Shown piece after piece: positions 1-64,000 of a DNA stretch of 64,000 nucleotides. Position 1 is the stretch's first letter; every line of letters begins with the position of its first letter. The stretch spans positions 806,001-870,000 of the forward strand of contig NZ_JAKMCM010000001.1 in NCBI RefSeq assembly GCF_022662015.1, in the 5' to 3' direction. The position numbers were made by a program, and so were the translations under genes. A model generated the notes under the pieces. The model ran no database searches and had not been told where the DNA came from. It worked only from the letters and a program-made list of their open reading frames with translations. This stretch comes from Aestuariivivens sediminicola. Lineage in GTDB: Bacteria > Bacteroidota > Bacteroidia > Flavobacteriales > Flavobacteriaceae.

Positions 1-261
1 GAACCGATAACTGTTAAACAGTTAGAGGAAATGAAGGCGCTTAGCGGCAGTTACGAAGCCCTGTTCAGTAAACGGGCTAAACTATATAAAGAAATGGATC
101 TAAAGCATCAGGACTTAAGCGAACGTGATTATAAACATTATATACTGGAACATTATACCTTTTTAAGCAGGCCTGTGTTTATAATTGATAACCACATTTT
201 TATAGGCAATTCCAAAAAGACGGTCGAAGCGGTAAAATCTTATTTAATGGCACTCAACTAG
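1..261 (+). CDS. ArsC/Spx-family protein, C-terminal part (5' end outside window)
   Basis: The reading frame is open from base 1, so this is the end of a gene that starts upstream. The visible 86 residues end with a 'FLSRPVFIIDNHIFIGN' type segment. That matches the C-terminal 'RRP...vG' region of the ArsC (arsenate reductase)/Spx thioredoxin-fold family, where the Arg before Pro helps bind the oxyanion. The N-terminal part with the catalytic Cys is not in the window, so a true arsenate reductase cannot be told from an ArsC-like protein of unknown role. Its stop codon overlaps the stop of the convergent SRAP gene by four bases. Confidence 0.7.
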   Translation, partial: EPITVKQLEEMKALSGSYEALFSKRAKLYKEMDLKHQDLSERDYKHYILEHYTFLSRPVFIIDNHIFIGNSKKTVEAVKSYLMALN

Positions 262-989
262 AATAAGGTGCCTTTATCAACCGCCTTGACAAATTCAGGT
301 GTGTTGGTATCAATACCTCTTTTATATAAATCCCGCGTTACCGGATGGGCCTGAAATTCCTGGGTTGTGAAACCTGTGGCTATCAATTCATTCAATTGCG
401 GTTGCGACTGTCCTTCATCCAACCAATCTTCATAAAGATCTTCAGCCAGGACTAAGGGCATGCGTTTTCTTTTATTGTGTATCTCGGCAAAAAAGGCGTT
501 GGCCTCAACCGTTAAAATTGTAGTCGTTATCCGAGCATCATCCAATTCATTATAAAGTCCGGCAAACAGGAACAGATCACCTTCAGGATATACCTCGGAG
601 GGTTGATAACAGAAATATGGAATGGACACCCCGTTCTCATGATGCGGTTCAAAAAATCCATCTGCCAGAACTAAACAGCGCTTATCCTCAGCGCTATCCT
701 TAAAGGATGCTTTTTCAAAAATACTTTCGGATCGGGCGTTGAGGGTATTACTTTTTTTAAAAAAGGTCTCAGGATCGTGAGCACCCCATTGGGGTACAAG
801 CCCCCAAATGGCAGGATAAATGAATTCAGGTTCGTCCATTTTAATTATATAGAGCTTGCCATGGGTAAACCCATTTAAATGGTAGTAAGGCCTGTATTCG
901 GAAGGCGCTTTAAATCTGATCTTAAGGTTACCGAATCGTTTTTGTTCGATAGCCTCTCTTTGTTTTCGCAGGGAGGTGGCGTAACACAT
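258..989 (-). CDS. SRAP family protein (HMCES/YedK-like, abasic-site DNA-protein crosslinking)
   Basis: This 243-residue protein starts MCYATS, giving the Cys2 that becomes the catalytic N-terminal residue after Met removal. Other family landmarks are visible: N84-A-R-S-E88, the GFFEPHH segment (residues 111-117, with E114) and H171 followed by RMP (176-178). In the SRAP family these residues form a thiazolidine crosslink to abasic sites in single-stranded DNA, protecting them during replication. The length is typical. The gene is convergent with the ArsC-like gene and the two ends overlap by a few bases. It is a stand-alone gene, and no LexA-like box was recognised upstream. Confidence 0.93.
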   Translation of the reverse strand: MCYATSLRKQREAIEQKRFGNLKIRFKAPSEYRPYYHLNGFTHGKLYIIKMDEPEFIYPAIWGLVPQWGAHDPETFFKKSNTLNARSESIFEKASFKDSAEDKRCLVLADGFFEPHHENGVSIPYFCYQPSEVYPEGDLFLFAGLYNELDDARITTTILTVEANAFFAEIHNKRKRMPLVLAEDLYEDWLDEGQSQPQLNELIATGFTTQEFQAHPVTRDLYKRGIDTNTPEFVKAVDKGTLF

Positions 990-1130
990 ACAACGAATTT
1001 AAAAAAAACCACCTGTTCTATCAAGTCCTTTGAAAGAAGCAAGGTTTATGTGTTCGCATGAAACAACCTCATTCCAAATGAAAACTTTATTATTTAACGA
1101 TAATGGCCGGGATGGTCGGGTATTTATAAC

Positions 1131-1559
1131 CTATATGATCATGGATACAACGATGTATATTCCGTAGACAAAAAATGCCAATAAACCCAAATAGAAAAGG
1201 TATTTAAGAATGGTTGCAATCGGTCTCAACGGACCTGCAACCAATTTATAGGCTACAATACCCACTACAAAGGCAATTATCATGGGGACATACCACTCAT
1301 ATGCTGTAGTTTCAATAGCATGATACATGCCGAATCCCCATATGATAAACATGATGACGCTGGCTAAATTATCTTCAAAGGCATTATCAAACCAGGATGA
1401 ACCTTTACTTCCAGAACCTCCTTGACCAACACGATTACGCCCCGAATAGGAGACTTTATCAGGAACCCAAATGGTTCCCATACCACTGCAAAACGTACAG
1501 GGACCACCATTAACCCCGCGTCCGGAACCAAAACAGCCTGCGCATTTTTCTCTAGCCAT
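1131..1559 (-). CDS. Membrane protein with N-terminal DnaJ-type zinc-finger motif
   Basis: The first 32 residues carry paired CxxC motifs rich in glycine (CAGCFGSGRG and CTFCSGMG), resembling one half of the DnaJ cysteine-rich zinc-binding domain. A Gly/Ser linker follows, then about three hydrophobic segments (roughly residues 65-82, 90-110 and 117-141) that should be membrane helices. No J-domain is present. The combination suggests a small membrane-anchored zinc-ribbon protein facing the cytoplasm. I do not recognise a named family and assign no function. It is transcribed alone, and the next gene upstream is divergent. Confidence 0.75.
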   Translation of the reverse strand: MAREKCAGCFGSGRGVNGGPCTFCSGMGTIWVPDKVSYSGRNRVGQGGSGSKGSSWFDNAFEDNLASVIMFIIWGFGMYHAIETTAYEWYVPMIIAFVVGIVAYKLVAGPLRPIATILKYLFYLGLLAFFVYGIYIVVSMII

Positions 1560-1637
1560 AGGTTTATTTTTAAGGGCTTCCTATAAATTACATTAAAGTT
1601 AAGTATAATTTTCAAGACATAATTTTATGTATATTAC

Positions 1638-1760
1638 ATGAGTAATCGTACTATAAATGCTGTTTTTGCCGTCGCCATTCTAATGTCATACGGATACAGC
1701 GCTTTGAACAGTTACCTGCTTGCATCCCTTCCGAATATTTGGAGGTATTGCATAACTTAA
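1638..1760 (+). CDS. Possible small hydrophobic protein (40 aa)
   Basis: An ATG-initiated frame encodes 40 residues, starting MSNRTINAVFAVAILMSYGY and ending in IWRYCIT. Residues 8-32 are hydrophobic enough for one membrane helix. It ends 14 bases before the ATG of the following TlpA-like gene, so it could be translated from the same transcript. It may equally be a chance ORF in a leader. No family is recognised. Confidence 0.3.
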   Translation: MSNRTINAVFAVAILMSYGYSALNSYLLASLPNIWRYCIT

Positions 1761-1774
1761 AAACACATGCCAAT

Positions 1775-2665
1775 ATGAAACACAGAATCCTTCAATTCCT
1801 TGCCATTTTGGTCATTTTTCTATTCACCGCTGTTAGCACCATGTTCATATTTGGAATTTCACAGGGTGCATTCTCGAAAACCATAGGTTCGAATAAAGGT
1901 ATTAGTATGCTACTTATTTATTTGGTTCTCTTCCTAATAACCTGGTTAAGTTTAAAAGCCTTTAAACAAAGAATAGGTTTTTCCGGAGTTATCATAACCC
2001 TATCAGTAGTTCTCATTTTATTAATCATATTGAACCTAGATGGTGCCACGATCAGATTTACCTATAAAGTACTTCCCTTTTATATCTCATGGGTTCTCGG
2101 GGTTTTATCGGGTTTTTTATGGTACATAAGAACGAAAAACCGAATTATTGTAGCTATGGTTCTGGCGATATTCCCGGCAATTATGGCTGTCGGGGTTTAC
2201 AATTTATGGTTTCACCGTGTTGAATACGGTAACTGGACCGGTAACATTCCTGCAGAAAAGGTGGGAGATTTTGAATTTACAGATATGGATGATGAGCTGA
2301 TCACGAATACATCCCTGAAAGGAAAGCTGGTGCTTTTTGATTTTTGGTTTATTAACTGCGGCCCCTGTTGGAAAAAGTTTCCTGAATTGCAACGTCTTTA
2401 CGACACCTATAAATCCAACCCAAATATTGTTCTTTACGCAGTGAACCGCCCGATGAAATCCGATAAACCAGGCGCTTTATTTAAAAGTATAGAGGAGAGA
2501 GGGTACTCCTTTCCTGTGTTAAAAGGAAGTCAACAGGTATTGGATCGTCTGGGTGTTTACAAATATCCAACAGTTATGATTTTGAATACAGAAGGTGAAC
2601 TCATATTTATGGGTGAAATTGAAGATGCCGAGAAAACATTGGAAAAGTTGCTTCAGTCCATATGA
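1775..2665 (+). CDS. Membrane-anchored TlpA-like thioredoxin-fold protein
   Basis: From the ATG at 1775 the product is 296 residues. A TTG 36 bases upstream is in frame, but the ATG is preferred because it begins directly at the hydrophobic N-terminus (MKHRILQFL). The N-terminal half has about four membrane helices. The C-terminal half is a periplasmic thioredoxin-fold domain with the active site Cys195-Gly-Pro-Cys198 in the context WFINCGPCWKKFPELQ, and a cis-Pro loop (KYPT) near residue 262. Such proteins reduce or exchange disulfides in exported proteins, or deliver reductant to cytochrome c and envelope targets; the partner is unknown. The gene overlaps the next one by ATGA, so the two are probably co-translated. 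Confidence 0.88.
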   Translation: MKHRILQFLAILVIFLFTAVSTMFIFGISQGAFSKTIGSNKGISMLLIYLVLFLITWLSLKAFKQRIGFSGVIITLSVVLILLIILNLDGATIRFTYKVLPFYISWVLGVLSGFLWYIRTKNRIIVAMVLAIFPAIMAVGVYNLWFHRVEYGNWTGNIPAEKVGDFEFTDMDDELITNTSLKGKLVLFDFWFINCGPCWKKFPELQRLYDTYKSNPNIVLYAVNRPMKSDKPGALFKSIEERGYSFPVLKGSQQVLDRLGVYKYPTVMILNTEGELIFMGEIEDAEKTLEKLLQSI

Positions 2666-4293
2666 TGATTTCAGTGAAATTTTTGAAACCAATGAGGATA
2701 AAAATGTTTTATAGGAGAGTTAAAACGATCCAAGTTCTCACGATCCAAAATACGTCACTTTTAACGTTCATCCTGATGATCTTTTTAGGCGTTGGGTGTC
2801 ATTCCTCAAAAGAAATTACCCCCACAGCTCCTGAAAAAACAGTAGATCGAGATCAATTCGTCCCATGGAACCCTGAAACACCCTACAACATTTCGGAATT
2901 CAGAGCGGCATGGGTAGCTACAGTCGCTAATATCAATTGGCCAAGTAAACCGGGATTACCAGTTGAAGAACAACAAGACGAAGCCATAAAGCTCTTAGAG
3001 CGTTTAAAAAACCACCACTTTAATGCTGTTATCCTTCAGGTACGGCCCCAGGCCGATGCGCTATATGAGAGCATGTATGAACCCTGGTCCTATTATCTCA
3101 CAGGGATACAGGGTGAACCGCCCAAACCTTTTTATGATCCTTTAGCGTTTTGGATCAGGGCTGCCCATGAGAGAGGATTGGAATTGCATGCCTGGTTGAA
3201 TCCTTACCGGGCGCATCATACCACCGGCGGTGAAATAAGTGAGCAATCCATTATAAAAACACATCCTGAATTAGTGGTTAAACTGGAAAATGGGATGTAC
3301 TGGATGGATCCATCCTTAAAAGGAACTCAGGAGCGATCCCTTGCTGTGGTTATGGATATTGTCCGCCGTTACGATATTGATGGCATCCATTTCGATGATT
3401 ATTTTTACCCCTACGACTCCTACAATAAAGGTAAAGACTTTCCGGATACACGAAGCTGGGAGTCTTATCGAAATTCGGAAGAAGGTATGTCTAGGGGAGA
3501 TTGGAGACGTGATCACGTGAACCGATTTATAAAACAGGTATACACCGAGATAAAAGCCATTAAGCCCCATGTGAAATTCGGCATCAGTCCTTTTGGCATT
3601 TGGCGACCGGGATATCCTGAGTCCATACAGGGTTATGATCAATACGAACAGTTGTATGCCGATGCTCGACTTTGGCTTCAGGAGGGATGGGTAGACTATT
3701 TCGCCCCGCAATTGTATTGGAAAATCAGTGCTTTAGGGCAAAGTTTTCCCGTGCTTTTGGGGTGGTGGGAGAATCAGAATCGAAAGCAGCGACATCTCTG
3801 GCCGGGGATTCGATTACAAAGTCGTAAGGAAGGGTTGAGCACTGACGAAACGGTAAATCAAATTATGATTACCCGTGGCATGCTGCCCACGAGTAAAGGC
3901 AGTATTCACTGGAGTATCGGGCCCTTGGTAGAACAGGATACCTTAGCAGATCGGTTAATCAAAGGACCCTATAGAAAGAATGCCTTAGTACCGCCATCGC
4001 CTTGGTTAGACAATGTACCCCCACAAAAACCACTGGTTGATATTCGAAGCGTAAATGGGTCTCAAATCATATCCTGGGACCACCCTGAGGATAAGGACGT
4101 ATTTCGCTGGGTACTGTATTATCAATACAGGGACAAACCATGGCAACACCTCATTATAAGTCGCAGTGCAAGAACTTACGAGCTTCAGCATTCTGACAAT
4201 GACAATTTGCCACTTCAAAACATTGGTCTGACCGCTGTTGACCGAACCGGTAATCAAAGTGCTTTTTTTAAGGTAGCCGTTGCAGGCAATTGA
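2662..4293 (+). CDS. GHL10 (DUF187) family glycoside hydrolase-like lipoprotein
   Basis: This 543-residue protein has an N-terminal signal peptide ending in LGVGC, a plausible lipobox, so it should be a lipoprotein. The conserved start of the family appears as EFRAAWVATVANINWPSKPG, followed by a TIM-barrel with QVRPQADALY, HAWLNPYRAH, GIHFDDYFYPY and FGISPFGIWRP. These are hallmarks of glycosyl hydrolase-like 10 (DUF187). The Asp pair in HFDDY is the likely catalytic or substrate-binding centre by family analogy. A C-terminal fibronectin-like segment (about residues 450-540) follows. Related proteins act on cell-wall or surface glycans, but the substrate here is unknown. The start overlaps the redoxin stop. 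An alternative start at an internal Met (residue 15) would give a shorter, more usual signal peptide. Confidence 0.88.
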   Translation: MMISVKFLKPMRIKMFYRRVKTIQVLTIQNTSLLTFILMIFLGVGCHSSKEITPTAPEKTVDRDQFVPWNPETPYNISEFRAAWVATVANINWPSKPGLPVEEQQDEAIKLLERLKNHHFNAVILQVRPQADALYESMYEPWSYYLTGIQGEPPKPFYDPLAFWIRAAHERGLELHAWLNPYRAHHTTGGEISEQSIIKTHPELVVKLENGMYWMDPSLKGTQERSLAVVMDIVRRYDIDGIHFDDYFYPYDSYNKGKDFPDTRSWESYRNSEEGMSRGDWRRDHVNRFIKQVYTEIKAIKPHVKFGISPFGIWRPGYPESIQGYDQYEQLYADARLWLQEGWVDYFAPQLYWKISALGQSFPVLLGWWENQNRKQRHLWPGIRLQSRKEGLSTDETVNQIMITRGMLPTSKGSIHWSIGPLVEQDTLADRLIKGPYRKNALVPPSPWLDNVPPQKPLVDIRSVNGSQIISWDHPEDKDVFRWVLYYQYRDKPWQHLIISRSARTYELQHSDNDNLPLQNIGLTAVDRTGNQSAFFKVAVAGN

Positions 4294-4332
4294 TGGTTTA
4301 TATCTGAAAAACGGTTCTGTAGTCTCCCAAAG

Positions 4333-4419
4333 ATGATGCGTCGAATTATGATTTATGTAATTATACTTATATTAAGCTCTAACCAAGGGTGTGTATTTAA
4401 AACAAATGGGCCTTTGTAA
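4333..4419 (+). CDS. Possible 28-aa lipoprotein-like peptide
   Basis: The frame MMRRIMIYVIILILSSNQGC..., followed by eight polar residues, lies between the GHL10 gene and the LysE gene and ends 12 bases before lysE. It has a basic N-terminus, a hydrophobic core and a cysteine, like a minimal lipoprotein signal. The residues before Cys (N-Q-G) make a weak lipobox. It may be a leader peptide or chance. Confidence 0.25.
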   Translation: MMRRIMIYVIILILSSNQGCVFKTNGPL

Positions 4420-4431
4420 CACCTTCTTAAA

Positions 4432-5028
4432 ATGTCTTATTTGCAAACATTTATATTTGGTCTAACATTGGGACTCTCCATTGGCCCAATAGCCATTCTC
4501 ATATTAAATCAGAGTATTAACTGTGGATTTAAGAATGGGGCGCTGTGCGGATTGGGTGCCGCAACCGCCGATCTTACTTATGCGATCATTACTTTTACTT
4601 TCGGCAGTGTACTGATTTCTTTATTAAATAACCATATGGACATAATTCCTGTGGTTTCTGCCCTAATCCTTATCATCTTCGGACTGTGGATGATTTACAC
4701 GACCTTCAGAAAAAAAGAACATAAAAAAGCGGGTAAGTATTCCTTAACATGTAAATTCCCATTAATCACCACCTATGGACTTACCATTGCAAATCCATTA
4801 ACCATTATTGTGTTTTCAGGTTTTGCGGGTATATTGACCGCTCAGGAAAATAGTAATGTTTTTATTCATGCTCTGGTTATATTTTTGGCTAGTCTATCAG
4901 TTCAAATGCTCATCGCCCTGGCCGGTAGTAAATTATCAGGCTTTTTTTCTAAGCCCATCACCCTTTTATATTTTAATGTAGTGAGTGCATTGGGCATTAT
5001 AGTCATCGGGGTCTCTCAATTATTTTGA
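4432..5028 (+). CDS. LysE/RhtB-family amino acid exporter
   Basis: This 198-residue inner-membrane protein has about six hydrophobic segments. The N-terminal family motif is visible as FGLTLGLSIGPIAILILNQSI, followed by a glycine-rich stretch (FKNGALCGLGAATADLTYA). LysE-superfamily proteins export amino acids or small amphipathic metabolites by proton antiport, and the residues seen do not reveal the substrate. The 'NPLTIIVFSGFAGI' segment in the second half is also typical. The length is slightly short but within range. It is followed by a 210-base gap, so it is probably the last gene of its unit. Confidence 0.88.
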   Translation: MSYLQTFIFGLTLGLSIGPIAILILNQSINCGFKNGALCGLGAATADLTYAIITFTFGSVLISLLNNHMDIIPVVSALILIIFGLWMIYTTFRKKEHKKAGKYSLTCKFPLITTYGLTIANPLTIIVFSGFAGILTAQENSNVFIHALVIFLASLSVQMLIALAGSKLSGFFSKPITLLYFNVVSALGIIVIGVSQLF

Positions 5029-5238
5029 ATACGCTTCGCCTATTGTAAAGAACCCTTTATAAGTTCAAAATGATCTGTTTTTGAACATCTCCAGCCGGCT
5101 TTCATTAACTAATCAAATACTTTTATAACCATCAGAACAAAATTTACTATCTTTAAACGGAAACTAAACTAAATCATGCATTGTGATGCATCCCTTAATA
5201 GTCACGACATTACTTCTAACCAATTAAATTTTTGACTT

Positions 5239-5427
5239 ATGGATTTCAAGAAAACCATCATCAACCTTCTAACTTGTTTAATTCTCTCGCCTATCATTGT
5301 CTATATTATTTTAGGCATAGCAGGATTAGCTGGATCTACTTACGAGATGTCACATGGAGAGACCTGGATTATCTGGGTTCTTATGGCCATTCTGATTAAT
5401 CTATCTATTGCGAAGAAATCAGCTTAA
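5239..5427 (+). CDS. Small two-helix membrane protein
   Basis: The 62-residue product has two hydrophobic stretches (about residues 8-30 and 43-57) separated by a short polar loop (YEMSHGETW). It is preceded by a 210-base non-coding region and followed within 60 bases by a strong hairpin, so it looks like a complete single-gene transcription unit. No family is recognised. Confidence 0.6.
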   Translation: MDFKKTIINLLTCLILSPIIVYIILGIAGLAGSTYEMSHGETWIIWVLMAILINLSIAKKSA

Positions 5428-5480
5428 TCGATTATTACTCGTTTTGAGTAAGGCTTTTTCAAAACATAATATGTTTAATA

Positions 5481-5520
5481 AAATCATGAAACCGCTAAGA
5501 ATTTAGCGGTTTCATGATTT
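5481..5520. terminator. Hairpin terminator with 18-bp perfect stem
   Basis: AAATCATGAAACCGCTAA (5481-5498) is exactly complementary to 5503-5520, leaving a four-base loop. The outer ends are A- and T-rich, so it could work on both strands, ending the 62-aa gene on the plus strand and the minus-strand transcripts coming from the right. Confidence 0.8.
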
Positions 5521-5567
5521 GGTGTTGGTATCTTATGTCTTTATTTCGTTATACAGGCCCGTCACAA

Positions 5568-5654
5568 TTATTTTTCATCCTTTCGGTTTCCTTTATTTTT
5601 GCCGCTTTTATAAAGGTCGTATGCCCAACCAGTAATCATCAATGCCAATATCAT
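5568..5654 (-). CDS. Possible 28-aa membrane peptide
   Basis: The minus-strand frame encodes 28 residues: MILALMITGWAYDLYKSGKN, then a charged tail ending RKDEK. The amphiphilic pattern (short helix with aromatic 'GWAYDLY', then Lys-rich tail) looks selected rather than random. It lies downstream of the SpeD-like gene on the same strand. It could be a genuine micro-protein or the remnant of a larger gene. Confidence 0.35.
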   Translation of the reverse strand: MILALMITGWAYDLYKSGKNKGNRKDEK

Positions 5655-5689
5655 TTAAACCTATTGAAAAATCGTTACTCGATATATCG

Positions 5690-6046
5690 TTAAAACAATT
5701 TGAATTCAATCATATCAATTCCAAAAAAGGATTTGGTTCTTTGTATGGCGATGTCATTATTAAATCCTTTACAGGTATAAATAATGATGGATAAAAACTC
5801 CTCTGTCGACCAGTAATACAATGATATTCCAGAGTCAATCAGGGGAACAAAAGCATCATACCCCTGATTCTCCTCTTTACCTTCGCCACCCGGTGAGAAG
5901 ATGATGGGTTGGCCATACATTCTCAAATTCAGGGTCTCAGTAATGTTTCTAAAATAGGTTTCAATTATTGATTTATCCACTTGAACTCCTGAATATCCTT
6001 CCATGAGTAGTCTTTGTCTTGTTATGCTTGGTGCTAAATCTTTCAT
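5690..6046 (-). CDS. S-adenosylmethionine decarboxylase-like protein (SpeH/SpeD fold, atypical active site)
   Basis: The 118-residue protein shows the layout of a bacterial AdoMet decarboxylase: about 120 residues, a central 'FVPLIDSGISLYYW' strand pair and the following 'IIIYTCKGF'. These line up with the 'V-ISESH-LTIHTW ... FTCG' core of SpeH enzymes. The autocleaving Glu-Ser and the adjacent His of true SpeH are not present in the same form (Asp-Ser-Gly-Ile here). It may therefore not form the pyruvoyl cofactor, or may be a divergent paralogue. Known SpeH makes decarboxylated AdoMet for polyamine synthesis. No polyamine gene is adjacent. The family placement is from recognition only. Confidence 0.5.
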   Translation of the reverse strand: MKDLAPSITRQRLLMEGYSGVQVDKSIIETYFRNITETLNLRMYGQPIIFSPGGEGKEENQGYDAFVPLIDSGISLYYWSTEEFLSIIIYTCKGFNNDIAIQRTKSFFGIDMIEFKLF

Positions 6047-6128
6047 AAGATTTTGTGTTAATGGTGTTAAACTCTCAAAATGCTCTGTTTATTCTAAAAT
6101 TAAGGATAGACTGAATACCAATACATCA

Positions 6129-7334
6129 TTAAAAATATTTAATGAGGGTGAGACCTAGAAAACTGTCCTTTTTAAAATTTGACAAGAAGACTTCATTTTC
6201 GGCTATACTAGTAAATAGACGCCCCTCCAATTCAAGCTTCATAGTGCTTCCCAATCGCCTTGAGGCCTCAATACCAATTATTTTACTGCTTTTTTCCAAA
6301 TCACTTATAACTCCTAATAGGATTGAGGTGTCCTGCATATCGTTAAATGCAATTCTGGAGCCCATAAAACAATCGTTTTGTAATGCATTAAATGCGAGAT
6401 CACCTCGATCGTCATAAAGATACTCCAATATTAATCCAATATCCACTCCCGAACTTTTTATATTGCTAATGGTATATTCAAAACCAGTATTGAGCCCGAC
6501 AAACTTCTGAAGCGCATTTGATCTGTAAATGGATTCCAGTTTCCACATAAAGGCATTATTGGTAATTTGCAATTCCAGGCCAAACTGATGAATAACAGGA
6601 TATAAGGCCATTATACCCGATTGGTCATCAAACTGAACAAAAGGTTCCCGACCAGTACCGTAAAAATAAGATAACCCTAAATCAACACTGTTAATGCTGT
6701 TGGCGTACCTCAAAGCCAGATCCTGATGCCATTCCTTTGATGCGCTTTCATAAAGTACCTCATCGGCTTTAATAATTACCGGAAATCTGAATCGGCCTAT
6801 TGATCCAGGTAAAGTTCTCTTTCTGTGAAATGGCAAATAAAAAAGATCAAAGGTGCCCCAATTGGTATAGATTGAAAATTGTACCATGGGCTGGCCCAGT
6901 TTTTCTTCACCGTCAAAACTTTCAATGGCATCGGTTTGATTGATAATATCAACCAAATGGTTACTCTCTGTAACACCCCAAAAGACCTTTTTCAAACCAA
7001 TACTTAATTCCCAGTTCCCTTTTATCTTATGATAATAGAATTCCCTAAAATCGAAATGGGTCCTTTCACCATCACGATCAAACCTTACAAATCCTTCTAC
7101 ATTCAGGCTATGATCTCCGTCCTTCCACTCAACCGTGTATTTCGGTCTCAATGCCAACGACGGATAGTATCTCTTTTGACCATCGAATGCCCGGGCTTCT
7201 AAAAAATATCTGTTTTCCAATTCAATATCCAGCTCCAAGTCATGATTGAGTGCTTTGTCAATAGTTTCATCCTGAGCATTAGCAATACTCAGAAGCAAGC
7301 CTACTGAAATATATATTATATATTTTTTCATCAT
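6129..7334 (-). CDS. Outer-membrane beta-barrel protein (DUF1302-like context)
   Basis: This 401-residue protein has a signal peptide (MMKKYIIYISVGLLLSIANAQ). The body is rich in alternating aromatic/hydrophobic strands ('FDLFYLPFH', 'VDLGLSYFYGTGREP') and ends in the terminal aromatic residue typical of barrels (LIKYF). It is the last gene of the minus-strand block with the LolA-like protein and the MMPL transporter. Many Gram-negative bacteria carry comparable trios (barrel, lipoprotein-sorting-like protein, MMPL), thought to move lipids or hydrophobic compounds across the envelope. That partnership is inferred from gene order. Confidence 0.8.
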   Translation of the reverse strand: MMKKYIIYISVGLLLSIANAQDETIDKALNHDLELDIELENRYFLEARAFDGQKRYYPSLALRPKYTVEWKDGDHSLNVEGFVRFDRDGERTHFDFREFYYHKIKGNWELSIGLKKVFWGVTESNHLVDIINQTDAIESFDGEEKLGQPMVQFSIYTNWGTFDLFYLPFHRKRTLPGSIGRFRFPVIIKADEVLYESASKEWHQDLALRYANSINSVDLGLSYFYGTGREPFVQFDDQSGIMALYPVIHQFGLELQITNNAFMWKLESIYRSNALQKFVGLNTGFEYTISNIKSSGVDIGLILEYLYDDRGDLAFNALQNDCFMGSRIAFNDMQDTSILLGVISDLEKSSKIIGIEASRRLGSTMKLELEGRLFTSIAENEVFLSNFKKDSFLGLTLIKYF

Positions 7335-7502
7335 TTTACTTTTTTCGTTCTTTATACTAACTCACGATGACCTTATGCCTTTACATACTAGTATAAACTA
7401 CCCTTTTAGCCGGATGTGGTTGCCGATTTTAAACATCGAGGGCTTTAATAAGGCCCCCAATGTTATCATCAACTAACAACTTAAAATCGAATCAGTACGA
7501 TT
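7335..7502. other. Intergenic gap inside the minus-strand block
   Basis: 168 bases separate the LolA-like gene from the downstream barrel gene. No coding sequence or clear hairpin was seen. The gap may hold an internal promoter for the barrel gene. Confidence 0.4.
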
Positions 7503-8264
7503 CTAATTTCTCCTTAAAGCATTTTGGGTGAAATCATCATCTGTTAAGTTCACATCAAAATCATAGTTTAAAAATTCCAACACCGTTTCCTTTTTACTTT
7601 GGTGATTCACCATATTAAGTTTCGCAGCTCTCCAAAAATTATTTTTATAAAGTTTGTATCCACTATAGGTTAAGGTCTTCAACAAGGCATTCTTCCTGTC
7701 ATAAAAGGCTATGGTCTCAATACGATACCCGGCATCCTTGTTGTACGTAACTACTCTCCTGGTATACCCTGACTTCGGATCGACGGGATATTGTTCAACC
7801 ACCAGGTAGTTATTCTCTTCCCGTAAGAATTTGTAGGTGTATTTCTCCACTTCCTGTGATGATAAATCCTCATAAGCAAATTCGCTTCCCACAAAAGGTC
7901 CTGATTTGTTGTTTGAAGAAATACGCTTTACTCTTTTTATCGAAGGCAAATACAACCATTGATCGTCAGGCCCATTCTTATGTGTGAAGGTTAAGGTAGA
8001 GGTTCCCTTAACATCCTTGGGACTGCTAAATATGATCAATGATTTATCACCATCCTCAACTAACTCCAGGGTTCTCACTTCTAAAGCGCGTTCACTAACC
8101 TGTCCGTTCTTATTCTTTAAAACCATTTTTAAATTGGAGGCGGAACTCTTAAATCCCAGATCAGCTTTTTCAGCTGCTTGTGCGATCTCCAATCCTCTAT
8201 CCTGAGCTTGGCTTACCGTATAAAGTGCAAGCGATAGAACTACTGTAAATAATACATTTTTCAT
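7503..8264 (-). CDS. Outer membrane lipoprotein-sorting (LolA-like) periplasmic protein
   Basis: The protein has 253 residues with a cleavable signal peptide (MKNVLFTVVLSLALYTVSQAQ). The sequence then follows the LolA-like 'outer membrane lipoprotein-sorting protein' family: 'SLIIFSSPKDVKGTSTLTF', 'DDQWLYLPSIKRVKRISS' and 'FVGSEFAYEDLSSQEVEKYTYK'. This group differs from housekeeping LolA and is commonly encoded beside MMPL/RND transporters. A single half-barrel of this type could bind an acyl chain or lipid and ferry it between the inner-membrane transporter and the outer-membrane barrel. It lies 19 bases downstream of the transporter gene, consistent with one operon. Confidence 0.9.
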   Translation of the reverse strand: MKNVLFTVVLSLALYTVSQAQDRGLEIAQAAEKADLGFKSSASNLKMVLKNKNGQVSERALEVRTLELVEDGDKSLIIFSSPKDVKGTSTLTFTHKNGPDDQWLYLPSIKRVKRISSNNKSGPFVGSEFAYEDLSSQEVEKYTYKFLREENNYLVVEQYPVDPKSGYTRRVVTYNKDAGYRIETIAFYDRKNALLKTLTYSGYKLYKNNFWRAAKLNMVNHQSKKETVLEFLNYDFDVNLTDDDFTQNALRRN

Positions 8265-8283
8265 TGTCTTTTGTTTTTAATTG

Positions 8284-10662
8284 TTATCTGTAAAATAATA
8301 CCGAGGTATATCTTTTCCTGGCTTTTTTTATGGGGCTGGTTAATATTAATAGTGCAGGCAATAGCAAGAAGTCTATGATCAAGGCTGCAATGATGATTAC
8401 CACCGTAATTCTTGCCATATAACTGTTTAGGGCGAATGAGGACGTCGACAGTACCGCAAATCCGGATAGCAATACTATGGTTGTAGTCACCAAGGCCTTG
8501 CCTACTGTCTGAAAAGCATATTCCACTGCGCGTTGGGGGCTGTGACCATATTCTCTTCTCGCCCTTAGGAATTTACTCATGAAGTGGACCGTATCATCTA
8601 CAATGATGCCGAGTGTCATTCCAAAAACGATAACCATTCCTGTATTGATCTGGGCCTTGTACAAGGCCCAGACCCCAAAACCAACCAGTACTGGGGCCAC
8701 GTTTGGCACTAAACTCAACAGGCCTAATTTAAAATTCCTCAAGGCCAGCATGAGCACCAAAGAAATTAATACGAGTGCTATGATGTTTCCGGTAAACATG
8801 CTATCCGCCTGCCTGAATCCGAGCTTAGAGAACATGAGCATCGGGCTCACCCCAATGGCATGCATGTATTCAGGTGTGTTGTTCCTTAACCAATCCTCGC
8901 CTCTTCTGGCAAATGCGATCATGCTGGGGCTGTCCAAATTTTTAACGGTAACAGTAACTCTGGTTTCGGATTTGTCCACATTAATCTGATTATTTAAATC
9001 CAATCCAAATGGTAAGGATAGTTCATATAAAAGCAGATACTGTGCGGCCTCTTCCCTTGAATCCGGAATCTTGTAAAAGGCGTCATCGTCACTATGCATC
9101 GATTTATTAATGCGTCGTGCCACTTCACTAAAAGCATTCACATGAATGACCTCAGGTTGCTCGTATAACCAATTCTCAAAATCGTTAAGCTTATTTAAAT
9201 ATTCCGGATTATTTATACCACCACTCTCACCACTGCCAATAGAATATTCCACATTATAAACCCCGGTTAAATTATCGCTTATATAATCGGTATCGGATCT
9301 GAATTGGACGGTTTTATCAAAGTAATTGATGAACTCGTCATTAAAACTGTTTTTAGTTGACAAGTATGTCAGCCCACCAATAATAGCCAAGGAAATCACA
9401 GCAACAGTAATGGGCTGTCTTATTACTAGACTTGATAACCCAAGGTACGAGTCGAAATTGAACCATGAAGTCCCACTGGCATCTCTCTTTTCAACCTTCT
9501 TAAAGGGTAGAATTGCCATAACTGCCGGTAATGCTGTTGTTGAGTACAGGAAGGCCATGGTCATACCAAAGGCCACTATGTTGCCTAAATCCCAAAATGG
9601 AGGAACATCGCCAAAATTCATGGTCAGGAAACCAATAACCGTTGTTAGACTGGTTATGAAAACCGGCATAAAATTTAAACGCATCGATTCAATTAAGGCA
9701 CCATACCTATCCATGCCATCCTTTCTTATTTTCTGGAGCATGGTAATTAAAATATGGATGCTATCGGCAACCGCCAAGGTTAGAATCATGGTAGGGAATA
9801 CCGATGACGGTGGTGTTAGTTTTATGCCCATTATCCCGACAAAACCTAATGTACTAACAATGGAAAACAGAACCACCAATAGCGTGGCAAGGGTGCTCTG
9901 AAAATTTCTTGTCAAAATAAAGGTCGTCAGAATAACAATGAGTAACATGATACCTGTCAGTGCCATATCCTTCATTGAAGCCTCAAAAAAAGCTGTGGTT
10001 AAAGGCACCATTCCCGATATATGAATCTGGAACTGTGGATGATTTTTCTGAAATTCAGAGGTCATTTTCCTGATGGAATTCATCACCTCAGGTACTTCCA
10101 GGGCACTATCTTCGCCAGGAAGATTAACTGTAATGTTGATGGCCGTTACACTACCCTCCGGATTTATAATCCTACTGACCAACATGGGCTCATTTAATGC
10201 AACATCCCTGATGGCCCCTATTTCGGAGTCTGTCTTATTAGCTGAATCGTATGACAAATCATCGACATACAGATCGTCATATTCGGCTCTTGTGTATTGA
10301 AAATTTGTAATTGCATCAACTCTCGAAGAATAGGGCGTGTTCCAGGCTTCCGTGGTCAATTCCTCAATAGCAGTTAAATTTTCTTTTGTAAATACATTTT
10401 TATTCTTTGGTGATAATACCAGAATGACATTATCGTCCTTCGTATACTTCTCCTGCAAGGCATCAAAGGCTTCTAATTCAGGATTGGATTTACTAAAAAA
10501 CACATGGTAATCCCCGTCAAATTTCATGACGCCTTGGAGACCTAAAACTGTGGTTAGCGCAACAGCTGATACAAAGACATACCATTTGTTTTTAATTACA
10601 AACCTTGCCCAGTTGATGGCAAATTGGTTGGCTGAGTTTTTTATTTTTTTAAATGCATTCAT
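8284..10662 (-). CDS. MMPL/RND-superfamily transporter
   Basis: The 792-residue protein has two repeats, each with one N-terminal helix, a large periplasmic loop and a bundle of about five helices. This is the 12-helix RND/MMPL plan of the shorter 'hydrophobe/hopanoid' type (about 800 residues). Recognisable segments are 'FPTMILTLAVADSIHILI' in the first half and 'VIVFGMTLGIIVDDTVHFM' in the second, with the acidic residues expected for proton relay in the helix-4 region. The ATG at 10662 is chosen over the upstream in-frame GTG at 10668. With this start, two bases lie between the DUF2461 stop and the ATG. The likely role is proton-driven export of a lipid or hydrophobic molecule with the two downstream genes. 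Confidence 0.92.
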   Translation of the reverse strand: MNAFKKIKNSANQFAINWARFVIKNKWYVFVSAVALTTVLGLQGVMKFDGDYHVFFSKSNPELEAFDALQEKYTKDDNVILVLSPKNKNVFTKENLTAIEELTTEAWNTPYSSRVDAITNFQYTRAEYDDLYVDDLSYDSANKTDSEIGAIRDVALNEPMLVSRIINPEGSVTAINITVNLPGEDSALEVPEVMNSIRKMTSEFQKNHPQFQIHISGMVPLTTAFFEASMKDMALTGIMLLIVILTTFILTRNFQSTLATLLVVLFSIVSTLGFVGIMGIKLTPPSSVFPTMILTLAVADSIHILITMLQKIRKDGMDRYGALIESMRLNFMPVFITSLTTVIGFLTMNFGDVPPFWDLGNIVAFGMTMAFLYSTTALPAVMAILPFKKVEKRDASGTSWFNFDSYLGLSSLVIRQPITVAVISLAIIGGLTYLSTKNSFNDEFINYFDKTVQFRSDTDYISDNLTGVYNVEYSIGSGESGGINNPEYLNKLNDFENWLYEQPEVIHVNAFSEVARRINKSMHSDDDAFYKIPDSREEAAQYLLLYELSLPFGLDLNNQINVDKSETRVTVTVKNLDSPSMIAFARRGEDWLRNNTPEYMHAIGVSPMLMFSKLGFRQADSMFTGNIIALVLISLVLMLALRNFKLGLLSLVPNVAPVLVGFGVWALYKAQINTGMVIVFGMTLGIIVDDTVHFMSKFLRARREYGHSPQRAVEYAFQTVGKALVTTTIVLLSGFAVLSTSSFALNSYMARITVVIIIAALIIDFLLLPALLILTSPIKKARKRYTSVLFYR

Positions 10663-10664
10663 AA

Positions 10665-11273
10665 TCACTTATTTAATATTGTTTTAAAAGTATCTATTAC
10701 CGGTTTTGACATCCGCCAGTACGTTAGAAATAGTTGGTCTAATCCGACGTTGTCAATAATGTGAACCGGTATTAAGGTTTGAAATGTCAAACTGTTATGA
10801 GTTCGAATCAGCGCTCCAAATGTGCTTTTAAATCGGGGACGCTCCGTAAGGACATACACCTTATACAGGTGACATTCAATCTGTTTAATTTGAGCCGGAC
10901 CAAGCTTGAAACATCCCAGGGCTATTTTGATGTATCTGGATCCCATCTCCAGATAAAAACCGGGTTCATCTCTCCGCTTTCTTCCTTTTGAACTAATCAA
11001 TGCTGACTTAAACAATTTGTAGGGTTCGCCATGCCTATTGAATCGCATGTCCTTTTGAATCCTGAACACGGCATCACTAACCTCGATATCGATGGATGGA
11101 TCTTCAAATTTTACGGCTTTTAGCATGTCCTCTACAAAGCGATTAAATGGCTCATTCACATCGTGTTTGTAAATGGATTTATTTTTTATGAACCATTCTC
11201 GATTGTTATTGCGTTCAAGTGCTTCAAAGAAGGCTATATAGTCTCTTGTAAAGTATTTTGTTTCGGTTTCCAT
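10665..11273 (-). CDS. DUF2461 family protein (shortened C-terminal part)
   Basis: The start is taken at METETKYF, giving 202 residues; the open frame runs further upstream into the acyl-CoA dehydrogenase region. DUF2461 motifs are clear: 'FEALERNNNREWFIKNKSIY', 'VFRIQKDMRFNRHGEPYK' and 'EPGFYLEM'. In the C-terminal third, the 'DHP..E.LK.K.F' stretch that I expect in this family is not recognisable and the protein is somewhat short. It may be divergent or carry an internal loss. The family has no firmly established function. It is placed tightly before the transporter gene in the same transcription unit. Confidence 0.82.
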   Translation of the reverse strand: METETKYFTRDYIAFFEALERNNNREWFIKNKSIYKHDVNEPFNRFVEDMLKAVKFEDPSIDIEVSDAVFRIQKDMRFNRHGEPYKLFKSALISSKGRKRRDEPGFYLEMGSRYIKIALGCFKLGPAQIKQIECHLYKVYVLTERPRFKSTFGALIRTHNSLTFQTLIPVHIIDNVGLDQLFLTYWRMSKPVIDTFKTILNK

Positions 11274-11295
11274 TTTTATGATTTTAAATATTCTT

Positions 11296-12417
11296 TTAAT
11301 TTCCCAGCAATTGGTGACCGGTAAAATCATATTGCTCCCATTTTGGTAAAGGATGAAAATGTCCCGCCTGCACATCTCTGAACATTCTTTCAATAGCATG
11401 GGACTTAAAAAAACTTTGTCCTCCGATCATATCCATGCATTGGTTCAGGGTCGATATACAGGCCTCCGTTACATTCGTTTTTAAGCTCAAAATATCGGTG
11501 GTCCTTTTATTGTTGGGACTGAAATGGAGATCCTGAGCCTGTTCTACCATATATTGCCATTGCGTCCAGGCCATTATGAGTGCGTTATACGCTTTCCCTA
11601 CGATATAGTTTAGGTGCTTCTGATTTCTTGGATAATTTTTACTAATACCAATAGCATCATGAAAAGCTCCCTCCGCAATACCAACATATGCCGACATGAT
11701 AAGTGGCATGGCCACAGGTATCACGACATTCCAAACACCATGATATACGCCCTGAGGCCTTTGTAACGAAATGGCCGAATCCGGAATGAATACTTTATCG
11801 AAAACTAGGGTTTGTGATCCCGTAGATCGCATTCCCATAACATCCCAATCATTTAGAATAGTTACCCCAACTGAGTTTGTTGGCACACCAAAGTGATATA
11901 CCAAATCACCCTTTTTGTCATCCCTGTAAATACCACTTGTGATCACCAGATCACCTGCAACGGACTGACTGGCAAAATGCTTCTTCGCTGTAAACAGATA
12001 ACCCCCTTGGGTCTTTTTTAAATTCCCATTGGAGTTGAGCCAATCCCTCGCCCCAGTGCTTACGAGCACGAGTTCGTGTTGAGATACATTTTTCAGTAAA
12101 ACCACATTAGATCCATCCTTATGGTATTTCCAAACACTGGCTGCAATTAAGTGTTGGTGCATGGACAATGCCAATGCCGTAGAACCACAAGATTTGCCAA
12201 TAACCTTAATGCATTCGCACATATCCTTGTAGCTTACACCCTGCCCTCCTAATGATTTGGGTATTAATGCAGAAAAATAACGATGCTTTTTTAAGACCTC
12301 GTAATTGTCGAAAACAAACCCTCCATTGTCGTCATTCGATTTTGCATTTTCCTTAAATACGGTTGCTAAAGACTCCGTCAATGCAGCCCATGAAATATCT
12401 ATTTTTTCCTTAAGCAT
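11296..12417 (-). CDS. Acyl-CoA dehydrogenase family flavoprotein
   Basis: The start is at MLKEKIDISW (ATG at 12417), giving 373 residues. The acyl-CoA dehydrogenase fold is shown by 'IPKSLGGQGVSYKDMCECI', 'GSTALALSMHQHLIAA', 'WLNSNGNLKKTQGGYLFTAKKHFASQS', 'DWDVMGMRSTGSQTLVFDKVFIP' and, near the end, 'DMIGGQSFFKSHAIERMFRDVQAGHFHP'. Family members oxidise acyl-CoA esters, or act as FAD/FMN-dependent hydroxylases of the same fold. The 'KHFASQS' and 'HPLP' variants are compatible with the monooxygenase-like branch as well, so the substrate is open. It heads the block containing the DUF2461, MMPL, LolA-like and barrel genes and lies next to an AraC regulator. Confidence 0.88.
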   Translation of the reverse strand: MLKEKIDISWAALTESLATVFKENAKSNDDNGGFVFDNYEVLKKHRYFSALIPKSLGGQGVSYKDMCECIKVIGKSCGSTALALSMHQHLIAASVWKYHKDGSNVVLLKNVSQHELVLVSTGARDWLNSNGNLKKTQGGYLFTAKKHFASQSVAGDLVITSGIYRDDKKGDLVYHFGVPTNSVGVTILNDWDVMGMRSTGSQTLVFDKVFIPDSAISLQRPQGVYHGVWNVVIPVAMPLIMSAYVGIAEGAFHDAIGISKNYPRNQKHLNYIVGKAYNALIMAWTQWQYMVEQAQDLHFSPNNKRTTDILSLKTNVTEACISTLNQCMDMIGGQSFFKSHAIERMFRDVQAGHFHPLPKWEQYDFTGHQLLGN

Positions 12418-12531
12418 GATTAAACTGTTTATTAGTTTGAATGCAAAGGAATAGAACAAACAGGGTTTGGATTATTCAGAAAAGTCCAATGTTTTGACTG
12501 AGAGGTCCAAGGTCTTATTATGAGTGTTATT

Positions 12532-13395
12532 CTAGTCTATTTTTCGGTAGGATGAAGGTGTTTTACCGTATTTTGATTTAAACGCCCTGCTGAAATGGGC
12601 ACCACTTTCAAACCCACAATCATATGCTATTTGAGAAATGGTATCTGAATTATATTTGATGAGCTCGGCCGCTTTCTTCAACCGCCGCTCTATAATCCAT
12701 TTTCCGGGACTGGAATTGTAATGATTTTTAAAATCCCGTTTAAAACTCGACTTGCTTCTATGGCAAAGCTTTGCGAATTGCTCCAAACTCAAATTGTAAT
12801 GAAAATTGGACTCCATAATATTAGGTAATGAAGGAAGATCATTGAGGGTGGTATTCTTTAAATACGAAGCGATCTTATAATTATCCTTGCTGTTGGCCAG
12901 GCTTAACAAAAGTTCTTTGGCCTTTAACTGAAGTAAGCTGTTAAGTGGTTTGTTGGTATCATAAAAATACCCCAGTAAAGATTGAAAAAAAGATTTAAAT
13001 TCAATAGTAATATTAATTCGGTCAATGATAAAAGTATCAGCTCCTTCAACATTTTTGATAGGAATATTTTTTATTTCATTTTTTAGACTGGACTTAATAA
13101 CGTCATCAGAAAAGAATATGCCCAGCATACAAAAATCTTCCTTAAAATTTTGCTTGATAATGGAGGCGCCTTTTTTTACATATATAGCTTCACCCTTCTT
13201 TACACGCCATTGCCGGGTATTTGAACTCCATGTTTTTTCACCACTCAATATATATATAATATAATCGTATTGCGACCATATCTTCACGGTGTCTTGTTCC
13301 AGAGGACATTTATACTCAACAAATAAAATGTTACCAACTTCAAATTTATTGAAGACGATATCACCCTTCATGGTTTCATAAAAGTCATATACCAT
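12532..13395 (-). CDS. AraC-family transcriptional regulator
   Basis: The 287-residue protein has an N-terminal cupin-like sensor half (residues 1-165) and a C-terminal AraC DNA-binding domain with two helix-turn-helix units. The second unit is the canonical 'ISQIAYDCGFESGAHFSRAFKSKYGKTPSSYRK'-type signature near residues 250-285. It lies upstream of the acyl-CoA dehydrogenase block in the same orientation and is divergent from the PQQ dehydrogenase gene. It is a good candidate regulator of one or both. The effector is unknown. Confidence 0.9.
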   Translation of the reverse strand: MVYDFYETMKGDIVFNKFEVGNILFVEYKCPLEQDTVKIWSQYDYIIYILSGEKTWSSNTRQWRVKKGEAIYVKKGASIIKQNFKEDFCMLGIFFSDDVIKSSLKNEIKNIPIKNVEGADTFIIDRINITIEFKSFFQSLLGYFYDTNKPLNSLLQLKAKELLLSLANSKDNYKIASYLKNTTLNDLPSLPNIMESNFHYNLSLEQFAKLCHRSKSSFKRDFKNHYNSSPGKWIIERRLKKAAELIKYNSDTISQIAYDCGFESGAHFSRAFKSKYGKTPSSYRKID

Positions 13396-13568
13396 AAATA
13401 TTTGTTTCTGGTCGTTTCAAAAATAATTATTTTATAAAAAAGTATTTAAAAATTCATTACATTTAATATGTCCTATGGCGCACAAATCACTTCGCCTTTA
13501 ATGCTTATAGGGTCAAAGAAACTTCCCCGTCTCTGCATGTATTGAATTTACGATTTAAATAATATGAC

Positions 13569-15749
13569 ATGTGTGCATCACCTGTAACCTCAAGGATCCG
13601 TGTAAAAAAGAGACCCTGTTATATCCTATTGCTGAATGTATTAATCCCCCTGTTTTTTTTAACCTGTCTATGTCTTCAGTGTACTCAGATTGCTAAGCCG
13701 GGCTCCGAAGCGCATATTCGTAGAATCACTTCGCAAATTACAGACGAATATTTGATGAATGCCGATCTTTTTCCTGAAAATTGGGTGACCTATGGTGGGA
13801 ATTATGCCGAAGATCGATATAGTATACTGACTCAAATAAACAAAGACAATGTCAATCAATTACAACTCAAATGGGCACTTAATCTGGGCACCAAAAGAGG
13901 CATTGAGGCCACCCCGCTTGTTGCCGATGGTATTATGTTCTTAACAAGTACATGGAGTAAAGTCCATGCCATAGACACCAGGACAGGAACACTCATTTGG
14001 ACTTTCGATCCCGAGGTCCCAAAATACTATGGAGAGAAATTATGCTGTGATGTTGTTAACCGCGGCCTTGCCTTATACAAAGGTCGGGTTTATTTTGGCA
14101 CCTTGGATGGGAGATTGATAGCACTCGATGCCGCAACCGGTAAAAAGCAATGGGAGGTCATAACCGTCGATCAAAGTAAGTACTACAGTATCACCGGAGC
14201 ACCAAGGATTGTAAAGGGTCAGGTTATTATAGGTAATGGCGGGGCCGAATTTGGTGTTCGCGGTTACATCACGGCCTACGATGCCATGACAGGAGAGCAA
14301 CGTTGGCGATTTTATACGGTTCCCGGCGACCCATTGCAGCCTTTTGAGTCGGATGCACTAAAGATGGCGGCAAAAACATGGTCGGGTGAATGGTGGAAAT
14401 ACGGTGGTGGCGGTACGGCCTGGGATGCCCTGGTTTTTGATCCAGATTTAAATATGTTATATGTGGGTACAGGTAACGGTTCACCATGGAACCGACTGTA
14501 CAGAAGTGATGGTAAAGGCGATAACCTGTTCTTATCCTCTATTCTTGCTATCAATCCTGATGACGGCACTTTGATCTGGCACTATCAAACCACACCCGGT
14601 GACCATTGGGATTATACCGCCACACAACCTATCATCCTGGCTGATATCGAACTGAATGGTGAAATGAGACATGTTCTGATGCAAGCGCCTAAAAATGGAT
14701 TTTTCTACGTTCTGGATCGTACCAACGGTACATTCATTTCCGGTGAAAAATATACCTATATCAATTGGGCAGAAGCCATTGATAAGACCACAGGAAGACC
14801 CATAGAAATGCCTTTCAGCAGATACAAAAAAGAAAATGCCGTTATTTCTCCGGGTCCAAATGGTGGACACAATTGGCACCCAATGGCCTACAACCATAAG
14901 ACCAAACTTGTTTATATTCCTGTACAATTGAATGCGTTTACCTATGGAAATACCAAAGATTGGAAGCCGGTTAAAAAGGGGTCCAATCTTGGTTCCATAC
15001 CGCTGAATGATCTGCCTACCCGGTTGGATGAAACAGCTCCTGACAACATGAATGAAGGGGTATTATTGGCATGGGACCCCATAAAGCAAACCTCTGTATG
15101 GGAAATTAACCATCGCGCCTTTTCTGTAAATAGCGGGGTGATGACCACGGCTGGAGATCTGGTCTTTCAGGGAACGGCAGATGGTAAATTCAGAGCCTAT
15201 GACGCCCATAACGGCACTGTGCTTTGGGAGTACAATCTAACCACCGGTGTGGTGGCCCCTCCTGTTACCTATTTGGTGGATGGTAAACAGTTTATATCAA
15301 TAGCTGTTGGTTGGGGTGGTGGTATTCCTTCCCTTTGGCAGAAGGCCACATCGCAAATCAATCCCGGAACCGTATTCACGTTCGAACTGGGCACCGATAG
15401 CTCAAGGACCTATGGGGGATTCGAAAAATTCAAACCTTTAGAGCTTATATCTATAGACATTACTGCTACGCAAAATGAATTGGATATGGGTGGTGAACTT
15501 TACGAAAGATACTGTTTGATATGTCATGGAGAAGTGGGAATGACCGGTGGTTCCATACCCAATTTAGCCTATTCGAATGAGACGACTTTCAACATGATAA
15601 AAGATATAGTTCTTGGTGGTATTTACTTGGACAAAGGCATGCCCAATTTATCGGACAGATTGCGGGAAGCGGAGCTTGAGCTTATAAAAAAATACATTCT
15701 AAATACGGCTAAAGAACTGAGTATGGATTTGATAAAATCGTCTGAATAA
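13569..15749 (+). CDS. PQQ-dependent alcohol dehydrogenase with C-terminal cytochrome c domain (quinohaemoprotein)
   Basis: The 726-residue protein has a hydrophobic N-terminal signal or anchor and an eight-bladed PQQ propeller with repeated 'A.DA.TG...W' motifs (AIDTRTGTLIW, ALDAATGKKQW, AYDAMTGEQRW, AYDAHNGTVLW). The adjacent cysteines in 'KLCCDVVNRG' match the vicinal disulfide above PQQ. A haem c motif CLICH lies near residue 652, with a distal Met in 'KGMPNL'. Quinohaemoprotein alcohol dehydrogenases oxidise alcohols in the periplasm and pass electrons through the haem. No PQQ synthesis genes are seen in the window. The gene is divergent from the AraC regulator, which suggests alcohol- or aldehyde-responsive control. 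Confidence 0.93.
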   Translation: MCASPVTSRIRVKKRPCYILLLNVLIPLFFLTCLCLQCTQIAKPGSEAHIRRITSQITDEYLMNADLFPENWVTYGGNYAEDRYSILTQINKDNVNQLQLKWALNLGTKRGIEATPLVADGIMFLTSTWSKVHAIDTRTGTLIWTFDPEVPKYYGEKLCCDVVNRGLALYKGRVYFGTLDGRLIALDAATGKKQWEVITVDQSKYYSITGAPRIVKGQVIIGNGGAEFGVRGYITAYDAMTGEQRWRFYTVPGDPLQPFESDALKMAAKTWSGEWWKYGGGGTAWDALVFDPDLNMLYVGTGNGSPWNRLYRSDGKGDNLFLSSILAINPDDGTLIWHYQTTPGDHWDYTATQPIILADIELNGEMRHVLMQAPKNGFFYVLDRTNGTFISGEKYTYINWAEAIDKTTGRPIEMPFSRYKKENAVISPGPNGGHNWHPMAYNHKTKLVYIPVQLNAFTYGNTKDWKPVKKGSNLGSIPLNDLPTRLDETAPDNMNEGVLLAWDPIKQTSVWEINHRAFSVNSGVMTTAGDLVFQGTADGKFRAYDAHNGTVLWEYNLTTGVVAPPVTYLVDGKQFISIAVGWGGGIPSLWQKATSQINPGTVFTFELGTDSSRTYGGFEKFKPLELISIDITATQNELDMGGELYERYCLICHGEVGMTGGSIPNLAYSNETTFNMIKDIVLGGIYLDKGMPNLSDRLREAELELIKKYILNTAKELSMDLIKSSE

Positions 15750-15899
15750 GCATTTAAATTATGATGTTTACTTCAAAGTAAGCTACACTCAAAAAATCAA
15801 CCTTATAGAGAATGAACTCTCGAGACGTAACAACCAATTGTTTCAAGCCTGTTGTATGGATATTTCTTTGTAGATTTAGAATATCAATGTTTTCATATT

Positions 15900-16646
15900 A
15901 TGGGATATATAAAGTTGTTCCTGCAATTATTCTGTTGTTCTATGATCCTTTTTGCCGAGCCTCAAAATCAGGAACCTTTTGTGGAGGAAATATCATTATC
16001 ATCCGAAGAAATATCTAAGCCAGAACCAATAAAGCTGTATCTCGCATCCAATGCGGTAGCTGTAATGGATGATATTATCCCATTACTCCCATTTGTACCG
16101 AATGGACGCCAGGTATGTTACATTACAACTGCCGGGTATAATGCACCCTGGATTCAGGATAATATTAAAAAGATTGAAGCCGAAGGCTTTCAAGTTAGAC
16201 CTGTAGATTTGGCAGTACTCTCACCTAAGGACCTTGATGCCATTTTTGAAGGTTGTGATATCATTTGGGTTGGAGGTGGAAATACCTTCTATTTACTGCA
16301 GGAAGTTCGACGCTCCGGATTTGATGCCTTTTTAAAACAGAAAATAGCTTCAGGTATCCCTTATGTGGGAACGAGTGCAGGTTCCATTATACTTGGCCCA
16401 CATATCGAATTGGTAAAATTCGCTGATGATCAAATGGAAGCTCCAGATTTAACATCCTACGAGGGGCTCGACGTATTTCCACTGGTCCCTTTAGCCCATA
16501 TTGATAATCCCGAATTTAAAGGATTTTACAAAGATATTCTCTTGTTTGCCCTCGAGCATGATATCCCATTTGTCTCCCTAAAAGAACAGCAATTTATTTT
16601 TGTAGAGGGTGACAACTGGAAGATTGTTAATTCGCAAAAACGCTAA
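15900..16646 (+). CDS. Peptidase E-like (S51 family) protein with signal peptide
   Basis: The start is taken at the ATG at 15900 (MGYIKLFLQLFCCSMILFA) rather than an upstream TTG. The product is 248 residues with an exported N-terminus. The body matches the type 1 glutamine amidotransferase-like/peptidase E fold: 'CDIIWVGGGNTFYLLQEV' and the nucleophile elbow 'GTSAGSIILG' (Ser in G-T-S-A-G). Peptidase E cleaves Asp-X dipeptides and is normally cytoplasmic, so a secreted version is unusual. A different peptide or amide substrate is possible. It lies 14 bases before the methyltransferase gene. Confidence 0.82.
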   Translation: MGYIKLFLQLFCCSMILFAEPQNQEPFVEEISLSSEEISKPEPIKLYLASNAVAVMDDIIPLLPFVPNGRQVCYITTAGYNAPWIQDNIKKIEAEGFQVRPVDLAVLSPKDLDAIFEGCDIIWVGGGNTFYLLQEVRRSGFDAFLKQKIASGIPYVGTSAGSIILGPHIELVKFADDQMEAPDLTSYEGLDVFPLVPLAHIDNPEFKGFYKDILLFALEHDIPFVSLKEQQFIFVEGDNWKIVNSQKR

Positions 16647-16660
16647 GTTAATTTCAAAAC

Positions 16661-17278
16661 ATGGGCATCTATAACACATATGTACTTCCGCGATTGGTGG
16701 ATTGGGCATGCCGCCAGAAGCCCGCACAAAAACAAAGAGAAAAAATAATACCTTTGGCTCATGGCAAAGTCCTGGAGATTGGCATCGGGTCGGGATTAAA
16801 CTTACCCTTTTATAACCAAAATAATATTAATCATCTAACGGCTATTGATCCTTCTCCCGACATCTGGAATCAGAATACCATTGACACCAAAAAATTACCT
16901 TTTGATTTTGACTTTATATGTGCTTCTACCAATGCTATTCCGGCGTATAACAACAGTATGGATTGTGTCGTCATGACCTATACCCTGTGTTCCATTACCA
17001 ATGTTTCTAAAGCCTTTGAAGAAATTAGAAGGGTTCTTAAACCCAGTGGAGTATTTCTTTTCTGCGAGCATGGGAAGGCCCCTGATCCCGCCGTCCGGAA
17101 GTGGCAAAATATAATCAATCCCATATGGAAGCGATTGGGTGGCGGCTGCACCCTTAATAAGGATATACCGGCTATAATTAAGAGCAACGGACTTAAATTA
17201 AGTAAAATGGATACCATGTATATCCCGGGTTGGAAACCGGCAAGTTTTAATTATTGGGGTCAAGCTGAAATGTATTAA
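16661..17278 (+). CDS. Class I SAM-dependent methyltransferase
   Basis: The 205-residue protein shows the Rossmann methyltransferase motifs: motif I 'GKVLEIGIGSGLNLPFY', the acidic loop 'LTAIDPSPDIW', 'MDCVVMTYTLCSI' and 'RRVLKPSGVFLFCEHG'. This matches the UbiE/METTL7-like small methyltransferase group. It is soluble, without a signal peptide. The substrate is not evident. It appears to be in one unit with the peptidase E-like gene. The C-terminal 'YIPGWKPASFNYWGQAEM' is typical of the METTL7-like subgroup. Confidence 0.9.
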   Translation: MGIYNTYVLPRLVDWACRQKPAQKQREKIIPLAHGKVLEIGIGSGLNLPFYNQNNINHLTAIDPSPDIWNQNTIDTKKLPFDFDFICASTNAIPAYNNSMDCVVMTYTLCSITNVSKAFEEIRRVLKPSGVFLFCEHGKAPDPAVRKWQNIINPIWKRLGGGCTLNKDIPAIIKSNGLKLSKMDTMYIPGWKPASFNYWGQAEMY

Positions 17279-17543
17279 TACTATTTGAAATTGCAGTACA
17301 ATTCATTGAACTGTCATCTGATAATCTGATAATTTTGTCAAAAATTGACAGGACAGCAACAAAAAATGCACCTAAATGCTTTAACGAAACGAAATTAAAA
17401 TTATCTTTAGTCTATTAGGGCTATTTTATTTATAACAGAACCTTACCTGTTCCAGATCCAACCACATGCAAATGATCTAATTATAGGATCTATCATTTTG
17501 CCAATTATGGACCAACCAAGATTTTTTAAGTAAACTAATTATC
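17279..17543. other. Intergenic region with no recognised feature
   Basis: 265 AT-rich bases before the fatty acid hydroxylase gene. It presumably contains that gene's promoter. No coding potential or convincing palindrome was seen. Confidence 0.4.
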
Positions 17544-18359
17544 ATGGAACAGATCATCAATTCAATCAATACGATTAATGAAAATTATTTAATCGTAATC
17601 CTCATTGCTTTATTTTACAGTCTTGAAAGGTTACTGGGATCACCCTTCAAATTCGACGGACGTCTCAATCACTTTTTACACAATTTTCTATTCCAAATCA
17701 CATTTTATTTTGCCAATATTGCGTTTGCCATTGTACAGGTTAGCATTGTTTCATGGTCGACTGAAAATGAGATCGGTCTTTTCAATTGGTTCGATATACC
17801 CCTTTGGCTGAAAGTAATTTTAGGCATTATGTGTCTGGATTTTTCATCCTATTGGTTTCATCGTCTAGCACATGCCTCGCCGCTATTATGGCGTTTGCAT
17901 CGCGTTCATCACAGTGATACCAAAATGGATACTTCGACCTTCTTTAGAGGACATCCTTTGGAAGTTTTAGTCTTTGGTACATCCAGTGTGGTAGGCTGTG
18001 TTGTTTTTGGACTTGACCTGACAATTTTAGGGGTTTATTTCTTTGTACTGCTACCTTTTTTGGTCGCCCAACATGCCAATTTTGAATTACCGGACTGGAC
18101 GGATAAAGTTTTTGGTAAAGTGTTCATCACTCCAAATTTTCACAAAGTACATCATGAGCAGAATCAATTTTATACCGATTCAAATTTTGCCGATATATTT
18201 ATTTTTTGGGACAAACTATTTAATACCTTTAAATATTTACCTGTAAAGGACATGCGCTACGGATTAAAAGAATTCGATAACGATAAAAAGCAGACTTTTT
18301 GGTATTTATTAATTAGTCCATTTATCAATATAGAACGACAAATGAATGACAAACCTTAG
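17544..18359 (+). CDS. Sterol desaturase/fatty acid hydroxylase family membrane protein
   Basis: The 271-residue integral membrane protein carries the histidine clusters of the di-iron fatty acid hydroxylase superfamily: 'HRLAH', 'HRVHHSD' (HxxHH) and 'HKVHHEQ', plus 'HANFELP'. These ligands bind two irons and insert oxygen into C-H bonds of lipids or carotenoids. About four to five membrane helices are visible. The family covers sterol desaturases, carotenoid hydroxylases and alkylglycerol monooxygenases, so the substrate cannot be named. The following dioxygenase gene lies 65 bases downstream on the same strand. Confidence 0.9.
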   Translation: MEQIINSINTINENYLIVILIALFYSLERLLGSPFKFDGRLNHFLHNFLFQITFYFANIAFAIVQVSIVSWSTENEIGLFNWFDIPLWLKVILGIMCLDFSSYWFHRLAHASPLLWRLHRVHHSDTKMDTSTFFRGHPLEVLVFGTSSVVGCVVFGLDLTILGVYFFVLLPFLVAQHANFELPDWTDKVFGKVFITPNFHKVHHEQNQFYTDSNFADIFIFWDKLFNTFKYLPVKDMRYGLKEFDNDKKQTFWYLLISPFINIERQMNDKP

Positions 18360-18424
18360 CGGCGTTATTAAAAATTAATCAGATCAAATTATCTTGACGC
18401 GTGACTTTAAGAGATCTTAATAGA

Positions 18425-19225
18425 ATGACCTCAAAATTGGGTCTTACTTCTAAGATGCCTGTCTTATTCCTCGGCCATGGAAGCCCTATGAATGCCATCG
18501 AGGAAAACGAGTTTGTATCAGCATTCCGGTCACTGGGGCAAGAATTGATAAAACCCAAAGCCATACTGTGTATATCGGCCCATTGGGAAACTAAGGGAAC
18601 CTTCGTAACCGCCATGCGACGTCCACGAACAATTCATGATTTTGGCGGCTTTCCAAGAGAACTTTTCGAAGTACAATACCCCGCCCCGGGAAGTCCTGAA
18701 GTGGCCCGGAAAATACAAAACACCGTTACTAAAACGAAGGTAGGATTAAATAATCAATGGGGTCTCGACCACGGGGCTTGGAGTGTTATTAAACACCTCT
18801 ATCCGAATGCCGACATCCCAGTAATACAAATGAGTATTGATTATTCTCTAGCACCCAAATATCATTATGAATTGGCTCGGGAATTAAGTAGTCTTCGAGA
18901 AAAAGGTATTTTAATAATTGGAAGTGGGAATATGGTGCATAATCTCCGCGAAGTGGCTTGGAATAGATTAAACGAGCCCTTTGCTTTCGATTGGGCTTTA
19001 GAGGCCAGTGAAAAGATGAAACATTATATTTTAAATGGACACCATGACCATCTCATCGATTTCAAATCTCAGGGTACGGCATTTAATCTAGCCATTCCTA
19101 CTCCAGAACATTATTTGCCTTTATTATATGCCCTCGCCTTGAAGGGCGAAACCGAAAACATTTCATTATTCAATGACAAACCTCTTGGTGGAGCATTAAC
19201 CATGACATCGGTTAAAATAGGATAA
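18425..19225 (+). CDS. DODA-type extradiol aromatic ring-opening dioxygenase (YgiD/LigB-like)
   Basis: The ATG at 18425 is chosen, giving 266 residues, with an upstream in-frame GTG possible. Family signatures are 'PVLFLGHGSPMNAIEENEF' with the metal-binding His, 'CISAHWETKG' with a second His, and 'NQWGLDHGAWSVIKHLYP' and 'GSGNMVHNLRE' near the active site. The class III extradiol LigB fold binds Fe(II) or Zn. 4,5-DOPA dioxygenases open catechol rings, though many bacterial YgiD proteins have unknown physiological substrates. The protein is soluble and cytoplasmic. Confidence 0.93.
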   Translation: MTSKLGLTSKMPVLFLGHGSPMNAIEENEFVSAFRSLGQELIKPKAILCISAHWETKGTFVTAMRRPRTIHDFGGFPRELFEVQYPAPGSPEVARKIQNTVTKTKVGLNNQWGLDHGAWSVIKHLYPNADIPVIQMSIDYSLAPKYHYELARELSSLREKGILIIGSGNMVHNLREVAWNRLNEPFAFDWALEASEKMKHYILNGHHDHLIDFKSQGTAFNLAIPTPEHYLPLLYALALKGETENISLFNDKPLGGALTMTSVKIG

Positions 19226-19599
19226 AATCATTCGTGATTTCCCTTATAGAACGATTAATAATTAGATCTAATCTTTCTTCAGATCTGATGTAAACCAAAA
19301 TATCTTCAGTTTGCTTGAGCTGCTATCAACCAATTAATTAGGAACAAATACAACACCTTCGAAAGACATCGGTACAATCAGTCTGAATTACCTTCTCTAA
19401 ATGTCCAATCTTCAATATTGCGTAAAATCAACTTTTAATAATTTTTTTGAAAGAACAGGTTTCCCTGTTTTTTAATTGTACGAAACTAATTATCGAATAA
19501 AAATTTTGATACTAATAAATTTTGTTATACTATTGCATTATGTATGACATAATATATTATATTTAACAATAACCATTTAACTAATTCAAATCATTTTGT
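19226..19599. other. 374-base leader region of the sialoglycan locus
   Basis: A non-coding, strongly AT-rich stretch before susC. It contains the palindromic operator-like site at 19539-19551 and possibly a TATATTTA -7-like element at 19558-19565. No ORF of note was seen. Confidence 0.6.
19539..19551. promoter_or_regulatory. Operator-like palindrome TATGT-ATG-ACATA upstream of susC
   Basis: A 5-bp inverted repeat with a three-base spacer, followed by ATA. The identical 16-base string TATGTATGACATAATA occurs before the mutarotase-transporter gene. The inner GT-N3-AC matches the general pattern of GntR/FadR-type operators, so the GntR regulator of this locus is the likely binder. Confidence 0.65.
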
Positions 19600-22500
19600 A
19601 TGAAAAAAAAAGATTTTAATATCAACAATTTGATATTCATTTTGTTCTTTTCTTTACCATTTCTGTGTATTGGTCAAGAGAAAACAATGACAGGGACCGT
19701 GGTTTCCGCAGAAGACGGTATGCCACTTCTTGGTGCTACCATAATTATTAAGGGCACCACTACAGGAACATCAACAGATTTTGATGGAAAATACACTTTA
19801 AATGCAACTACTGGAGATGTACTTGTCTTTAGCTATGTTGGTTATACCCCAGTCGAAATAGGAATAGAAACTGAAACAGTCATTAATGTTTCTTTAAAGG
19901 AAGATACTTCCGTATTAGACGAAATTGTAATTACGGGATATGGTAAACAAGCACGGACCAAGTTAACGACTTCAGTCTCAAAACTCGACACTCAGATTTT
20001 AGAGACCTCTACAAGGTCTAATGCTGCAACCGCTTTACAAGGAACAATTGCCGGTTTAAGAGTTACTAATACTACCGGACAACCAGGTTCAACGCCTCAA
20101 ATCGTGCTTCGAGGGGGAACGAATTTTGACGGTACAGGAGCTCCACTAATTTTAATTGATGGTATTCCAGGCTCTTTCTATGCCTTAAATCCTGATGATA
20201 TTGAATCCGTTGAGGTACTGAAGGATGCCGCTGCGACTGCCATTTATGGTGCAAGATCTGCAAATGGTGTTATTTTGGTAACAACGAAAACTGGTAAAAT
20301 TGGTAAATCATCAATAAATTACAAATACAGATACAGCACCAATAAAGAAAGAAATGATCAAAAATACCTTGGAGCTGCAGATCATATAAATTATAACAGA
20401 CAGTCCGTTGCATGGTATAGAGAAGTTGCCGGTAACCCGGGTGCCTTTGGAGCTTTTGTAGATGGTAATCATGGTGCTGGTACCGGGAACAATGCTACCA
20501 ACGATCCTTTTACAACACAACTACTGTCCACAACAAACCAATATCTATTAAATCAACCTGGATGGACCACAATTCCTGATATATTAAATCCTACCCAAGA
20601 CATCCTTTTCTACGATAATAAGGGCGTTGGTGACAGAATTTATCAAGACAGCTACAGTAAGGATCATTATTTATCCTTCGATGGTGGTAACGAAAAAGGC
20701 TCTTACTATCTCGGGTTAGGTCTTTTAGATAATGACGGACTAATTTTAGGATCCGGGTTTAAAAGGTACTCCGGTAAATTTAGTGGATCCTATCAGGTGA
20801 CAAATAGTGTGAGAGTGAATTCAAATATTTTATATTCTCATTCCAATTTAAGCCTGAGTCCGCTGGGTAGTGACAATACTGTATTTAGACGTTTTCAGGG
20901 ACAGGCTCCTACCTCCAGAACATACGATAGCAATCCGGACGGTACGTGGTCAGATCAATATGCTGTAGGTCAAAACCAAGGTTTTGGAAATCCATTATAT
21001 TATCAAGATAAATTTGTCAGAAAAAATTTAGAACAACGTCTGGCGGCGTCAGTTGGTATTAACTGGGATATTATCGATGATCTCACTTTTTCTGTAAACG
21101 GCAGTCATTTTGCAATCAATAATCATGATGAAAACTTTAACCGAGCCTACAGAGTAGGAAGCACTACCGGCCCACTTCGTACAGGTAGAGAGGCCAGTGT
21201 CAGTCTGGACAGAACCTTAAGAAACCAACTCACAGGAACCTTAAATTATACCAATCAAATAGGCAAGCACAATATTAATGCTTTAATTGGGGCAGAATAT
21301 TTCAAGGACAACTATTTCGGAACTTCCGCCGGAACAAGAAATTCACCAACCGATTTAATCGAAACGCTGAACGCGGGAGCAGAGGCAAATGGTATTCCTT
21401 CCAGTTTTGAAACTGAATATGTAATAACCTCTGCATTTGGGCGGTTCTTATATGATTTTGATGACAAATACTTATTTGGCTTTACATTTAGAAATGACGG
21501 TTCTTCAAGGTTAGGCAACAATAAATTTGATTTCTTCCCGGGAATATCCCTTGGATGGAATGCTCATAATGAAGCATTCTTCAAAGCATCCTCGATAAGC
21601 AATATTATTTCCAGATTAAAGCCCCGGTTGAGTTATGGGGTGAACGGGAATCAAGAGGTATTGAGTAATTATGGTGTCTACGGTTCTTATGGAGAACAAG
21701 GGGTTTACAACGGCCAAACCGGCTATGCGAACTCAAGCCTACCAACCCTGGATTTGCAATGGGAAAAATCAACCACTTTTAATACCGGTTTAGATATTTC
21801 TCTTTTTGAAAACAGGCTATCGTTTATTGCAGATGTTTATTCCAGGGATATCGAGGATAAATTAGCCAATCTTACCTTGCCATACTATACTGGATTCAGC
21901 GGTATACTGACGAATAACGGAACCATTAGAAATAAAGGTTTTGAGTTACAGGTGAATGGAGATATCGTTCGTAACGATGATTTTACCTGGAATCTCTCTG
22001 CAACCTTTACCACGAATAGAAACTATGTGGTAAAGCTTCCTGAAAATGACAACGAGTTTAACAGACAAGGTGGTACCCTAATCTGGAATCCAAAGACTGG
22101 ACAAGAAGAATGGGTAGGAGGTTTTCAGGAAGGTAAAAGATCCGGGCATGATTTGGTCGTAGCTTTCGAACAAGCCGGTATTTACGCCTCACAAGCCGAG
22201 GCTGATGCTGACAATAATATCACGGATAACTATGTGCCAGGAGCCAGCAGAAACAAGCGATGGGCTGGTGACGTAAAATGGGTCGACCAAAATAACGATG
22301 GTATTATCAATGAACTTGACCGAAAAGTTATAGGGCGAACCACTCCGGATTTTGTTGGTGGGTTTTCAACTAATTTAAGGTATAAGAATTTTAATCTCTT
22401 CGTTAAAACTGATTTCGCCACTGGACATTTAGTTTGGAACCACATCAGAAATAAAGGCTATGGTCAAACTCAGGGTAACTTGGCACAGCCTATTGAAGTC

Positions 22501-22854
22501 AAAGACTCCTGGACGCCAACGAATACGGATACGGATTGGCCCCGATTTGTGTTCGTCAATGGCTCAAAAAATGTCTGGAGGGGTAGTGAAAGTGCCAGTA
22601 GTTTAAAAAATTTTGGTAACGCCAAATTCTGGGAAAAAGGAGATTATCTGGCGCTTCGCGAAATCACTCTGAGTTATGATGTCCCCACGCAATACTTTAA
22701 CGAGGTTATCAAAAGATTAAGCCTATACCTTACCGGTTCTAACCTGCACTACTTCAAAAGTATGAGTGGCGACACCCCTGAGATCGGTGGCGTTCAATAT
22801 GGCGCTTTCCCCGTTCCAAAGACGTTTACAATTGGACTTAATGTAACATTTTAA
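19600..22854 (+). CDS. SusC/RagA-type TonB-dependent outer membrane transporter
   Basis: The 1084-residue protein has a signal peptide ending near 'IGQ'. A carboxypeptidase-like regulatory domain follows ('GTVVSAEDGMPLLGATIIIKG', 'STDFDGKYTL'), then the TonB box region and plug ('LDEIVITGYGKQ', 'ATAIYGARSANGVILVTTKTG') and a 22-strand barrel ending 'PKTFTIGLNVTF'. With the SusD partner 12 bases downstream it forms a pedal-bin glycan importer. By context it is the NanO-like transporter for sialic acid or sialylated oligosaccharides. Specificity is inferred from neighbours only. It is the first gene of the plus-strand run and is preceded by the shared palindrome. Confidence 0.96.
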   Translation: MKKKDFNINNLIFILFFSLPFLCIGQEKTMTGTVVSAEDGMPLLGATIIIKGTTTGTSTDFDGKYTLNATTGDVLVFSYVGYTPVEIGIETETVINVSLKEDTSVLDEIVITGYGKQARTKLTTSVSKLDTQILETSTRSNAATALQGTIAGLRVTNTTGQPGSTPQIVLRGGTNFDGTGAPLILIDGIPGSFYALNPDDIESVEVLKDAAATAIYGARSANGVILVTTKTGKIGKSSINYKYRYSTNKERNDQKYLGAADHINYNRQSVAWYREVAGNPGAFGAFVDGNHGAGTGNNATNDPFTTQLLSTTNQYLLNQPGWTTIPDILNPTQDILFYDNKGVGDRIYQDSYSKDHYLSFDGGNEKGSYYLGLGLLDNDGLILGSGFKRYSGKFSGSYQVTNSVRVNSNILYSHSNLSLSPLGSDNTVFRRFQGQAPTSRTYDSNPDGTWSDQYAVGQNQGFGNPLYYQDKFVRKNLEQRLAASVGINWDIIDDLTFSVNGSHFAINNHDENFNRAYRVGSTTGPLRTGREASVSLDRTLRNQLTGTLNYTNQIGKHNINALIGAEYFKDNYFGTSAGTRNSPTDLIETLNAGAEANGIPSSFETEYVITSAFGRFLYDFDDKYLFGFTFRNDGSSRLGNNKFDFFPGISLGWNAHNEAFFKASSISNIISRLKPRLSYGVNGNQEVLSNYGVYGSYGEQGVYNGQTGYANSSLPTLDLQWEKSTTFNTGLDISLFENRLSFIADVYSRDIEDKLANLTLPYYTGFSGILTNNGTIRNKGFELQVNGDIVRNDDFTWNLSATFTTNRNYVVKLPENDNEFNRQGGTLIWNPKTGQEEWVGGFQEGKRSGHDLVVAFEQAGIYASQAEADADNNITDNYVPGASRNKRWAGDVKWVDQNNDGIINELDRKVIGRTTPDFVGGFSTNLRYKNFNLFVKTDFATGHLVWNHIRNKGYGQTQGNLAQPIEVKDSWTPTNTDTDWPRFVFVNGSKNVWRGSESASSLKNFGNAKFWEKGDYLALREITLSYDVPTQYFNEVIKRLSLYLTGSNLHYFKSMSGDTPEIGGVQYGAFPVPKTFTIGLNVTF

Positions 22855-22866
22855 ATTTAAAACAAA

Positions 22867-24375
22867 ATGAAGAATTATATATTTATCATAATAGCTTTAA
22901 TCACAATAAGTAGCTGTGAAAATGAATTGGAACTATCTAGTCCGAGTCAATTAACGGCAGCAGGATTTTGGGATACAGAAGAAGGAGCACTTACGGCACA
23001 CACAGGTTTATATGCAAATCTCAGAAGTGAAGCCGGAGACCTTTGGTTATTGGGTGAAATGAGAAGTGATATCTGGGGAGGGCGAACCTATGAGTCTCCG
23101 TTTAATGAATCGCTTATCGAATCGAACATCACCGTTGCAACTGCGCCATTTGGCGGATGGGCAGGACTATATACGCTCATTCACAGAGTGAACGATTTTT
23201 TAACCAATGTTCCTAATGTGTCATTTAATGATGAGTCTGATAAAAACCATTTGTTAGGTCAGGCTTATGGTTTAAGAGCTCTGTATTATTACACCTTATT
23301 AAAAACATGGGGAGATGTCCCTATTATTTTAGAACCTCTAACGGATGTTAACCCGGAAGGTTTAAGTCGGGAAAGATCATCACAGGCAGAGGTTATGGCC
23401 TTGATTAAATCCGATATTGAAGCATCTTTAAACGCCTTTGGATCGGACAACAGCTTTTGGGAAGGAGGCCGTGTATTCTGGTCCAAAGCCGCCTCCTTAG
23501 CCTTAAAGGGAGATGTTTATATTTGGTCCGGAAATCTACTCAATGGCGGAAATTCTGATTTTACTGAGGCTAAAACAGCGCTACAACAAATTTCATCCTT
23601 AGGTGTTAGTCTTGTACCCAGTATTTCTGGACTATGGGGTGTTGAAAATGAAACGAACGAAGAATTTATTTTTGCGATCCAATATAAACGAGATGAGGCC
23701 TCAAACATTTACAATAGTTTAACAGGCAGAAGTACTGAAATTAATCCACAATACAACGATGCGGGGGAATCGATGAGTGATTTTATTATCGCCGGTGCTA
23801 ACAGATATGGTCAGTCTGAAAAGACCTTGTTTTTATTAGATGATAGTGATGATGCGCGCAAGGATGCCACTTTTATCAGATTATATACGGATGACAACGG
23901 CGGTCTGGGGTATCAAACCTATGACGAATCCAAGTACTTTGGTTCAATATTTAAGAAATTCCTTGGTCGGGTCGATGGTTCTGAACGTATTTTTGAAAAC
24001 GATGTTCCTGTATATAGATACGCAGATGTACTTTTACTTTTAGCCGAGGCAAAGAACTTGCTGGGCGAGGATCCCTCTGGAGAAATTAACCAAATTCGTC
24101 AACGGGCATATGGCGAAAATTATTCACCAGGAATTCATGCCTATGTGAATAGTACTCAGGCTGATAATGTTAACGCTATTTTAGAAGAGCGTTATAAAGA
24201 GTTTATTGGTGAGGGCAAACGTTGGTGGGATTTGAGACGTGCCGGAAATAATTATGTAATCAATAACATCAGTTACTTATCCGCAGGTGAAGAATATAAA
24301 TTATTATTGCCTATTACAACCGACATGATTGGGAGAAACCCACTCTTAAACCAAACACCCGGATATACCGATTAA
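22867..24375 (+). CDS. SusD/RagB-family glycan-binding lipoprotein
   Basis: The 502-residue protein begins with a lipoprotein signal (ALITISSC). It has the SusD landmarks: an N-terminal 'FWDTEEGALTAHTGLY', TPR-like helices ('LGQAYGLRALYYYTLLKTWGDVPI') and the C-terminal 'RYADVLLLLAEAKN', 'EERYKEFIGEGKRWWDLRR' and 'LLPITTDMIGRNPLLNQTPGY'. It is surface-exposed and captures the ligand for the adjacent SusC. The partnership is NanU-like by context. A hairpin after its stop separates it from nanA. Confidence 0.95.
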   Translation: MKNYIFIIIALITISSCENELELSSPSQLTAAGFWDTEEGALTAHTGLYANLRSEAGDLWLLGEMRSDIWGGRTYESPFNESLIESNITVATAPFGGWAGLYTLIHRVNDFLTNVPNVSFNDESDKNHLLGQAYGLRALYYYTLLKTWGDVPIILEPLTDVNPEGLSRERSSQAEVMALIKSDIEASLNAFGSDNSFWEGGRVFWSKAASLALKGDVYIWSGNLLNGGNSDFTEAKTALQQISSLGVSLVPSISGLWGVENETNEEFIFAIQYKRDEASNIYNSLTGRSTEINPQYNDAGESMSDFIIAGANRYGQSEKTLFLLDDSDDARKDATFIRLYTDDNGGLGYQTYDESKYFGSIFKKFLGRVDGSERIFENDVPVYRYADVLLLLAEAKNLLGEDPSGEINQIRQRAYGENYSPGIHAYVNSTQADNVNAILEERYKEFIGEGKRWWDLRRAGNNYVINNISYLSAGEEYKLLLPITTDMIGRNPLLNQTPGYTD

Positions 24376-24424
24376 TTTCATAATGTTTTAATAGTTTAGT
24401 TTTGTATTTGAGTTAGTTTCGAAG

Positions 24425-24458
24425 AGAGAGTTTAAGTTAAAACTTTAACTCTCTTTTC
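24425..24458 (+). terminator. Hairpin after susD
   Basis: AGAGAGTTTAAGTT (24425-24438) pairs with AACTTTAACTCTCT (24441-24454) with one mismatch, followed by a short T-rich tail. It may attenuate transcription between susD and nanA, allowing more transporter than enzyme. Confidence 0.5.
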
Positions 24459-24490
24459 TCTACAAAACAATTTTTAAGTAAATTCGATTC

Positions 24491-25420
24491 ATGACTTTAA
24501 AAAACTTAATAGCAGCTGTTTATGCCCCGATGCATGAAAATGGGTCATTAAATACGACCAGGATAAAAGATTACGGTCAATTTCTATTACATAATGACAT
24601 TTCAGGTGTATTCATGAATGGATCTACTGGTGATTTTACATCACTTTCCATATCTGAAAGAAAAGAAATTACCTCGGCTTGGTCTAAATCTAAGTCCGGC
24701 CTTTACCTTATAGATCATGTTGGGGATCCCAGTTTAAACGTTGCGAAAGACCTGGCTACTTATGCCTCTGACAAAGTTGATGCCATTGCTGCCATTGCAC
24801 CATTTTACTTTAGATTAAACAGTGTTGATAAATTAGTGACCTATTGCAGCGAAATCGCCGCATGTGCCTCTAACTTACCTTTTTATTATTATCATATCCC
24901 AGTTTTATCCGGTGCTGATTTGAATATGGTGTCCTTTTTGGAAAAAGCGAGGAATGAAATTCCTAATCTGGCAGGTATCAAGTTTACGGACAACAACTTA
25001 ATAGATTATGGATTTTGCAAGAGTTTAGAAAATGGCAAATACAATATTTTATTTGGGTACGACGAATTATTTTTAAACAGTTTACCCTTAGGAGCAGAAG
25101 GTTGGGTAGGCAGTACCTATAACCATTTGGCGCCATTGTACTATAAAATTAAATCACACTTTAATAACGGAGATATGCCGGAAGCCGCCAAGCTACAATC
25201 CATGGCGATTAAATTTGTCCAGTTATTGGATAGTAAAGGTGGGTTTAATGGTGTCGCAAAAGGATTTATGAAACATCTTGGAGTTGATTGTGGACCAAGT
25301 AGGTTTCCACATACAACATTAACCGATGAGGATTATAAAGTGATAATTAAGGAACTCACGGCCATAGGATTGGAAAAATGGTTCAATAAAGGCATAGCCC
25401 AATCAGTTCATACAAAATAA
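24491..25420 (+). CDS. nanA: N-acetylneuraminate lyase
   Basis: The 309-residue member of the dihydrodipicolinate synthase/N-acetylneuraminate lyase family shows the phosphate/carboxylate-binding 'GSTGD' (residues 44-48), the catalytic Tyr region 'LPFYYYHIPVLSG' and the Schiff-base Lys164 in 'LAGIKFTDNN'. The 'YYYHIP' and 'GIKFTD' wording favours NanA over DapA. It cleaves sialic acid to ManNAc and pyruvate in the cytoplasm. Context supports this: an AGE epimerase, two sialidases and a sialic acid mutarotase lie in the same locus. It is convergent with the GntR gene, with a bidirectional terminator between them. Confidence 0.93.
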   Translation: MTLKNLIAAVYAPMHENGSLNTTRIKDYGQFLLHNDISGVFMNGSTGDFTSLSISERKEITSAWSKSKSGLYLIDHVGDPSLNVAKDLATYASDKVDAIAAIAPFYFRLNSVDKLVTYCSEIAACASNLPFYYYHIPVLSGADLNMVSFLEKARNEIPNLAGIKFTDNNLIDYGFCKSLENGKYNILFGYDELFLNSLPLGAEGWVGSTYNHLAPLYYKIKSHFNNGDMPEAAKLQSMAIKFVQLLDSKGGFNGVAKGFMKHLGVDCGPSRFPHTTLTDEDYKVIIKELTAIGLEKWFNKGIAQSVHTK

Positions 25421-25451
25421 AGATTTAATTAAAGCATTTACATATAAAGTC

Positions 25452-25490
25452 AAAAAGCTAGCCCTGAATAAAAATTAAGGCTAGCTTTTT
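25452..25490. terminator. Bidirectional terminator between nanA and the GntR gene
   Basis: AAAAAGCTAGCC (25452-25463) pairs perfectly with GGCTAGCTTTTT (25479-25490). A-tract and T-tract arms allow termination of both convergent genes. Confidence 0.88.
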
Positions 25491-25536
25491 TTATGACTAA
25501 AAGTTCATTTCCTTTTAAAAGAAAATAAAACACCTT

Positions 25537-26262
25537 TTAAGATTTTACAATATGTAATATTCTATCAAAATGTGGTTCAAGGTGATTTCTCATAGCCTCT
25601 CTAAAGGATTGTGCATCGCCATTTTTTAAAATATTCAATAGGTCTCGATGTGTTACAAACTCACCTTTTGAATATTTAAAATCTTTGGCGCCTTCGGGCA
25701 TGTTATCATGCACATAGTTAAACACCGGCAACAATAAATCTTGAAACCGCTTCAATGTCGTATTGTTTGACAATTCATATAATTTACCATGGAAGGCGAT
25801 CTCATGTTTTAAGCTAAAAAATGTAGTGTCATTTTCCTCCTTTTCCTGTTTAGACACTATTTTATCCAAATCCTCAATATCTTCCTCAGTTTTTCTGGCA
25901 AATAACAGGTCGGCCATCCCCATTTCCAATATCAAACGCAATTCGAATATATCAATCAAGGCTTCTTCACCTAATAAATTATATTCAATGGCCTTTTCGA
26001 AATTCTGAACAATATCCGGTTGGGTAAGTACCATCCCTTTGCGCTTTTTCGACTCTATTACACCAATGGTTCTTAACCTTAAAAGCGCTTCTCGTATCAC
26101 AGTTCTGCTAACACCTAAAGCTTCAGCAAACTCAAGTTCTTTCGGTATGGAATCCCCTATTTTAAGGTTATTGACCTTAAAATATTCTTTCAGCCTCATT
26201 TCAACCTTATCCACTAACGATAAATTTTCTAAAGGTGTAATATTGTCAAGATTCGATTTCAT
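25537..26262 (-). CDS. FadR-subfamily GntR regulator (FCD domain), probable sialic acid regulator
   Basis: The 241-residue protein has an N-terminal winged helix with 'GDSIPKELEFAEALGVSRTVIREALLRLRTIGVIESKKRKGM'-type signature (about residues 36-78). The C-terminal FCD ligand-binding helical domain follows, with metal-ligand histidines ('EIAFHGKLYELSNN', 'FVTHRDLLNILKNGD', 'MRNHLEPHFDRI'). FadR-type GntR proteins include NanR, which responds to sialic acid. Its position inside the sialic acid locus and the three shared palindromes support that role by inference. It is divergent from the AGE epimerase gene, with a palindrome between. Confidence 0.9.
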   Translation of the reverse strand: MKSNLDNITPLENLSLVDKVEMRLKEYFKVNNLKIGDSIPKELEFAEALGVSRTVIREALLRLRTIGVIESKKRKGMVLTQPDIVQNFEKAIEYNLLGEEALIDIFELRLILEMGMADLLFARKTEEDIEDLDKIVSKQEKEENDTTFFSLKHEIAFHGKLYELSNNTTLKRFQDLLLPVFNYVHDNMPEGAKDFKYSKGEFVTHRDLLNILKNGDAQSFREAMRNHLEPHFDRILHIVKS

Positions 26263-26317
26263 ATAATTTTATTGTTAAAAAATTGAAATACAATTATATA
26301 ATTTATTATTTTTGTAT

Positions 26318-26330
26318 TATGTTATACATA
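26318..26330. promoter_or_regulatory. Operator-like palindrome TATGT-TAT-ACATA between gntR and the epimerase gene
   Basis: Read on the minus strand this is TATGTATAACATAATA, one base different from the 16-base string before susC. It lies 56 bases before the gntR start and 62 before the epimerase start, fitting autoregulation plus control of the enzyme gene. A second, outward palindrome ACATA-T-TATGT follows at 26341-26351. Confidence 0.65.
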
Positions 26331-26391
26331 TAAAGATATAACATATTATGTAATAATGCAAGCCAAGATAAAAAATAATACCTAAAAGCAA

Positions 26392-27561
26392 ATGAAATAT
26401 GCAACTCTATATAAAGACACTTTACTTCACGACATAATTCCATTTTGGGAAACTTACTCTTTAGATCGAAAAAACGGAGGCTATTATACCTGTCTGGACA
26501 CCTCTGGAACTATCTATGATACCGATAAGTTCATATGGCTTCAAGGAAGACAAGCGTGGACATTTTCCATGCTTTACAATAAGGTTGAACAAAATGAAAA
26601 ATGGTTAGATATTTCCAAAAATGGTATTGATTTTCTGCGCAAATATGGGATGAATGAAAATGGTGACTTCTATTTTTCTGTAACTAACGATGGCAAACCT
26701 TTAGTAAACGCTTATAATATTTTTTCAGACTGTTTCGCTGCTATGGCCTTCAGTCAATATGCCATTGCATCGGGCGATGTAGAGGTAAAGGCATTGGCAA
26801 AAAAAGTTTACACTAACATTCTTAAGAGAATAGATAATCCAAAAGGAAGGTTCGAAAAAAACATGGATACCAGACCGCTAATAGGTTTCTCCTTGCCCAT
26901 GATATTGTCAAATCTGGTGTTAGAATTGGAAAACGTATTAGATCCTCAGGAGGTCGAGAAAACCATCGATTATAGTGTCAACCAGGTTATGAACGTGTTT
27001 CTGGATACAGAAACAGGATTGATTTTTGAACATGTTTTACCCAATGGCGAACACCATGACAGCTTTAATGGACGCCTTTTAAATCCTGGACATGGCATCG
27101 AAGCCATGTGGTTCATGATTGATATAGGTGTACGAAGAAAAGATCAAGACCTTATAAATAAGGCCACAGAGACCATATTACATATTCTAAAATTCAGCTG
27201 GGACGAAAAATATGGCGGAATATATTATTTTATGGATTCAAAAGGGTACCCTCCTCAGCAATTGGAATGGGATCAGAAACTGTGGTGGGTCCATTTAGAA
27301 ACCTTAGTGGCATTGTCCAAAAGCTACCAGTACACACAAAATAGTGCCATTTTAAAATGGTACACTAAAGTCCATGACTATGCATGGAATCATTTTTCAG
27401 ATCCTGAAAACGGAGAGTGGTTTGGCTATTTAAATCGCCGTGGTGAAGTATTACTAAACTTGAAAGGCGGTAAATGGAAAGGTTGTTTTCATGTTCCGAG
27501 AGCCATGTACCAATGCTGGAAAGCTTTTGAAAATATTGAATCAAACAACAATTTTAAATAA
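26392..27561 (+). CDS. AGE-family N-acylglucosamine 2-epimerase (ManNAc to GlcNAc)
   Basis: The 389-residue protein is of the alpha/alpha-barrel AGE/renin-binding-protein family. Motifs include '[21 protein letters not shown]', '[18 protein letters not shown]', '[18 protein letters not shown]' (catalytic His region), '[13 protein letters not shown]' and '[14 protein letters not shown]'. In Bacteroidota such enzymes (NanE type in the NanLET pathway) convert ManNAc released by the lyase to GlcNAc, avoiding a ManNAc kinase. It is the first gene of the plus-strand run that continues through the sialidase. Cytoplasmic, no signal peptide. Confidence 0.92.
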
Positions 27562-27568
27562 TAACACG

Positions 27569-28702
27569 ATGATAAAATACAGTGTAATGTTCATGGCTCT
27601 ACTGCTATTGAGTAATTGTAAAACCAAATCGAACGACGAAAAAATTGATTCCCATGTTCATCCCCCGGAATCCGTATCGCTTTTCAAAACAGGCATGCAG
27701 GAAGGCGTATCCTGTTATAGAATTCCGTCTATTGTAACCACCCCAAACGGTGATTTACTCGCTGCAATAGATCAACGCGTACCATCCTGCGGGGATTTAA
27801 AATGGAGCAAGAATATCAATATCGTTACAAGAAGGAGTGAGGACAATGGTAAAAGCTGGACTCCTATTGAAACCGTTATTGATTTTCCTGAAGGACAATC
27901 TGCTTCCGATCCCTCAATGATCGTTGATACCATTACGGAAACTATTTTTCTGTTTTATAATTATATGAATTTGGAAACCGAAAAAGACATCTATTATTTG
28001 CATGTCATGCAAAGCACTGACGATGGAAAAACCTGGTCCGAACCAAAAGATATTACTTCGCAAATAACGACATCAGAATGGGAAAAAGATTTTAAATTTA
28101 TCACTTCCGGAAGAGGCATACAAACACGTTCGGGAAAACTTTTGCATACTATGGTAAACTTAAACAGAGGATTACACATTTTTGGAAGTGACGACCATGG
28201 TAAAACATGGTACTTCATAGACCAGCCCATCCAACCTGGCGATGAGTCAAAAATTGTTGAACTTGCAGATGGGACTTTGATGATTAATTCTCGGGTTAAC
28301 AAAAAAGGTATGCGCTATGTCCATCGATCTACCGATGAGGGCCAAACTTGGGTTACTAAGGCCGAAACCGAGTTAATAGATCCGGGTTGTAATGCCAGTA
28401 TCATTCGTTACACATCGACAAAAGATGGATTCGCGAAGAACCGGTTGCTGTTCTCAAACGCCAAATCAGCTAAAGACCGAATGAATATGACCGTAAGAAT
28501 AAGCTATGATGAAGGTCTGACCTGGAGTGAAGGCAAAACCATTTATGCCGGATCATCCGCATACTCCTCATTAACCGTTTTGCCAAATGGAGATATCGGG
28601 TTGTTTTTCGAAAAGGACGATTACACCAATAACGAATTTACCAGCTTCTCCCTCGAGTGGCTCACTGACGGAGAAGATAAACTTGAAGATATAAAGCGGT
28701 AA
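27569..28702 (+). CDS. Exo-alpha-sialidase family lipoprotein (first copy)
   Basis: The start is taken at MIKYSVMFMALLLLSNC (ATG 27569), giving 377 residues with a lipobox Cys; the frame is open further upstream inside the epimerase gene. The six-bladed sialidase propeller is shown by 'YRIPSIVTTPNGDLLAAIDQR', the RIP-type motif with the first Arg, and five Asp-box repeats (SEDNGKSW, STDDGKTW, SDDHGKTW, STDEGQTW, SYDEGLTW). The carboxylate-binding Arg triad appears complete by eye. It should release terminal sialic acid at the cell surface or periplasm. It is tightly spaced after the epimerase and before the GH20-SGNH gene. Confidence 0.93.
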   Translation: MIKYSVMFMALLLLSNCKTKSNDEKIDSHVHPPESVSLFKTGMQEGVSCYRIPSIVTTPNGDLLAAIDQRVPSCGDLKWSKNINIVTRRSEDNGKSWTPIETVIDFPEGQSASDPSMIVDTITETIFLFYNYMNLETEKDIYYLHVMQSTDDGKTWSEPKDITSQITTSEWEKDFKFITSGRGIQTRSGKLLHTMVNLNRGLHIFGSDDHGKTWYFIDQPIQPGDESKIVELADGTLMINSRVNKKGMRYVHRSTDEGQTWVTKAETELIDPGCNASIIRYTSTKDGFAKNRLLFSNAKSAKDRMNMTVRISYDEGLTWSEGKTIYAGSSAYSSLTVLPNGDIGLFFEKDDYTNNEFTSFSLEWLTDGEDKLEDIKR

Positions 28703-31315
28703 ATGCAACATAAAAGTCCTAATTGTTCGTTGTTCTTTTTCCTTGGAGTATGCATGACATTTCATCTGTATTCGCAAGATTTAGAAAGTACATTTGAATC
28801 TCATCTGTCGGCAGAACAACTCAACAATGCCCCTGTAAAACTGATTCCCTTTCCTCAAGAGGTGCAATGGCAAAAAGGTACGGTTCATGTTACAGAGGTA
28901 AATATTCAGAGCAATACAAATCTAAATCCCACAACAAATGCGCTTATAGAAACCATTTTTAATCCTAACAGCATTAAAAATAAAGCCAAAGGGTTTTATC
29001 TGAAATTTACACCTGATGAACAGATGTCCGCCGAAGGCTATGCCTTAAGTGTCCAAGAAAAAGGTGTTGAAATTAGATTTAAAACCGAAGCCGGACGTTT
29101 TTATGGCTTGCAAACCTTGCGACAACTTACATCAACCACCCATGGGGAAACCCATATACAGCTTTGTGAAATAACTGATGCTCCTGCGCACAGTGTCCGT
29201 GGCTTCATGTTAGATGTAGGACGAAATTTTATAGGTTTGGATATTCTAAAGGAACAACTCGATATTATGGCGAGATATAAGTTAAATGTGTTCCAATGGC
29301 ATTTAACGGACCGCCCTGCATGGCGTATCCAAAATAAGAAGTACCCGGAACTCACCTTAGCCAAGAACCACCGCCAAACAAGAAATCCCGGAAAATATTA
29401 TACGTATAATGAGATCAGAGAGTTGATTGCCTATGCCAAGGACAGGCATATTTCTGTTATTCCAGAAATAGACATGCCCGGACACAGCGACTCGTTTACT
29501 ACTGCAATGGGCTACCCTATGTCCTCAGAAAAAGGAATGATAGCTCTTGAAAACATATTAAATGAATTCTTCAGTGAAATCCCGAAAGACATGTGTCCAA
29601 CCATACATTTGGGTTCAGATGAGGTTGAAATTGACAATCCCGAAGTATTTATGAACAAAATGATTGGTATTTGCCAAGATCATGAGCGTGATGTCATCGT
29701 TTGGAATCCCGGTCTCAAAATCGACCATGACGTCATAAGACAAACCTGGAGACCTAACAATCTTGAAAACAAGGGGTACCGAGAAATCGATTCCTGGAAT
29801 AGTTATTTAAACAACAGCGAACCCATGACGGCCATTCCGAAATTATTGTTTAAACCCATTGGATATGGTTCGAAGAACACCATATTAGGAGGAATACTCT
29901 GTCTTTGGCCCGATGTGCGCCTCAACGCCGAAACCGACTTTATTGATCAAAATCCATTATATCCTGCCTTGCTGGCCTATTCCTGGAGCACCTGGACCGG
30001 TGATATTGAAAAAAGCTCCGATCGCTACCTGACCATGTTACCTGAAAGGGGCTCTTCGGCTTTTCATTATTTTAAGGCCTTTGAAGACTTTCTGCTTTAT
30101 CATAAGATTCGCTTTTTTAAAAACAAACCTTTTCCTTATGTTAGACAGGCTAATAGAGAATGGTTGCTCTATAAATCGGAAGACGCTTTCGACGGTCAAC
30201 TTTTGGAGAAAAAAATAATGCGTAGAGCACCTATAGACACCACGAATTGGATAAGCGCAGTTGGCAACACCATCATTATCAAGGACCGGTTTAAACAAGG
30301 TGGTTATTTTCCAGAAGCTCAAGTCGACGATGTCGTATATGCGATCACCACATTGCATGCGGAACATGAGGAAACCGTTAAAGCCTGGATTGGATTTGAA
30401 ACACCTTTAAGAGCGAACAGGACCTATACCGGCATAGCAGAGCGAGGCACCTGGGATGCCAATGGTGGAACCATCTGGTTAAACGGAGAAGAATTGGAGG
30501 CACCTAACTGGGAGCATCCCGGATGGAAGCCATCAAAGCGCGACGGCTGGGGAAGCAAGGAAGATCAGGAGGTCCCATGGCGCAAAGAAGAATTATATTG
30601 GACACGAGAGCCGATTCATATACACCTTAATAAAGGAAGCAACAGGCTTGTATTTCGAGTACCTTCGACCTCAGATTATCAAAACTGGATGTTTACCTTT
30701 GCTCCCATAGAGCGTATCAAAACATATTCGAATCACTACTACCAACGAAAAGCCCGGTTCGAAGGAGAACCGGACACGGATAACGAATTGATTTTTTTAG
30801 GGAACAGTATTACGGAAGGAGGCAACTGGAAACTTCTTTTTCCGGAGCACAATGTCATAAACAGGGGTATAAGCGGCGACGTTACCGATGGTATTTTAAA
30901 CAGGATAGACGAAATCACATCATCACGACCCTCAAAAGTGTTTTTGTTAATCGGAACTAATGATATGGCTCGGGGGAAAAGTGTAGATGATGTGCTGGAT
31001 GGCACACGTCAGATTATAGAGCAGATTCAAAAAAAATCAGAGCACACTAAAATATACCTTCAAAGCATATTGCCAATTCATCCTCATGTGGGTCAAAAGT
31101 TTTCCGGTCATAAAAAAAACCACGACAACATTTTAATGGCCAACAAGGCTTTGGAAGAATTAGCGCAAGCACTTCATGTCGAATTTATTGATCTTCACTC
31201 GTCCATGAGTAACAGGAAGAAGTACCTGAAACCAAAATACACCAACGACGGACTGCATTTAAGTGAAAACGGGTATAAAAAATGGAAAAAAATAATTCGT
31301 CAATATGTCAACTAA
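28703..31315 (+). CDS. Fusion: GH20 beta-N-acetylhexosaminidase plus C-terminal SGNH/GDSL esterase
   Basis: The 870-residue protein has a signal peptide. A GH20 N-terminal domain (about 45-160) is followed by the catalytic barrel with 'WHLTDRPAWRIQNKKYPELT', 'VIPEIDMPGHS' and the catalytic Asp306-Glu307 in 'HLGSDEV'. A beta-sandwich linker (about 500-680) leads to an SGNH hydrolase domain (about 695-870) with 'FLGNSITEGG' (Ser), 'RGISGDV' (Gly), 'LLIGTND' (Asn) and 'NDGLHLS' (Asp/His). GH20 removes terminal GlcNAc/GalNAc. The esterase could remove O-acetyl groups from sialic acid or other sugars so the enzymes can act. The esterase substrate is inferred from context. Confidence 0.9.
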   Translation: MQHKSPNCSLFFFLGVCMTFHLYSQDLESTFESHLSAEQLNNAPVKLIPFPQEVQWQKGTVHVTEVNIQSNTNLNPTTNALIETIFNPNSIKNKAKGFYLKFTPDEQMSAEGYALSVQEKGVEIRFKTEAGRFYGLQTLRQLTSTTHGETHIQLCEITDAPAHSVRGFMLDVGRNFIGLDILKEQLDIMARYKLNVFQWHLTDRPAWRIQNKKYPELTLAKNHRQTRNPGKYYTYNEIRELIAYAKDRHISVIPEIDMPGHSDSFTTAMGYPMSSEKGMIALENILNEFFSEIPKDMCPTIHLGSDEVEIDNPEVFMNKMIGICQDHERDVIVWNPGLKIDHDVIRQTWRPNNLENKGYREIDSWNSYLNNSEPMTAIPKLLFKPIGYGSKNTILGGILCLWPDVRLNAETDFIDQNPLYPALLAYSWSTWTGDIEKSSDRYLTMLPERGSSAFHYFKAFEDFLLYHKIRFFKNKPFPYVRQANREWLLYKSEDAFDGQLLEKKIMRRAPIDTTNWISAVGNTIIIKDRFKQGGYFPEAQVDDVVYAITTLHAEHEETVKAWIGFETPLRANRTYTGIAERGTWDANGGTIWLNGEELEAPNWEHPGWKPSKRDGWGSKEDQEVPWRKEELYWTREPIHIHLNKGSNRLVFRVPSTSDYQNWMFTFAPIERIKTYSNHYYQRKARFEGEPDTDNELIFLGNSITEGGNWKLLFPEHNVINRGISGDVTDGILNRIDEITSSRPSKVFLLIGTNDMARGKSVDDVLDGTRQIIEQIQKKSEHTKIYLQSILPIHPHVGQKFSGHKKNHDNILMANKALEELAQALHVEFIDLHSSMSNRKKYLKPKYTNDGLHLSENGYKKWKKIIRQYVN

Positions 31316-32090
31316 CAAAACGAAAAGACCACGCCCTTATGTATTGTCAGAGACCAACTGGAAAGATCTGAAAACGCAGGATTTTACAGTTGCAGTCTTA
31401 CCATGGGGTGCGACAGAGGCCCATAACTATCATCTCCCTTATGGAACCGACCACTATCTCGCTGAAAAAGTGGCCATCTCCAGTGCGGGCAAAGCCTGGA
31501 AACAAGGCGCCAGGGTTATCGTGCTTCCAACGATCCCCTTTGGTGTGAATACAGGGCAGATAGCCATTCCACTGTGCATGAATATGAATCCCAGTACACA
31601 ATATGCCGTTTTGAAAGACACCGTTCAGGTTTTAGCACATCATAACATCAAAAAATTAGTCATCGTTAATGCCCATGGAGGGAATAACTTCAAGCACATG
31701 GTGCGCGAGTTGGGTTTGGAATTTCCCTCTGTCTTCTGTTGCGCCGTTAATTGGTGGCAATCCGTTAAAGCGGAATCGTTTTTTGAAGAACCCGGAGATC
31801 ATGCTGGAGAATTGGAAACAGCCACCATGCTTTTTCTCAAACCAGAATTGGTCCTTCCCCCTGAGCATTGGGGTCAAGGTAAAAGTAAATCATTTAAGAT
31901 CAAAGGATTAAAAGAGGGTTGGGTCAGTGCGCAACGTCAATGGCACAAAGTAAGTGAAGATACCGGTGTGGGCAACCCAAAAATGGCAACCAAAGACAAA
32001 GGTGAAAAATTCTTCAACGCGGTGACAACCCAAATAGCTTCGTTTCTTGAAGAAATACACAGTGCTGATTTAAATGATATGTACGAGTAG
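31305..32090 (+). CDS. Creatininase-family amidohydrolase in the sialic acid locus
   Basis: The 261-residue protein overlaps the end of the fusion gene by 11 bases. It shows the creatininase family metal-binding pattern: 'LPWGATEAHNYHLPYGTDHYLAE' (Glu, His, Asp), 'VIVNAHGGNNF' and 'PGDHAGELETATM' (Asp-His...Glu). The family hydrolyses cyclic or linear amides using two metal ions (creatininase, ArfB, MftE). No signal peptide is present, so it acts in the cytoplasm. A role in sialic acid catabolism is not established. The tight translational coupling suggests it processes an imported product such as an unusual N-acyl or lactam form. Confidence 0.85.
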   Translation: MSTNKTKRPRPYVLSETNWKDLKTQDFTVAVLPWGATEAHNYHLPYGTDHYLAEKVAISSAGKAWKQGARVIVLPTIPFGVNTGQIAIPLCMNMNPSTQYAVLKDTVQVLAHHNIKKLVIVNAHGGNNFKHMVRELGLEFPSVFCCAVNWWQSVKAESFFEEPGDHAGELETATMLFLKPELVLPPEHWGQGKSKSFKIKGLKEGWVSAQRQWHKVSEDTGVGNPKMATKDKGEKFFNAVTTQIASFLEEIHSADLNDMYE

Positions 32091-32112
32091 AAACAAAGAA
32101 CCCTTAAACCAT

Positions 32113-33273
32113 ATGCATCCCTTAAAACCATTTATTTACTTTATTGTTATTCTGTTGATCAGTGCTGGCTGCAAGTCTAAAGACAAACGCCATCCACAGG
32201 CACCTGGAACCACTCTCCAAAATGAGAACATCACGTTGAATCCAATATTTATAAAAGGCCAAAACGGATACGCCTGCTTTAGAATACCCGCAATTGTTGT
32301 AACACATGATGGCAGTATACTCGCTTTTTCCGAGGCAAGAAAGAATAGCTGTTCAGATACAGGAGATATTGATTTGGTTATGCGAAAATCCACCGATAAT
32401 GGCACATCATGGGGTGAGATTAAGGTCATTTGGGATGATGGCGAAAATGTGTGCGGAAATCCTGCTCCCGTTATAGATGCGGAAACCGGACGCATTCACT
32501 TGTTGTCAACCTGGAACCTTGGTGAAGATCATGAATCTGAAATTATTGAAGGCACGAGCAAGGGGACACGTGAAATCGTACATTTAATTTCAAACGATGA
32601 CGGTAACACCTGGACCACTCCGAGAAACATAACCAAATCGGTGAAGTTACCCAACTGGACCTGGTATGCCACAGGACCGGTTCACGGGATACAATTAAAG
32701 AATGAAACATTTAAGGGAAGGTTGGTTATCCCCTGCGATTTCATTGAATCCCAATCAAAAAAGATGTATTCCCATATAATTTATTCAGACGACAATGGGC
32801 AGACCTGGCAATTGGGTGGGATTGCACCCAATGATAAGGTTAACGAATCGACGGTAGCCGAACTTGAAAACGGTGATTTGCTCCTAAATATGCGCAATTA
32901 TAATCGAGACAGTATTCAAGGGCGGCAAATCGCCTTTAGTAGTGATGGTGGTTTAACCTGGAAAGATCAGTATATTGAGGAAAATTTGCCCGAACCCGTT
33001 TGCCAGGGTGCTTTACTGGGTGTAGAAAGGAATGACAAACAGGTGTTACTGTTTTCAAATCCATCCAATAATGAGTCAAGAACCAATATGACGGTCACTT
33101 TGAGTAGGGATCAGGGAAAATCGTGGAACGAAAAAATCAGCATTTATAAAGAACACGCTGCTTATTCGGATTTAGCTGAGCTTAAAAATGGTGCAATTGC
33201 CGTTGTTTTTGAAGCCGGTATTGAAAATGCCTACGAGGGTATCTTTATAAAAACAATAACATTGGAAGACTGA
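32113..33273 (+). CDS. nanH: Exo-alpha-sialidase family lipoprotein (second copy)
   Basis: The start is taken at MHPLKPFIYF (ATG 32113), giving 386 residues with lipobox 'LLISAGC'. It is a more canonical sialidase: 'YACFRIPAIVVTHDGSILAFSEAR' (FRIP motif), Asp boxes 'STDNGTSW', 'SNDDGNTW', 'SDDNGQTW', 'SSDGGLTW' and 'SRDQGKSW', and later catalytic-type 'NESTVAELENGDLLLNMRN' (Glu region) and 'AYSDLAEL' (Tyr region). It cleaves alpha-linked sialic acids on glycoconjugates at the surface. Its sequence differs clearly from the first copy, suggesting a different linkage preference. It precedes the GH2 gene by about 115 bases. Confidence 0.94.
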   Translation: MHPLKPFIYFIVILLISAGCKSKDKRHPQAPGTTLQNENITLNPIFIKGQNGYACFRIPAIVVTHDGSILAFSEARKNSCSDTGDIDLVMRKSTDNGTSWGEIKVIWDDGENVCGNPAPVIDAETGRIHLLSTWNLGEDHESEIIEGTSKGTREIVHLISNDDGNTWTTPRNITKSVKLPNWTWYATGPVHGIQLKNETFKGRLVIPCDFIESQSKKMYSHIIYSDDNGQTWQLGGIAPNDKVNESTVAELENGDLLLNMRNYNRDSIQGRQIAFSSDGGLTWKDQYIEENLPEPVCQGALLGVERNDKQVLLFSNPSNNESRTNMTVTLSRDQGKSWNEKISIYKEHAAYSDLAELKNGAIAVVFEAGIENAYEGIFIKTITLED

Positions 33274-33389
33274 TCGCGGTATGATATGTATACTGTACTT
33301 GAGGTGACCTTTCGTGTTTTGGTATTTTAACGGTATCTGCGTATAACAACAATACCTCAATTTGATAGCACATTTTAAAATTGAAATAT

Positions 33390-36300
33390 ATGTTTGGTTT
33401 TGGATTACATAGTTTTAAAAAACACTTGCTTGTCGGGCTCATGTTTATTTTGACACAGGCCTATTCTCAGATCCCGGACCCCATAGCGAATTACAAAGAC
33501 TATATTGAAAATGAACAGATCATAGAAGAAAATAAGCTGGCTTCCCACGCCTCATTCACATCATTTACCTCGGTCGATGCTGCAATGAGAAACAGGCCTG
33601 AATTTTACCAATCGTTGGATGGGGTATGGAAATTTAACTGGGTAAAAAATCCAAAGGATCGGCCGATAACCTTTATGAATCCAGATTTTGACATCTCCAA
33701 CTTTGACAGTATTAAAGTCCCGGCTAATTGGGAGTTGGAAGGCTTTGGGATTCCCATTTATGTGAACCATCAGTACGAATTTGCCGATTTTAAGGCCCCT
33801 GTTGCAGAAGACATGGAATTTATCGATGGAAGATATCCCAAAAATCCGGGTAAGGTCCCCAATGACTATAATCCTGTCGGGACCTATCGTCGCGACTTTA
33901 ATTTGGATGACACCTGGAAGGGTAAAGAAATTGTCTTGCATATAGGCGCCATGAAATCAGGTGGTTTCGTATGGCTCAACGGTCAGTATATCGGGTATTC
34001 ACAAGGCAGCAAACTGCCTGCTGAATTTAATATTACCGAAGCCGCCAAAACCGGGAAAAATGTCCTAGCCATTCAAATATTCAGATGGACAGATGGGTCC
34101 TATCTGGAGTGTCAGGATTTTTGGAGAATAAGTGGCATTGAACGCAGTGTGTTTGTCTATGCACAGCCCAAAATTCGCATTGCGGACTTTGAGGTATTAT
34201 CCACTTTGGATGCATCTTATACAAATGGCGTATTTGACCTTTCCGTGATCCTGGAAAACAAATTAGCAAAAAACCAACTCGGTAAGGTCTCATACAAGAT
34301 ATTAAACGATAAATCGTCAGCCGTTTTAACAGGAAGCACGTCATTTTCTGTCGAGGGAAACAGCACTCAGGAACTCGTTTTAAATGGCACCCTTAACCAG
34401 GTAAAACCCTGGAGTGCAGAGCATCCAAATCTTTATACCTTGGTTATAGAAACGGAGGACAAAAAAGGAAACCTACTCGAGGCTACTGCTGTAAAGATTG
34501 GGTTCCGGTCCGTTGAAATAAAACAAGGTCGCCTTCTGGTCAACGGACAATGCATTACTTTAAAGGGCATCAATACGCAGGAAACGGATCCAGATACGGG
34601 TCATGTGATGTCTGATGACCTCATCTTAAAAGACATTACCTTGTGGAAACAGCATAATATAAATGCGGTTCGTTTAAGTCATTATCCCAGGGGAAAACGC
34701 TTTTATGAACTCTGCGACATGCATGGTATCTATGTTATTGATGAGGCCAATATAGAATCGCATGGTATGTATTATGGTAAATATTCACTGGCTAAAAATT
34801 CCAATTGGGAAAGAGCGCACCTTGATCGCATGATTCGTATGGTACAGCGCGATCGCAACCACCCTTCCGTCATCATATGGTCCATGGGGAACGAAGCGGG
34901 CAATGGCGAAAATTTTTATAAGGGATATAAGGCCATCAAACAACATGATAAGACCAAAAGACCTGTTCAATATGAACGCCCTTATAAAGATTACGATGGG
35001 AGTCTTTATGACATGGATTGGAATACCGATATTATTGTCCCGCAATATCCATCACCTCAAACATTCGAGACCATTGGAAAGTCAAAAACAGACCGTCCGT
35101 TTATCCCCAGTGAATATGCACATGCCATGGGTAACAGTACAGGAAATTTTCAGGACTATTGGGACATTATAGAACAATACGACCATCTGCAAGGCGGATT
35201 TATCTGGGATTGGGTCGATCAGTCCATATGGAAAACCAATGAAAAAGGCGAACGCTATTATGCCTATGGAGGTGACTATGGGAACCATATGCCAACAGAC
35301 AATTCCTTTCTCAACAATGGCATCGTATTTCCGGATCGGACCCCTCAACCGGGTTTATATGAGGTAAAAAAGGCCCATGAATTTATTAACTTCAAACATA
35401 AAGGTGTAAATCGGCACAATGAGTTACGGGTATTAGTTGAAAACCTCTATGATTTCACGAATTTAGATCGATTTACATTGACGGCGAAGATTAAAGGAGA
35501 TGGCAGCGTTCTAAAAACCATAGTCATCCCGGATCATGCCGTAGAACCCCATACCGGAAAACTCATTAGAATTGATCTCAATGGTGTTGCCTTTAAGGAG
35601 AATACCGAATATTTTGTAGAGATCTCAGCAAAAACCAAAAATAGGTGGGGCCTGATTCCAAAAGACTTTGAAGTAGCTCATGAACAGATTGAATTGGTGG
35701 ATAAGTATAAACTATCTCCAACCCATAGCGAATGGAATGGTGCACTGACTATTGAGGAGTCCCCCAATTTTATACATGTTCATGGCAAAAGCTTTAGCAT
35801 AACCTTCGATAAGCGCAAAGGACAAATGACATCCTATGCTTATCACGAAAAGGAACTTCTGAAAAACGGTAATGGGCCGAGACCCAATTTCTGGCGCCCT
35901 GTTACCGATAATGACCTGGGTAACCGCATGGCGCAACATAACATCGAATGGAAGCGGGCCTCCCTGGATTTAAAAGTGAAGCATTTCGAGGTTATAAAAG
36001 GTGACGAAGCTCCTCTAAAGATTGGCATCACCTATGATCTCCCCGGGGTAGAAACAACATTTAAATCCATCTACACCCTATTTGGAAATGGCGTCATTAA
36101 AATCGACAATACATTACATGAAACCCATTATGAAGCCGATATCCCACGTGTGGGAATGCGCATGCAGTTGCAAAAGGAATATGATAGTTTGACCTACTAT
36201 GGCAGAGGCCCTTGGGAAAATTATCACGATAGAAAAGCCTCGGCCTTCATGGATATTTACAGGCAAACCGTTAAGGAACAATACGTCCCCTATATACGTC

Positions 36301-36707
36301 CCCAGGAAAACGGCTATAAAACAGATACGCGATGGCTGGCCATTTACAATACAAACCACGAAGGGCTGCTTTTTGTAACGGATCAGGTCCAACCGGGTTT
36401 TGGCTTTAGCGCTCATCATATGCCCAATGAGATGTTCGATGTGACATCCGGTCTTGATTACAAGGGAAATGAGGCTAACCCAAGCAAACATACTACAGAT
36501 ATCACAGCTCAGGATCTGGTACAAATCAATATCGATCTGAAACAACGCGGACTTGGAGGCGATGACAGTTGGTACGCCAAACCTCAGAAGAAATATAGGA
36601 TCAGTGGCCAGTTAAAACACCAATATGGTTTTTATTTGATCCCTTTCAAAGGATGGAATGAAGAGGATTTTATATCGGCGGGTAAATTATATGCACATCA
36701 GGATTGA
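33390..36707 (+). CDS. GH2 beta-galactosidase (LacZ-like), exported
   Basis: The start is taken at the ATG at 33390, giving 1105 residues with a signal peptide (MFGFGLHSFKKHLLVGLMF...YSQ). The GH2 five-domain layout is present: sugar-binding domain ('WKFNWVKNPKDRP', 'VPANWELEGFG'), Ig-like domains, and a catalytic barrel with the acid/base Glu502 in 'WSMGNEAGN' and nucleophile Glu575 in 'IPSEYAHAMGN'. The C-terminal beta-gal small-chain domain includes 'YYGRGPWENYHDR'. It should remove terminal beta-galactose exposed after desialylation, in the periplasm. Confidence 0.95.
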   Translation: MFGFGLHSFKKHLLVGLMFILTQAYSQIPDPIANYKDYIENEQIIEENKLASHASFTSFTSVDAAMRNRPEFYQSLDGVWKFNWVKNPKDRPITFMNPDFDISNFDSIKVPANWELEGFGIPIYVNHQYEFADFKAPVAEDMEFIDGRYPKNPGKVPNDYNPVGTYRRDFNLDDTWKGKEIVLHIGAMKSGGFVWLNGQYIGYSQGSKLPAEFNITEAAKTGKNVLAIQIFRWTDGSYLECQDFWRISGIERSVFVYAQPKIRIADFEVLSTLDASYTNGVFDLSVILENKLAKNQLGKVSYKILNDKSSAVLTGSTSFSVEGNSTQELVLNGTLNQVKPWSAEHPNLYTLVIETEDKKGNLLEATAVKIGFRSVEIKQGRLLVNGQCITLKGINTQETDPDTGHVMSDDLILKDITLWKQHNINAVRLSHYPRGKRFYELCDMHGIYVIDEANIESHGMYYGKYSLAKNSNWERAHLDRMIRMVQRDRNHPSVIIWSMGNEAGNGENFYKGYKAIKQHDKTKRPVQYERPYKDYDGSLYDMDWNTDIIVPQYPSPQTFETIGKSKTDRPFIPSEYAHAMGNSTGNFQDYWDIIEQYDHLQGGFIWDWVDQSIWKTNEKGERYYAYGGDYGNHMPTDNSFLNNGIVFPDRTPQPGLYEVKKAHEFINFKHKGVNRHNELRVLVENLYDFTNLDRFTLTAKIKGDGSVLKTIVIPDHAVEPHTGKLIRIDLNGVAFKENTEYFVEISAKTKNRWGLIPKDFEVAHEQIELVDKYKLSPTHSEWNGALTIEESPNFIHVHGKSFSITFDKRKGQMTSYAYHEKELLKNGNGPRPNFWRPVTDNDLGNRMAQHNIEWKRASLDLKVKHFEVIKGDEAPLKIGITYDLPGVETTFKSIYTLFGNGVIKIDNTLHETHYEADIPRVGMRMQLQKEYDSLTYYGRGPWENYHDRKASAFMDIYRQTVKEQYVPYIRPQENGYKTDTRWLAIYNTNHEGLLFVTDQVQPGFGFSAHHMPNEMFDVTSGLDYKGNEANPSKHTTDITAQDLVQINIDLKQRGLGGDDSWYAKPQKKYRISGQLKHQYGFYLIPFKGWNEEDFISAGKLYAHQD

Positions 36708-36992
36708 ATTTTACAACTACCAATAAAGACAACCAATACCATACGCTATGGAATACTTCAATACCCTCCTGAACAGGATCTGCAAATGAAGACCCAAACA
36801 ATTTATATATTTAATATGTATGACATAATACTTTTATGTATATTTTCCCTATATTAGCATCCTGAAATTGATGAGCAAAGATTATCTATTTAATTTTCCT
36901 GGATCCGGTTATAGCCAATCGGACCCTTATGTCATTAAAAAACCTAATGCAGAGTGTTTCAATTATCTTGTTATTTTAAGACATCGCTGTCC
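36708..36992. other. 285-base intergenic region before the mutarotase-transporter gene
   Basis: A non-coding AT-rich region with the operator-like palindrome at 36815-36827 and a possible TATATTTT -7-like element at 36839-36846. No other feature was seen. Confidence 0.5.
36815..36827. promoter_or_regulatory. Operator-like palindrome TATGT-ATG-ACATA before the mutarotase-transporter gene
   Basis: Exact copy of the site before susC, including the following ATA. It probably marks a second promoter in the locus under the same GntR regulator. Confidence 0.65.
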
Positions 36993-39608
36993 ATGAAGAC
37001 CATCCGGCATACACTACTAGCAGCAGTTATGGCTTTAGCATTCTTCTGGTCCTTCGGACAGAGGGACGCTCCTATGGATGTGAAGCAATTACCCGAACTC
37101 CCCGCTTTAGTTAAGGACAGTGTCTCATTGGGTTACGCCGGTATGCTTGGAGGCATGCACAATGGCGTTGTAATCTCAGCCGGAGGGGCCAATTTCCCCA
37201 ATGGTTTACCATGGGAGGGTGGTCAAAAAGTATGGCATAAGGCCATATACATTTATGAAAATGGCCAATGGCGCTTATCCAGCAAGCAACTGCCCGAACC
37301 CCTGGCCTATGGCGCTTCAGTCGCTACAGAACATGGCATTCTCTGTATCGGTGGGAATAACTCGGCGTCCTCTAAAAATACGGTTTGGCTATTGGCCTAT
37401 GACAAGACCAGTAATGATGTCGAAATTTCAGAATATCCTTCACTTCCGGAACCATTGGCCTACGCAGCAGCAACTCTAGCTGAAGATGTTGTGTATGTTA
37501 TTGGCGGAAAAAACTCAAAAAACACCACCAATTCCTTTTACAAATTGGATCTGACCCATGGGAAGCAATGGGAGAAGTTACCCGATTTTCCGGGACCTCC
37601 ACGAGCATTGCACGCTGTAGCCCTTCAGGAGACATCCACAAATAAAAAACTATTTGTTATTGGTGGCAGAAATGAATCCTCTGGCATAAAATCAGAACCC
37701 CTTACCACCTATTTATCCTATGATTTAAAGGAACACTATTGGAAGGATGAAGGGGAACTTAAGATTGAAGGTACACCACGCGTGTTGATGGGTGCTTCCG
37801 CCGAACCCAGGGGGTCCATGCACATTATGGTCTATGGTGGCAGCGATGACATCCTGTTCAATACATTAGAGCATCTGGCATTGCAATTAAGTGAGACGCA
37901 AAACGATTCCATCAGAGCCCTTCTTACTAAAGAAAGAGACGACATCCTAAACAACCATCCCGGTTTTTCAAGAGACATTATTGCCCTCAACACGATTACA
38001 AACAAATGGTTCGTTTATGCGTCTCTGGAACACGGCATCCCGGTTACGGCACTTTCGTTTCAGGATAACCAAGGGTTTTCACTGGTTTCAGGTGAAACCT
38101 CCCCCGGTATTCGCACCCCTCAGGTGCAACAATTCATTGTCACGGACAAGGCCAATGCATTTGGATTTATAAACTATACGGTTCTGGGGTTATACCTGAT
38201 CATTTCAGTGCTGATTGGGCTCTATTTTTCCCGCAAACAGAAATCAACCGATGACTATTTTACCGGAGGCGGACGCATTCCGTGGTGGGCTTCGGGTTTA
38301 AGTGTATTTGGAACGCTCCTGAGTGCGATAACCTTTATGGCCATTCCAGCGAAAGCCTTTATAACCGATTGGTCCTTCTTTTTCCTGAATATCACCGCTA
38401 TACTCATCACCCCGGTCATTGCCTTTATTTTTATTCCCTTTTTCAATAAACTGAAAATAAAAACGGCATACGCCTATTTAGAGGACAGATTTAACTACAC
38501 CGCCCGTGCCTTTGGCAGTTTATCTTTTATCTTATTTCAATTGGGTCGCATAGGTATCGTCCTCCTATTACCGGCTCTAGCCATTTCAATTGTTACGGGT
38601 ATCCCGGTAGAAATAAGTATTCTGATCATGGGGGTGCTGTGCATTGTTTATACCACCTTTGGCGGTATCGAGGCCGTGATTTGGACCGATGTCATGCAGG
38701 TTGTTGTGCTTCTCGGTGGCAGTATACTCGCCGTGATATGGATTCTCATACACACAGAAACAGCTTTTAGTGAGATGCTCTCATACGCCTCAGAAAGAAA
38801 TAAATTCAATATCATGAATATGGAATTGAATTTTACCGAGTCCACCTTTTGGGTCGTTTTTATCGGGGGATTAGCCTCAGCCATGGTCACACAGGGTACA
38901 GACCAGACCATAGTACAACGCTTTTTAACGAGTAAGGATGTTAAGAATTCACAGAAAACCCTGTATACAAATGCCATATTGACTTTGCCGGCAACCATTA
39001 TCTTTTTTGGAATCGGCACCCTACTCTTTATGTTCTATAGTGAAATGCCCGAGGCCTTGTCGCCTTCCATTTCCAATAACGATTCCATTTTCCCCTGGTA
39101 CATCGTCACCGAACTGCCCTTAGGTGTTTCCGGTCTTTTGATAGCCGGGATTTTTTCGGCAGCCATGTCCAGCATTAGCAGTAGTCTTAATTCAGTGTCA
39201 ACCGCGTATTGCAACGATTTTCACTCCCATTTCAGAGCGGGTATTTCGGATCATAAACTTTTAATAATTGCAAGAGTGGTTACGATTATAACCGGTATAC
39301 TGGGGCTCGCATTAGCCCTTTGGATGGCCAATTCGAACATCAAGTCACTCTGGGATCAATTTTATCGGTTCCTCGGGCTTTTTACCGGAGGACTGGGTGG
39401 CATGTTCCTTCTCGGCATGCTTACAAAAAAGGCCAATGCCAAGGGGACATTGCTGGGTTTGGTGGTCAGTGCCATTTTTATTTGGTATATCAGTATCTTT
39501 ACTGAAATCAATTTTTTAATGTATTCCTTTTTTGGAGTGGCCTCCTGCTTTGGATTTGGTTATCTTTTTAGTTTGATTTTTACTGAGACAAAACACGAAA
39601 ACAAATAG
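36993..39608 (+). CDS. Fusion: cyclically permuted sialic acid mutarotase (Kelch) plus sodium:solute symporter
   Basis: The ATG at 36993 is preferred to an upstream GTG, giving 871 residues. After a signal sequence (ending 'FFWSFGQ'), a Kelch propeller of the permuted NanM/YjhT type (about residues 20-390) is seen: 'GYAGMLGGMHNGVVISAGGANFP', 'CIGGNN', 'VIGGKN', 'VIGGRNE' and 'VYGGSDD'. The remainder is an SSS-family transporter with about 13 helices ('DDYFTGGGRIPWWASGLSVFGT', 'GGIEAVIWTDVMQ', 'QGTDQTIVQRFL'). NanM interconverts sialic acid anomers in the periplasm, so the fusion would feed the right anomer directly to the Na+-coupled importer (NanT-like role). Confidence 0.92.
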   Translation: MKTIRHTLLAAVMALAFFWSFGQRDAPMDVKQLPELPALVKDSVSLGYAGMLGGMHNGVVISAGGANFPNGLPWEGGQKVWHKAIYIYENGQWRLSSKQLPEPLAYGASVATEHGILCIGGNNSASSKNTVWLLAYDKTSNDVEISEYPSLPEPLAYAAATLAEDVVYVIGGKNSKNTTNSFYKLDLTHGKQWEKLPDFPGPPRALHAVALQETSTNKKLFVIGGRNESSGIKSEPLTTYLSYDLKEHYWKDEGELKIEGTPRVLMGASAEPRGSMHIMVYGGSDDILFNTLEHLALQLSETQNDSIRALLTKERDDILNNHPGFSRDIIALNTITNKWFVYASLEHGIPVTALSFQDNQGFSLVSGETSPGIRTPQVQQFIVTDKANAFGFINYTVLGLYLIISVLIGLYFSRKQKSTDDYFTGGGRIPWWASGLSVFGTLLSAITFMAIPAKAFITDWSFFFLNITAILITPVIAFIFIPFFNKLKIKTAYAYLEDRFNYTARAFGSLSFILFQLGRIGIVLLLPALAISIVTGIPVEISILIMGVLCIVYTTFGGIEAVIWTDVMQVVVLLGGSILAVIWILIHTETAFSEMLSYASERNKFNIMNMELNFTESTFWVVFIGGLASAMVTQGTDQTIVQRFLTSKDVKNSQKTLYTNAILTLPATIIFFGIGTLLFMFYSEMPEALSPSISNNDSIFPWYIVTELPLGVSGLLIAGIFSAAMSSISSSLNSVSTAYCNDFHSHFRAGISDHKLLIIARVVTIITGILGLALALWMANSNIKSLWDQFYRFLGLFTGGLGGMFLLGMLTKKANAKGTLLGLVVSAIFIWYISIFTEINFLMYSFFGVASCFGFGYLFSLIFTETKHENK

Positions 39609-39627
39609 CTTTTAAACACATAGCATC

Positions 39628-40992
39628 ATGAATACACGTCGCGATTTTGTAAAAAAAACAGCCTTAATGGGTGCCGGGGTGGCCTTTGCCCCACAGATGA
39701 CCCTTGGGAATACAACTGCTTTTTTTAAAGAAAAGTTGAACATAGGCTTTATTGGTGTCGGGTTACGCGGTACGACCCATCTCAGCAATGCCCTGTTGCG
39801 CAATGATGTGAATGTGACTGCCGTCTGTGACATTGATGAACGACGCATCGCTATTGCCCTGGATATGATATCCAAAGCCGGACAAAAGAAACCCATGGTA
39901 TTTGGCAGTAGCGACCTGGATTACAGGAACCTGCTTGAATTGAAAGAAGTCGATGCCGTCATCATTGCGACGCCATGGCTGTGGCATACCCGAATGGCTG
40001 TAGACGCCATGAAGGCCGGAAAATATACTGGCGTGGAGGTATCGGCGGCAAACACCCTGGAGGAGTGCTGGGATTTGGTGAATACCTTCGAGGAAACGGG
40101 CTCCCACTTAATGATTCTTGAGAATGTAAACTATCGCAGGGACGTTCTGGCCGTATTGCATATGGTAAGACAACATGTTTTTGGCGAGTTGCTGCATTTC
40201 AGATGCGGGTATCAGCATGACTTAAGGCATGTTCTGTTTAACGATGGTAAAACAGCTTATGGCAAGGGTGTTGAGTTTGGCGACAAAGGCATATCGGAGT
40301 CCGCCTGGAGAACACAGCATTCGTTGTTGAGAAATGCCGATGTCTACCCCACTCACGGTCTGGGCCCTGTAGCGGTTATGGCAGATATCAACCGAGGCAA
40401 TCGTTTCGTATCCCTGACCTCTCATGCCACAAAAGCGGTTGGATTGCATAACTATATTGTCGCTCATGGAGGTGAAGCGCACCCCAATGCAAAATTAAAA
40501 TGGAAACAGGGGGATATTATTACCTCCACTATAGAGACTGCAAAGGGAGAGACCATAATAGTGACCCATAATGTAAATACAGCGCGTCCCTATTCACTGG
40601 GCTTTATGGTACAGGGTGCTAAAGGGCTCACAGAATTCGATAAACACACCCAACGCATCCATGTTGAAGGCCTTACCAAAGGCCATGTGTGGGAAGATAT
40701 GGCATCATGGCTGGAAAAATACGACCATCCTTTATGGCAAAAGTACGAGCAGATTGCGGTAGGTTCAGGTCACGATGGCATGGACTTCTTTGTTCTGAAC
40801 GCCTTTGTGGAATCTGCAAAGGAAAACGCAGCCCCGCCAATGGACGTTTACGACGCCGCTGCCTGGAGTGCCGTGACACCCTTGTCGGAATTATCCATAG
40901 AAAACAATGGCGCACCACAGGATTTTCCGGATTTCAGCCGTGGCAATTGGATAAAGCGCACGCCATATGACTGGATGAAAAACACCTATTAG
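39628..40992 (+). CDS. GH109 alpha-N-acetylgalactosaminidase (Gfo/Idh/MocA fold, NAD-dependent)
   Basis: The 454-residue protein has a twin-arginine signal ('TRRDFVKKTALMGAGVAFAP') and a Rossmann NAD-binding domain ('NIGFIGVGLRGTTHL', 'CDIDERRI'). The C-terminal wording is specific to GH109: 'ENVNYRRDVLAVLHMVRQ', 'RCGYQHDLR', 'YPTHGLGPVAVMADINRGN', 'GHDGMDFFVLNAFVES', 'PPMDVYDAAAWSAVTPLSE'. GH109 removes terminal alpha-GalNAc through an NAD redox mechanism and is exported with its cofactor by Tat. With sialidase and beta-galactosidase it would finish degradation of mucin-type O-glycan cores. Last gene of the plus-strand locus. Confidence 0.94.
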   Translation: MNTRRDFVKKTALMGAGVAFAPQMTLGNTTAFFKEKLNIGFIGVGLRGTTHLSNALLRNDVNVTAVCDIDERRIAIALDMISKAGQKKPMVFGSSDLDYRNLLELKEVDAVIIATPWLWHTRMAVDAMKAGKYTGVEVSAANTLEECWDLVNTFEETGSHLMILENVNYRRDVLAVLHMVRQHVFGELLHFRCGYQHDLRHVLFNDGKTAYGKGVEFGDKGISESAWRTQHSLLRNADVYPTHGLGPVAVMADINRGNRFVSLTSHATKAVGLHNYIVAHGGEAHPNAKLKWKQGDIITSTIETAKGETIIVTHNVNTARPYSLGFMVQGAKGLTEFDKHTQRIHVEGLTKGHVWEDMASWLEKYDHPLWQKYEQIAVGSGHDGMDFFVLNAFVESAKENAAPPMDVYDAAAWSAVTPLSELSIENNGAPQDFPDFSRGNWIKRTPYDWMKNTY

Positions 40993-41086
40993 AAAATAAC
41001 AGGTTATTTCCATTAAAGTATCCTTCAGGTCGAACTAAACCTTTTTATAGTCGCTCTTCTTGGAAGGCCCTATTTAGGCATCAGGT

Positions 41087-42712
41087 TTATTTAACAAGCA
41101 AGAATTTAAAGGTTACCGGGGTTTGCAAGGTAACCGGGATATTTCTTGGGTTAAATAGGATCACCTGAACATTCGCTTGTCCGTTCCCGTCAATGCTCTG
41201 CAGATAGACCGATAATATACATCCCTGTAAATCAACATCGGCGGAGGCCAGGAAAATATCACCCATTTCAAAGACTTTGTCAGCCGGAGGATCAATCTTC
41301 AGACTATTGGGTGAATACCAGGCCGAATTAGCACTAATGACGCCGTTACTCCCAACGGGAATATTAAAAGACCCATCTGCACTGGTCGACACCGGCGGTG
41401 AAATGATGGTAACATTGCCAGGTGTATTTTCAATTACAATACCAGTGCCTGCAGTAAGCGTCGTTAAATTGAAGTCACTCGTCGTACTGTCTCCGATCAG
41501 GATCTGCCCATCCGAAACGACTGATCCATCAAGACCGGTACCGCCATTCTCCACGGCTAAGATGTCTGTCACCTTAGTTGACAAGTTTATGGTATTGTCC
41601 GCAATATCTTCATTGAGAATAGTTCCGTTTAAAATCTCTGAGGTCTCTACCGCACCCGCAGCAATATCTTCAGCAAGAATGGTTTCATTTAAAATTTCAG
41701 AAGTCTCCACAGCACCTGTGGATATATCTTCAGCCAGAATGGTCTCATTTAAGATCTCGGAGGTCTCTACAGCACCCGTGGATATATCTTCCGCTAAAAT
41801 GGTCTCGTTTAAAATCTCAGAAGTCTCCACAGCACCTGTAGCAATATCTTCAGCTAAAATGGTCTCGTTTAAAATCTCAGAGGTCTCAACTGCACCTGTA
41901 GCGATATCTTCAGCCAAAATGGTCTCGTTCAAAATCTCGGAAGTCTCCACAGCACCCGTGGAAATATCTTCAGCCAGAATGGTCTCATTTAAAATCTCAG
42001 AAGTCTCCACAGCACCTTCGGAAATGTCTTCAGCCAAAATGGTCTCATTTAAAATCTCGGAGGTCTCCACAGCGCCTTCAGAGATATCCTCAGCCAGAAT
42101 GGTCTCGTTTAAAATCTCAGAGGTCTCCACTGCACCTTCCGAAATGTCTTCAGCAAGAATGGTCTCATTTAAAATCTCGGAGGTCTCCACAGCGCCCTCA
42201 GCGATATCCTCGGCAAGGATTTCTTCATTGAGTATTTTTTCAGTAGTAATCGCATCATCGGCAATGTCATCAGTATAGAAAGCATAGGGGACAGCCCTAA
42301 ACTTCTGATTGCTTACCGTTTTGTAACTCCCATTATTCTTCGTCGATATCTCAACCTTCAAGAACTGGTCGGCATCAATCCAGGGCATATCCAATAAGCG
42401 CGCATAGGCCGTACTCGTAACCACACCCTGTCCAATAACCAGGCTAAACAGACCATAGGCGTCGGTTGTGGTGACATGGGTTTCTTCCCACTGGACCTCG
42501 CCATCAAGTCCTTTTGTAATCGTAAACCGTACACCGATTTCCCTATTATACAATGGTTTTGCCTCGATATCAAGACCTACAATTTCCTCGGTTTCATCGT
42601 TCAGTGCCACCGCTTGATAATAAATGCCATCCAGATCACCGATGCGCTGTGCTGAAATGTAATTAACAGCGATACATAATGTTACAACTAATATATATTT
42701 AAATTTTTTCAT
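41087..42712 (-). CDS. Exported surface protein with 20-residue tandem repeats
   Basis: The ATG at 42712 gives 541 residues and a signal peptide (MKKFKYILVVTLCIAVNYISAQ). The N-terminal ~150 residues match a common Bacteroidota adhesin/fibre-like domain ('IYYQAVALNDE', 'IGVRFTITKG', 'TTDAYGLFSLVIGQG', 'RAVPYAFYTDD'). One degenerate unit and ten regular units of VETSEILNETILAEDI followed by S/A-x-G-A come next (about residues 159-377). The last ~165 residues form a beta-rich C-terminal domain. The repeat looks like a rod or coiled fibre. It is followed by no sorting domain of its own. It is in one unit with the barrel and T9SS proteins. Confidence 0.85.
   Translation of the reverse strand: MKKFKYILVVTLCIAVNYISAQRIGDLDGIYYQAVALNDETEEIVGLDIEAKPLYNREIGVRFTITKGLDGEVQWEETHVTTTDAYGLFSLVIGQGVVTSTAYARLLDMPWIDADQFLKVEISTKNNGSYKTVSNQKFRAVPYAFYTDDIADDAITTEKILNEEILAEDIAEGAVETSEILNETILAEDISEGAVETSEILNETILAEDISEGAVETSEILNETILAEDISEGAVETSEILNETILAEDISTGAVETSEILNETILAEDIATGAVETSEILNETILAEDIATGAVETSEILNETILAEDISTGAVETSEILNETILAEDISTGAVETSEILNETILAEDIAAGAVETSEILNGTILNEDIADNTINLSTKVTDILAVENGGTGLDGSVVSDGQILIGDSTTSDFNLTTLTAGTGIVIENTPGNVTIISPPVSTSADGSFNIPVGSNGVISANSAWYSPNSLKIDPPADKVFEMGDIFLASADVDLQGCILSVYLQSIDGNGQANVQVILFNPRNIPVTLQTPVTFKFLLVK
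41591..42190 (-). repeat. Ten tandem 60-bp coding repeats
   Basis: Ten contiguous 60-bp units encode VETSEILNETILAEDI plus four variable residues. A degenerate eleventh copy lies at about 42191-42247. Units differ mainly at third codon positions and at S/A and E/T/A choices, consistent with old duplication plus drift rather than very recent expansion. Confidence 0.92.
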
Positions 42713-42735
42713 GACAGTCAAATTAATGGTTAGTA

Positions 42736-43359
42736 CTATTCCGTTAAATTAAATGAAAGACCCAATGAGATCCCATAACCTCTGTTAGATGTCGTCTGAT
42801 CCGAATCCTCTTCTATGTTACTCAGCCCGAAGAGGTATAGTCCCTCAGCATAGGCCGATACGAAATTGGAAATTTTAAAGTTGATTCCTAAATTACCTAT
42901 GAGGCCAAAATCTGATTTCTTCAGTATATCGGATTCTGTAATATTGAACTCCTCGTTATTTAAAACCTGAGTGCCGCGTAGTAAATGTCCATAGTAGACA
43001 TTGAGGACTGCATAGGGACTGAACACGCGACGTTTCATCATATAACCGCCTCCAACTTTCATCTCTGCATACTCCAAACGCCAAGAGTAGTTCGCGTCAT
43101 CATATACATAGTTGGCGCCTCCGTTCCGTTTTCCCAGTCCGGCTTTCAACATGATGTTGTTTTCAAAAATATTACGGTATCCAATACCGTAAGCCCCCGT
43201 AAAGATCGATTGATAATCAGAATTCAGTTTGTTGTTATCGCTGTCAACAAATTTAAAGGTGCTCACCAATTGAGACGCCTCAATCGTAAGGCTTGACTCC
43301 TGGGCCATGCCTGAAAGCGATATAAAAAACACTGTTAGTAGAAGTATAGTTCGTTTCAT
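42736..43359 (-). CDS. Outer-membrane beta-barrel protein
   Basis: The 207-residue protein has a signal peptide (MKRTILLLTVFFISLSGMAQ). Alternating strands typical of an eight-stranded OmpA/OmpW-like barrel are seen ('GAYGIGYRNIFENNIMLKAGLG', 'GGGYMMKRRVFSPYAVLNVYYG', 'GLIGNLGINFKISNFVSAYAEGLYLFG'), ending 'GYGISLGLSFNLTE'. It lies between the T9SS-sorted protein and the repeat protein on the same strand, with gaps of 8 and about 23 bases, so the three are likely co-expressed. No specific function is visible. Confidence 0.85.
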   Translation of the reverse strand: MKRTILLLTVFFISLSGMAQESSLTIEASQLVSTFKFVDSDNNKLNSDYQSIFTGAYGIGYRNIFENNIMLKAGLGKRNGGANYVYDDANYSWRLEYAEMKVGGGYMMKRRVFSPYAVLNVYYGHLLRGTQVLNNEEFNITESDILKKSDFGLIGNLGINFKISNFVSAYAEGLYLFGLSNIEEDSDQTTSNRGYGISLGLSFNLTE

Positions 43360-43367
43360 AATAATGT

Positions 43368-43901
43368 TTATTTTGATATTATTAATTTACTGACCGATTG
43401 CTTGTTGCGGTCGTCCTGAATTTTCAAAAGATAGAGTCCTGTTGCCCATGTACTGCAGTTAATGACATGCTCTTCCAGGTTCAGAATTTTTTGATTGTAA
43501 ATGATATGCCCCTGAACATTCGAAATAAGAATGACGGCTTCGTTTAAGGCGTCCGAACTTTTGAGGGTCACTGAATACCTTGAAGGATTTGGAAATATTT
43601 TAATGTCCAGTTCCTCAACATCCTCTTGCGCCACCTTTTCGATTTTAATACTGACCGGCTGCAAAAAGCCCTGCATCACCCTGCTGTTCTCCACACTTTG
43701 GGTATTGAAGCTTTGCCCTATGGTCTGTGCATAATAATGATCATCACCTGTAGTGGTTGTTCCGTAACTTGAAATACTTTGCCTTATTACGGTCTGTGAA
43801 TAACCGTAAGAAGACAAGAGCATAAAAACAATGCTCAGGCTAAAAAGCCCCATTTTAAATTCAAGTTTTTCCGATAATGATGTCGTGTTTGGTTTTATCA
43901 T
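43368..43901 (-). CDS. Small T9SS-secreted protein (type A C-terminal sorting domain)
   Basis: The 177-residue protein has a signal peptide and a short N-terminal region ('SSYGTTTTGDDHYYAQTIGQSFNTQSVENSRVMQGFLQPV'). The last ~75 residues form a type IX secretion sorting domain with 'IKIFPNPSRYSVTL', 'ISNVQGHIIYNQ' and 'WATGLYLLKI'. The short cargo suggests a structural or adaptor surface protein rather than an enzyme. It is the first gene of the three-gene minus-strand unit with the barrel and the repeat protein. Confidence 0.88.
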   Translation of the reverse strand: MIKPNTTSLSEKLEFKMGLFSLSIVFMLLSSYGYSQTVIRQSISSYGTTTTGDDHYYAQTIGQSFNTQSVENSRVMQGFLQPVSIKIEKVAQEDVEELDIKIFPNPSRYSVTLKSSDALNEAVILISNVQGHIIYNQKILNLEEHVINCSTWATGLYLLKIQDDRNKQSVSKLIISK

Positions 43902-44215
43902 AGTCGTGAAATTTAAAAAGCAAATAAAGATAGGAGATAATTTTCTTTAGCTTTCAGATTATCACGATTATTAGACGATATGACAAATCTTTCAGATGTC
44001 GTACGCTCTTTTCTACTTTTTTTTACTGTTTTATCGATGAAATGCAAAGCGGCTTTTTCTATTTGGTCGTCTCAATAAGCTCAAGAAAAGGCTAAAAGGG
44101 GATCTCATTTTGGGAAGATAAACTGTGGTAAAATAAAAAAAGAGCGCCTTAATTCATTTTAAGTTTTTATTTAATAGTACCATTGGAGCCTAACTCATAA
44201 ATAGGATTATAATCT
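43902..44215. other. 314-base intergenic region
   Basis: Lies between the minus-strand surface-protein unit (whose promoter must be here) and the end of the Rrf2 gene. AT-rich. No coding frame or clear terminator hairpin was recognised. Confidence 0.5.
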
Positions 44216-44647
44216 TCAAAGAGGTAAATAGGACAATCCGGACTGAATTTCAATTGATAAATCTTCAAGCGTCTTTTCCTTTAAAGATTCAATGAGTTTT
44301 GATCGCATTGGACTTACTATATGATGCAGCGGACAGGGTTTGTATTCATTACAGCTCTCCAGGCTCAACAGGCAACTGTTCATTCTATAGGTCCCATCTA
44401 TAGCATAAATGACATTTAAAACCGGCTGTTTGAGATTAGATTCAGTCAAATAAAACCCACCTTTCACTCCTCTCGTGGAGGATATAATCTCCTGTTTTGA
44501 TAACTCTTGAAGGAGCTTAGCAATATAGGCCTTGGGTACATTGATGGGTTCTGCAATATCCTTAACCATTATTTTCCTTTCTTCTCCGGAATGCACAGCA
44601 AGAAACAATACCGCTTTTAACGCATACTTTACTGAGTTGGTAAACAT
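44216..44647 (-). CDS. Rrf2-family iron-sulfur transcriptional regulator
   Basis: The 143-residue protein has an N-terminal winged helix ('IMVKDIAEPINVPKAYIAKLLQELSKQEIISSTRGVKGGFYL') typical of Rrf2/IscR/NsrR. It has three cysteines at C92, C99 and C105 in 'SCLLSLESCNEYKPCPLHH', placed where NsrR and IscR bind an Fe-S cluster. It is divergent from the nos operon, so a nitric oxide or redox sensor controlling N2O respiration is a sensible inference. A TATATTTG element on the minus strand (44671-44678) is its likely -7 box, 24 bases before the ATG. Confidence 0.92.
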   Translation of the reverse strand: MFTNSVKYALKAVLFLAVHSGEERKIMVKDIAEPINVPKAYIAKLLQELSKQEIISSTRGVKGGFYLTESNLKQPVLNVIYAIDGTYRMNSCLLSLESCNEYKPCPLHHIVSPMRSKLIESLKEKTLEDLSIEIQSGLSYLPL

Positions 44648-44670
44648 ATTTCTCCTTTAAAAAATTACTT

Positions 44671-44678
44671 CAAATATA
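44671..44678 (-). promoter_or_regulatory. Probable -7 element TATATTTG of the Rrf2 gene
   Basis: An exact match to the Bacteroidota TAnnTTTG -7 consensus on the minus strand, 24 bases upstream of the start codon. Confidence 0.6.
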
Positions 44679-44698
44679 AAAAAGATATTTTTGTCTTA

Positions 44699-44718
44699 AA
44701 TATGATAATTATCATATT
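44699..44718. promoter_or_regulatory. 20-bp perfect palindrome between rrf2 and the nos operon (Fnr-like core)
   Basis: AATATGATAATTATCATATT is a perfect inverted repeat. Its core TGAT-N4-ATCA matches the inner bases of Crp/Fnr-family sites. It lies roughly 30 bases from the -7 element on each side, near -42 of both predicted start points. Binding by an Fnr/Dnr-type activator or by the Rrf2 protein itself is possible. Confidence 0.7.
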
Positions 44719-44737
44719 CTTATCCTACTTCAACCTT

Positions 44738-44745
44738 TAATTTTG
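44738..44745 (+). promoter_or_regulatory. Probable -7 element TAATTTTG of the nos operon
   Basis: Matches TAnnTTTG exactly and lies 22 bases before the cytochrome c start codon. Confidence 0.6.
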
Positions 44746-44767
44746 ACAAAACAAAAACTATTTAACT

Positions 44768-45268
44768 ATGGCAAAAATACCTAAAATTATACTTCTATTC
44801 TTTATTGCTGTCCTCTTGGGGTGTGGGGGCAAGGAAGAAAAAAAGTCGGAATCCTTTTCTTATGAAAAAAAAGAAGTACAAAAAGAAACCCCTAAAAAAG
44901 CTGAAACCGTTCCAGCTTCAAAAAGAATTGATTTGACCAATAAAGGCCTCGGCCCTATTACTTCGGTTACACTTGCTTCAGATATAGATCATACTATGGC
45001 ATCTCAAGGCGAAGAGGTGTTTAAAAAAATGTGTACTGCTTGTCATAGGCCCGACAAAAAATTCATTGGTCCGGCACCATTGGGGATACACGACCGCAGA
45101 ACACCTGAATGGATAATGAATATGATCCTTAACCCCGATGAAATGGTACAAAAGGATCCGCTGGCTAAAGAACTATTGATGGAATTTAATGGATCTCCAA
45201 TGGCCAATCAGAATCTCACAGAAGAGGAGGCCAGAGCTGTTTTAGAATACTTTAGAACTTTAAAATAA
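44768..45268 (+). CDS. Lipoprotein cytochrome c of the nos operon
   Basis: The 166-residue protein has a lipobox (VLLGCGG) and a charged Lys/Glu linker (about residues 22-60). A class I cytochrome c domain follows with the haem motif CTACH and a distal Met in 'GSPMANQNLTEEEARAVLEYFRTL'. It is the first gene of the plus-strand nos operon and so a likely electron donor to NosZ in the periplasm. Bacteroidota clade II nos clusters commonly start with such a cytochrome. It is followed after 6 bases by the fasciclin gene. Confidence 0.92.
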   Translation: MAKIPKIILLFFIAVLLGCGGKEEKKSESFSYEKKEVQKETPKKAETVPASKRIDLTNKGLGPITSVTLASDIDHTMASQGEEVFKKMCTACHRPDKKFIGPAPLGIHDRRTPEWIMNMILNPDEMVQKDPLAKELLMEFNGSPMANQNLTEEEARAVLEYFRTLK

Positions 45269-45274
45269 CAGAAT

Positions 45275-45844
45275 ATGAAATTAATTAAACAACTACTATT
45301 TGTTCTTGTTCTGATCATCATGCTTTATGGATGCAAGAACAAAGACAATGCAATGACTTCAACCCCGACTTCAACAGAAGCGACATCAGAAGACAGAACT
45401 GGACAAGCTTTTATTCAGGACGACGAATCTACACCAAATTGTTTGCAGATAGCAATTGGTTCTCCGGATCATAAAACACTGGTTGCTGCCGTACAGGCAG
45501 CCCAGGTAGAAAATGCCCTGGTCAACGTTGGACCGCTAACCGTATTTGCTCCAACGGATGATGCGTTCGCAGCCTTGCCCGAAGGAACAGTAGAACATTT
45601 AATGCAACCTGAACAGAAGGAAGCCTTGGCCAATATCTTGAAATATCATGTTACACCCGGCAATTTGAGTACCACCATTTTAACCAAACTTCCAAAACTG
45701 GGACAAGCCAATAATCAATATGTACAAGTTGAAGTTATAGATGGCAAACCAGTTATTGGTGGTGCAAATATAATCGCCAGCGTACCTGCAGGCAATGGCA
45801 TCGTACATGTCATCGACAAGGTTTTATTACCTCCAACCGAATAA
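45275..45844 (+). CDS. Fasciclin-domain lipoprotein in the nos operon
   Basis: The 189-residue protein has a lipobox ('IMLYGCKNK'), a Thr/Ser-rich linker and one FAS1 domain: 'TLVAAVQAAQVENALVNVGPLTVFAPTDDAFAALP', 'LANILKYHVTPG' and the closing 'GNGIVHVIDKVLLPP'. FAS1 domains mediate protein-protein adhesion. Position between cytochrome c and nosZ suggests it helps dock or shield the reductase or cytochrome at the membrane, but no function is established. Confidence 0.92.
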   Translation: MKLIKQLLFVLVLIIMLYGCKNKDNAMTSTPTSTEATSEDRTGQAFIQDDESTPNCLQIAIGSPDHKTLVAAVQAAQVENALVNVGPLTVFAPTDDAFAALPEGTVEHLMQPEQKEALANILKYHVTPGNLSTTILTKLPKLGQANNQYVQVEVIDGKPVIGGANIIASVPAGNGIVHVIDKVLLPPTE

Positions 45845-45866
45845 GAAACTTAATAAATGAATCACA

Positions 45867-47837
45867 ATGAAACATATTTTTAAATTAACCATTGCAGTCA
45901 TAAGTGTTTGTGTGGCATTCACGAGCTGCAATAATTCAGGAAAATCAGATAAAAAATCCGGTGCCCTAGCCGGCAATGTTGCTGAAAAGGTATATGTGGC
46001 CCCAGGAGAACACGATGAGTTTTATGCCTTTATTTCAGGCGGTTTTAGCGGACAATTATCGGTTTACGGATTGCCATCGGGACGCCTGTTCAAGGTCATC
46101 CCCGTTTTTTCTCAAGATGCAGAGAAAGCATACGGATATAATGAAGAAACCAAGCCCATGCTAAATACATCTCACGGATTTGTCCCATGGGACGATTCGC
46201 ACCACCCTGACATCTCTCAAAGCAATGGTGTCATTGATGGCCGGTGGGTTTTTATAAATGGCAACAATACACCGCGAATCGCAAAAATTGATTTATCGGT
46301 TTTCGAGACCACTGAAATTATTGAAATTCCGAATAGTGCCGGAAATCACAGTTCGTCCTTTGTTACTGAAAACACCGAATATGTCGTAGCCGGAACACGC
46401 TTTTCGGTTCCTGTTCCTCAAAGAGATATGGCCATTAAAGATTACAAAGGCAACTTTAAAGGGGCATTGACCTTTATTTCTGTTGACCCTGAACACGGAC
46501 ATATGGATATAAAGTTCCAATTGATTATGCCAGGTTTCGATTACGATTTATCGCATCCGGGTCGAGGAAAATCTCATGGATGGTTCTTCTTCTCAACGTA
46601 TAATACCGAGGAAGCAAGCACGCTTATGGAGGTTAATGCGTCACAAAATGATAAAGATTTTATAGCTGCCGTGAACTGGAAAAAAATTGAAGACTACGTC
46701 AATAATGGAGGAGGTACGATGATGCCGGCAAACTATGCTCATAATGTCTATGACGAGCGCACACACGCAGCAACTTCTACAATGAAAAAAGAAGTACTTA
46801 CCGTAAATCCTCTGGATGTACCCGGAGCCGTTTTTCTGATGCCAACACCTAAATCGCCTCATGGATGTGATGTCGATCCAACCGGTGAGTACATTGTTGG
46901 AAGTGGTAAGCTTTCTGCTAATTTAACCGTCCACTCTTTTACTAAGATGTTAAATGCCATAGAAAACGAGGAGTTTTCAGGTGATGCCTATGGAATTCCA
47001 ATCATTAATTTCGAATCTTCACTTGCAGGGGTTGTTCAGCAGCCGGGCTTAGGGCCATTACATACTGAGTTTGACGATAAAGGCAATGCCTATACCACAT
47101 TCTTTATTTCTTCCGAGGTGGTAAAATGGAAAGTAGGGACCTGGGAAGTTGTTGACAGACAACCTTGTTACTACTCCGTGGGACACCTAATGATTCCGGG
47201 AGGCAACTCACAAAAACCTTTTGGTAAGTATGTTGTCGCCATGAACAAAATTACCAAAGACCGTTATTTACCGACTGGTCCTGAAGTAACGCAATCTGCT
47301 CAACTCTATGACATTTCCGGAGATAAAATGGAACTATTATTAGATTTTCCAACAGTAGGTGAACCGCATTACGCTGCCGGATGTCCAGCAGATTTGATTA
47401 AACCGCGTTCAAGAAAGATCTTCAATTTAGAAGATAATGCGCATCCTTATGCTGCGAAAAGTGAAGCGGACACAAAAGTTGTACGCGACGGTAATATCGT
47501 CCATATTTATATGACCACCATACGAAGCCACTTCTCACCCGATAACATTGAAGGCATAAAAGTAGGAGACAAAGTATATTTTCACATTACCAATTTAGAG
47601 CAAGATTATGATGTTCCGCATGGGGCAAGCATTATTGGAGCGAATACATCCGAGATATTAATCATGCCGGGGCAAACTGAAACTTTTGTTTGGGAACCAA
47701 AACAGGAAGGTGTTTGGCCATTCTATTGCACCGATTTCTGTTCGGCTCTACACCAGGAGATGCAAGGTTATGTAAGGGTATCTGCTGCCAATGCAAATAC
47801 GCCTTTAAAATGGTCTTTAGGAGAGGATATTGAATAA
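45867..47837 (+). CDS. nosZ: Nitrous oxide reductase, clade II (Sec-exported, lipoprotein type)
   Basis: The 656-residue protein starts with a Sec lipoprotein signal (AFTSCNNSG), not a twin-arginine one, which marks clade II. The propeller holds CuZ-ligand histidines in 'HGFVPWDDSHHPDISQ', 'NHSSSFV', 'SHPGRGKSHGWFF' and 'KSPHGCDVDP'. The C-terminal cupredoxin domain has the CuA motif 'YCTDFCSALHQEMQGYV' (Cys, Cys, His, Met). It reduces N2O to N2 in the periplasm. The expected assembly genes nosL, nosD, nosF and nosY follow. No denitrification reductase for nitrite or NO is seen, so the strain may be an N2O-only reducer, as far as this window shows. Confidence 0.97.
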   Translation: MKHIFKLTIAVISVCVAFTSCNNSGKSDKKSGALAGNVAEKVYVAPGEHDEFYAFISGGFSGQLSVYGLPSGRLFKVIPVFSQDAEKAYGYNEETKPMLNTSHGFVPWDDSHHPDISQSNGVIDGRWVFINGNNTPRIAKIDLSVFETTEIIEIPNSAGNHSSSFVTENTEYVVAGTRFSVPVPQRDMAIKDYKGNFKGALTFISVDPEHGHMDIKFQLIMPGFDYDLSHPGRGKSHGWFFFSTYNTEEASTLMEVNASQNDKDFIAAVNWKKIEDYVNNGGGTMMPANYAHNVYDERTHAATSTMKKEVLTVNPLDVPGAVFLMPTPKSPHGCDVDPTGEYIVGSGKLSANLTVHSFTKMLNAIENEEFSGDAYGIPIINFESSLAGVVQQPGLGPLHTEFDDKGNAYTTFFISSEVVKWKVGTWEVVDRQPCYYSVGHLMIPGGNSQKPFGKYVVAMNKITKDRYLPTGPEVTQSAQLYDISGDKMELLLDFPTVGEPHYAAGCPADLIKPRSRKIFNLEDNAHPYAAKSEADTKVVRDGNIVHIYMTTIRSHFSPDNIEGIKVGDKVYFHITNLEQDYDVPHGASIIGANTSEILIMPGQTETFVWEPKQEGVWPFYCTDFCSALHQEMQGYVRVSAANANTPLKWSLGEDIE

Positions 47838-47879
47838 AAGATAGGTGAAAAATTTGTTTTAATGTTGTTTCCCTATTTA

Positions 47880-47908
47880 AAGGCGAGAGCGAAAAACACT
47901 CTCGCCTT
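47880..47908 (+). terminator. Hairpin between nosZ and the downstream nos genes
   Basis: AAGGCGAGAG (47880-47889) pairs exactly with CTCTCGCCTT (47899-47908). No T-run follows, so it may be an mRNA-stabilising or partial attenuator hairpin that leaves nosZ mRNA more abundant than the assembly genes. Confidence 0.6.
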
Positions 47909-47947
47909 AACCTATCACACTGAATGAACAATAAAAATGAAGACACA

Positions 47948-48547
47948 ATGAAAAAGTCGAATATCATTATGCTTATTGCTGCAATACTTCCTTTAGGGCT
48001 ATTCGTATTCCCCCTATGGAAAATTACTTTAGAGGCGCCTCAATATCCCACACCTCTGGGCATGTATATTCATATCAATGATTTTTCGGATGCCAATCCG
48101 CACGATATTAAAAACATAAACTTGATGAATCATTATGTTGGCATGAAATACATTCCTGAGGCCATCCCAGAATTCAAGATTTTTCCAATTGGCATCATAA
48201 TAACATCAATCATTGGTTTAATTATTGCGTTTAAAGGAAACTATAAATGGTTCTTATTCTGGTTCATTCTCATGGTTGTATTAAGTAGCGCAGGACTCTA
48301 CGATTTTTATCTTTGGGAACATGATTACGGTCATAACCTTGATCCAAAGGCCATAATGAAATTCACCAATCCTGACGGAAGTGTGATGGGATTTCAACCC
48401 CCGTTATTCGGCACAAAAGACATTTTAAATTTTACAGCACATTCATATCCAAGATTGGGTGCCTACTTTTTGGGAACAGGAATTTTTTCTTCACTTTTAG
48501 CTTACTTCATTGGGAAGAAAAAGAAAACAGCTATAAACATCTCGTAG
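47948..48547 (+). CDS. Nos-cluster membrane protein of unknown function
   Basis: The ATG at 47948 gives 199 residues with about four membrane helices (MKKSNIIMLIAAILPLGLFVFPLW; 71-90; 100-120; 165-185). A periplasmic loop includes 'HINDFSDANPHDIKNINLMNHYVGMKYI' and a later 'HDYGHNLDPKAIMKF'. The His- and Met-rich loop could bind copper or haem. Bacteroidota nos clusters often carry a protein of this kind between nosZ and nosL, but I know no assigned role. Confidence 0.82.
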   Translation: MKKSNIIMLIAAILPLGLFVFPLWKITLEAPQYPTPLGMYIHINDFSDANPHDIKNINLMNHYVGMKYIPEAIPEFKIFPIGIIITSIIGLIIAFKGNYKWFLFWFILMVVLSSAGLYDFYLWEHDYGHNLDPKAIMKFTNPDGSVMGFQPPLFGTKDILNFTAHSYPRLGAYFLGTGIFSSLLAYFIGKKKKTAINIS

Positions 48548-48567
48548 CGCATACAATCATAAATACT

Positions 48568-49008
48568 ATGGAAGCACTAAAATATAATTCGATATTAATA
48601 GTATTCATGCTGCTGTTCAATTGCAACGTGGGGCCTACAGCTATTAATTATGGTACTGATGGTTGTTATTACTGTAAAATGACCATTGTTGACAGGGTGC
48701 ATGCTGCAGAAATTGTTTCAAAAAAAGGAAAGGTCTATAAATTTGATGCCACAGAGTGTATGGTTAATTTTTTGAGGGAATTTGAACCGTTAGAGATCGA
48801 ACTTTTCCTGTCAAACAATTACACAACGCCAGAAACACTGATCGATGCTACAAAAGCCACGTTTCTAATAAGCGAAAATATTCCCAGCCCGATGGGTGCT
48901 TACCTATCTGCTTTTAAACATAAAAAAGATGCAGAAAGATTCAAAACCGAAAAAGGTGGTGTACTTTATACCTGGAATGAACTGCAAGCACATTTAAATA
49001 AAAACTAA
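48568..49008 (+). CDS. nosL: NosL copper chaperone lipoprotein
   Basis: The 146-residue protein has a lipobox ('LLFNCNVG'). NosL motifs are 'GCYYCKMTIVDRVHAAEIVSKKGKVYKFDATECMVNFL', where C-x2-C-x-M and the later Cys bind Cu(I) in the family. It delivers copper to NosZ, likely for CuZ assembly. It is 20 bases downstream of the membrane protein gene. Confidence 0.93.
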   Translation: MEALKYNSILIVFMLLFNCNVGPTAINYGTDGCYYCKMTIVDRVHAAEIVSKKGKVYKFDATECMVNFLREFEPLEIELFLSNNYTTPETLIDATKATFLISENIPSPMGAYLSAFKHKKDAERFKTEKGGVLYTWNELQAHLNKN

Positions 49009-49036
49009 ATGTTCACTTGCTTATCCATTTAGCCTT

Positions 49037-49170
49037 ATGAAATATATTCACATAGGGTCATTCATTGATCTGGTTTTGAAGCAGGCGCTCCAATCTATGA
49101 GGACTACAATGGAATTCAAATGAATGAAAATTTAACGGTTCAAGTTGGCGTTACATATAATGCAAGGTAA
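49037..49170 (+). pseudogene. Remnant of an outer-membrane barrel protein C-terminus (frameshifted)
   Basis: Between nosL and nosD, 33 codons (49069-49170) read SGFEAGAPIYED...ENLTVQVGVTYNAR and a stop, a typical last strand of a TonB-dependent receptor or barrel. A preceding segment in another frame (49037 on, MKYIHIGSF) looks like the strand before it, with a frame change and stop between them. No 5' part survives in the window. Bacteroidota nos clusters often carry a TonB receptor here, so this may be its decayed end. Confidence 0.6.
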
Positions 49171-50409
49171 ATGAAACATTATAGAATACATTATATTCTT
49201 TTAGCTTTAACGATATTGAGTGTTCGTGGGTACTCCCAGAACCTTCAAGTTTGTAACGGTTGCCACATTTCTTCCATAAAGCAAGCTATTGCAATGGCAA
49301 ATGACCATGATAGCATTCTGGTAAAACAAGGAACCTATAAAGAATATGGTATTTTAGTCGACAAACCTGTGACGATTGTTGGAGAGAACTATCCCATTAT
49401 TGATGGTGAGTTAAAAGGTGAGATTATAACTGTGGTTTCAGATTCAGTAACTGTTGAAGGTCTGCATATTATGAACGTAGGCACCAGTTATACTGAGGAC
49501 TACGCTGCCATTCGCATAAAAAAAAGCAAGCATTTTGTCGTTGAAAATATGGTGTTGGAGAACTTATTCTTTGGTATATATCTGGAAAAATCCAACTTTG
49601 GTAAAATCGCCCATAACAAAATCATTGGTGACGCCATACAGGAATATAACTCCGGCAATGGTATTCAATTGTGGTACAGCAATTACGTCGACGTTGAGCA
49701 CAATTACATAAAACAGGTTCGCGATGGGATTTATTTGGAATTTTCAGATCATTGTAAGATTAAAAACAACGTGAGCGAAGCTAATCTGAGATATGGACTG
49801 CATTTTATGTTTTCAAATCATGATCTTTACGAAGACAACACGTTTAGGAATAATGGAGCAGGTGTTGCCGTTATGTTTTCGAAGCACATAAAAATGTTCA
49901 ATAATTCATTTAAAGAAAACTGGGGAACGGCGTCTTACGGAATGCTTCTAAAAGAAATCAATGATTCAGAAATTATTGGCAATTCATTTGAAGAAAACAC
50001 TACAGGGATTCATATTGAGGGATCAAATAGAATTAGGTATCGCAACAACGACTTCGTAAAAAATGGCTGGGCTATCAAAGTTAGAGGGGCCTGCTATGAC
50101 AATCAATTTTTAGAGAATAACTTTCTATATAATTCTTTCGACATTTCCTATAACAGTAATGTAAATGATAATCGTTTTGACAGAAATTATTGGAGTAACT
50201 ATACGGGCTATGATCTTAACAAGGATGGCATCGGTGATGTGCCTCACAGACCGGTTAAACTTTTCTCTTACGTTGTAAATCGTACCCCGGAAACGATTAT
50301 TCTTTTGAGAAGTTTGTTCATAGATATTATAGATTTTTCAGAAAAGGTTTCTCCGGTTTTTACGCCTGATAATCTGCTTGATAATAATCCATTAATTAAA
50401 AGATTATAA
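49171..50409 (+). CDS. nosD: NosD periplasmic beta-helix protein
   Basis: The 412-residue protein has a signal peptide. It shows repeated right-handed beta-helix (CASH/NosD) units: 'GIYLEKSNFGKIAHNKI', 'DGIYLEFSDHCKIKNN', 'YGLHFMFSNHDLYEDN' and 'TGIHIEGSNRIRYRNN'. It works with the NosFY ABC transporter in supplying sulfur or copper for the CuZ centre of NosZ. The start codon lies directly after the barrel remnant. Its stop overlaps the start of nosF by one base (TAATG), so they are translationally coupled. Confidence 0.95.
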   Translation: MKHYRIHYILLALTILSVRGYSQNLQVCNGCHISSIKQAIAMANDHDSILVKQGTYKEYGILVDKPVTIVGENYPIIDGELKGEIITVVSDSVTVEGLHIMNVGTSYTEDYAAIRIKKSKHFVVENMVLENLFFGIYLEKSNFGKIAHNKIIGDAIQEYNSGNGIQLWYSNYVDVEHNYIKQVRDGIYLEFSDHCKIKNNVSEANLRYGLHFMFSNHDLYEDNTFRNNGAGVAVMFSKHIKMFNNSFKENWGTASYGMLLKEINDSEIIGNSFEENTTGIHIEGSNRIRYRNNDFVKNGWAIKVRGACYDNQFLENNFLYNSFDISYNSNVNDNRFDRNYWSNYTGYDLNKDGIGDVPHRPVKLFSYVVNRTPETIILLRSLFIDIIDFSEKVSPVFTPDNLLDNNPLIKRL

Positions 50410-51131
50410 TGATTCGTATTCAAAATCTACATAAATCCTTTGGCAAAAACCATGTGTTGAGTGGTGTTGATCTGGACATCACCGAGGGCGGTATATTTGC
50501 GATCCTCGGACCCAATGGCTCCGGAAAAACAACATTAATCAAGTCTATCCTAGGCATGGTTATCCCCGATAAAGGAACCATTTTGGTAGAAGGCGTTCCT
50601 ACTAAAAACCGTTCACTCTATAGAAACAGAATCGACTATCTACCGCAAATAGCAAATTTTCCCGGTAATTTAAAGGTCTGTGAGCTCATTCGAATGATCA
50701 AGGATTTACGTGGTAAAGTCGCCTACGATTCCATCCTAATTGAAAAGTTTCAGTTAGCGCCCTATTTAGGCAAAAAATTGAGTACACTATCGGGAGGTAC
50801 CAGGCAAAAGTTAAATATCGTTCTAACCTTTATGTTTGACAGTCCGCTTATTATTTTAGATGAACCAACAACAGGTTTGGATCCCATTTCACTAATTCAA
50901 TTAAAACAACTGATTCATGGGGAAAAGAAAAAAGGAAAAACCATACTCATAACCTCTCATATCATGAGTTTTGTTGAAGAGGTTTCTGATGAAATTGTGT
51001 TTTTGCTTGAAGGTCAGGTATATTTCAAAGGAAGTATCAGCAGTTTGAAATCTAAAACCCAGCAGTTGGATTTTGAACATGCCATCGCATCAATTTTAAA
51101 AGACAATCATGCTCAAAATATTAAAATATAG
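50409..51131 (+). CDS. nosF: NosF ABC transporter ATPase
   Basis: The 240-residue ATPase has Walker A 'GPNGSGKTTLIK', signature 'LSGGTRQKLNIVL', Walker B 'LIILDEPTTGLDP' and an H-loop 'TSHIMSF'. It energises NosY for maturation of NosZ. It overlaps nosY by 23 bases. Confidence 0.95.
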   Translation: MIRIQNLHKSFGKNHVLSGVDLDITEGGIFAILGPNGSGKTTLIKSILGMVIPDKGTILVEGVPTKNRSLYRNRIDYLPQIANFPGNLKVCELIRMIKDLRGKVAYDSILIEKFQLAPYLGKKLSTLSGGTRQKLNIVLTFMFDSPLIILDEPTTGLDPISLIQLKQLIHGEKKKGKTILITSHIMSFVEEVSDEIVFLLEGQVYFKGSISSLKSKTQQLDFEHAIASILKDNHAQNIKI

Positions 51132-51891
51132 CTTTTTTGATTTAATGCGCAGTCGTTGGAGTTACGTCTACTTCGCTTTTTATCTGTTACTCGGTGTTGT
51201 ACTTCTTTTTTTGAACAATGACCTTTCAAAGGCCATTATAACCTTAATGAACATCATCATTATACTGGTGCCGTTAATCGGGACTGTTTTTGGCGTCATG
51301 TACTATTATAATTCCAAGGAATTCACTGAGCTTTTATTGGCACAGCCCCTTAAGCGTTCTTCCATTTTTTTAGGACAGTATCTGGGGGTTGCCTTATCGT
51401 TATCAATGAGTTTAATCCTTGGCTTGGGCATTCCTTTTGTAATCTATGGGTTATTTAAAAGTAATGCCATTTGGGATTTTTCATTGTTGCTCTTAATAGG
51501 CGGTTTTCTCTCATTAATATTCACCGCCCTGGCCTTTAATATAACTCTGAGCAACGATAATAAGATAAAAGGCGTTGGTTATGCCATCTTGTTATGGCTG
51601 TTCCTGGCCATAATTTATGATGGCATATTCTTGATGTCCTTAATTCTATTAGAAGCATACCCATTGGATAAACTGTCCTTGGCCGGCACCATGTTAAACC
51701 CTATTGATCTGTCCAGAATACTCATCTTGTTAAAACTGGATATTTCGGCCCTATTGGGATATACCGGCGCTGTATTTAAGCAATTTTTTGGAACCGGTCT
51801 TGGGCTGATCGTATCTTTCCTGATGCTGATTACCTGGGTGGCTGCGCCGTTAGCCAGAATTATATATGTCTGTAAACGAAAGGATTTCTAA
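51109..51891 (+). CDS. nosY: NosY ABC transporter permease
   Basis: The 260-residue protein has six hydrophobic segments and the ABC-2 permease pattern ('YYYNSKEFTELLLAQPLKRSSIFLGQYLG', 'LNPIDLSRILILLKLD'), both known from NosY. It is the last gene of the operon and is translationally coupled with nosF. Confidence 0.93.
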   Translation: MLKILKYSFFDLMRSRWSYVYFAFYLLLGVVLLFLNNDLSKAIITLMNIIIILVPLIGTVFGVMYYYNSKEFTELLLAQPLKRSSIFLGQYLGVALSLSMSLILGLGIPFVIYGLFKSNAIWDFSLLLLIGGFLSLIFTALAFNITLSNDNKIKGVGYAILLWLFLAIIYDGIFLMSLILLEAYPLDKLSLAGTMLNPIDLSRILILLKLDISALLGYTGAVFKQFFGTGLGLIVSFLMLITWVAAPLARIIYVCKRKDF

Positions 51892-52534
51892 TCGTACGCC
51901 TTATTTTTTAGTACATCCTGCATGTCCATCAACTTCAACAAAACAACAATCCCTAAAGCAGATAGGGACTTCATAGAACCATTTAATACATTTCATTGTT
52001 GTCAATCTCGAATAAATCGGGACAGGACTATCATAACAAGAGTTGCCTGTTAAAATTAAAAATATGCTCTTATGCACCAGTGTTTGTAGACTTACAAAAC
52101 ATCTGTATAAAAAATCATGTCTTAATAAGGCGGCACTTTTTTAAATTATATTTTAAAAAAAAGAGCCACAACACATTGTGACTCTTAAAACATAAATTAG
52201 GTGTACTTGGGGCGTTCGTTCATGGAGAACATTTTCTTGGATGAAATTCTACTCCTGATTTGGGTGCTTTATTATAAAACAACCTACTTGGTAAAAACAC
52301 TACCGGAATTCTTCAATTTTAGTTCATGTGTAAAATATATCGGATGTACTGTCAAAATTTTAATCTGACAAAATCTCCAAGGTCTTATCTACAGGCCCAT
52401 TCTTATCTCAACCACCTGATACTAAAAATCTTCTAAAGGATTAAGTATTTTATTTACATTTACATTCGACCATATAACGTGAATGCCAAAGCGTCTTGTT
52501 TATTTCATCTTTGGCCGGTAATTGCGATAAGACT
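51892..52534. other. 643-base intergenic region without a gene
   Basis: No convincing coding frame was seen on either strand. It contains one hairpin (52161-52186) but otherwise AT-rich, unstructured sequence. It must hold the promoter of the downstream acyltransferase-like gene. Confidence 0.55.
52161..52186 (-). terminator. Hairpin with flanking A-tract
   Basis: AAGAGCCACAA (52161-52171) pairs with TTGTGACTCTT (52176-52186) with one mismatch. The A-run just before it would be a U-run on the minus strand, so it would terminate leftward transcription, although it lies after nosY. Confidence 0.5.
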
Positions 52535-53707
52535 ATGAATCGACCTAAAACAAAACGAATAGAATCCCTTGATATCCTTAAAGGCATGGTCATTATTTTC
52601 ATGGCGCTCGATCATACCCGCGATTATTTCCATACCGATTCCTTTCTCTTCGATCCTGCCGATCCTGAAAAAAGCAACCTCCTCCTGTTCTTTACACGAT
52701 GGATCACCCACTTCTGTGCCCCGGCATTTAGTTTTCTGGCCGGGATTTCAGCTTTTTTGGTGGGCAGAAGAAAAACACCCGCCCAGCTCTCCTCATTTCT
52801 TTTAAAAAGGGGCCTATGGTTGATCTTTATTGAATTCACCATTGTCTATTTTGGCTGGAGTTTCAATATTTCCTTTAGTTCTTTTGGACTACTGGTTATA
52901 TGGTCCCTAGGCATCAGTATGATTGTTCTGGCTGCCATTGTACATCTGTCCATGAAACGAATTCTCATTTTGAGTCTGGTTATTATTTTTGGACATCATT
53001 TGCTAGATAACCTCCATTATAATGAGAACCTATTTTGGTCTATACTCCATGAGCGTAGCTATTTCACCCTGTTCGACAGTATAAAATTACGGGTGGTTTA
53101 CCCCATTATTCCCTGGATAGGGGTCATGTCCCTAGGCTACTATTTTGGCAAATTCTACGATAGAACCATAAAGCCTGAATACCGACAACAACGCTTTACC
53201 ATAATCGGTTTGGCCTGTATTGCCGGGTTTTTTATCTTGAGAGGTCTTAACCTCTATGGAAATTCAGATCCCTGGATGGCATTTGATAATGGAATACAAA
53301 CCCTCATCTCCTTTATGGATCCCGATAAATATCCGCCATCCTTAACCTATTTATTGATGACCCTTGGCCCTTCCATTCTATTTCTGGGGACTTCAGAAAA
53401 CCTCAAAGGTCGTTTGGTCAACTTCTGCACCACTTTTGGAAAGGTGCCTTTCTTCTTTTACATCGTCCATATCTATGCCATTCACCTGTTGGCAATCCTT
53501 TTAGCTGAATTCACGGACTTTGGTTATGAATCCATGATATTAAGCGGATTTGTTTCAACCAACTCGCAGCTGATCGGTTTTGGTGTTAACCTCGGGTGGG
53601 TTTATCTGATCTGGTTGAGCATTTTGTTAATGTTATACCCCATTTGCTTGAAGTTTGGCAATTATAAAATGAGTCATAAACACCACTGGTGGTTGAGTTA
53701 TTTTTAA
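52535..53707 (+). CDS. DUF1624/heparan-alpha-glucosaminide N-acetyltransferase-like membrane protein
   Basis: The ATG at 52535 is chosen over an upstream TTG, giving 390 residues with about ten membrane helices. The N-terminal family motif is 'RIESLDILKGMVIIFMALDHTRDYFH', with 'WITHFCAPAFSFLAGISAFLVG' following; the Asp-His in 'ALDHTRD' matches the family's conserved acyl-transfer region. Relatives move acetyl groups across a membrane to sugars, as in HGSNAT. The acceptor here is unknown. It stands alone and is convergent with dabA. Confidence 0.88.
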   Translation: MNRPKTKRIESLDILKGMVIIFMALDHTRDYFHTDSFLFDPADPEKSNLLLFFTRWITHFCAPAFSFLAGISAFLVGRRKTPAQLSSFLLKRGLWLIFIEFTIVYFGWSFNISFSSFGLLVIWSLGISMIVLAAIVHLSMKRILILSLVIIFGHHLLDNLHYNENLFWSILHERSYFTLFDSIKLRVVYPIIPWIGVMSLGYYFGKFYDRTIKPEYRQQRFTIIGLACIAGFFILRGLNLYGNSDPWMAFDNGIQTLISFMDPDKYPPSLTYLLMTLGPSILFLGTSENLKGRLVNFCTTFGKVPFFFYIVHIYAIHLLAILLAEFTDFGYESMILSGFVSTNSQLIGFGVNLGWVYLIWLSILLMLYPICLKFGNYKMSHKHHWWLSYF

Positions 53708-53770
53708 TACCAACAAAGTTTAGCATTAGAAATGGCAAAACTGAATTATGAGGTATGTTATCATATATTG

Positions 53771-53806
53771 AAAAAGAAAACCTCAACCTAATTAGGCTTT
53801 CTTTTT
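53771..53806. terminator. Bidirectional terminator between the acyltransferase-like gene and dabA
   Basis: AAAAAGAAAACCT (53771-53783) pairs with AGGCTTTCTTTTT (53794-53806) with one non-Watson-Crick position. A- and T-tracts on either side suit both convergent genes. Confidence 0.8.
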
Positions 53807-53849
53807 ATTGGTAATTAAAAGTCAATGACAACAGATCTATTTTTAATTC

Positions 53850-56231
53850 CTATACCAGGACATCCTCCGCTACCTCTTGAATGACCCTTTCTGTTTTTAT
53901 TGATGGTGCATTATTCCCTTCGGAAAGTACGCTCCAGTTCATATTCTTCCAATATAATTCCATCCTGTCATTCTGAATGGGATCGACTACCATAAGATAG
54001 ATCCATTCATTATCGATCAGGTTCTTAATATCCGAATTGTTCAAAATGATAGTGTTTACACGTTCACGTGGCGCAGCAATTACAACGGTTAATCTTAAGG
54101 GTTTGTGGTAGAGGGACTCGTCGGATAGATGGAGTGATTCCAATGGCAATCCCATTTTTAGATCGCCGCCATTGCCCTGAACCACCCCGAAGTTCCCGGT
54201 AATATTATGGATTATTTTAGATCCGCCACCGAACACCTCATTGTCAACTGAAGCGAAGTAGTATTGATTGTTAATCCATTGTGTCACCACCATGGGGCCC
54301 TTCATAATGGCTTCCAGCGCCGCTCCTGTGTTATCCATTTCCCAATCATAGGAATGCAGGAAGCATCGTCCATCCAGAGGGGTTTTCTTAGTTAAGTTTC
54401 TTGGCCCGATTATAAATGCTGCGTTTTTTGCCAGACCCCATTCCGGTCGTGTATCGCTCCAGTTATTGGCCTTTTTAAAGGCCAGCCTCACACTGTTTTT
54501 TTCAACCCCTAGACGTTCTTGGGTGGCAGTCTGCTGTGCTTTCAAAAAGTCCGCTTTAATCTTTTCAATTCGTTTTTTATGTGAGGCAGGTACCTGGGCA
54601 TCAAATAGGTCCACTTCATCCGTTGTGGTATTGTGTTCCGCTCCGACAAAAATCGTCTGTTCCGGAATATGAATGCCATGAACATGGGCCAAAGCCTCTC
54701 TTACCACTTTCATGTTAGCCAATTTGGCCAGCATGCGAGCATTATGCCTTCCGGGGCTTGCTGCACAGGCGCCACAGTCCAAACTGGATCCATACGGATT
54801 ATTGGCCGTGTGAGCCCGGTGACCCACAAACAAAACCACCGGCGCAAATTGATCCCATCCCATAAGATCGAATGCCGTTTTTACGATAGCCACCTTATCT
54901 TCAAGTGGTATCCCGCTATCCGGTTCAGAATGCTTATGAAGGTCAGGTTCACAAACCGCCTCTAAACTGCCCTTCCATTTTCTCTTATAAAGCAACCCGG
55001 GAATAGCTGTTCTTGCAATCATTGACAAGCCATAAAACAAACCGGATCCCTCAACATAACCAAAGGCTGAGGGCAGAATGTGCTTCATTCGCTTTAAGAA
55101 GTATTTGGAAAAGGTTTTCAGGTCCATGTACTTCTTGTAATCAGCCAGTTCAGTCTGTTTACCGGGCTGCCCTATTTCTACTGTTTTATAAGCAGAATCT
55201 AAAATAGGCGGACAAGATTTTCTGGAAATACCGTCATTTAAATTTTCATAATCCATTGCAATACCAAAGAACCCTGCATATCCAAAGGTTTCATAAGGGC
55301 CCTTGGCTTCTATATGTCTTCTGATGCACTCAGATCTGGTGTCAATACAGAACACCATTTGGGCAGCGGGCGCATTACGATCATCCACATTCTTGTCAAT
55401 ATGTCTAGATCCTTCTCGGACGATATCGGTTAATTTTTTTTGCCAGCTTTGTTCCCAGGCTTTTAGCCATGCATACTGAATCTTAAGTACAGACAGCTGA
55501 TCATGCACTATCTTTGGCTCCGGCCGGATGGAAAGGTTCTGTTTTATGGTAATCCACAGTCGAACCGCCAAATACTCCGTCAGGTTGATAGGATACGCCT
55601 TTTGCCAGGCCGTATTGGCCTCGCTTCTGTAATTAATATACCCTACCCAACCCGGCAGTGCCGCTAACTGTGCAGTAAAGATGCTCAGATAATCCTCCTC
55701 TTTATACCTACTCAATGCCATTTCAATAGCCAATTCCGGGGATTCAGGTATATCATTCAGGGTTTTAAATCCCAGTTCCTGGTCATAAATAGCAAGTCGT
55801 CTCCACGCCCTGAAAAATCCCAATTCCCGATTGGGCATGTCCCATTCTGACAATCCCTCATCCAAAAATGCCGCCAGCCATTTGCTCGTAAGCTTATCAA
55901 TACTTGAGGATTTCGGACTTATCTGAATGGCTTCAGAGGCCTCTAAAAATTCCAGGCTTTCCTCCGGAGTTCGTTTAGAACCCTGCTCACGCAATAATGT
56001 TCGAATGACATCTCGATTGATCTCGCCAGAATTCCAGGCGTCTTTATAGACAGAAGCCTTCGGAAAAACACGAGCGCCCAGGTTTTCTGATGCTTGTTTT
56101 ACGGCTTTTTCAAAATGTGAGCCTTCATAACCCGATAAGGGGTTTGATGTTACAAAAGCGTAAAGAGGCCAGGTCTTGCCTACCGCTTTCGAGGCTTCTA
56201 AGATCGTATCATGTAATTGTCGGTGATTCAT
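53850..56231 (-). CDS. dabA: DabA inorganic-carbon transporter subunit (DUF2309/YbcC)
   Basis: The 793-residue protein is of the DabA family with the beta-carbonic-anhydrase-like zinc site: Cys and Asp in 'MVFCIDTRSECIRRHIE' (around residue 290), and His and Cys in 'FVGHRAHTANNPYGSSLDCGAC' (around residue 470). DabA is a cytoplasmic-face subunit that, with DabB, drives one-way hydration of CO2 to bicarbonate using a cation gradient. It is the last gene of the operon, 29 bases after dabB. Presence in a heterotroph-like genome suggests a role in anaplerotic bicarbonate supply. Confidence 0.96.
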   Translation of the reverse strand: MNHRQLHDTILEASKAVGKTWPLYAFVTSNPLSGYEGSHFEKAVKQASENLGARVFPKASVYKDAWNSGEINRDVIRTLLREQGSKRTPEESLEFLEASEAIQISPKSSSIDKLTSKWLAAFLDEGLSEWDMPNRELGFFRAWRRLAIYDQELGFKTLNDIPESPELAIEMALSRYKEEDYLSIFTAQLAALPGWVGYINYRSEANTAWQKAYPINLTEYLAVRLWITIKQNLSIRPEPKIVHDQLSVLKIQYAWLKAWEQSWQKKLTDIVREGSRHIDKNVDDRNAPAAQMVFCIDTRSECIRRHIEAKGPYETFGYAGFFGIAMDYENLNDGISRKSCPPILDSAYKTVEIGQPGKQTELADYKKYMDLKTFSKYFLKRMKHILPSAFGYVEGSGLFYGLSMIARTAIPGLLYKRKWKGSLEAVCEPDLHKHSEPDSGIPLEDKVAIVKTAFDLMGWDQFAPVVLFVGHRAHTANNPYGSSLDCGACAASPGRHNARMLAKLANMKVVREALAHVHGIHIPEQTIFVGAEHNTTTDEVDLFDAQVPASHKKRIEKIKADFLKAQQTATQERLGVEKNSVRLAFKKANNWSDTRPEWGLAKNAAFIIGPRNLTKKTPLDGRCFLHSYDWEMDNTGAALEAIMKGPMVVTQWINNQYYFASVDNEVFGGGSKIIHNITGNFGVVQGNGGDLKMGLPLESLHLSDESLYHKPLRLTVVIAAPRERVNTIILNNSDIKNLIDNEWIYLMVVDPIQNDRMELYWKNMNWSVLSEGNNAPSIKTERVIQEVAEDVLV

Positions 56232-56260
56232 AATGTTCTGTTTTTAATGACTAACCTATT

Positions 56261-57742
56261 CTAATTTAAAATGGTCCTCTTGTTGGGTTGGGTTATATTA
56301 AGGAGTTTCACGTAAAGCCAGGGTACCCGGCGATAAACGCCAAGTTTCATAATAAAGAACCCCATAAGAAAAACAAGCCCAAACAGTATTTGCACACCGG
56401 AAAGAGGCAGAGCTGCTGTTTCTATGGCTGTTTTGGTCAGAATCAATGTTATGCCATTAAATAACATCGCATAAATGACAATCCCACTAAAAAATAATAG
56501 CGGCGGGATGACTATTTTTTGGAATAATGAAAATACCCGCTGTTTTACAATATTGTATGTCATTTGCCCCACAGTTATAGCTACAATGAGTGTTAAAAAC
56601 ACGCTACTGTCTAAAGCCTGGCCTTTGCCTGTTAAGGTGGTAAACAGAAGTGCTCCGAGAACACCGTAAACCAGGACTAACAATCCTTGAGGCACATTGA
56701 TTCTTATTTCGGGTGCCCGTTTCGGTTCGGATAATGCAATACTTTCTCCTGCCGAGAGAAACAAGTAAGCCTTATAAAAACCGTGAAGGATAAGATGCAC
56801 GATGGCCGCGTTAAAAAAGCCCAATCCGCATTGCATGATCATAAATCCCATTTGAGCAATGGTGGAACAGGCTAATTTCTGTTTGACATGCACCTGTAAC
56901 AATTTGGCAAACTGTGCTATTATCGCCGTCAGACCTCCGATAAGGAACAACAGATCGAAGGTCCCTGAGGCTAGTATCAATACAGAAAACAGGGTCAACA
57001 AGATACCACCACCATTAACAAAACCGGCATGCATCAGAGCAGAGGCTGGTGTTGGTGCCGTCATGGCGGAAAGGAGCCAGCGATGGAAAGGAAATACGGC
57101 AGACTGGATGATGGCGGCCAAAACAATACACAGGGCTGCAAGCACATTGATATAACCAGGCAGGTCCTCAATAGCTGATAACAGCCCCGCTAAGGTAAAC
57201 TCCCCTGCATGAAACGCCATTAACAACAGACCAAAGGTTAAACATAAAGTGCTCGCTAAAAAATACCTTCTGGTAAACTTAGCAGCCTGTACAGCATCAT
57301 TCCAATCGGATTTAATGCCTATCAACTGCGCCATAAACAGTCCCATTGCCAGCCAGCTTAGTATTAAGGGTACAACATGATTTGAGAAGACCAAAAGCAT
57401 GACCGAAATGGTAAACCCGAAAGCGTATCCTATAAATACACCCTGTCTTTTAAAGCCTCTGAGATAGTCCTCAGAGTAACTGCTAATAAGAGCGCTAAAA
57501 AAGGTAACCACCACCCAGATGAGTAAAGTGAAGGCATCAAATCTAAAGTAATCCCCGAAAAGGTATGTGTCATTTTCAGGTGTGAATAGAAGCAGCCATA
57601 TCACAAATACAAAGCAGGTTATCCATAGTAAACCAGAATGCATTTTATTAACTAATCCAGCATATGCATCCGTACCCGAGATTTCCTCCTGTTGGTGTGG
57701 TTCTAAGACATGCGGTAAAGAGCGATTCATCAACTGTTTCAT
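56261..57742 (-). CDS. dabB: DabB membrane subunit (NuoL-like, cation channel)
   Basis: The 493-residue protein is polytopic, with about 13 helices, of the NuoL/MrpA proton-conducting transporter family: 'AAIIQSAVFPFHRWLLSAMTAPTPASALMHAGFVNGGGILL', 'QVHVKQKLACSTIAQMGFMIMQCGLG', 'ILHGFYKAYLFLSAG'. Next to dabA, the DUF2309 partner, it forms the DAB inorganic carbon pump, supplying the cation gradient. It is short relative to NuoL because the C-terminal extension is absent, as in DabB. The operon order is 104-aa gene, 54-aa gene, dabB, dabA. Confidence 0.95.
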   Translation of the reverse strand: MKQLMNRSLPHVLEPHQQEEISGTDAYAGLVNKMHSGLLWITCFVFVIWLLLFTPENDTYLFGDYFRFDAFTLLIWVVVTFFSALISSYSEDYLRGFKRQGVFIGYAFGFTISVMLLVFSNHVVPLILSWLAMGLFMAQLIGIKSDWNDAVQAAKFTRRYFLASTLCLTFGLLLMAFHAGEFTLAGLLSAIEDLPGYINVLAALCIVLAAIIQSAVFPFHRWLLSAMTAPTPASALMHAGFVNGGGILLTLFSVLILASGTFDLLFLIGGLTAIIAQFAKLLQVHVKQKLACSTIAQMGFMIMQCGLGFFNAAIVHLILHGFYKAYLFLSAGESIALSEPKRAPEIRINVPQGLLVLVYGVLGALLFTTLTGKGQALDSSVFLTLIVAITVGQMTYNIVKQRVFSLFQKIVIPPLLFFSGIVIYAMLFNGITLILTKTAIETAALPLSGVQILFGLVFLMGFFIMKLGVYRRVPWLYVKLLNITQPNKRTILN

Positions 57743-57748
57743 ATCGGT

Positions 57749-57913
57749 TTATTTTGAGGCCCTGAGTCTTCCAATAAATACCAGAACGAGAATAAACGCA
57801 CAAACCAGGAGTTTGTTAAAAAATACAGCATCCAGGGAAAAGGCAGACCAAGTGAAAAAGATTAAGGTGATTAAACCTATAATTGGTAATAATAATAGTT
57901 TATACATATTCAT
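57749..57913 (-). CDS. Small membrane protein in the dab operon (54 aa)
   Basis: A minus-strand ATG frame encodes 54 residues beginning MNMYKLLLLPIIGLITLIFF and ending GRLRASK. Two hydrophobic segments (about 5-24 and 30-48) with a WSAFSLDAVF turn look like a helical hairpin, with a basic C-terminus in the cytoplasm. It lies between the 104-residue gene and dabB, 6 bases upstream of dabB, so it is surely in the operon. No known family. Possible small accessory subunit of the Dab complex. Confidence 0.7.
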   Translation of the reverse strand: MNMYKLLLLPIIGLITLIFFTWSAFSLDAVFFNKLLVCAFILVLVFIGRLRASK

Positions 57914-57921
57914 AGTTTTAA

Positions 57922-58236
57922 TTATACTTCTTCTGCTAATGAAATTTCCAGGTGTCCATTAATCCTCAACATGCCACCCATGGCCCGTACTTTATTGATA
58001 AATTCCTTGGCTACTATTTTTTCATTCTGAAGCTCCTCGATTCGACTGTTGAGTTCTGTGGTTTCACAGTGGTGATTTCCTTCCCAGATCTTTAACCTGT
58101 GGATTTTGTGAAAATTGATCTTTTCATCGATTAAAGCACTGACGACATCGCTAGCCTCTGAAGGCGTAAACGCTCCATCCACTAACTTGATTTTTTGTTC
58201 AACTTGTTCTAATTGTTCTAATACTTGTGTTTCCAT
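57922..58236 (-). CDS. Hypothetical protein, first gene of the dab operon
   Basis: The 104-residue soluble protein starts METQVLEQLEQVEQKIKLVDGAF. It has an N-terminal coiled-coil-like stretch, a compact middle ('SEASDVVSALIDEKINFHKIHRLKIWEGNHHCETTELNSRIEELQ') and a second heptad-like helix, followed by 'INKVRAMGGMLRINGHLEISLAEEV'. The 'HHCE' cluster could bind a metal. It is positioned first in the dab operon and could be a regulatory or assembly partner of DabAB. I recognise no family. Confidence 0.75.
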   Translation of the reverse strand: METQVLEQLEQVEQKIKLVDGAFTPSEASDVVSALIDEKINFHKIHRLKIWEGNHHCETTELNSRIEELQNEKIVAKEFINKVRAMGGMLRINGHLEISLAEEV

Positions 58237-58295
58237 AATTTATTGTTTTAAAAATTCGGCACAAAGTTTATAACTTTTTTCCATATATTTTTATT

Positions 58296-58303
58296 TATAT
58301 TTG
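58296..58303 (+). promoter_or_regulatory. Probable -7 element TATATTTG of the LysR gene
   Basis: An exact TAnnTTTG match in the 91-base divergent region, 24 bases before the LysR start codon. Confidence 0.55.
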
Positions 58304-58327
58304 TTATGCTTTATATAAAATTTATTT

Positions 58328-59251
58328 ATGAATTATACTTTGCATCAACTTCAGATATTTCTGAAAATAGCGCAACTGGAGAGTATCACTAAAGCAGCGG
58401 AAGAGCTTCATCTCACCCAACCTGCCGTATCCATCCAACTCAGGAATTTTCAGGATCAGTTTGCCATTCCGCTTACAGAGGTTGTCGGTAGAAAGCTTTA
58501 TATCACGCATTTTGGAAAGGAAATTGCCGGTATTGCGCAAAAAATTATTGACGAAGTGCATACCATAAATTATAGGACCTTAGCCTTTCAAGGCATGTTA
58601 TCCGGACGGTTAAAACTATCCATTGCCTCTACCGGGAAATACGTGATGCCCTATTTTCTTTCCGATTTTATGAGACAACACAGCGCACTGGAATTGAACA
58701 TGGATGTTACGAACAAACTCAAGGTTGTTGAAGACCTGGAAAACAATACTACGGACTTAGCTTTGGTCTCCGTCCTACCTGAGAAACTGGATGTCCATAA
58801 CATCGAGCTCATGGAAAACAGACTTTTTTTTGTAGGCAGTTCGAAATTACAATTTGAAAAAAAATATACGACAAAAGCACTGTTTGAACGCTTTCCTCTC
58901 ATTTACAGAGAACATGGTTCGGCCACTCGAAATGCTATGGAGGCCTTTATTAACAAAAGTGACTTTTCCGGATTGAAAAAAATCGAACTCACCTCGAACG
59001 AGGCGGTCAAACAGGCCGTCATATCCGGTTTAGGCTGCTCTATTATGCCCTTAATCGGTTTAAGGAATGAAATGATGAACGGTGATCTGCAAATCATTCC
59101 CGTTAAAGGCTTACCCATTAGAACAACATGGAATTTGATCTGGTTGAAATCCAAAAAACTGTCGCCTGCCGCCTTAGCCTACCTCGATTATATTACAGCT
59201 CAGAAACATACCATAATAAAGGACAAATTTTCCTGGATCAACAAGTATTGA
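58328..59251 (+). CDS. LysR-type regulator divergent from the dab operon (CbbR/CmpR-like context)
   Basis: The 307-residue protein has an N-terminal LysR helix-turn-helix ('LHQLQIFLKIAQLESITKAAEELHLTQPAVSIQLRNFQDQFAIPL') and a periplasmic-binding-protein-like effector domain. The 91-base divergent gap to the dab operon suggests it controls dab, as CbbR/CmpR-type LysR proteins control carbon-fixation or bicarbonate genes in other bacteria. The effector is unknown. Confidence 0.92.
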   Translation: MNYTLHQLQIFLKIAQLESITKAAEELHLTQPAVSIQLRNFQDQFAIPLTEVVGRKLYITHFGKEIAGIAQKIIDEVHTINYRTLAFQGMLSGRLKLSIASTGKYVMPYFLSDFMRQHSALELNMDVTNKLKVVEDLENNTTDLALVSVLPEKLDVHNIELMENRLFFVGSSKLQFEKKYTTKALFERFPLIYREHGSATRNAMEAFINKSDFSGLKKIELTSNEAVKQAVISGLGCSIMPLIGLRNEMMNGDLQIIPVKGLPIRTTWNLIWLKSKKLSPAALAYLDYITAQKHTIIKDKFSWINKY

Positions 59252-59494
59252 TTCAATTTTAAAAAAGACCATTCCGTCGCATAAATACAACTTTAAAATG
59301 GCTAAAAATGGTCCTGAAAAAGGTTGAGAACGCGGTAAATGTATAAAGATGGTCTATCATTTAACGCTTCATCTGACCTGCAGATACGGGAATCCCTAAC
59401 TTCTTTCTGTTCTTCAATCTTATGCCGTAAATTAGGTGTTGATCCCCTCGTTATTTCCCGTCCAATTGATTAGTTTTATATAAACATATGCGGT
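59252..59494. other. Intergenic region without recognised features
   Basis: 243 bases between the LysR gene and the GH9 gene. No coding potential was seen. It presumably holds the GH9 promoter. Confidence 0.4.
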
Positions 59495-61285
59495 ATGAGA
59501 CCTTTGATTCAACTATTTCGAATTATAATCCTAATTGCATTAGCCCTTGTAACACATCACATTCAGGCAGCATCCGATATGGAAATCAGGGTGAATCTGA
59601 GAGGCTACCCAAGCCACATGCCCAAAACCGCTCTCCTGTTGAGTAAAAGCGCCTTGGAAGCTCCCACCTTAATCCTGATGGATGCGACAGGCACCATGCG
59701 CGGCACCTATAAGGGGGTTCTGCATAGCACCCACTGGTATCCATTTTCGCATTACTATACTTTTGACTTTTCAGATTTTCAGGATGAAGGATCCTATTAC
59801 TTTCAACTTAAAGGCAGTGGCATCACCAGTCATAATTTTATTATCGGTCCCTATCCGAAGTGGCAGGAAGATGTCGTTGGGTTTATCAGAACCCAGCGCT
59901 GCGGTTTCAACCCTTACACAGGGGCGTTTTGTCATCAAAAAGACGGACTCAGTTTTTATGGTAAACGACCGGATAGCACCCGCATTGATGCTACCGGCGG
60001 ATGGCATGATGCCGGCGACCAATTAAAATATTTAATAACCGGGAGCAATACGACGGCCCGACTGCTCATGGCCTTTCAAATGAAACCCGATCAGTTTAAG
60101 GATGAGTACAATGCCAAAGGGCTGATTGGGGCGAACGATCTGCCCGATATTCTGGATGAAGCCCGCTGGGGCCTGGAATGGCTGTTGAAATTACATCCCG
60201 CCCCGGATGAGTTATACCACCAGGTTGCTGACGACAGGGACCACCGGGGGTTTAAACTGCCTCATGAAGACAATGCCGACTATGGGTGGGGGGCCAATAG
60301 TTTTCGGCCCGTTTATTACGCCACGGGACAACCCCAGGGGCTTTCTGAATATCAAAGCCAGGCAACGGGAATTGCCAATTTGGCCGGGCGCTCTGCTGCC
60401 ACACTTGCGCTTGGCTATGAGGTGTTTAGTACATTCGAAGCGCACAAAGGATTTGCCGATGAGTGCCTCAAAGCGGCACATGAGCTCTATGCCATGGGAA
60501 GAAGGCAGGAAGGCTTCCAGCAAGGGAACAGTTACGGCGCGCCCTACCGCTATGAAGAAAATACCTGGGCTGATGATATGGAATGGGCCGCTGCCTTACT
60601 CTACAGGATTACCAAAAAAAAACCATTTCTCGACGCGGCCAGAGCCTATGCCAAAAGGATTGGAACCTGGTCCTGGATGGAACGCGATACCGCCCGTCAC
60701 TATGAGATGTATCCTTTTGTGAATATGGGACATTATGCCCTATGGCAGTCCGGGACTTCAAATGATAAAAAGGAGGCCATTGCCTATTATGAACACAATT
60801 TAGAGCAAATTGAGAAGAGCGCCGCAGAGAATCCCTATGGTGTCGGTCATTTATTTATATGGTGTTCCAATAATCTGGCGGCTGCCGTCGCTACTCAGGC
60901 CATGCTCTATGAAGACATGACCGGTTCGAAAAAATACCGTACGCTGATGCAAAACCATATGAACTGGCTTTTGGGGCTGAACCCCTGGAATTCGAGCATG
61001 ATTACGGAAATTCCCGAAAATGCAGATACACCGGTGGATGTGCACATGCCATTCTGGAAGATAAAAAAAGAAGCCATAAAAGGGAGCCTGGTGGATGGTC
61101 CGATCTGGACATCCATACTCGACAACATGATCGGTATTGAGTTGTCCGCCCCGGATGAATATGCCCATTTGCAACCCCAACATATAAAATACCATGACGA
61201 CTGGGCTGACTACAGCACCAATGAACCCACCTTGGACGGTTCGGCTGAATTGCTTTTAATTTTAACCGCATTGAGCAAGGACTAA
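59495..61285 (+). CDS. GH9 family glycoside hydrolase (CelD_N plus GH9 barrel)
   Basis: The 596-residue protein has a signal peptide (MRPLIQLFRIIILIALALVTHHIQA). An N-terminal Ig-like CelD_N domain ('EIRVNLRGYPSHMPKTALLLSK') is followed by the GH9 (alpha/alpha)6 barrel with the catalytic Asp region 'GGWHDAGDQLKY' and the C-terminal Glu region 'NEPTLDGSAELL'. GH9 enzymes cleave beta-1,4-glucans such as cellulose, or related exo-glucosaminides. The substrate is not certain. A two-component regulator gene lies 216 bases downstream on the same strand. Confidence 0.92.
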   Translation: MRPLIQLFRIIILIALALVTHHIQAASDMEIRVNLRGYPSHMPKTALLLSKSALEAPTLILMDATGTMRGTYKGVLHSTHWYPFSHYYTFDFSDFQDEGSYYFQLKGSGITSHNFIIGPYPKWQEDVVGFIRTQRCGFNPYTGAFCHQKDGLSFYGKRPDSTRIDATGGWHDAGDQLKYLITGSNTTARLLMAFQMKPDQFKDEYNAKGLIGANDLPDILDEARWGLEWLLKLHPAPDELYHQVADDRDHRGFKLPHEDNADYGWGANSFRPVYYATGQPQGLSEYQSQATGIANLAGRSAATLALGYEVFSTFEAHKGFADECLKAAHELYAMGRRQEGFQQGNSYGAPYRYEENTWADDMEWAAALLYRITKKKPFLDAARAYAKRIGTWSWMERDTARHYEMYPFVNMGHYALWQSGTSNDKKEAIAYYEHNLEQIEKSAAENPYGVGHLFIWCSNNLAAAVATQAMLYEDMTGSKKYRTLMQNHMNWLLGLNPWNSSMITEIPENADTPVDVHMPFWKIKKEAIKGSLVDGPIWTSILDNMIGIELSAPDEYAHLQPQHIKYHDDWADYSTNEPTLDGSAELLLILTALSKD

Positions 61286-61501
61286 AATTGCACTTGTCAT
61301 TCTCTTATTGCTCTCCCATAATACATCTCACCGCTGCAGATGGTATTACTCTTCGTGGTGCTAAGCTCAGATCCGGAACCTAAGGGACTGATATTAATCA
61401 TTGCCAAAAAAAACAGTCTCCAGTATTTTTAGAGCCTGAGTCTCTAAAACTGTTTTACCATCAAAGCAATTGAACATCTGTTACAGAAACTAAATAAAGG
61501 A

Positions 61502-63601
61502 TTGACCCAATATGTTTATCAATCTGATGATACTTCGGATAACATTATCCTGAAAATAACATGGCTTTTACTCAATATAGGCGGTCTCCTGTTCTTGTTG
61601 CCCTTTACCTTTATCTATGGTTTCACCTCAGGACCAGTGGTGTTTGTCATGAACATCATTTTTTGTCTGGGTCTGATGATACCCCTGATGATCTTTCATT
61701 TCCATAGAAGAAACATTGAATCATTTGCATTTGCAACCCAACTCATCCTGGTTGTAATGACGTCCATAAAGGTCTACCTAATGGGTGGACTGCTTAACGT
61801 GGGTACGCCTGTTTATGTGGGACTAATGGCCCCTATATATGCACTTACACTTCCCAATAAAAAAAGAGCTGTCTTTATTTTTATCTTTTTCATAGTGTCC
61901 CTGATCATAGCTACCTTACTTAATCCTCATGGCCCTGACGATCATCTTTTTGCCCACTATTTTGTCGGATTACTTATTTTTTCGTCCTTCACCTTCTTTA
62001 CGCTCTACTATTATACGACCCAATTACAGAGGATCAAAGCACAAGAAAAAAAACGGGTAAAGGATCTGGATGAGCTAAGGACTAAATTTTACACCCATAT
62101 CACCCATGAATTCCGAACGCCTGTTAATATCATTGCCGGTATGGTAGATCAGATGAAGAAGAACCCTTCCAAATGGCTCAATGAAGGTCATAGTATCGTG
62201 AAACGAAACAGTAGAAATCTCATCAGCCTTACGGATAAATTGCTTGACCTTTCAAAATTAAAGGCCGGCTCCATGCCATTGAACTTTATCCAGGATGACA
62301 TTGTATTGTATATTGAATATCTTGTCGAGTCCTTCCACTCCCTCGCCGCAGTAAAACATATAAAACTCTCCTTTTCTGCTGAACCGAAAACCATCCGGAT
62401 GGATTTCGATCCGGACAAAATTCATGATATCATTTACAATTTAATCTCCAATGCCATTAAATTCACTCCCGACAGGGGTTCCGTAAAAATAGGTCTCACA
62501 AGAATTGAAGACTATAGCTTCGTGTTAAAGGTTAAAGATACCGGTATCGGCATTCCCAAGGATCAATTGCATCGCATTTTTGACCCCTATTTCCAGGCTA
62601 AAAACCATCTTGAAACCCTTAAGGAAGGTTCCGGTTTAGGCCTTTCGTTAACCAGGGAAATCGTGAAACTCCTTGACGGGACCATACAGGTCAACAGCAT
62701 CTACAACAAAGGATCCCTGTTCACCGTTACCCTGCCCATTACCAATAGGGCGCCCATAGCACAACTTCCATTGCCGCCCAAAGCATCACATGATGGCTCG
62801 GTCATGTTGCATACCCCGGCGGTTGAAAGGCAGGACACTAACCAACTTACTTTGCTTATTGTTGAAGATAATACTGATGTTATACGCTATCTCCAGTCCC
62901 TGCTGGCCCCTTACTATCACCTGGAAGTAGCAGGAAATGGATTTGAAGGGCTGAACAGAAGCCTGGAGATCATTCCGGATCTCATTATAAGCGATGTTAT
63001 GATGCCGGTTATGGACGGGTTCACCATGTGTAAAAAGTTAAAGGAAAACATCAGAACAAGTCACATCCCCATCGTGCTTTTAACAGCTCGGGTGGATTCC
63101 GATTCGCGTAATGAAGGCCTTAAGTGCGGTGCCGACGCGTACTTGAATAAACCCTTTAATCAGGAAGAACTATTCATAAGAATAAATAAGCTCATCGCTT
63201 TGAGACATCAGCTTCAACTGCGCTACCGATCGGTACATCAGGAACAGCTCAGTTCGGATACTATGGTACGTTCAGACAGATGCAAAGAAGACCAGTTCAT
63301 ACATGAGGTCCATACCATTCTAAAGGCCCATTTAGCTGATGAAGAATTTGGGATTAAAGCCTTATGTCGATCTCTGGGGATGAGCCGAGCCCAATTATAC
63401 CGCAAATTTTCCGCTCTTACAAACACTACCGTATACTGTTACCTGCGTACCCTAAGACTAAAAAAAGCCAGAGAACTGCTTCTCACCACCAATCGCAATG
63501 TCACTGAAGTGGCCTACGATACCGGTTTTAAAAACCTCTCCCATTTCAGTAGGACCTTTGCCAAAGAATTTGGTCATGCCCCCAGTAAGACCAAAATCTG
63601 A
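61502..63601 (+). CDS. One-protein hybrid two-component regulator (TM sensor, HK, REC, AraC HTH)
   Basis: The 699-residue protein has about six N-terminal membrane helices (1-190), a HisKA domain with phospho-acceptor His202 in 'HEFRTPVN', an HATPase domain ('NLISNAIKFTP', 'DTGIGIPKDQLHRIFDPYF', 'GSGLGLSLTREIV'), a receiver with Asp498 in 'SDVMMPVMDG' and Lys in 'LNKPF', and a C-terminal AraC-type HTH (about 600-699). This resembles a hybrid two-component system without the large periplasmic sensor domain of classic HTCS. It starts at TTG: no ATG is available before the first helices, and the frame is open to 61448. It probably regulates the adjacent GH9 and downstream genes. Confidence 0.9.
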   Translation: MTQYVYQSDDTSDNIILKITWLLLNIGGLLFLLPFTFIYGFTSGPVVFVMNIIFCLGLMIPLMIFHFHRRNIESFAFATQLILVVMTSIKVYLMGGLLNVGTPVYVGLMAPIYALTLPNKKRAVFIFIFFIVSLIIATLLNPHGPDDHLFAHYFVGLLIFSSFTFFTLYYYTTQLQRIKAQEKKRVKDLDELRTKFYTHITHEFRTPVNIIAGMVDQMKKNPSKWLNEGHSIVKRNSRNLISLTDKLLDLSKLKAGSMPLNFIQDDIVLYIEYLVESFHSLAAVKHIKLSFSAEPKTIRMDFDPDKIHDIIYNLISNAIKFTPDRGSVKIGLTRIEDYSFVLKVKDTGIGIPKDQLHRIFDPYFQAKNHLETLKEGSGLGLSLTREIVKLLDGTIQVNSIYNKGSLFTVTLPITNRAPIAQLPLPPKASHDGSVMLHTPAVERQDTNQLTLLIVEDNTDVIRYLQSLLAPYYHLEVAGNGFEGLNRSLEIIPDLIISDVMMPVMDGFTMCKKLKENIRTSHIPIVLLTARVDSDSRNEGLKCGADAYLNKPFNQEELFIRINKLIALRHQLQLRYRSVHQEQLSSDTMVRSDRCKEDQFIHEVHTILKAHLADEEFGIKALCRSLGMSRAQLYRKFSALTNTTVYCYLRTLRLKKARELLLTTNRNVTEVAYDTGFKNLSHFSRTFAKEFGHAPSKTKI

Positions 63602-63809
63602 AATGGTGGCTTTAATAGTGTTCATTTGCATTACATTCTGAGACGTTCAGGCAAACATTTGATACTTAAAAACAAGCCCTTACGGGAAAAGAGAATTAAT
63701 TTTCCAATTGAAAATCAATTAGGTTCAGGTCAGGGCCCTTGGGTATAAACCTATATACCTCTGTCTTCTGAACCGGTGAATATTACAATAAACTTAAAAC
63801 TAGTGTCTC
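63602..63809. other. Intergenic region without recognised features
   Basis: 208 bases between the regulator and the last partial gene. No hairpin or promoter match was convincing. Confidence 0.35.
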
Positions 63810-64000
63810 ATGAAAAATTTCAGATTTATTTACACATTAATGGCGGCCCTACTGGTCTTCTGGAACTGCGAAGTTGACCCATTAGAATCCAATTCCCAGG
63901 ACCTTTCAGCCTCCAAACACGATACTGAAGCTGTCCATAAAAGTAAACTTCAGAATAGAGTATTTATAAGTGAAGCGCTTACACATAATGCGCTAGGTAA
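63810..64000 (+). CDS. Lipoprotein, N-terminal fragment (runs off the window)
   Basis: The ATG frame encodes MKNFRFIYTLMAALLVFWNC, giving a lipobox Cys, followed by a Ser/Asp-rich linker (about 43 residues visible). The frame continues past base 64000, so the function cannot be told. It may be a target of the preceding regulator. Confidence 0.65.
   Translation, partial: MKNFRFIYTLMAALLVFWNCEVDPLESNSQDLSASKHDTEAVHKSKLQNRVFISEALTHNALG

Follow-up and report, generated by a model that had tools for sequence, protein, structure and literature searches.

The window, the whole 64,000-nt stretch analysed here, contains a gene cluster whose predicted gene content marks it as a locus for sialoglycan utilization in a member of the Flavobacteriaceae. 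On the plus strand, profile searches identified susC, encoding a TonB-dependent transporter (19600..22854), and susD (22867..24375), followed by nanL (24491..25420), which encodes an N-acetylneuraminate lyase-like protein of the DHDPS family scoring below the NCBIfam cut-off. The gene gntR lies on the minus strand (25537..26262) and encodes an FCD-type GntR regulator (PF00392, PF07729), the proposed reader of the three sites described below. The plus strand continues with an N-acylglucosamine (ManNAc) 2-epimerase gene (26392..27561), above the curated cut-off, and sialidase 1 (27491..28702). The ORF call of sialidase 1 overlaps the epimerase ORF, and its true start is probably downstream of the called one. 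Domain matches were obtained for a fused GH20 hexosaminidase and GDSL/SGNH esterase (28703..31315), a creatininase-family protein (31305..32090), sialidase 2 (32074..33273), a GH2 beta-galactosidase-like protein (33381..36707), a NanM-like mutarotase fused to a sodium:solute symporter (36954..39608) and a GH109-like protein (39628..40992), all on the plus strand. Because only 19 nt separate the last two genes, the GH109-like gene is probably co-transcribed with the NanM-symporter gene.

The initial annotation had placed three copies of the palindrome TATGT-N3-ACATA in this cluster, at 19539, 26318 (minus strand) and 36815, with no further copy seen by eye. The scan for TATGTNNNACATA returned exactly these places in the window (19539-19551, 26318-26330 and 36815-36827). 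The mean in 100 dinucleotide shuffles of the window was 0.15 and none of them reached three, so the three copies are not due to chance. Operator 1 (19539..19554, +) and operator 3 (36815..36830, +) are the same 16-mer, TATGTATGACATAATA, and operator 2 (26315..26330, -) is TATGTATAACATAATA, which agrees with the earlier reading of 16 shared bases and one substitution. All three lie between called genes. The centre of operator 1 is 55 nt upstream of susC, a promoter position kept in relatives; operator 2 occupies the gntR/epimerase gap; and the start called for the NanM-symporter gene is 133 nt downstream of the centre of operator 3. Many random matches across the genome had been named as evidence against a common operator. 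In the genome (3,654,899 bases in 21 contigs), the broader 16-mer TATGTNNNACATAATA matched only at the three operators, and TATGT-N3-ACATAATA had no exact match beyond the cluster copies in these 3.65 Mb. The bare 13-mer occurs at five places, namely the three operators, C14:82764, within a 246-aa ORF, and C10:396673, within an ORF call of only about 92 codons and 47 nt upstream of a 145-aa ORF; the last may be intergenic. With up to one mismatch, the genome held 145 places for the pattern vs 207 for the reversed control, with no enrichment, and with up to two mismatches the longer pattern gave 383 vs 512. Since the control exceeded the pattern, only exact sites are informative and the relaxed scans were dropped.

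The regulator belongs to the FCD (FadR) subfamily, with a GntR winged helix (PF00392, 50.8 bits, cut-off 27) joined to an FCD domain (PF07729, 68.9 bits, cut-off 24.3), and its AlphaFold2 model has a mean pLDDT of 84. Escherichia coli FadR binds a GT-N3-AC palindromic operator as a winged-helix dimer, with a TGGT half-site and fatty acyl-CoA as effector. FadR-DNA structures were among the Foldseek PDB matches of this GntR. The predicted operator shares GT-N3-AC with that of FadR, as had been proposed, and fits the GT-N(0-3)-AC palindromes of the subfamily; the TGGT half-site and the fatty acyl-CoA effector set FadR apart. In an alignment with E. coli NanR, Arg109, Glu154, His158, His205 and His227 fall on its carboxylate- and zinc-binding residues, and they were invariant in all 42 regulators compared. 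By this alignment, Glu154 (Asp in E. coli NanR) and the three histidines would provide the Asp/Glu plus three His of metal-dependent FCD domains. The pocket is only partly conserved: apart from the metal and Arg128, most contacts made with Neu5Ac in E. coli NanR differ here. The conserved arginine and metal residues are also present in regulators at non-sialic loci and therefore cannot be used to name the effector.

Neither the terminator scan nor the promoter scan of sigma-70 style gave an excess over shuffles; the -7-like boxes came from an alignment of promoters in related loci. At susC, the box TACTATTG (19528..19535, +) lies 3 nt upstream of operator 1 and is accompanied by a -33-like TTTTG (19504-19508, +). 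At the epimerase promoter, TATTTTTG (26307..26314, +) lies 3 nt upstream of the 13-mer of operator 2. The box TATATTAG (36850..36857, +) lies 22 nt downstream of the 13-mer of operator 3. In 44 of the 63 susC, epimerase and nanL promoter rows, the site started 2-3 nt past a -7-like box. The motif TANNNTTG ended 0-5 nt upstream of the site in 13/23 susC, 23/24 epimerase and 13/16 nanL rows, with means below 0.5 in shuffles; 10 of the 23 susC rows had no -7 box at that place. Mirror boxes served as a second control in the testable rows (11 vs 0 of 19 for susC, 12 vs 1 of 14 for nanL). At these three promoters the site thus appears to sit just past the -7 box, as a repressor site would.

We consider it highly probable that the three sites are operators of the GntR encoded at 25537-26262 and that the whole repressor explanation holds. 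A GntR dimer would bind TTATGT-N3-ACATAA-like palindromes in three places: the susC-susD-nanL promoter, the gntR/epimerase gap and the NanM-symporter promoter. As operator 2 lies in the intergenic region shared by gntR and the epimerase gene, GntR would also control itself. At susC and the epimerase gene the site begins just past the -7 box and covers the expected transcription start; at nanM it is located near -33, ahead of the -7-like box. Once bound, GntR would block RNA polymerase. An intermediate of the sialic acid pathway, most likely Neu5Ac at the FCD metal site, would then release it. The sites, their conservation and linkage, the promoter geometry and the protein family are seen directly in the sequence; binding, repression and effector are inferred.

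GntR might instead bind these sites as an activator or with mixed sign. The nanM promoters leave room for this, with the -7-like box 12-22 nt downstream of the site in 10 of 13 rows, a position also open to activators. However, activation is improbable at susC, the epimerase gene and nanL, where the site covers the expected transcription start in most rows, and among FCD sialate regulators the one known best, NanR of E. coli, acts as a repressor (PMC8012715, in part). We regard a role other than simple repression as unlikely.

The site recurs at matching promoters in related loci. The sialic set comprised 34 stretches, 25 gntR loci (window included) and nine remote ones, and left out L113, L118, L119, L120 and 11 remote stretches without a nan gene. 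These 34 stretches contained 72 exact sites vs one match of the reversed pattern, and none of the 72 fell inside genes covered by 26 tblastn queries. An exact site adjoined gntR in 24 rows; at L048 the gntR site was found only with one mismatch. No site was found beside gntR at L118 (gntR-epimerase-sialidase, 51% identity), and a search of L118-L120 for direct repeats, judged on the 20 largest families listed per locus, brought up no recognisable one. In 299 genomes of the family, TATGTNNNACATAATA was present, by hand count, in 26 of the 29 genomes, the window's own among them, in which a GntR matched at E<=1e-40 vs 47 of the 270 others, and at least two matches occurred in 25/29 vs 6/270. G073 has the site and no GntR at that threshold. 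G035 was the sole relative found with the genes kept and gntR lost: nanM, nanL and the sialidase and epimerase genes are still present, a GntR search at E<=0.001 gave no match, and the promoters of its nan-gene locus carry no exact site.

These data bear on the idea that the sites serve another, global regulator and that gntR is a mere passenger in the cluster. Near-matches are common in the genome, the 16-mer also occurs in those 47 genomes without the GntR, and the assignment to GntR is drawn from sequence. Against this, the exact 16-mers of the genome all lie in the cluster, site presence tracks gntR over the family, the site adjoins gntR in the sialic set, and G035 lacks regulator and promoter sites alike. 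A global regulator is therefore very improbable, and the recurrence, the relocated nan genes and G035 give strong support, at the level of sequence comparison, to the earlier proposal of the local GntR as common reader and autoregulator. That the palindromes are RNA/DNA structural elements or repeat debris is scarcely credible: their inverted-repeat form and their place in AT-rich intergenic DNA would fit, but five-base arms with a three-base loop are in our judgement too weak for a terminator, the spacer centre is class-specific and the distance to the -7-like boxes is fixed.

The site also accompanies nanL and nanM where they have moved away from gntR. Among 20 sites first fetched away from gntR loci, seven precede a NanM-symporter gene and two precede nanL, and two of these nine sit on other contigs than gntR, in two genomes. 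Four more lie at GH2, alpha-galactosidase, SGNH esterase and secreted sialidase genes. The remaining seven (L128, L130, L132, L136, L137, L138 and L140) have no sialic link; Pfam was run on the neighbours of L130, L137 and L138 only, and the L137 site precedes a GH43 gene. G196 has two further sites: the first is at a susC-like promoter cut by the end of its contig, and the second lies upstream of an ORF, with GH2 next. The operator can serve to find unlinked sialoglycan genes (transporter, lyase, sialidase and galactosidase genes were located here) and offers a searchable mark of sialic acid use across a wide Bacteroidota group.

The comparison indicates a known kind of system, in which the operator would be read by the cluster's own GntR as in textbook sugar repressors; no description of this regulator and operator was found in the searchable literature. 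E. coli NanR (PDB 6on4, 6wfq), rank 5 in Foldseek against the PDB, likewise belongs to the FCD-GntR family and serves sialic genes in several operons with one operator, and its arginine and metal-site histidines align. Its operator consists of GGTATA direct repeats, to which it binds cooperatively by means of a 32-residue N-terminal extension (PMC8012715, in part), in contrast to the single N3 palindromes here, and the E. coli-type profile NF003011 (NCBIfam) gave 90.1 bits against a cut-off of 260. The only other regulator found to be proposed for Bacteroidota sialic acid use is Bacteroides NanR (BT0433), predicted to control sialic acid genes as well and, unlike this GntR, a ROK-family protein (PMC3878776, in the portion available). 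AusR of the marine flavobacterium Zobellia galactanivorans likewise belongs to the GntR family and represses an alginate utilization system with one to three operator copies (PMC8286568, PMC7874173, as excerpted). At L025, L026 and L029 a GntR gene neighbours alginate lyase genes; these three GntRs share 24-26% identity with the one studied here and have Ser at the Thr54 position, and ten loci of 3.5-3.7 kb (L024-L033) contained no perfect 6-bp GT-N3-AC palindrome. The sister clade with the same operator was rejected as AusR, its loci holding GH28-like, symporter, inositol oxygenase, NAGLU, GH92, GH115 or PI-PLC genes. The gene content resembles the Capnocytophaga canimorsus siaC locus, with consecutive gntR-like, epimerase and sialidase genes (PMC2533406), and the Tenacibaculum maritimum sialic acid PUL, with SusCD, lyase, epimerase and NanM-symporter fusion (PMC5561996); the accessible parts of these two papers describe no operator or regulator function.

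Sister GntRs have the same half-sites with a G/C centre instead of A/T. The centre mostly tracks residue 54 of the recognition helix (N vs T), essentially on one branch and with exceptions. That the centre reflects the sugar was rejected, as sialic loci with Asn54 (L119b, L120, L164, L165, L171, L179) each have a G/C-centred site. The Thr54 regulators form one clade (support 100/97), so site counts overstate the evidence for a residue-54 rule. L113 and L180 have Thr54 with G/C-centred sites only, and single sites at L110, L135 and L224 depart from the rule. A looser site definition added G/C sites at L052, L117, L166 and L177 and A/T sites for the Asn54 regulators L062, L172, L178 and L179; fresh loci, on a first look, held stray sites too. 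FadR, which we take to have Thr at the matching position, has a G/C centre, so any such rule would be local. The second tree and the ranking were made after removal of six near-identical regulators, five from Leeuwenhoekiella species records and one from a Leeuwenhoekiella MAG, and the ranking kept the 50 of 66 regulators with a clean site and no tie. Tentatively, and with more doubt than confidence, paralogous Bacteroidota GntR repressors with the same half-sites may be distinguished by the single central base pair, Thr/Ser54 going with A/T and Asn54 with G/C whatever the sugar, and residue 41 (Lys or not) with the fourth half-site base; the G/C-centred L224 site in a Thr54 genome lowered our estimate slightly. 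The spacer pattern is a cheap way to probe what keeps paralogous repressors from cross-talk when their half-sites are identical, and, if true, residue 54 and the centre would form a switch in which one residue and one base set specificity and insulate adjacent glycan regulons from one another.

By Pfam and NCBIfam, the sialic cluster encodes SusC, SusD, a DHDPS-family protein, an FCD-type GntR regulator (25537..26262, minus strand), an N-acylglucosamine 2-epimerase, two BNR sialidases, a GH20-GDSL fusion, a creatininase-like protein, GH2, a NanM-like mutarotase fused to a sodium symporter, and a GH109-like protein. The NCBIfam score of the epimerase exceeded the cut-off for that assignment; the top NCBIfam match of the DHDPS-family protein was N-acetylneuraminate lyase, with a score under its cut-off. 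At 84-86% identity, the nearest named relatives of GntR were in Flaviramulus, Wocania, Snuella, and Aestuariivivens, and the window was accordingly assigned to Flavobacteriaceae. Many relatives also carry the creatininase-family gene (31305-32090) within their sialic locus.

The TATGT-N3-ACATA palindromes are located at 19539, 26318 (minus strand), and 36815. The 13-mer pattern TATGTNNNACATA matched exactly three times in the window (0.15 expected), and the 16-mer pattern TATGTNNNACATAATA matched exactly three times genome-wide, always within the sialic cluster. The three copies described in the initial annotation are real and exact and occur in the cluster alone, and their interpretation as a shared operator that the local GntR would bind holds at the level of sequence evidence. 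The bare 13-mer had two additional genomic places, one inside a 246-aa ORF and one inside a short ORF call, yet 47 nt ahead of another ORF and possibly intergenic. Near-matches were not enriched in the genome scan (145 places vs. 207 for the reversed control), so only exact sites carry weight.

A GntR match at E<=1e-40 was present in 29 of 299 family genomes, and the named genome collection held 22 GntR loci, 5 of sialic type and 17 of sister type. In the close clade, the operator was seen again ahead of susC, in the gntR-epimerase intergenic region, ahead of the NanM-symporter gene, and, where nanL has a promoter of its own, ahead of nanL. The sialic set comprised 34 stretches (581,396 bases), namely 25 gntR loci, window included, and the 9 remote stretches that hold a nan gene; it excluded L113, L118, L119, L120, and a further 11 remote stretches. 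It contained 72 exact sites vs. one reversed-pattern match, none of the 72 lay inside genes covered by the tblastn queries, and L048 was the sole stretch without an exact site. In the family sample, TATGTNNNACATAATA was present in 26/29 genomes with GntR vs. 47/270 without, and at least two matches were found in 25/29 vs. 6/270 (hand-counted tallies, a site matching on both strands giving two matches). The GntR genomes without a match (G120, G155, and G170) have distant or sister-type regulators.

A TANNNTTG box, similar to the Bacteroidota -7 element TANNTTTG, ended 0-5 nt ahead of the operator in 13/23 susC, 23/24 epimerase, and 13/16 nanL rows (shuffle means 0.44, 0.35, and 0.30, respectively). 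All 13 susC boxes and 21 of the epimerase boxes were separated from the operator by 3 nt, and 10 of the nanL boxes by 2 or 3. An extended palindrome would also place a mirror-image box beyond the operator; in rows with one flanking gene, this box was rare (susC 0/19 vs. 11, nanL 1/14 vs. 12). As gntR lies on the opposite side in the epimerase rows, the comparison covered susC and nanL. For nanM, a -7-like box followed the site by 12-22 nt in 10/13 rows, a count that has no shuffle control. The -7-like boxes of the window lie at 19528, 26307, and 36850. This layout is that of a putative repressor, which would cover the transcription start or the -33 region.

Twenty sites outside gntR loci were fetched, 19 from GntR genomes and one from G073, which has the site though no GntR match at E<=1e-40. 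Seven were ahead of a NanM-symporter gene and two ahead of nanL, one of each on a different contig from gntR. Four were at genes for GH2, an alpha-galactosidase, a GxDLY-SGNH esterase, and a secreted sialidase, the sialidase site falling just within the start of the called ORF. The other seven were at GH43, at a cytochrome/porin-like pair, without assignment (three), or inside ORFs (two). The fragmented genome G196 had a C-centred site with susC-promoter flanks at a contig end, and a second site ahead of an ORF that precedes a GH2 gene (67% identity). In G168, GH2 and alpha-galactosidase genes distant from gntR (L125, L126) have an exact operator directly 5', which suggests that the regulon of this species may be wider.

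G035, a congener of G283, retained the nanM-symporter, sialidase, epimerase, and nanL genes (L211, G035:C1:1132801-1152800). No gntR, susC, or susD was found in this 20-kb stretch, no GntR match at E<=0.001 in the genome, and TATGTNNNACATAATA was not found in G035. The sole one-mismatch 13-mer of the stretch was 2.2 kb upstream of nanL, outside the promoters of the retained genes. This is a single case, but it points the way expected for a link between operator and gntR.

The AlphaFold2 model of GntR (mean pLDDT 84) retrieved GntR/FCD structures with Foldseek at TM-scores of ~0.5; the complex of NanR with sialic acid (6on4) ranked fifth. NanR binds carboxylate and zinc through Arg128, Asp172, His176, His222, and His244, which correspond in the sequence alignment to Arg109, Glu154, His158, His205, and His227 of GntR. 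In the same alignment, NanR Phe168 and Leu245 are matched, but Asn165, Ile200, Arg203, His214, Asn215, Ser218, and Gln221 are not. The conserved metal set is common to regulators of other, non-sialic loci and so does not fix the effector; by analogy, we would prefer Neu5Ac.

Neither the regulator nor the operator was found described in the searchable literature, subscription and non-commercial-licence papers being outside reach. Among published systems, a gntR-like gene adjoins the epimerase gene and siaC in Capnocytophaga canimorsus (PMC2533406), Tenacibaculum maritimum has a PUL with a NanM-symporter (PMC5561996), Bacteroides NanR is of ROK type (PMC3878776), and AusR is treated in two secondary papers (PMC8286568, PMC7874173); a review of sialometabolism also exists. 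Judged from sequence, the system is of an ordinary kind, newly delimited. Its surprising part is the specificity pattern, which is testable.

Sister-clade GntRs share 47-53% identity with the window GntR and use the same half-sites. Their loci carry GH28-like and symporter genes, most with myo-inositol oxygenase, NAGLU, GH92, GH115, or PI-PLC. The spacer centre was A/T at 70/72 sialic-set sites and G/C at 27/27 exact sister sites. Residue 54, the second position of the predicted recognition helix (53-66), was Thr in 25/25 sialic-set regulators and Asn in 17/17 sister regulators, and G/C-centred sites also occurred at more distant sialic loci with Asn54 regulators. A new set of 18 stretches encoding 19 regulators gave 12 A/T and 2 G/C TATGT-N3-ACATA sites for Thr54, and 0 A/T and 5 G/C for Asn54; under a looser site definition, the counts were 13 and 4, and 3 and 10, respectively. 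One Ser54 regulator had two A/T-centred sites. Among DNA-binding-domain columns, position 54 had the highest rank for the spacer centre, and position 41 that for the fourth base of the half-site. Effector-domain column 198 ranked slightly above position 54 for the centre, which points to shared ancestry. All Thr54 proteins form one clade in the tree, so the independent evidence is thin: one switch and one Ser case. The exceptions were L113 and L180, and single sites in L110, L135, and L224. L113 (G106:C1:1984601-2004600) holds a closely similar second copy of the sialic GntR next to a different SusCD pair and a G-centred site, TATGTCGGACATA, at 4633; the same genome also has a standard locus (L114).

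The sister-GntR glycan loci L053-L069 (e.g., L059:1930-15544) have GH28-like and large symporter genes, often myo-inositol oxygenase, together with NAGLU/HGSNAT, GH92, GH115, or PI-PLC, and look like loci for the use of inositol-bearing, GPI- or GIPC-like glycans. One such Bacteroidota locus (L054) is in a MAG labelled Thalassovita (Pseudomonadota), which is probably mis-binned. In L168 and L178 (G475:C1), three similar Asn54 GntR genes lie within ~16 kb.
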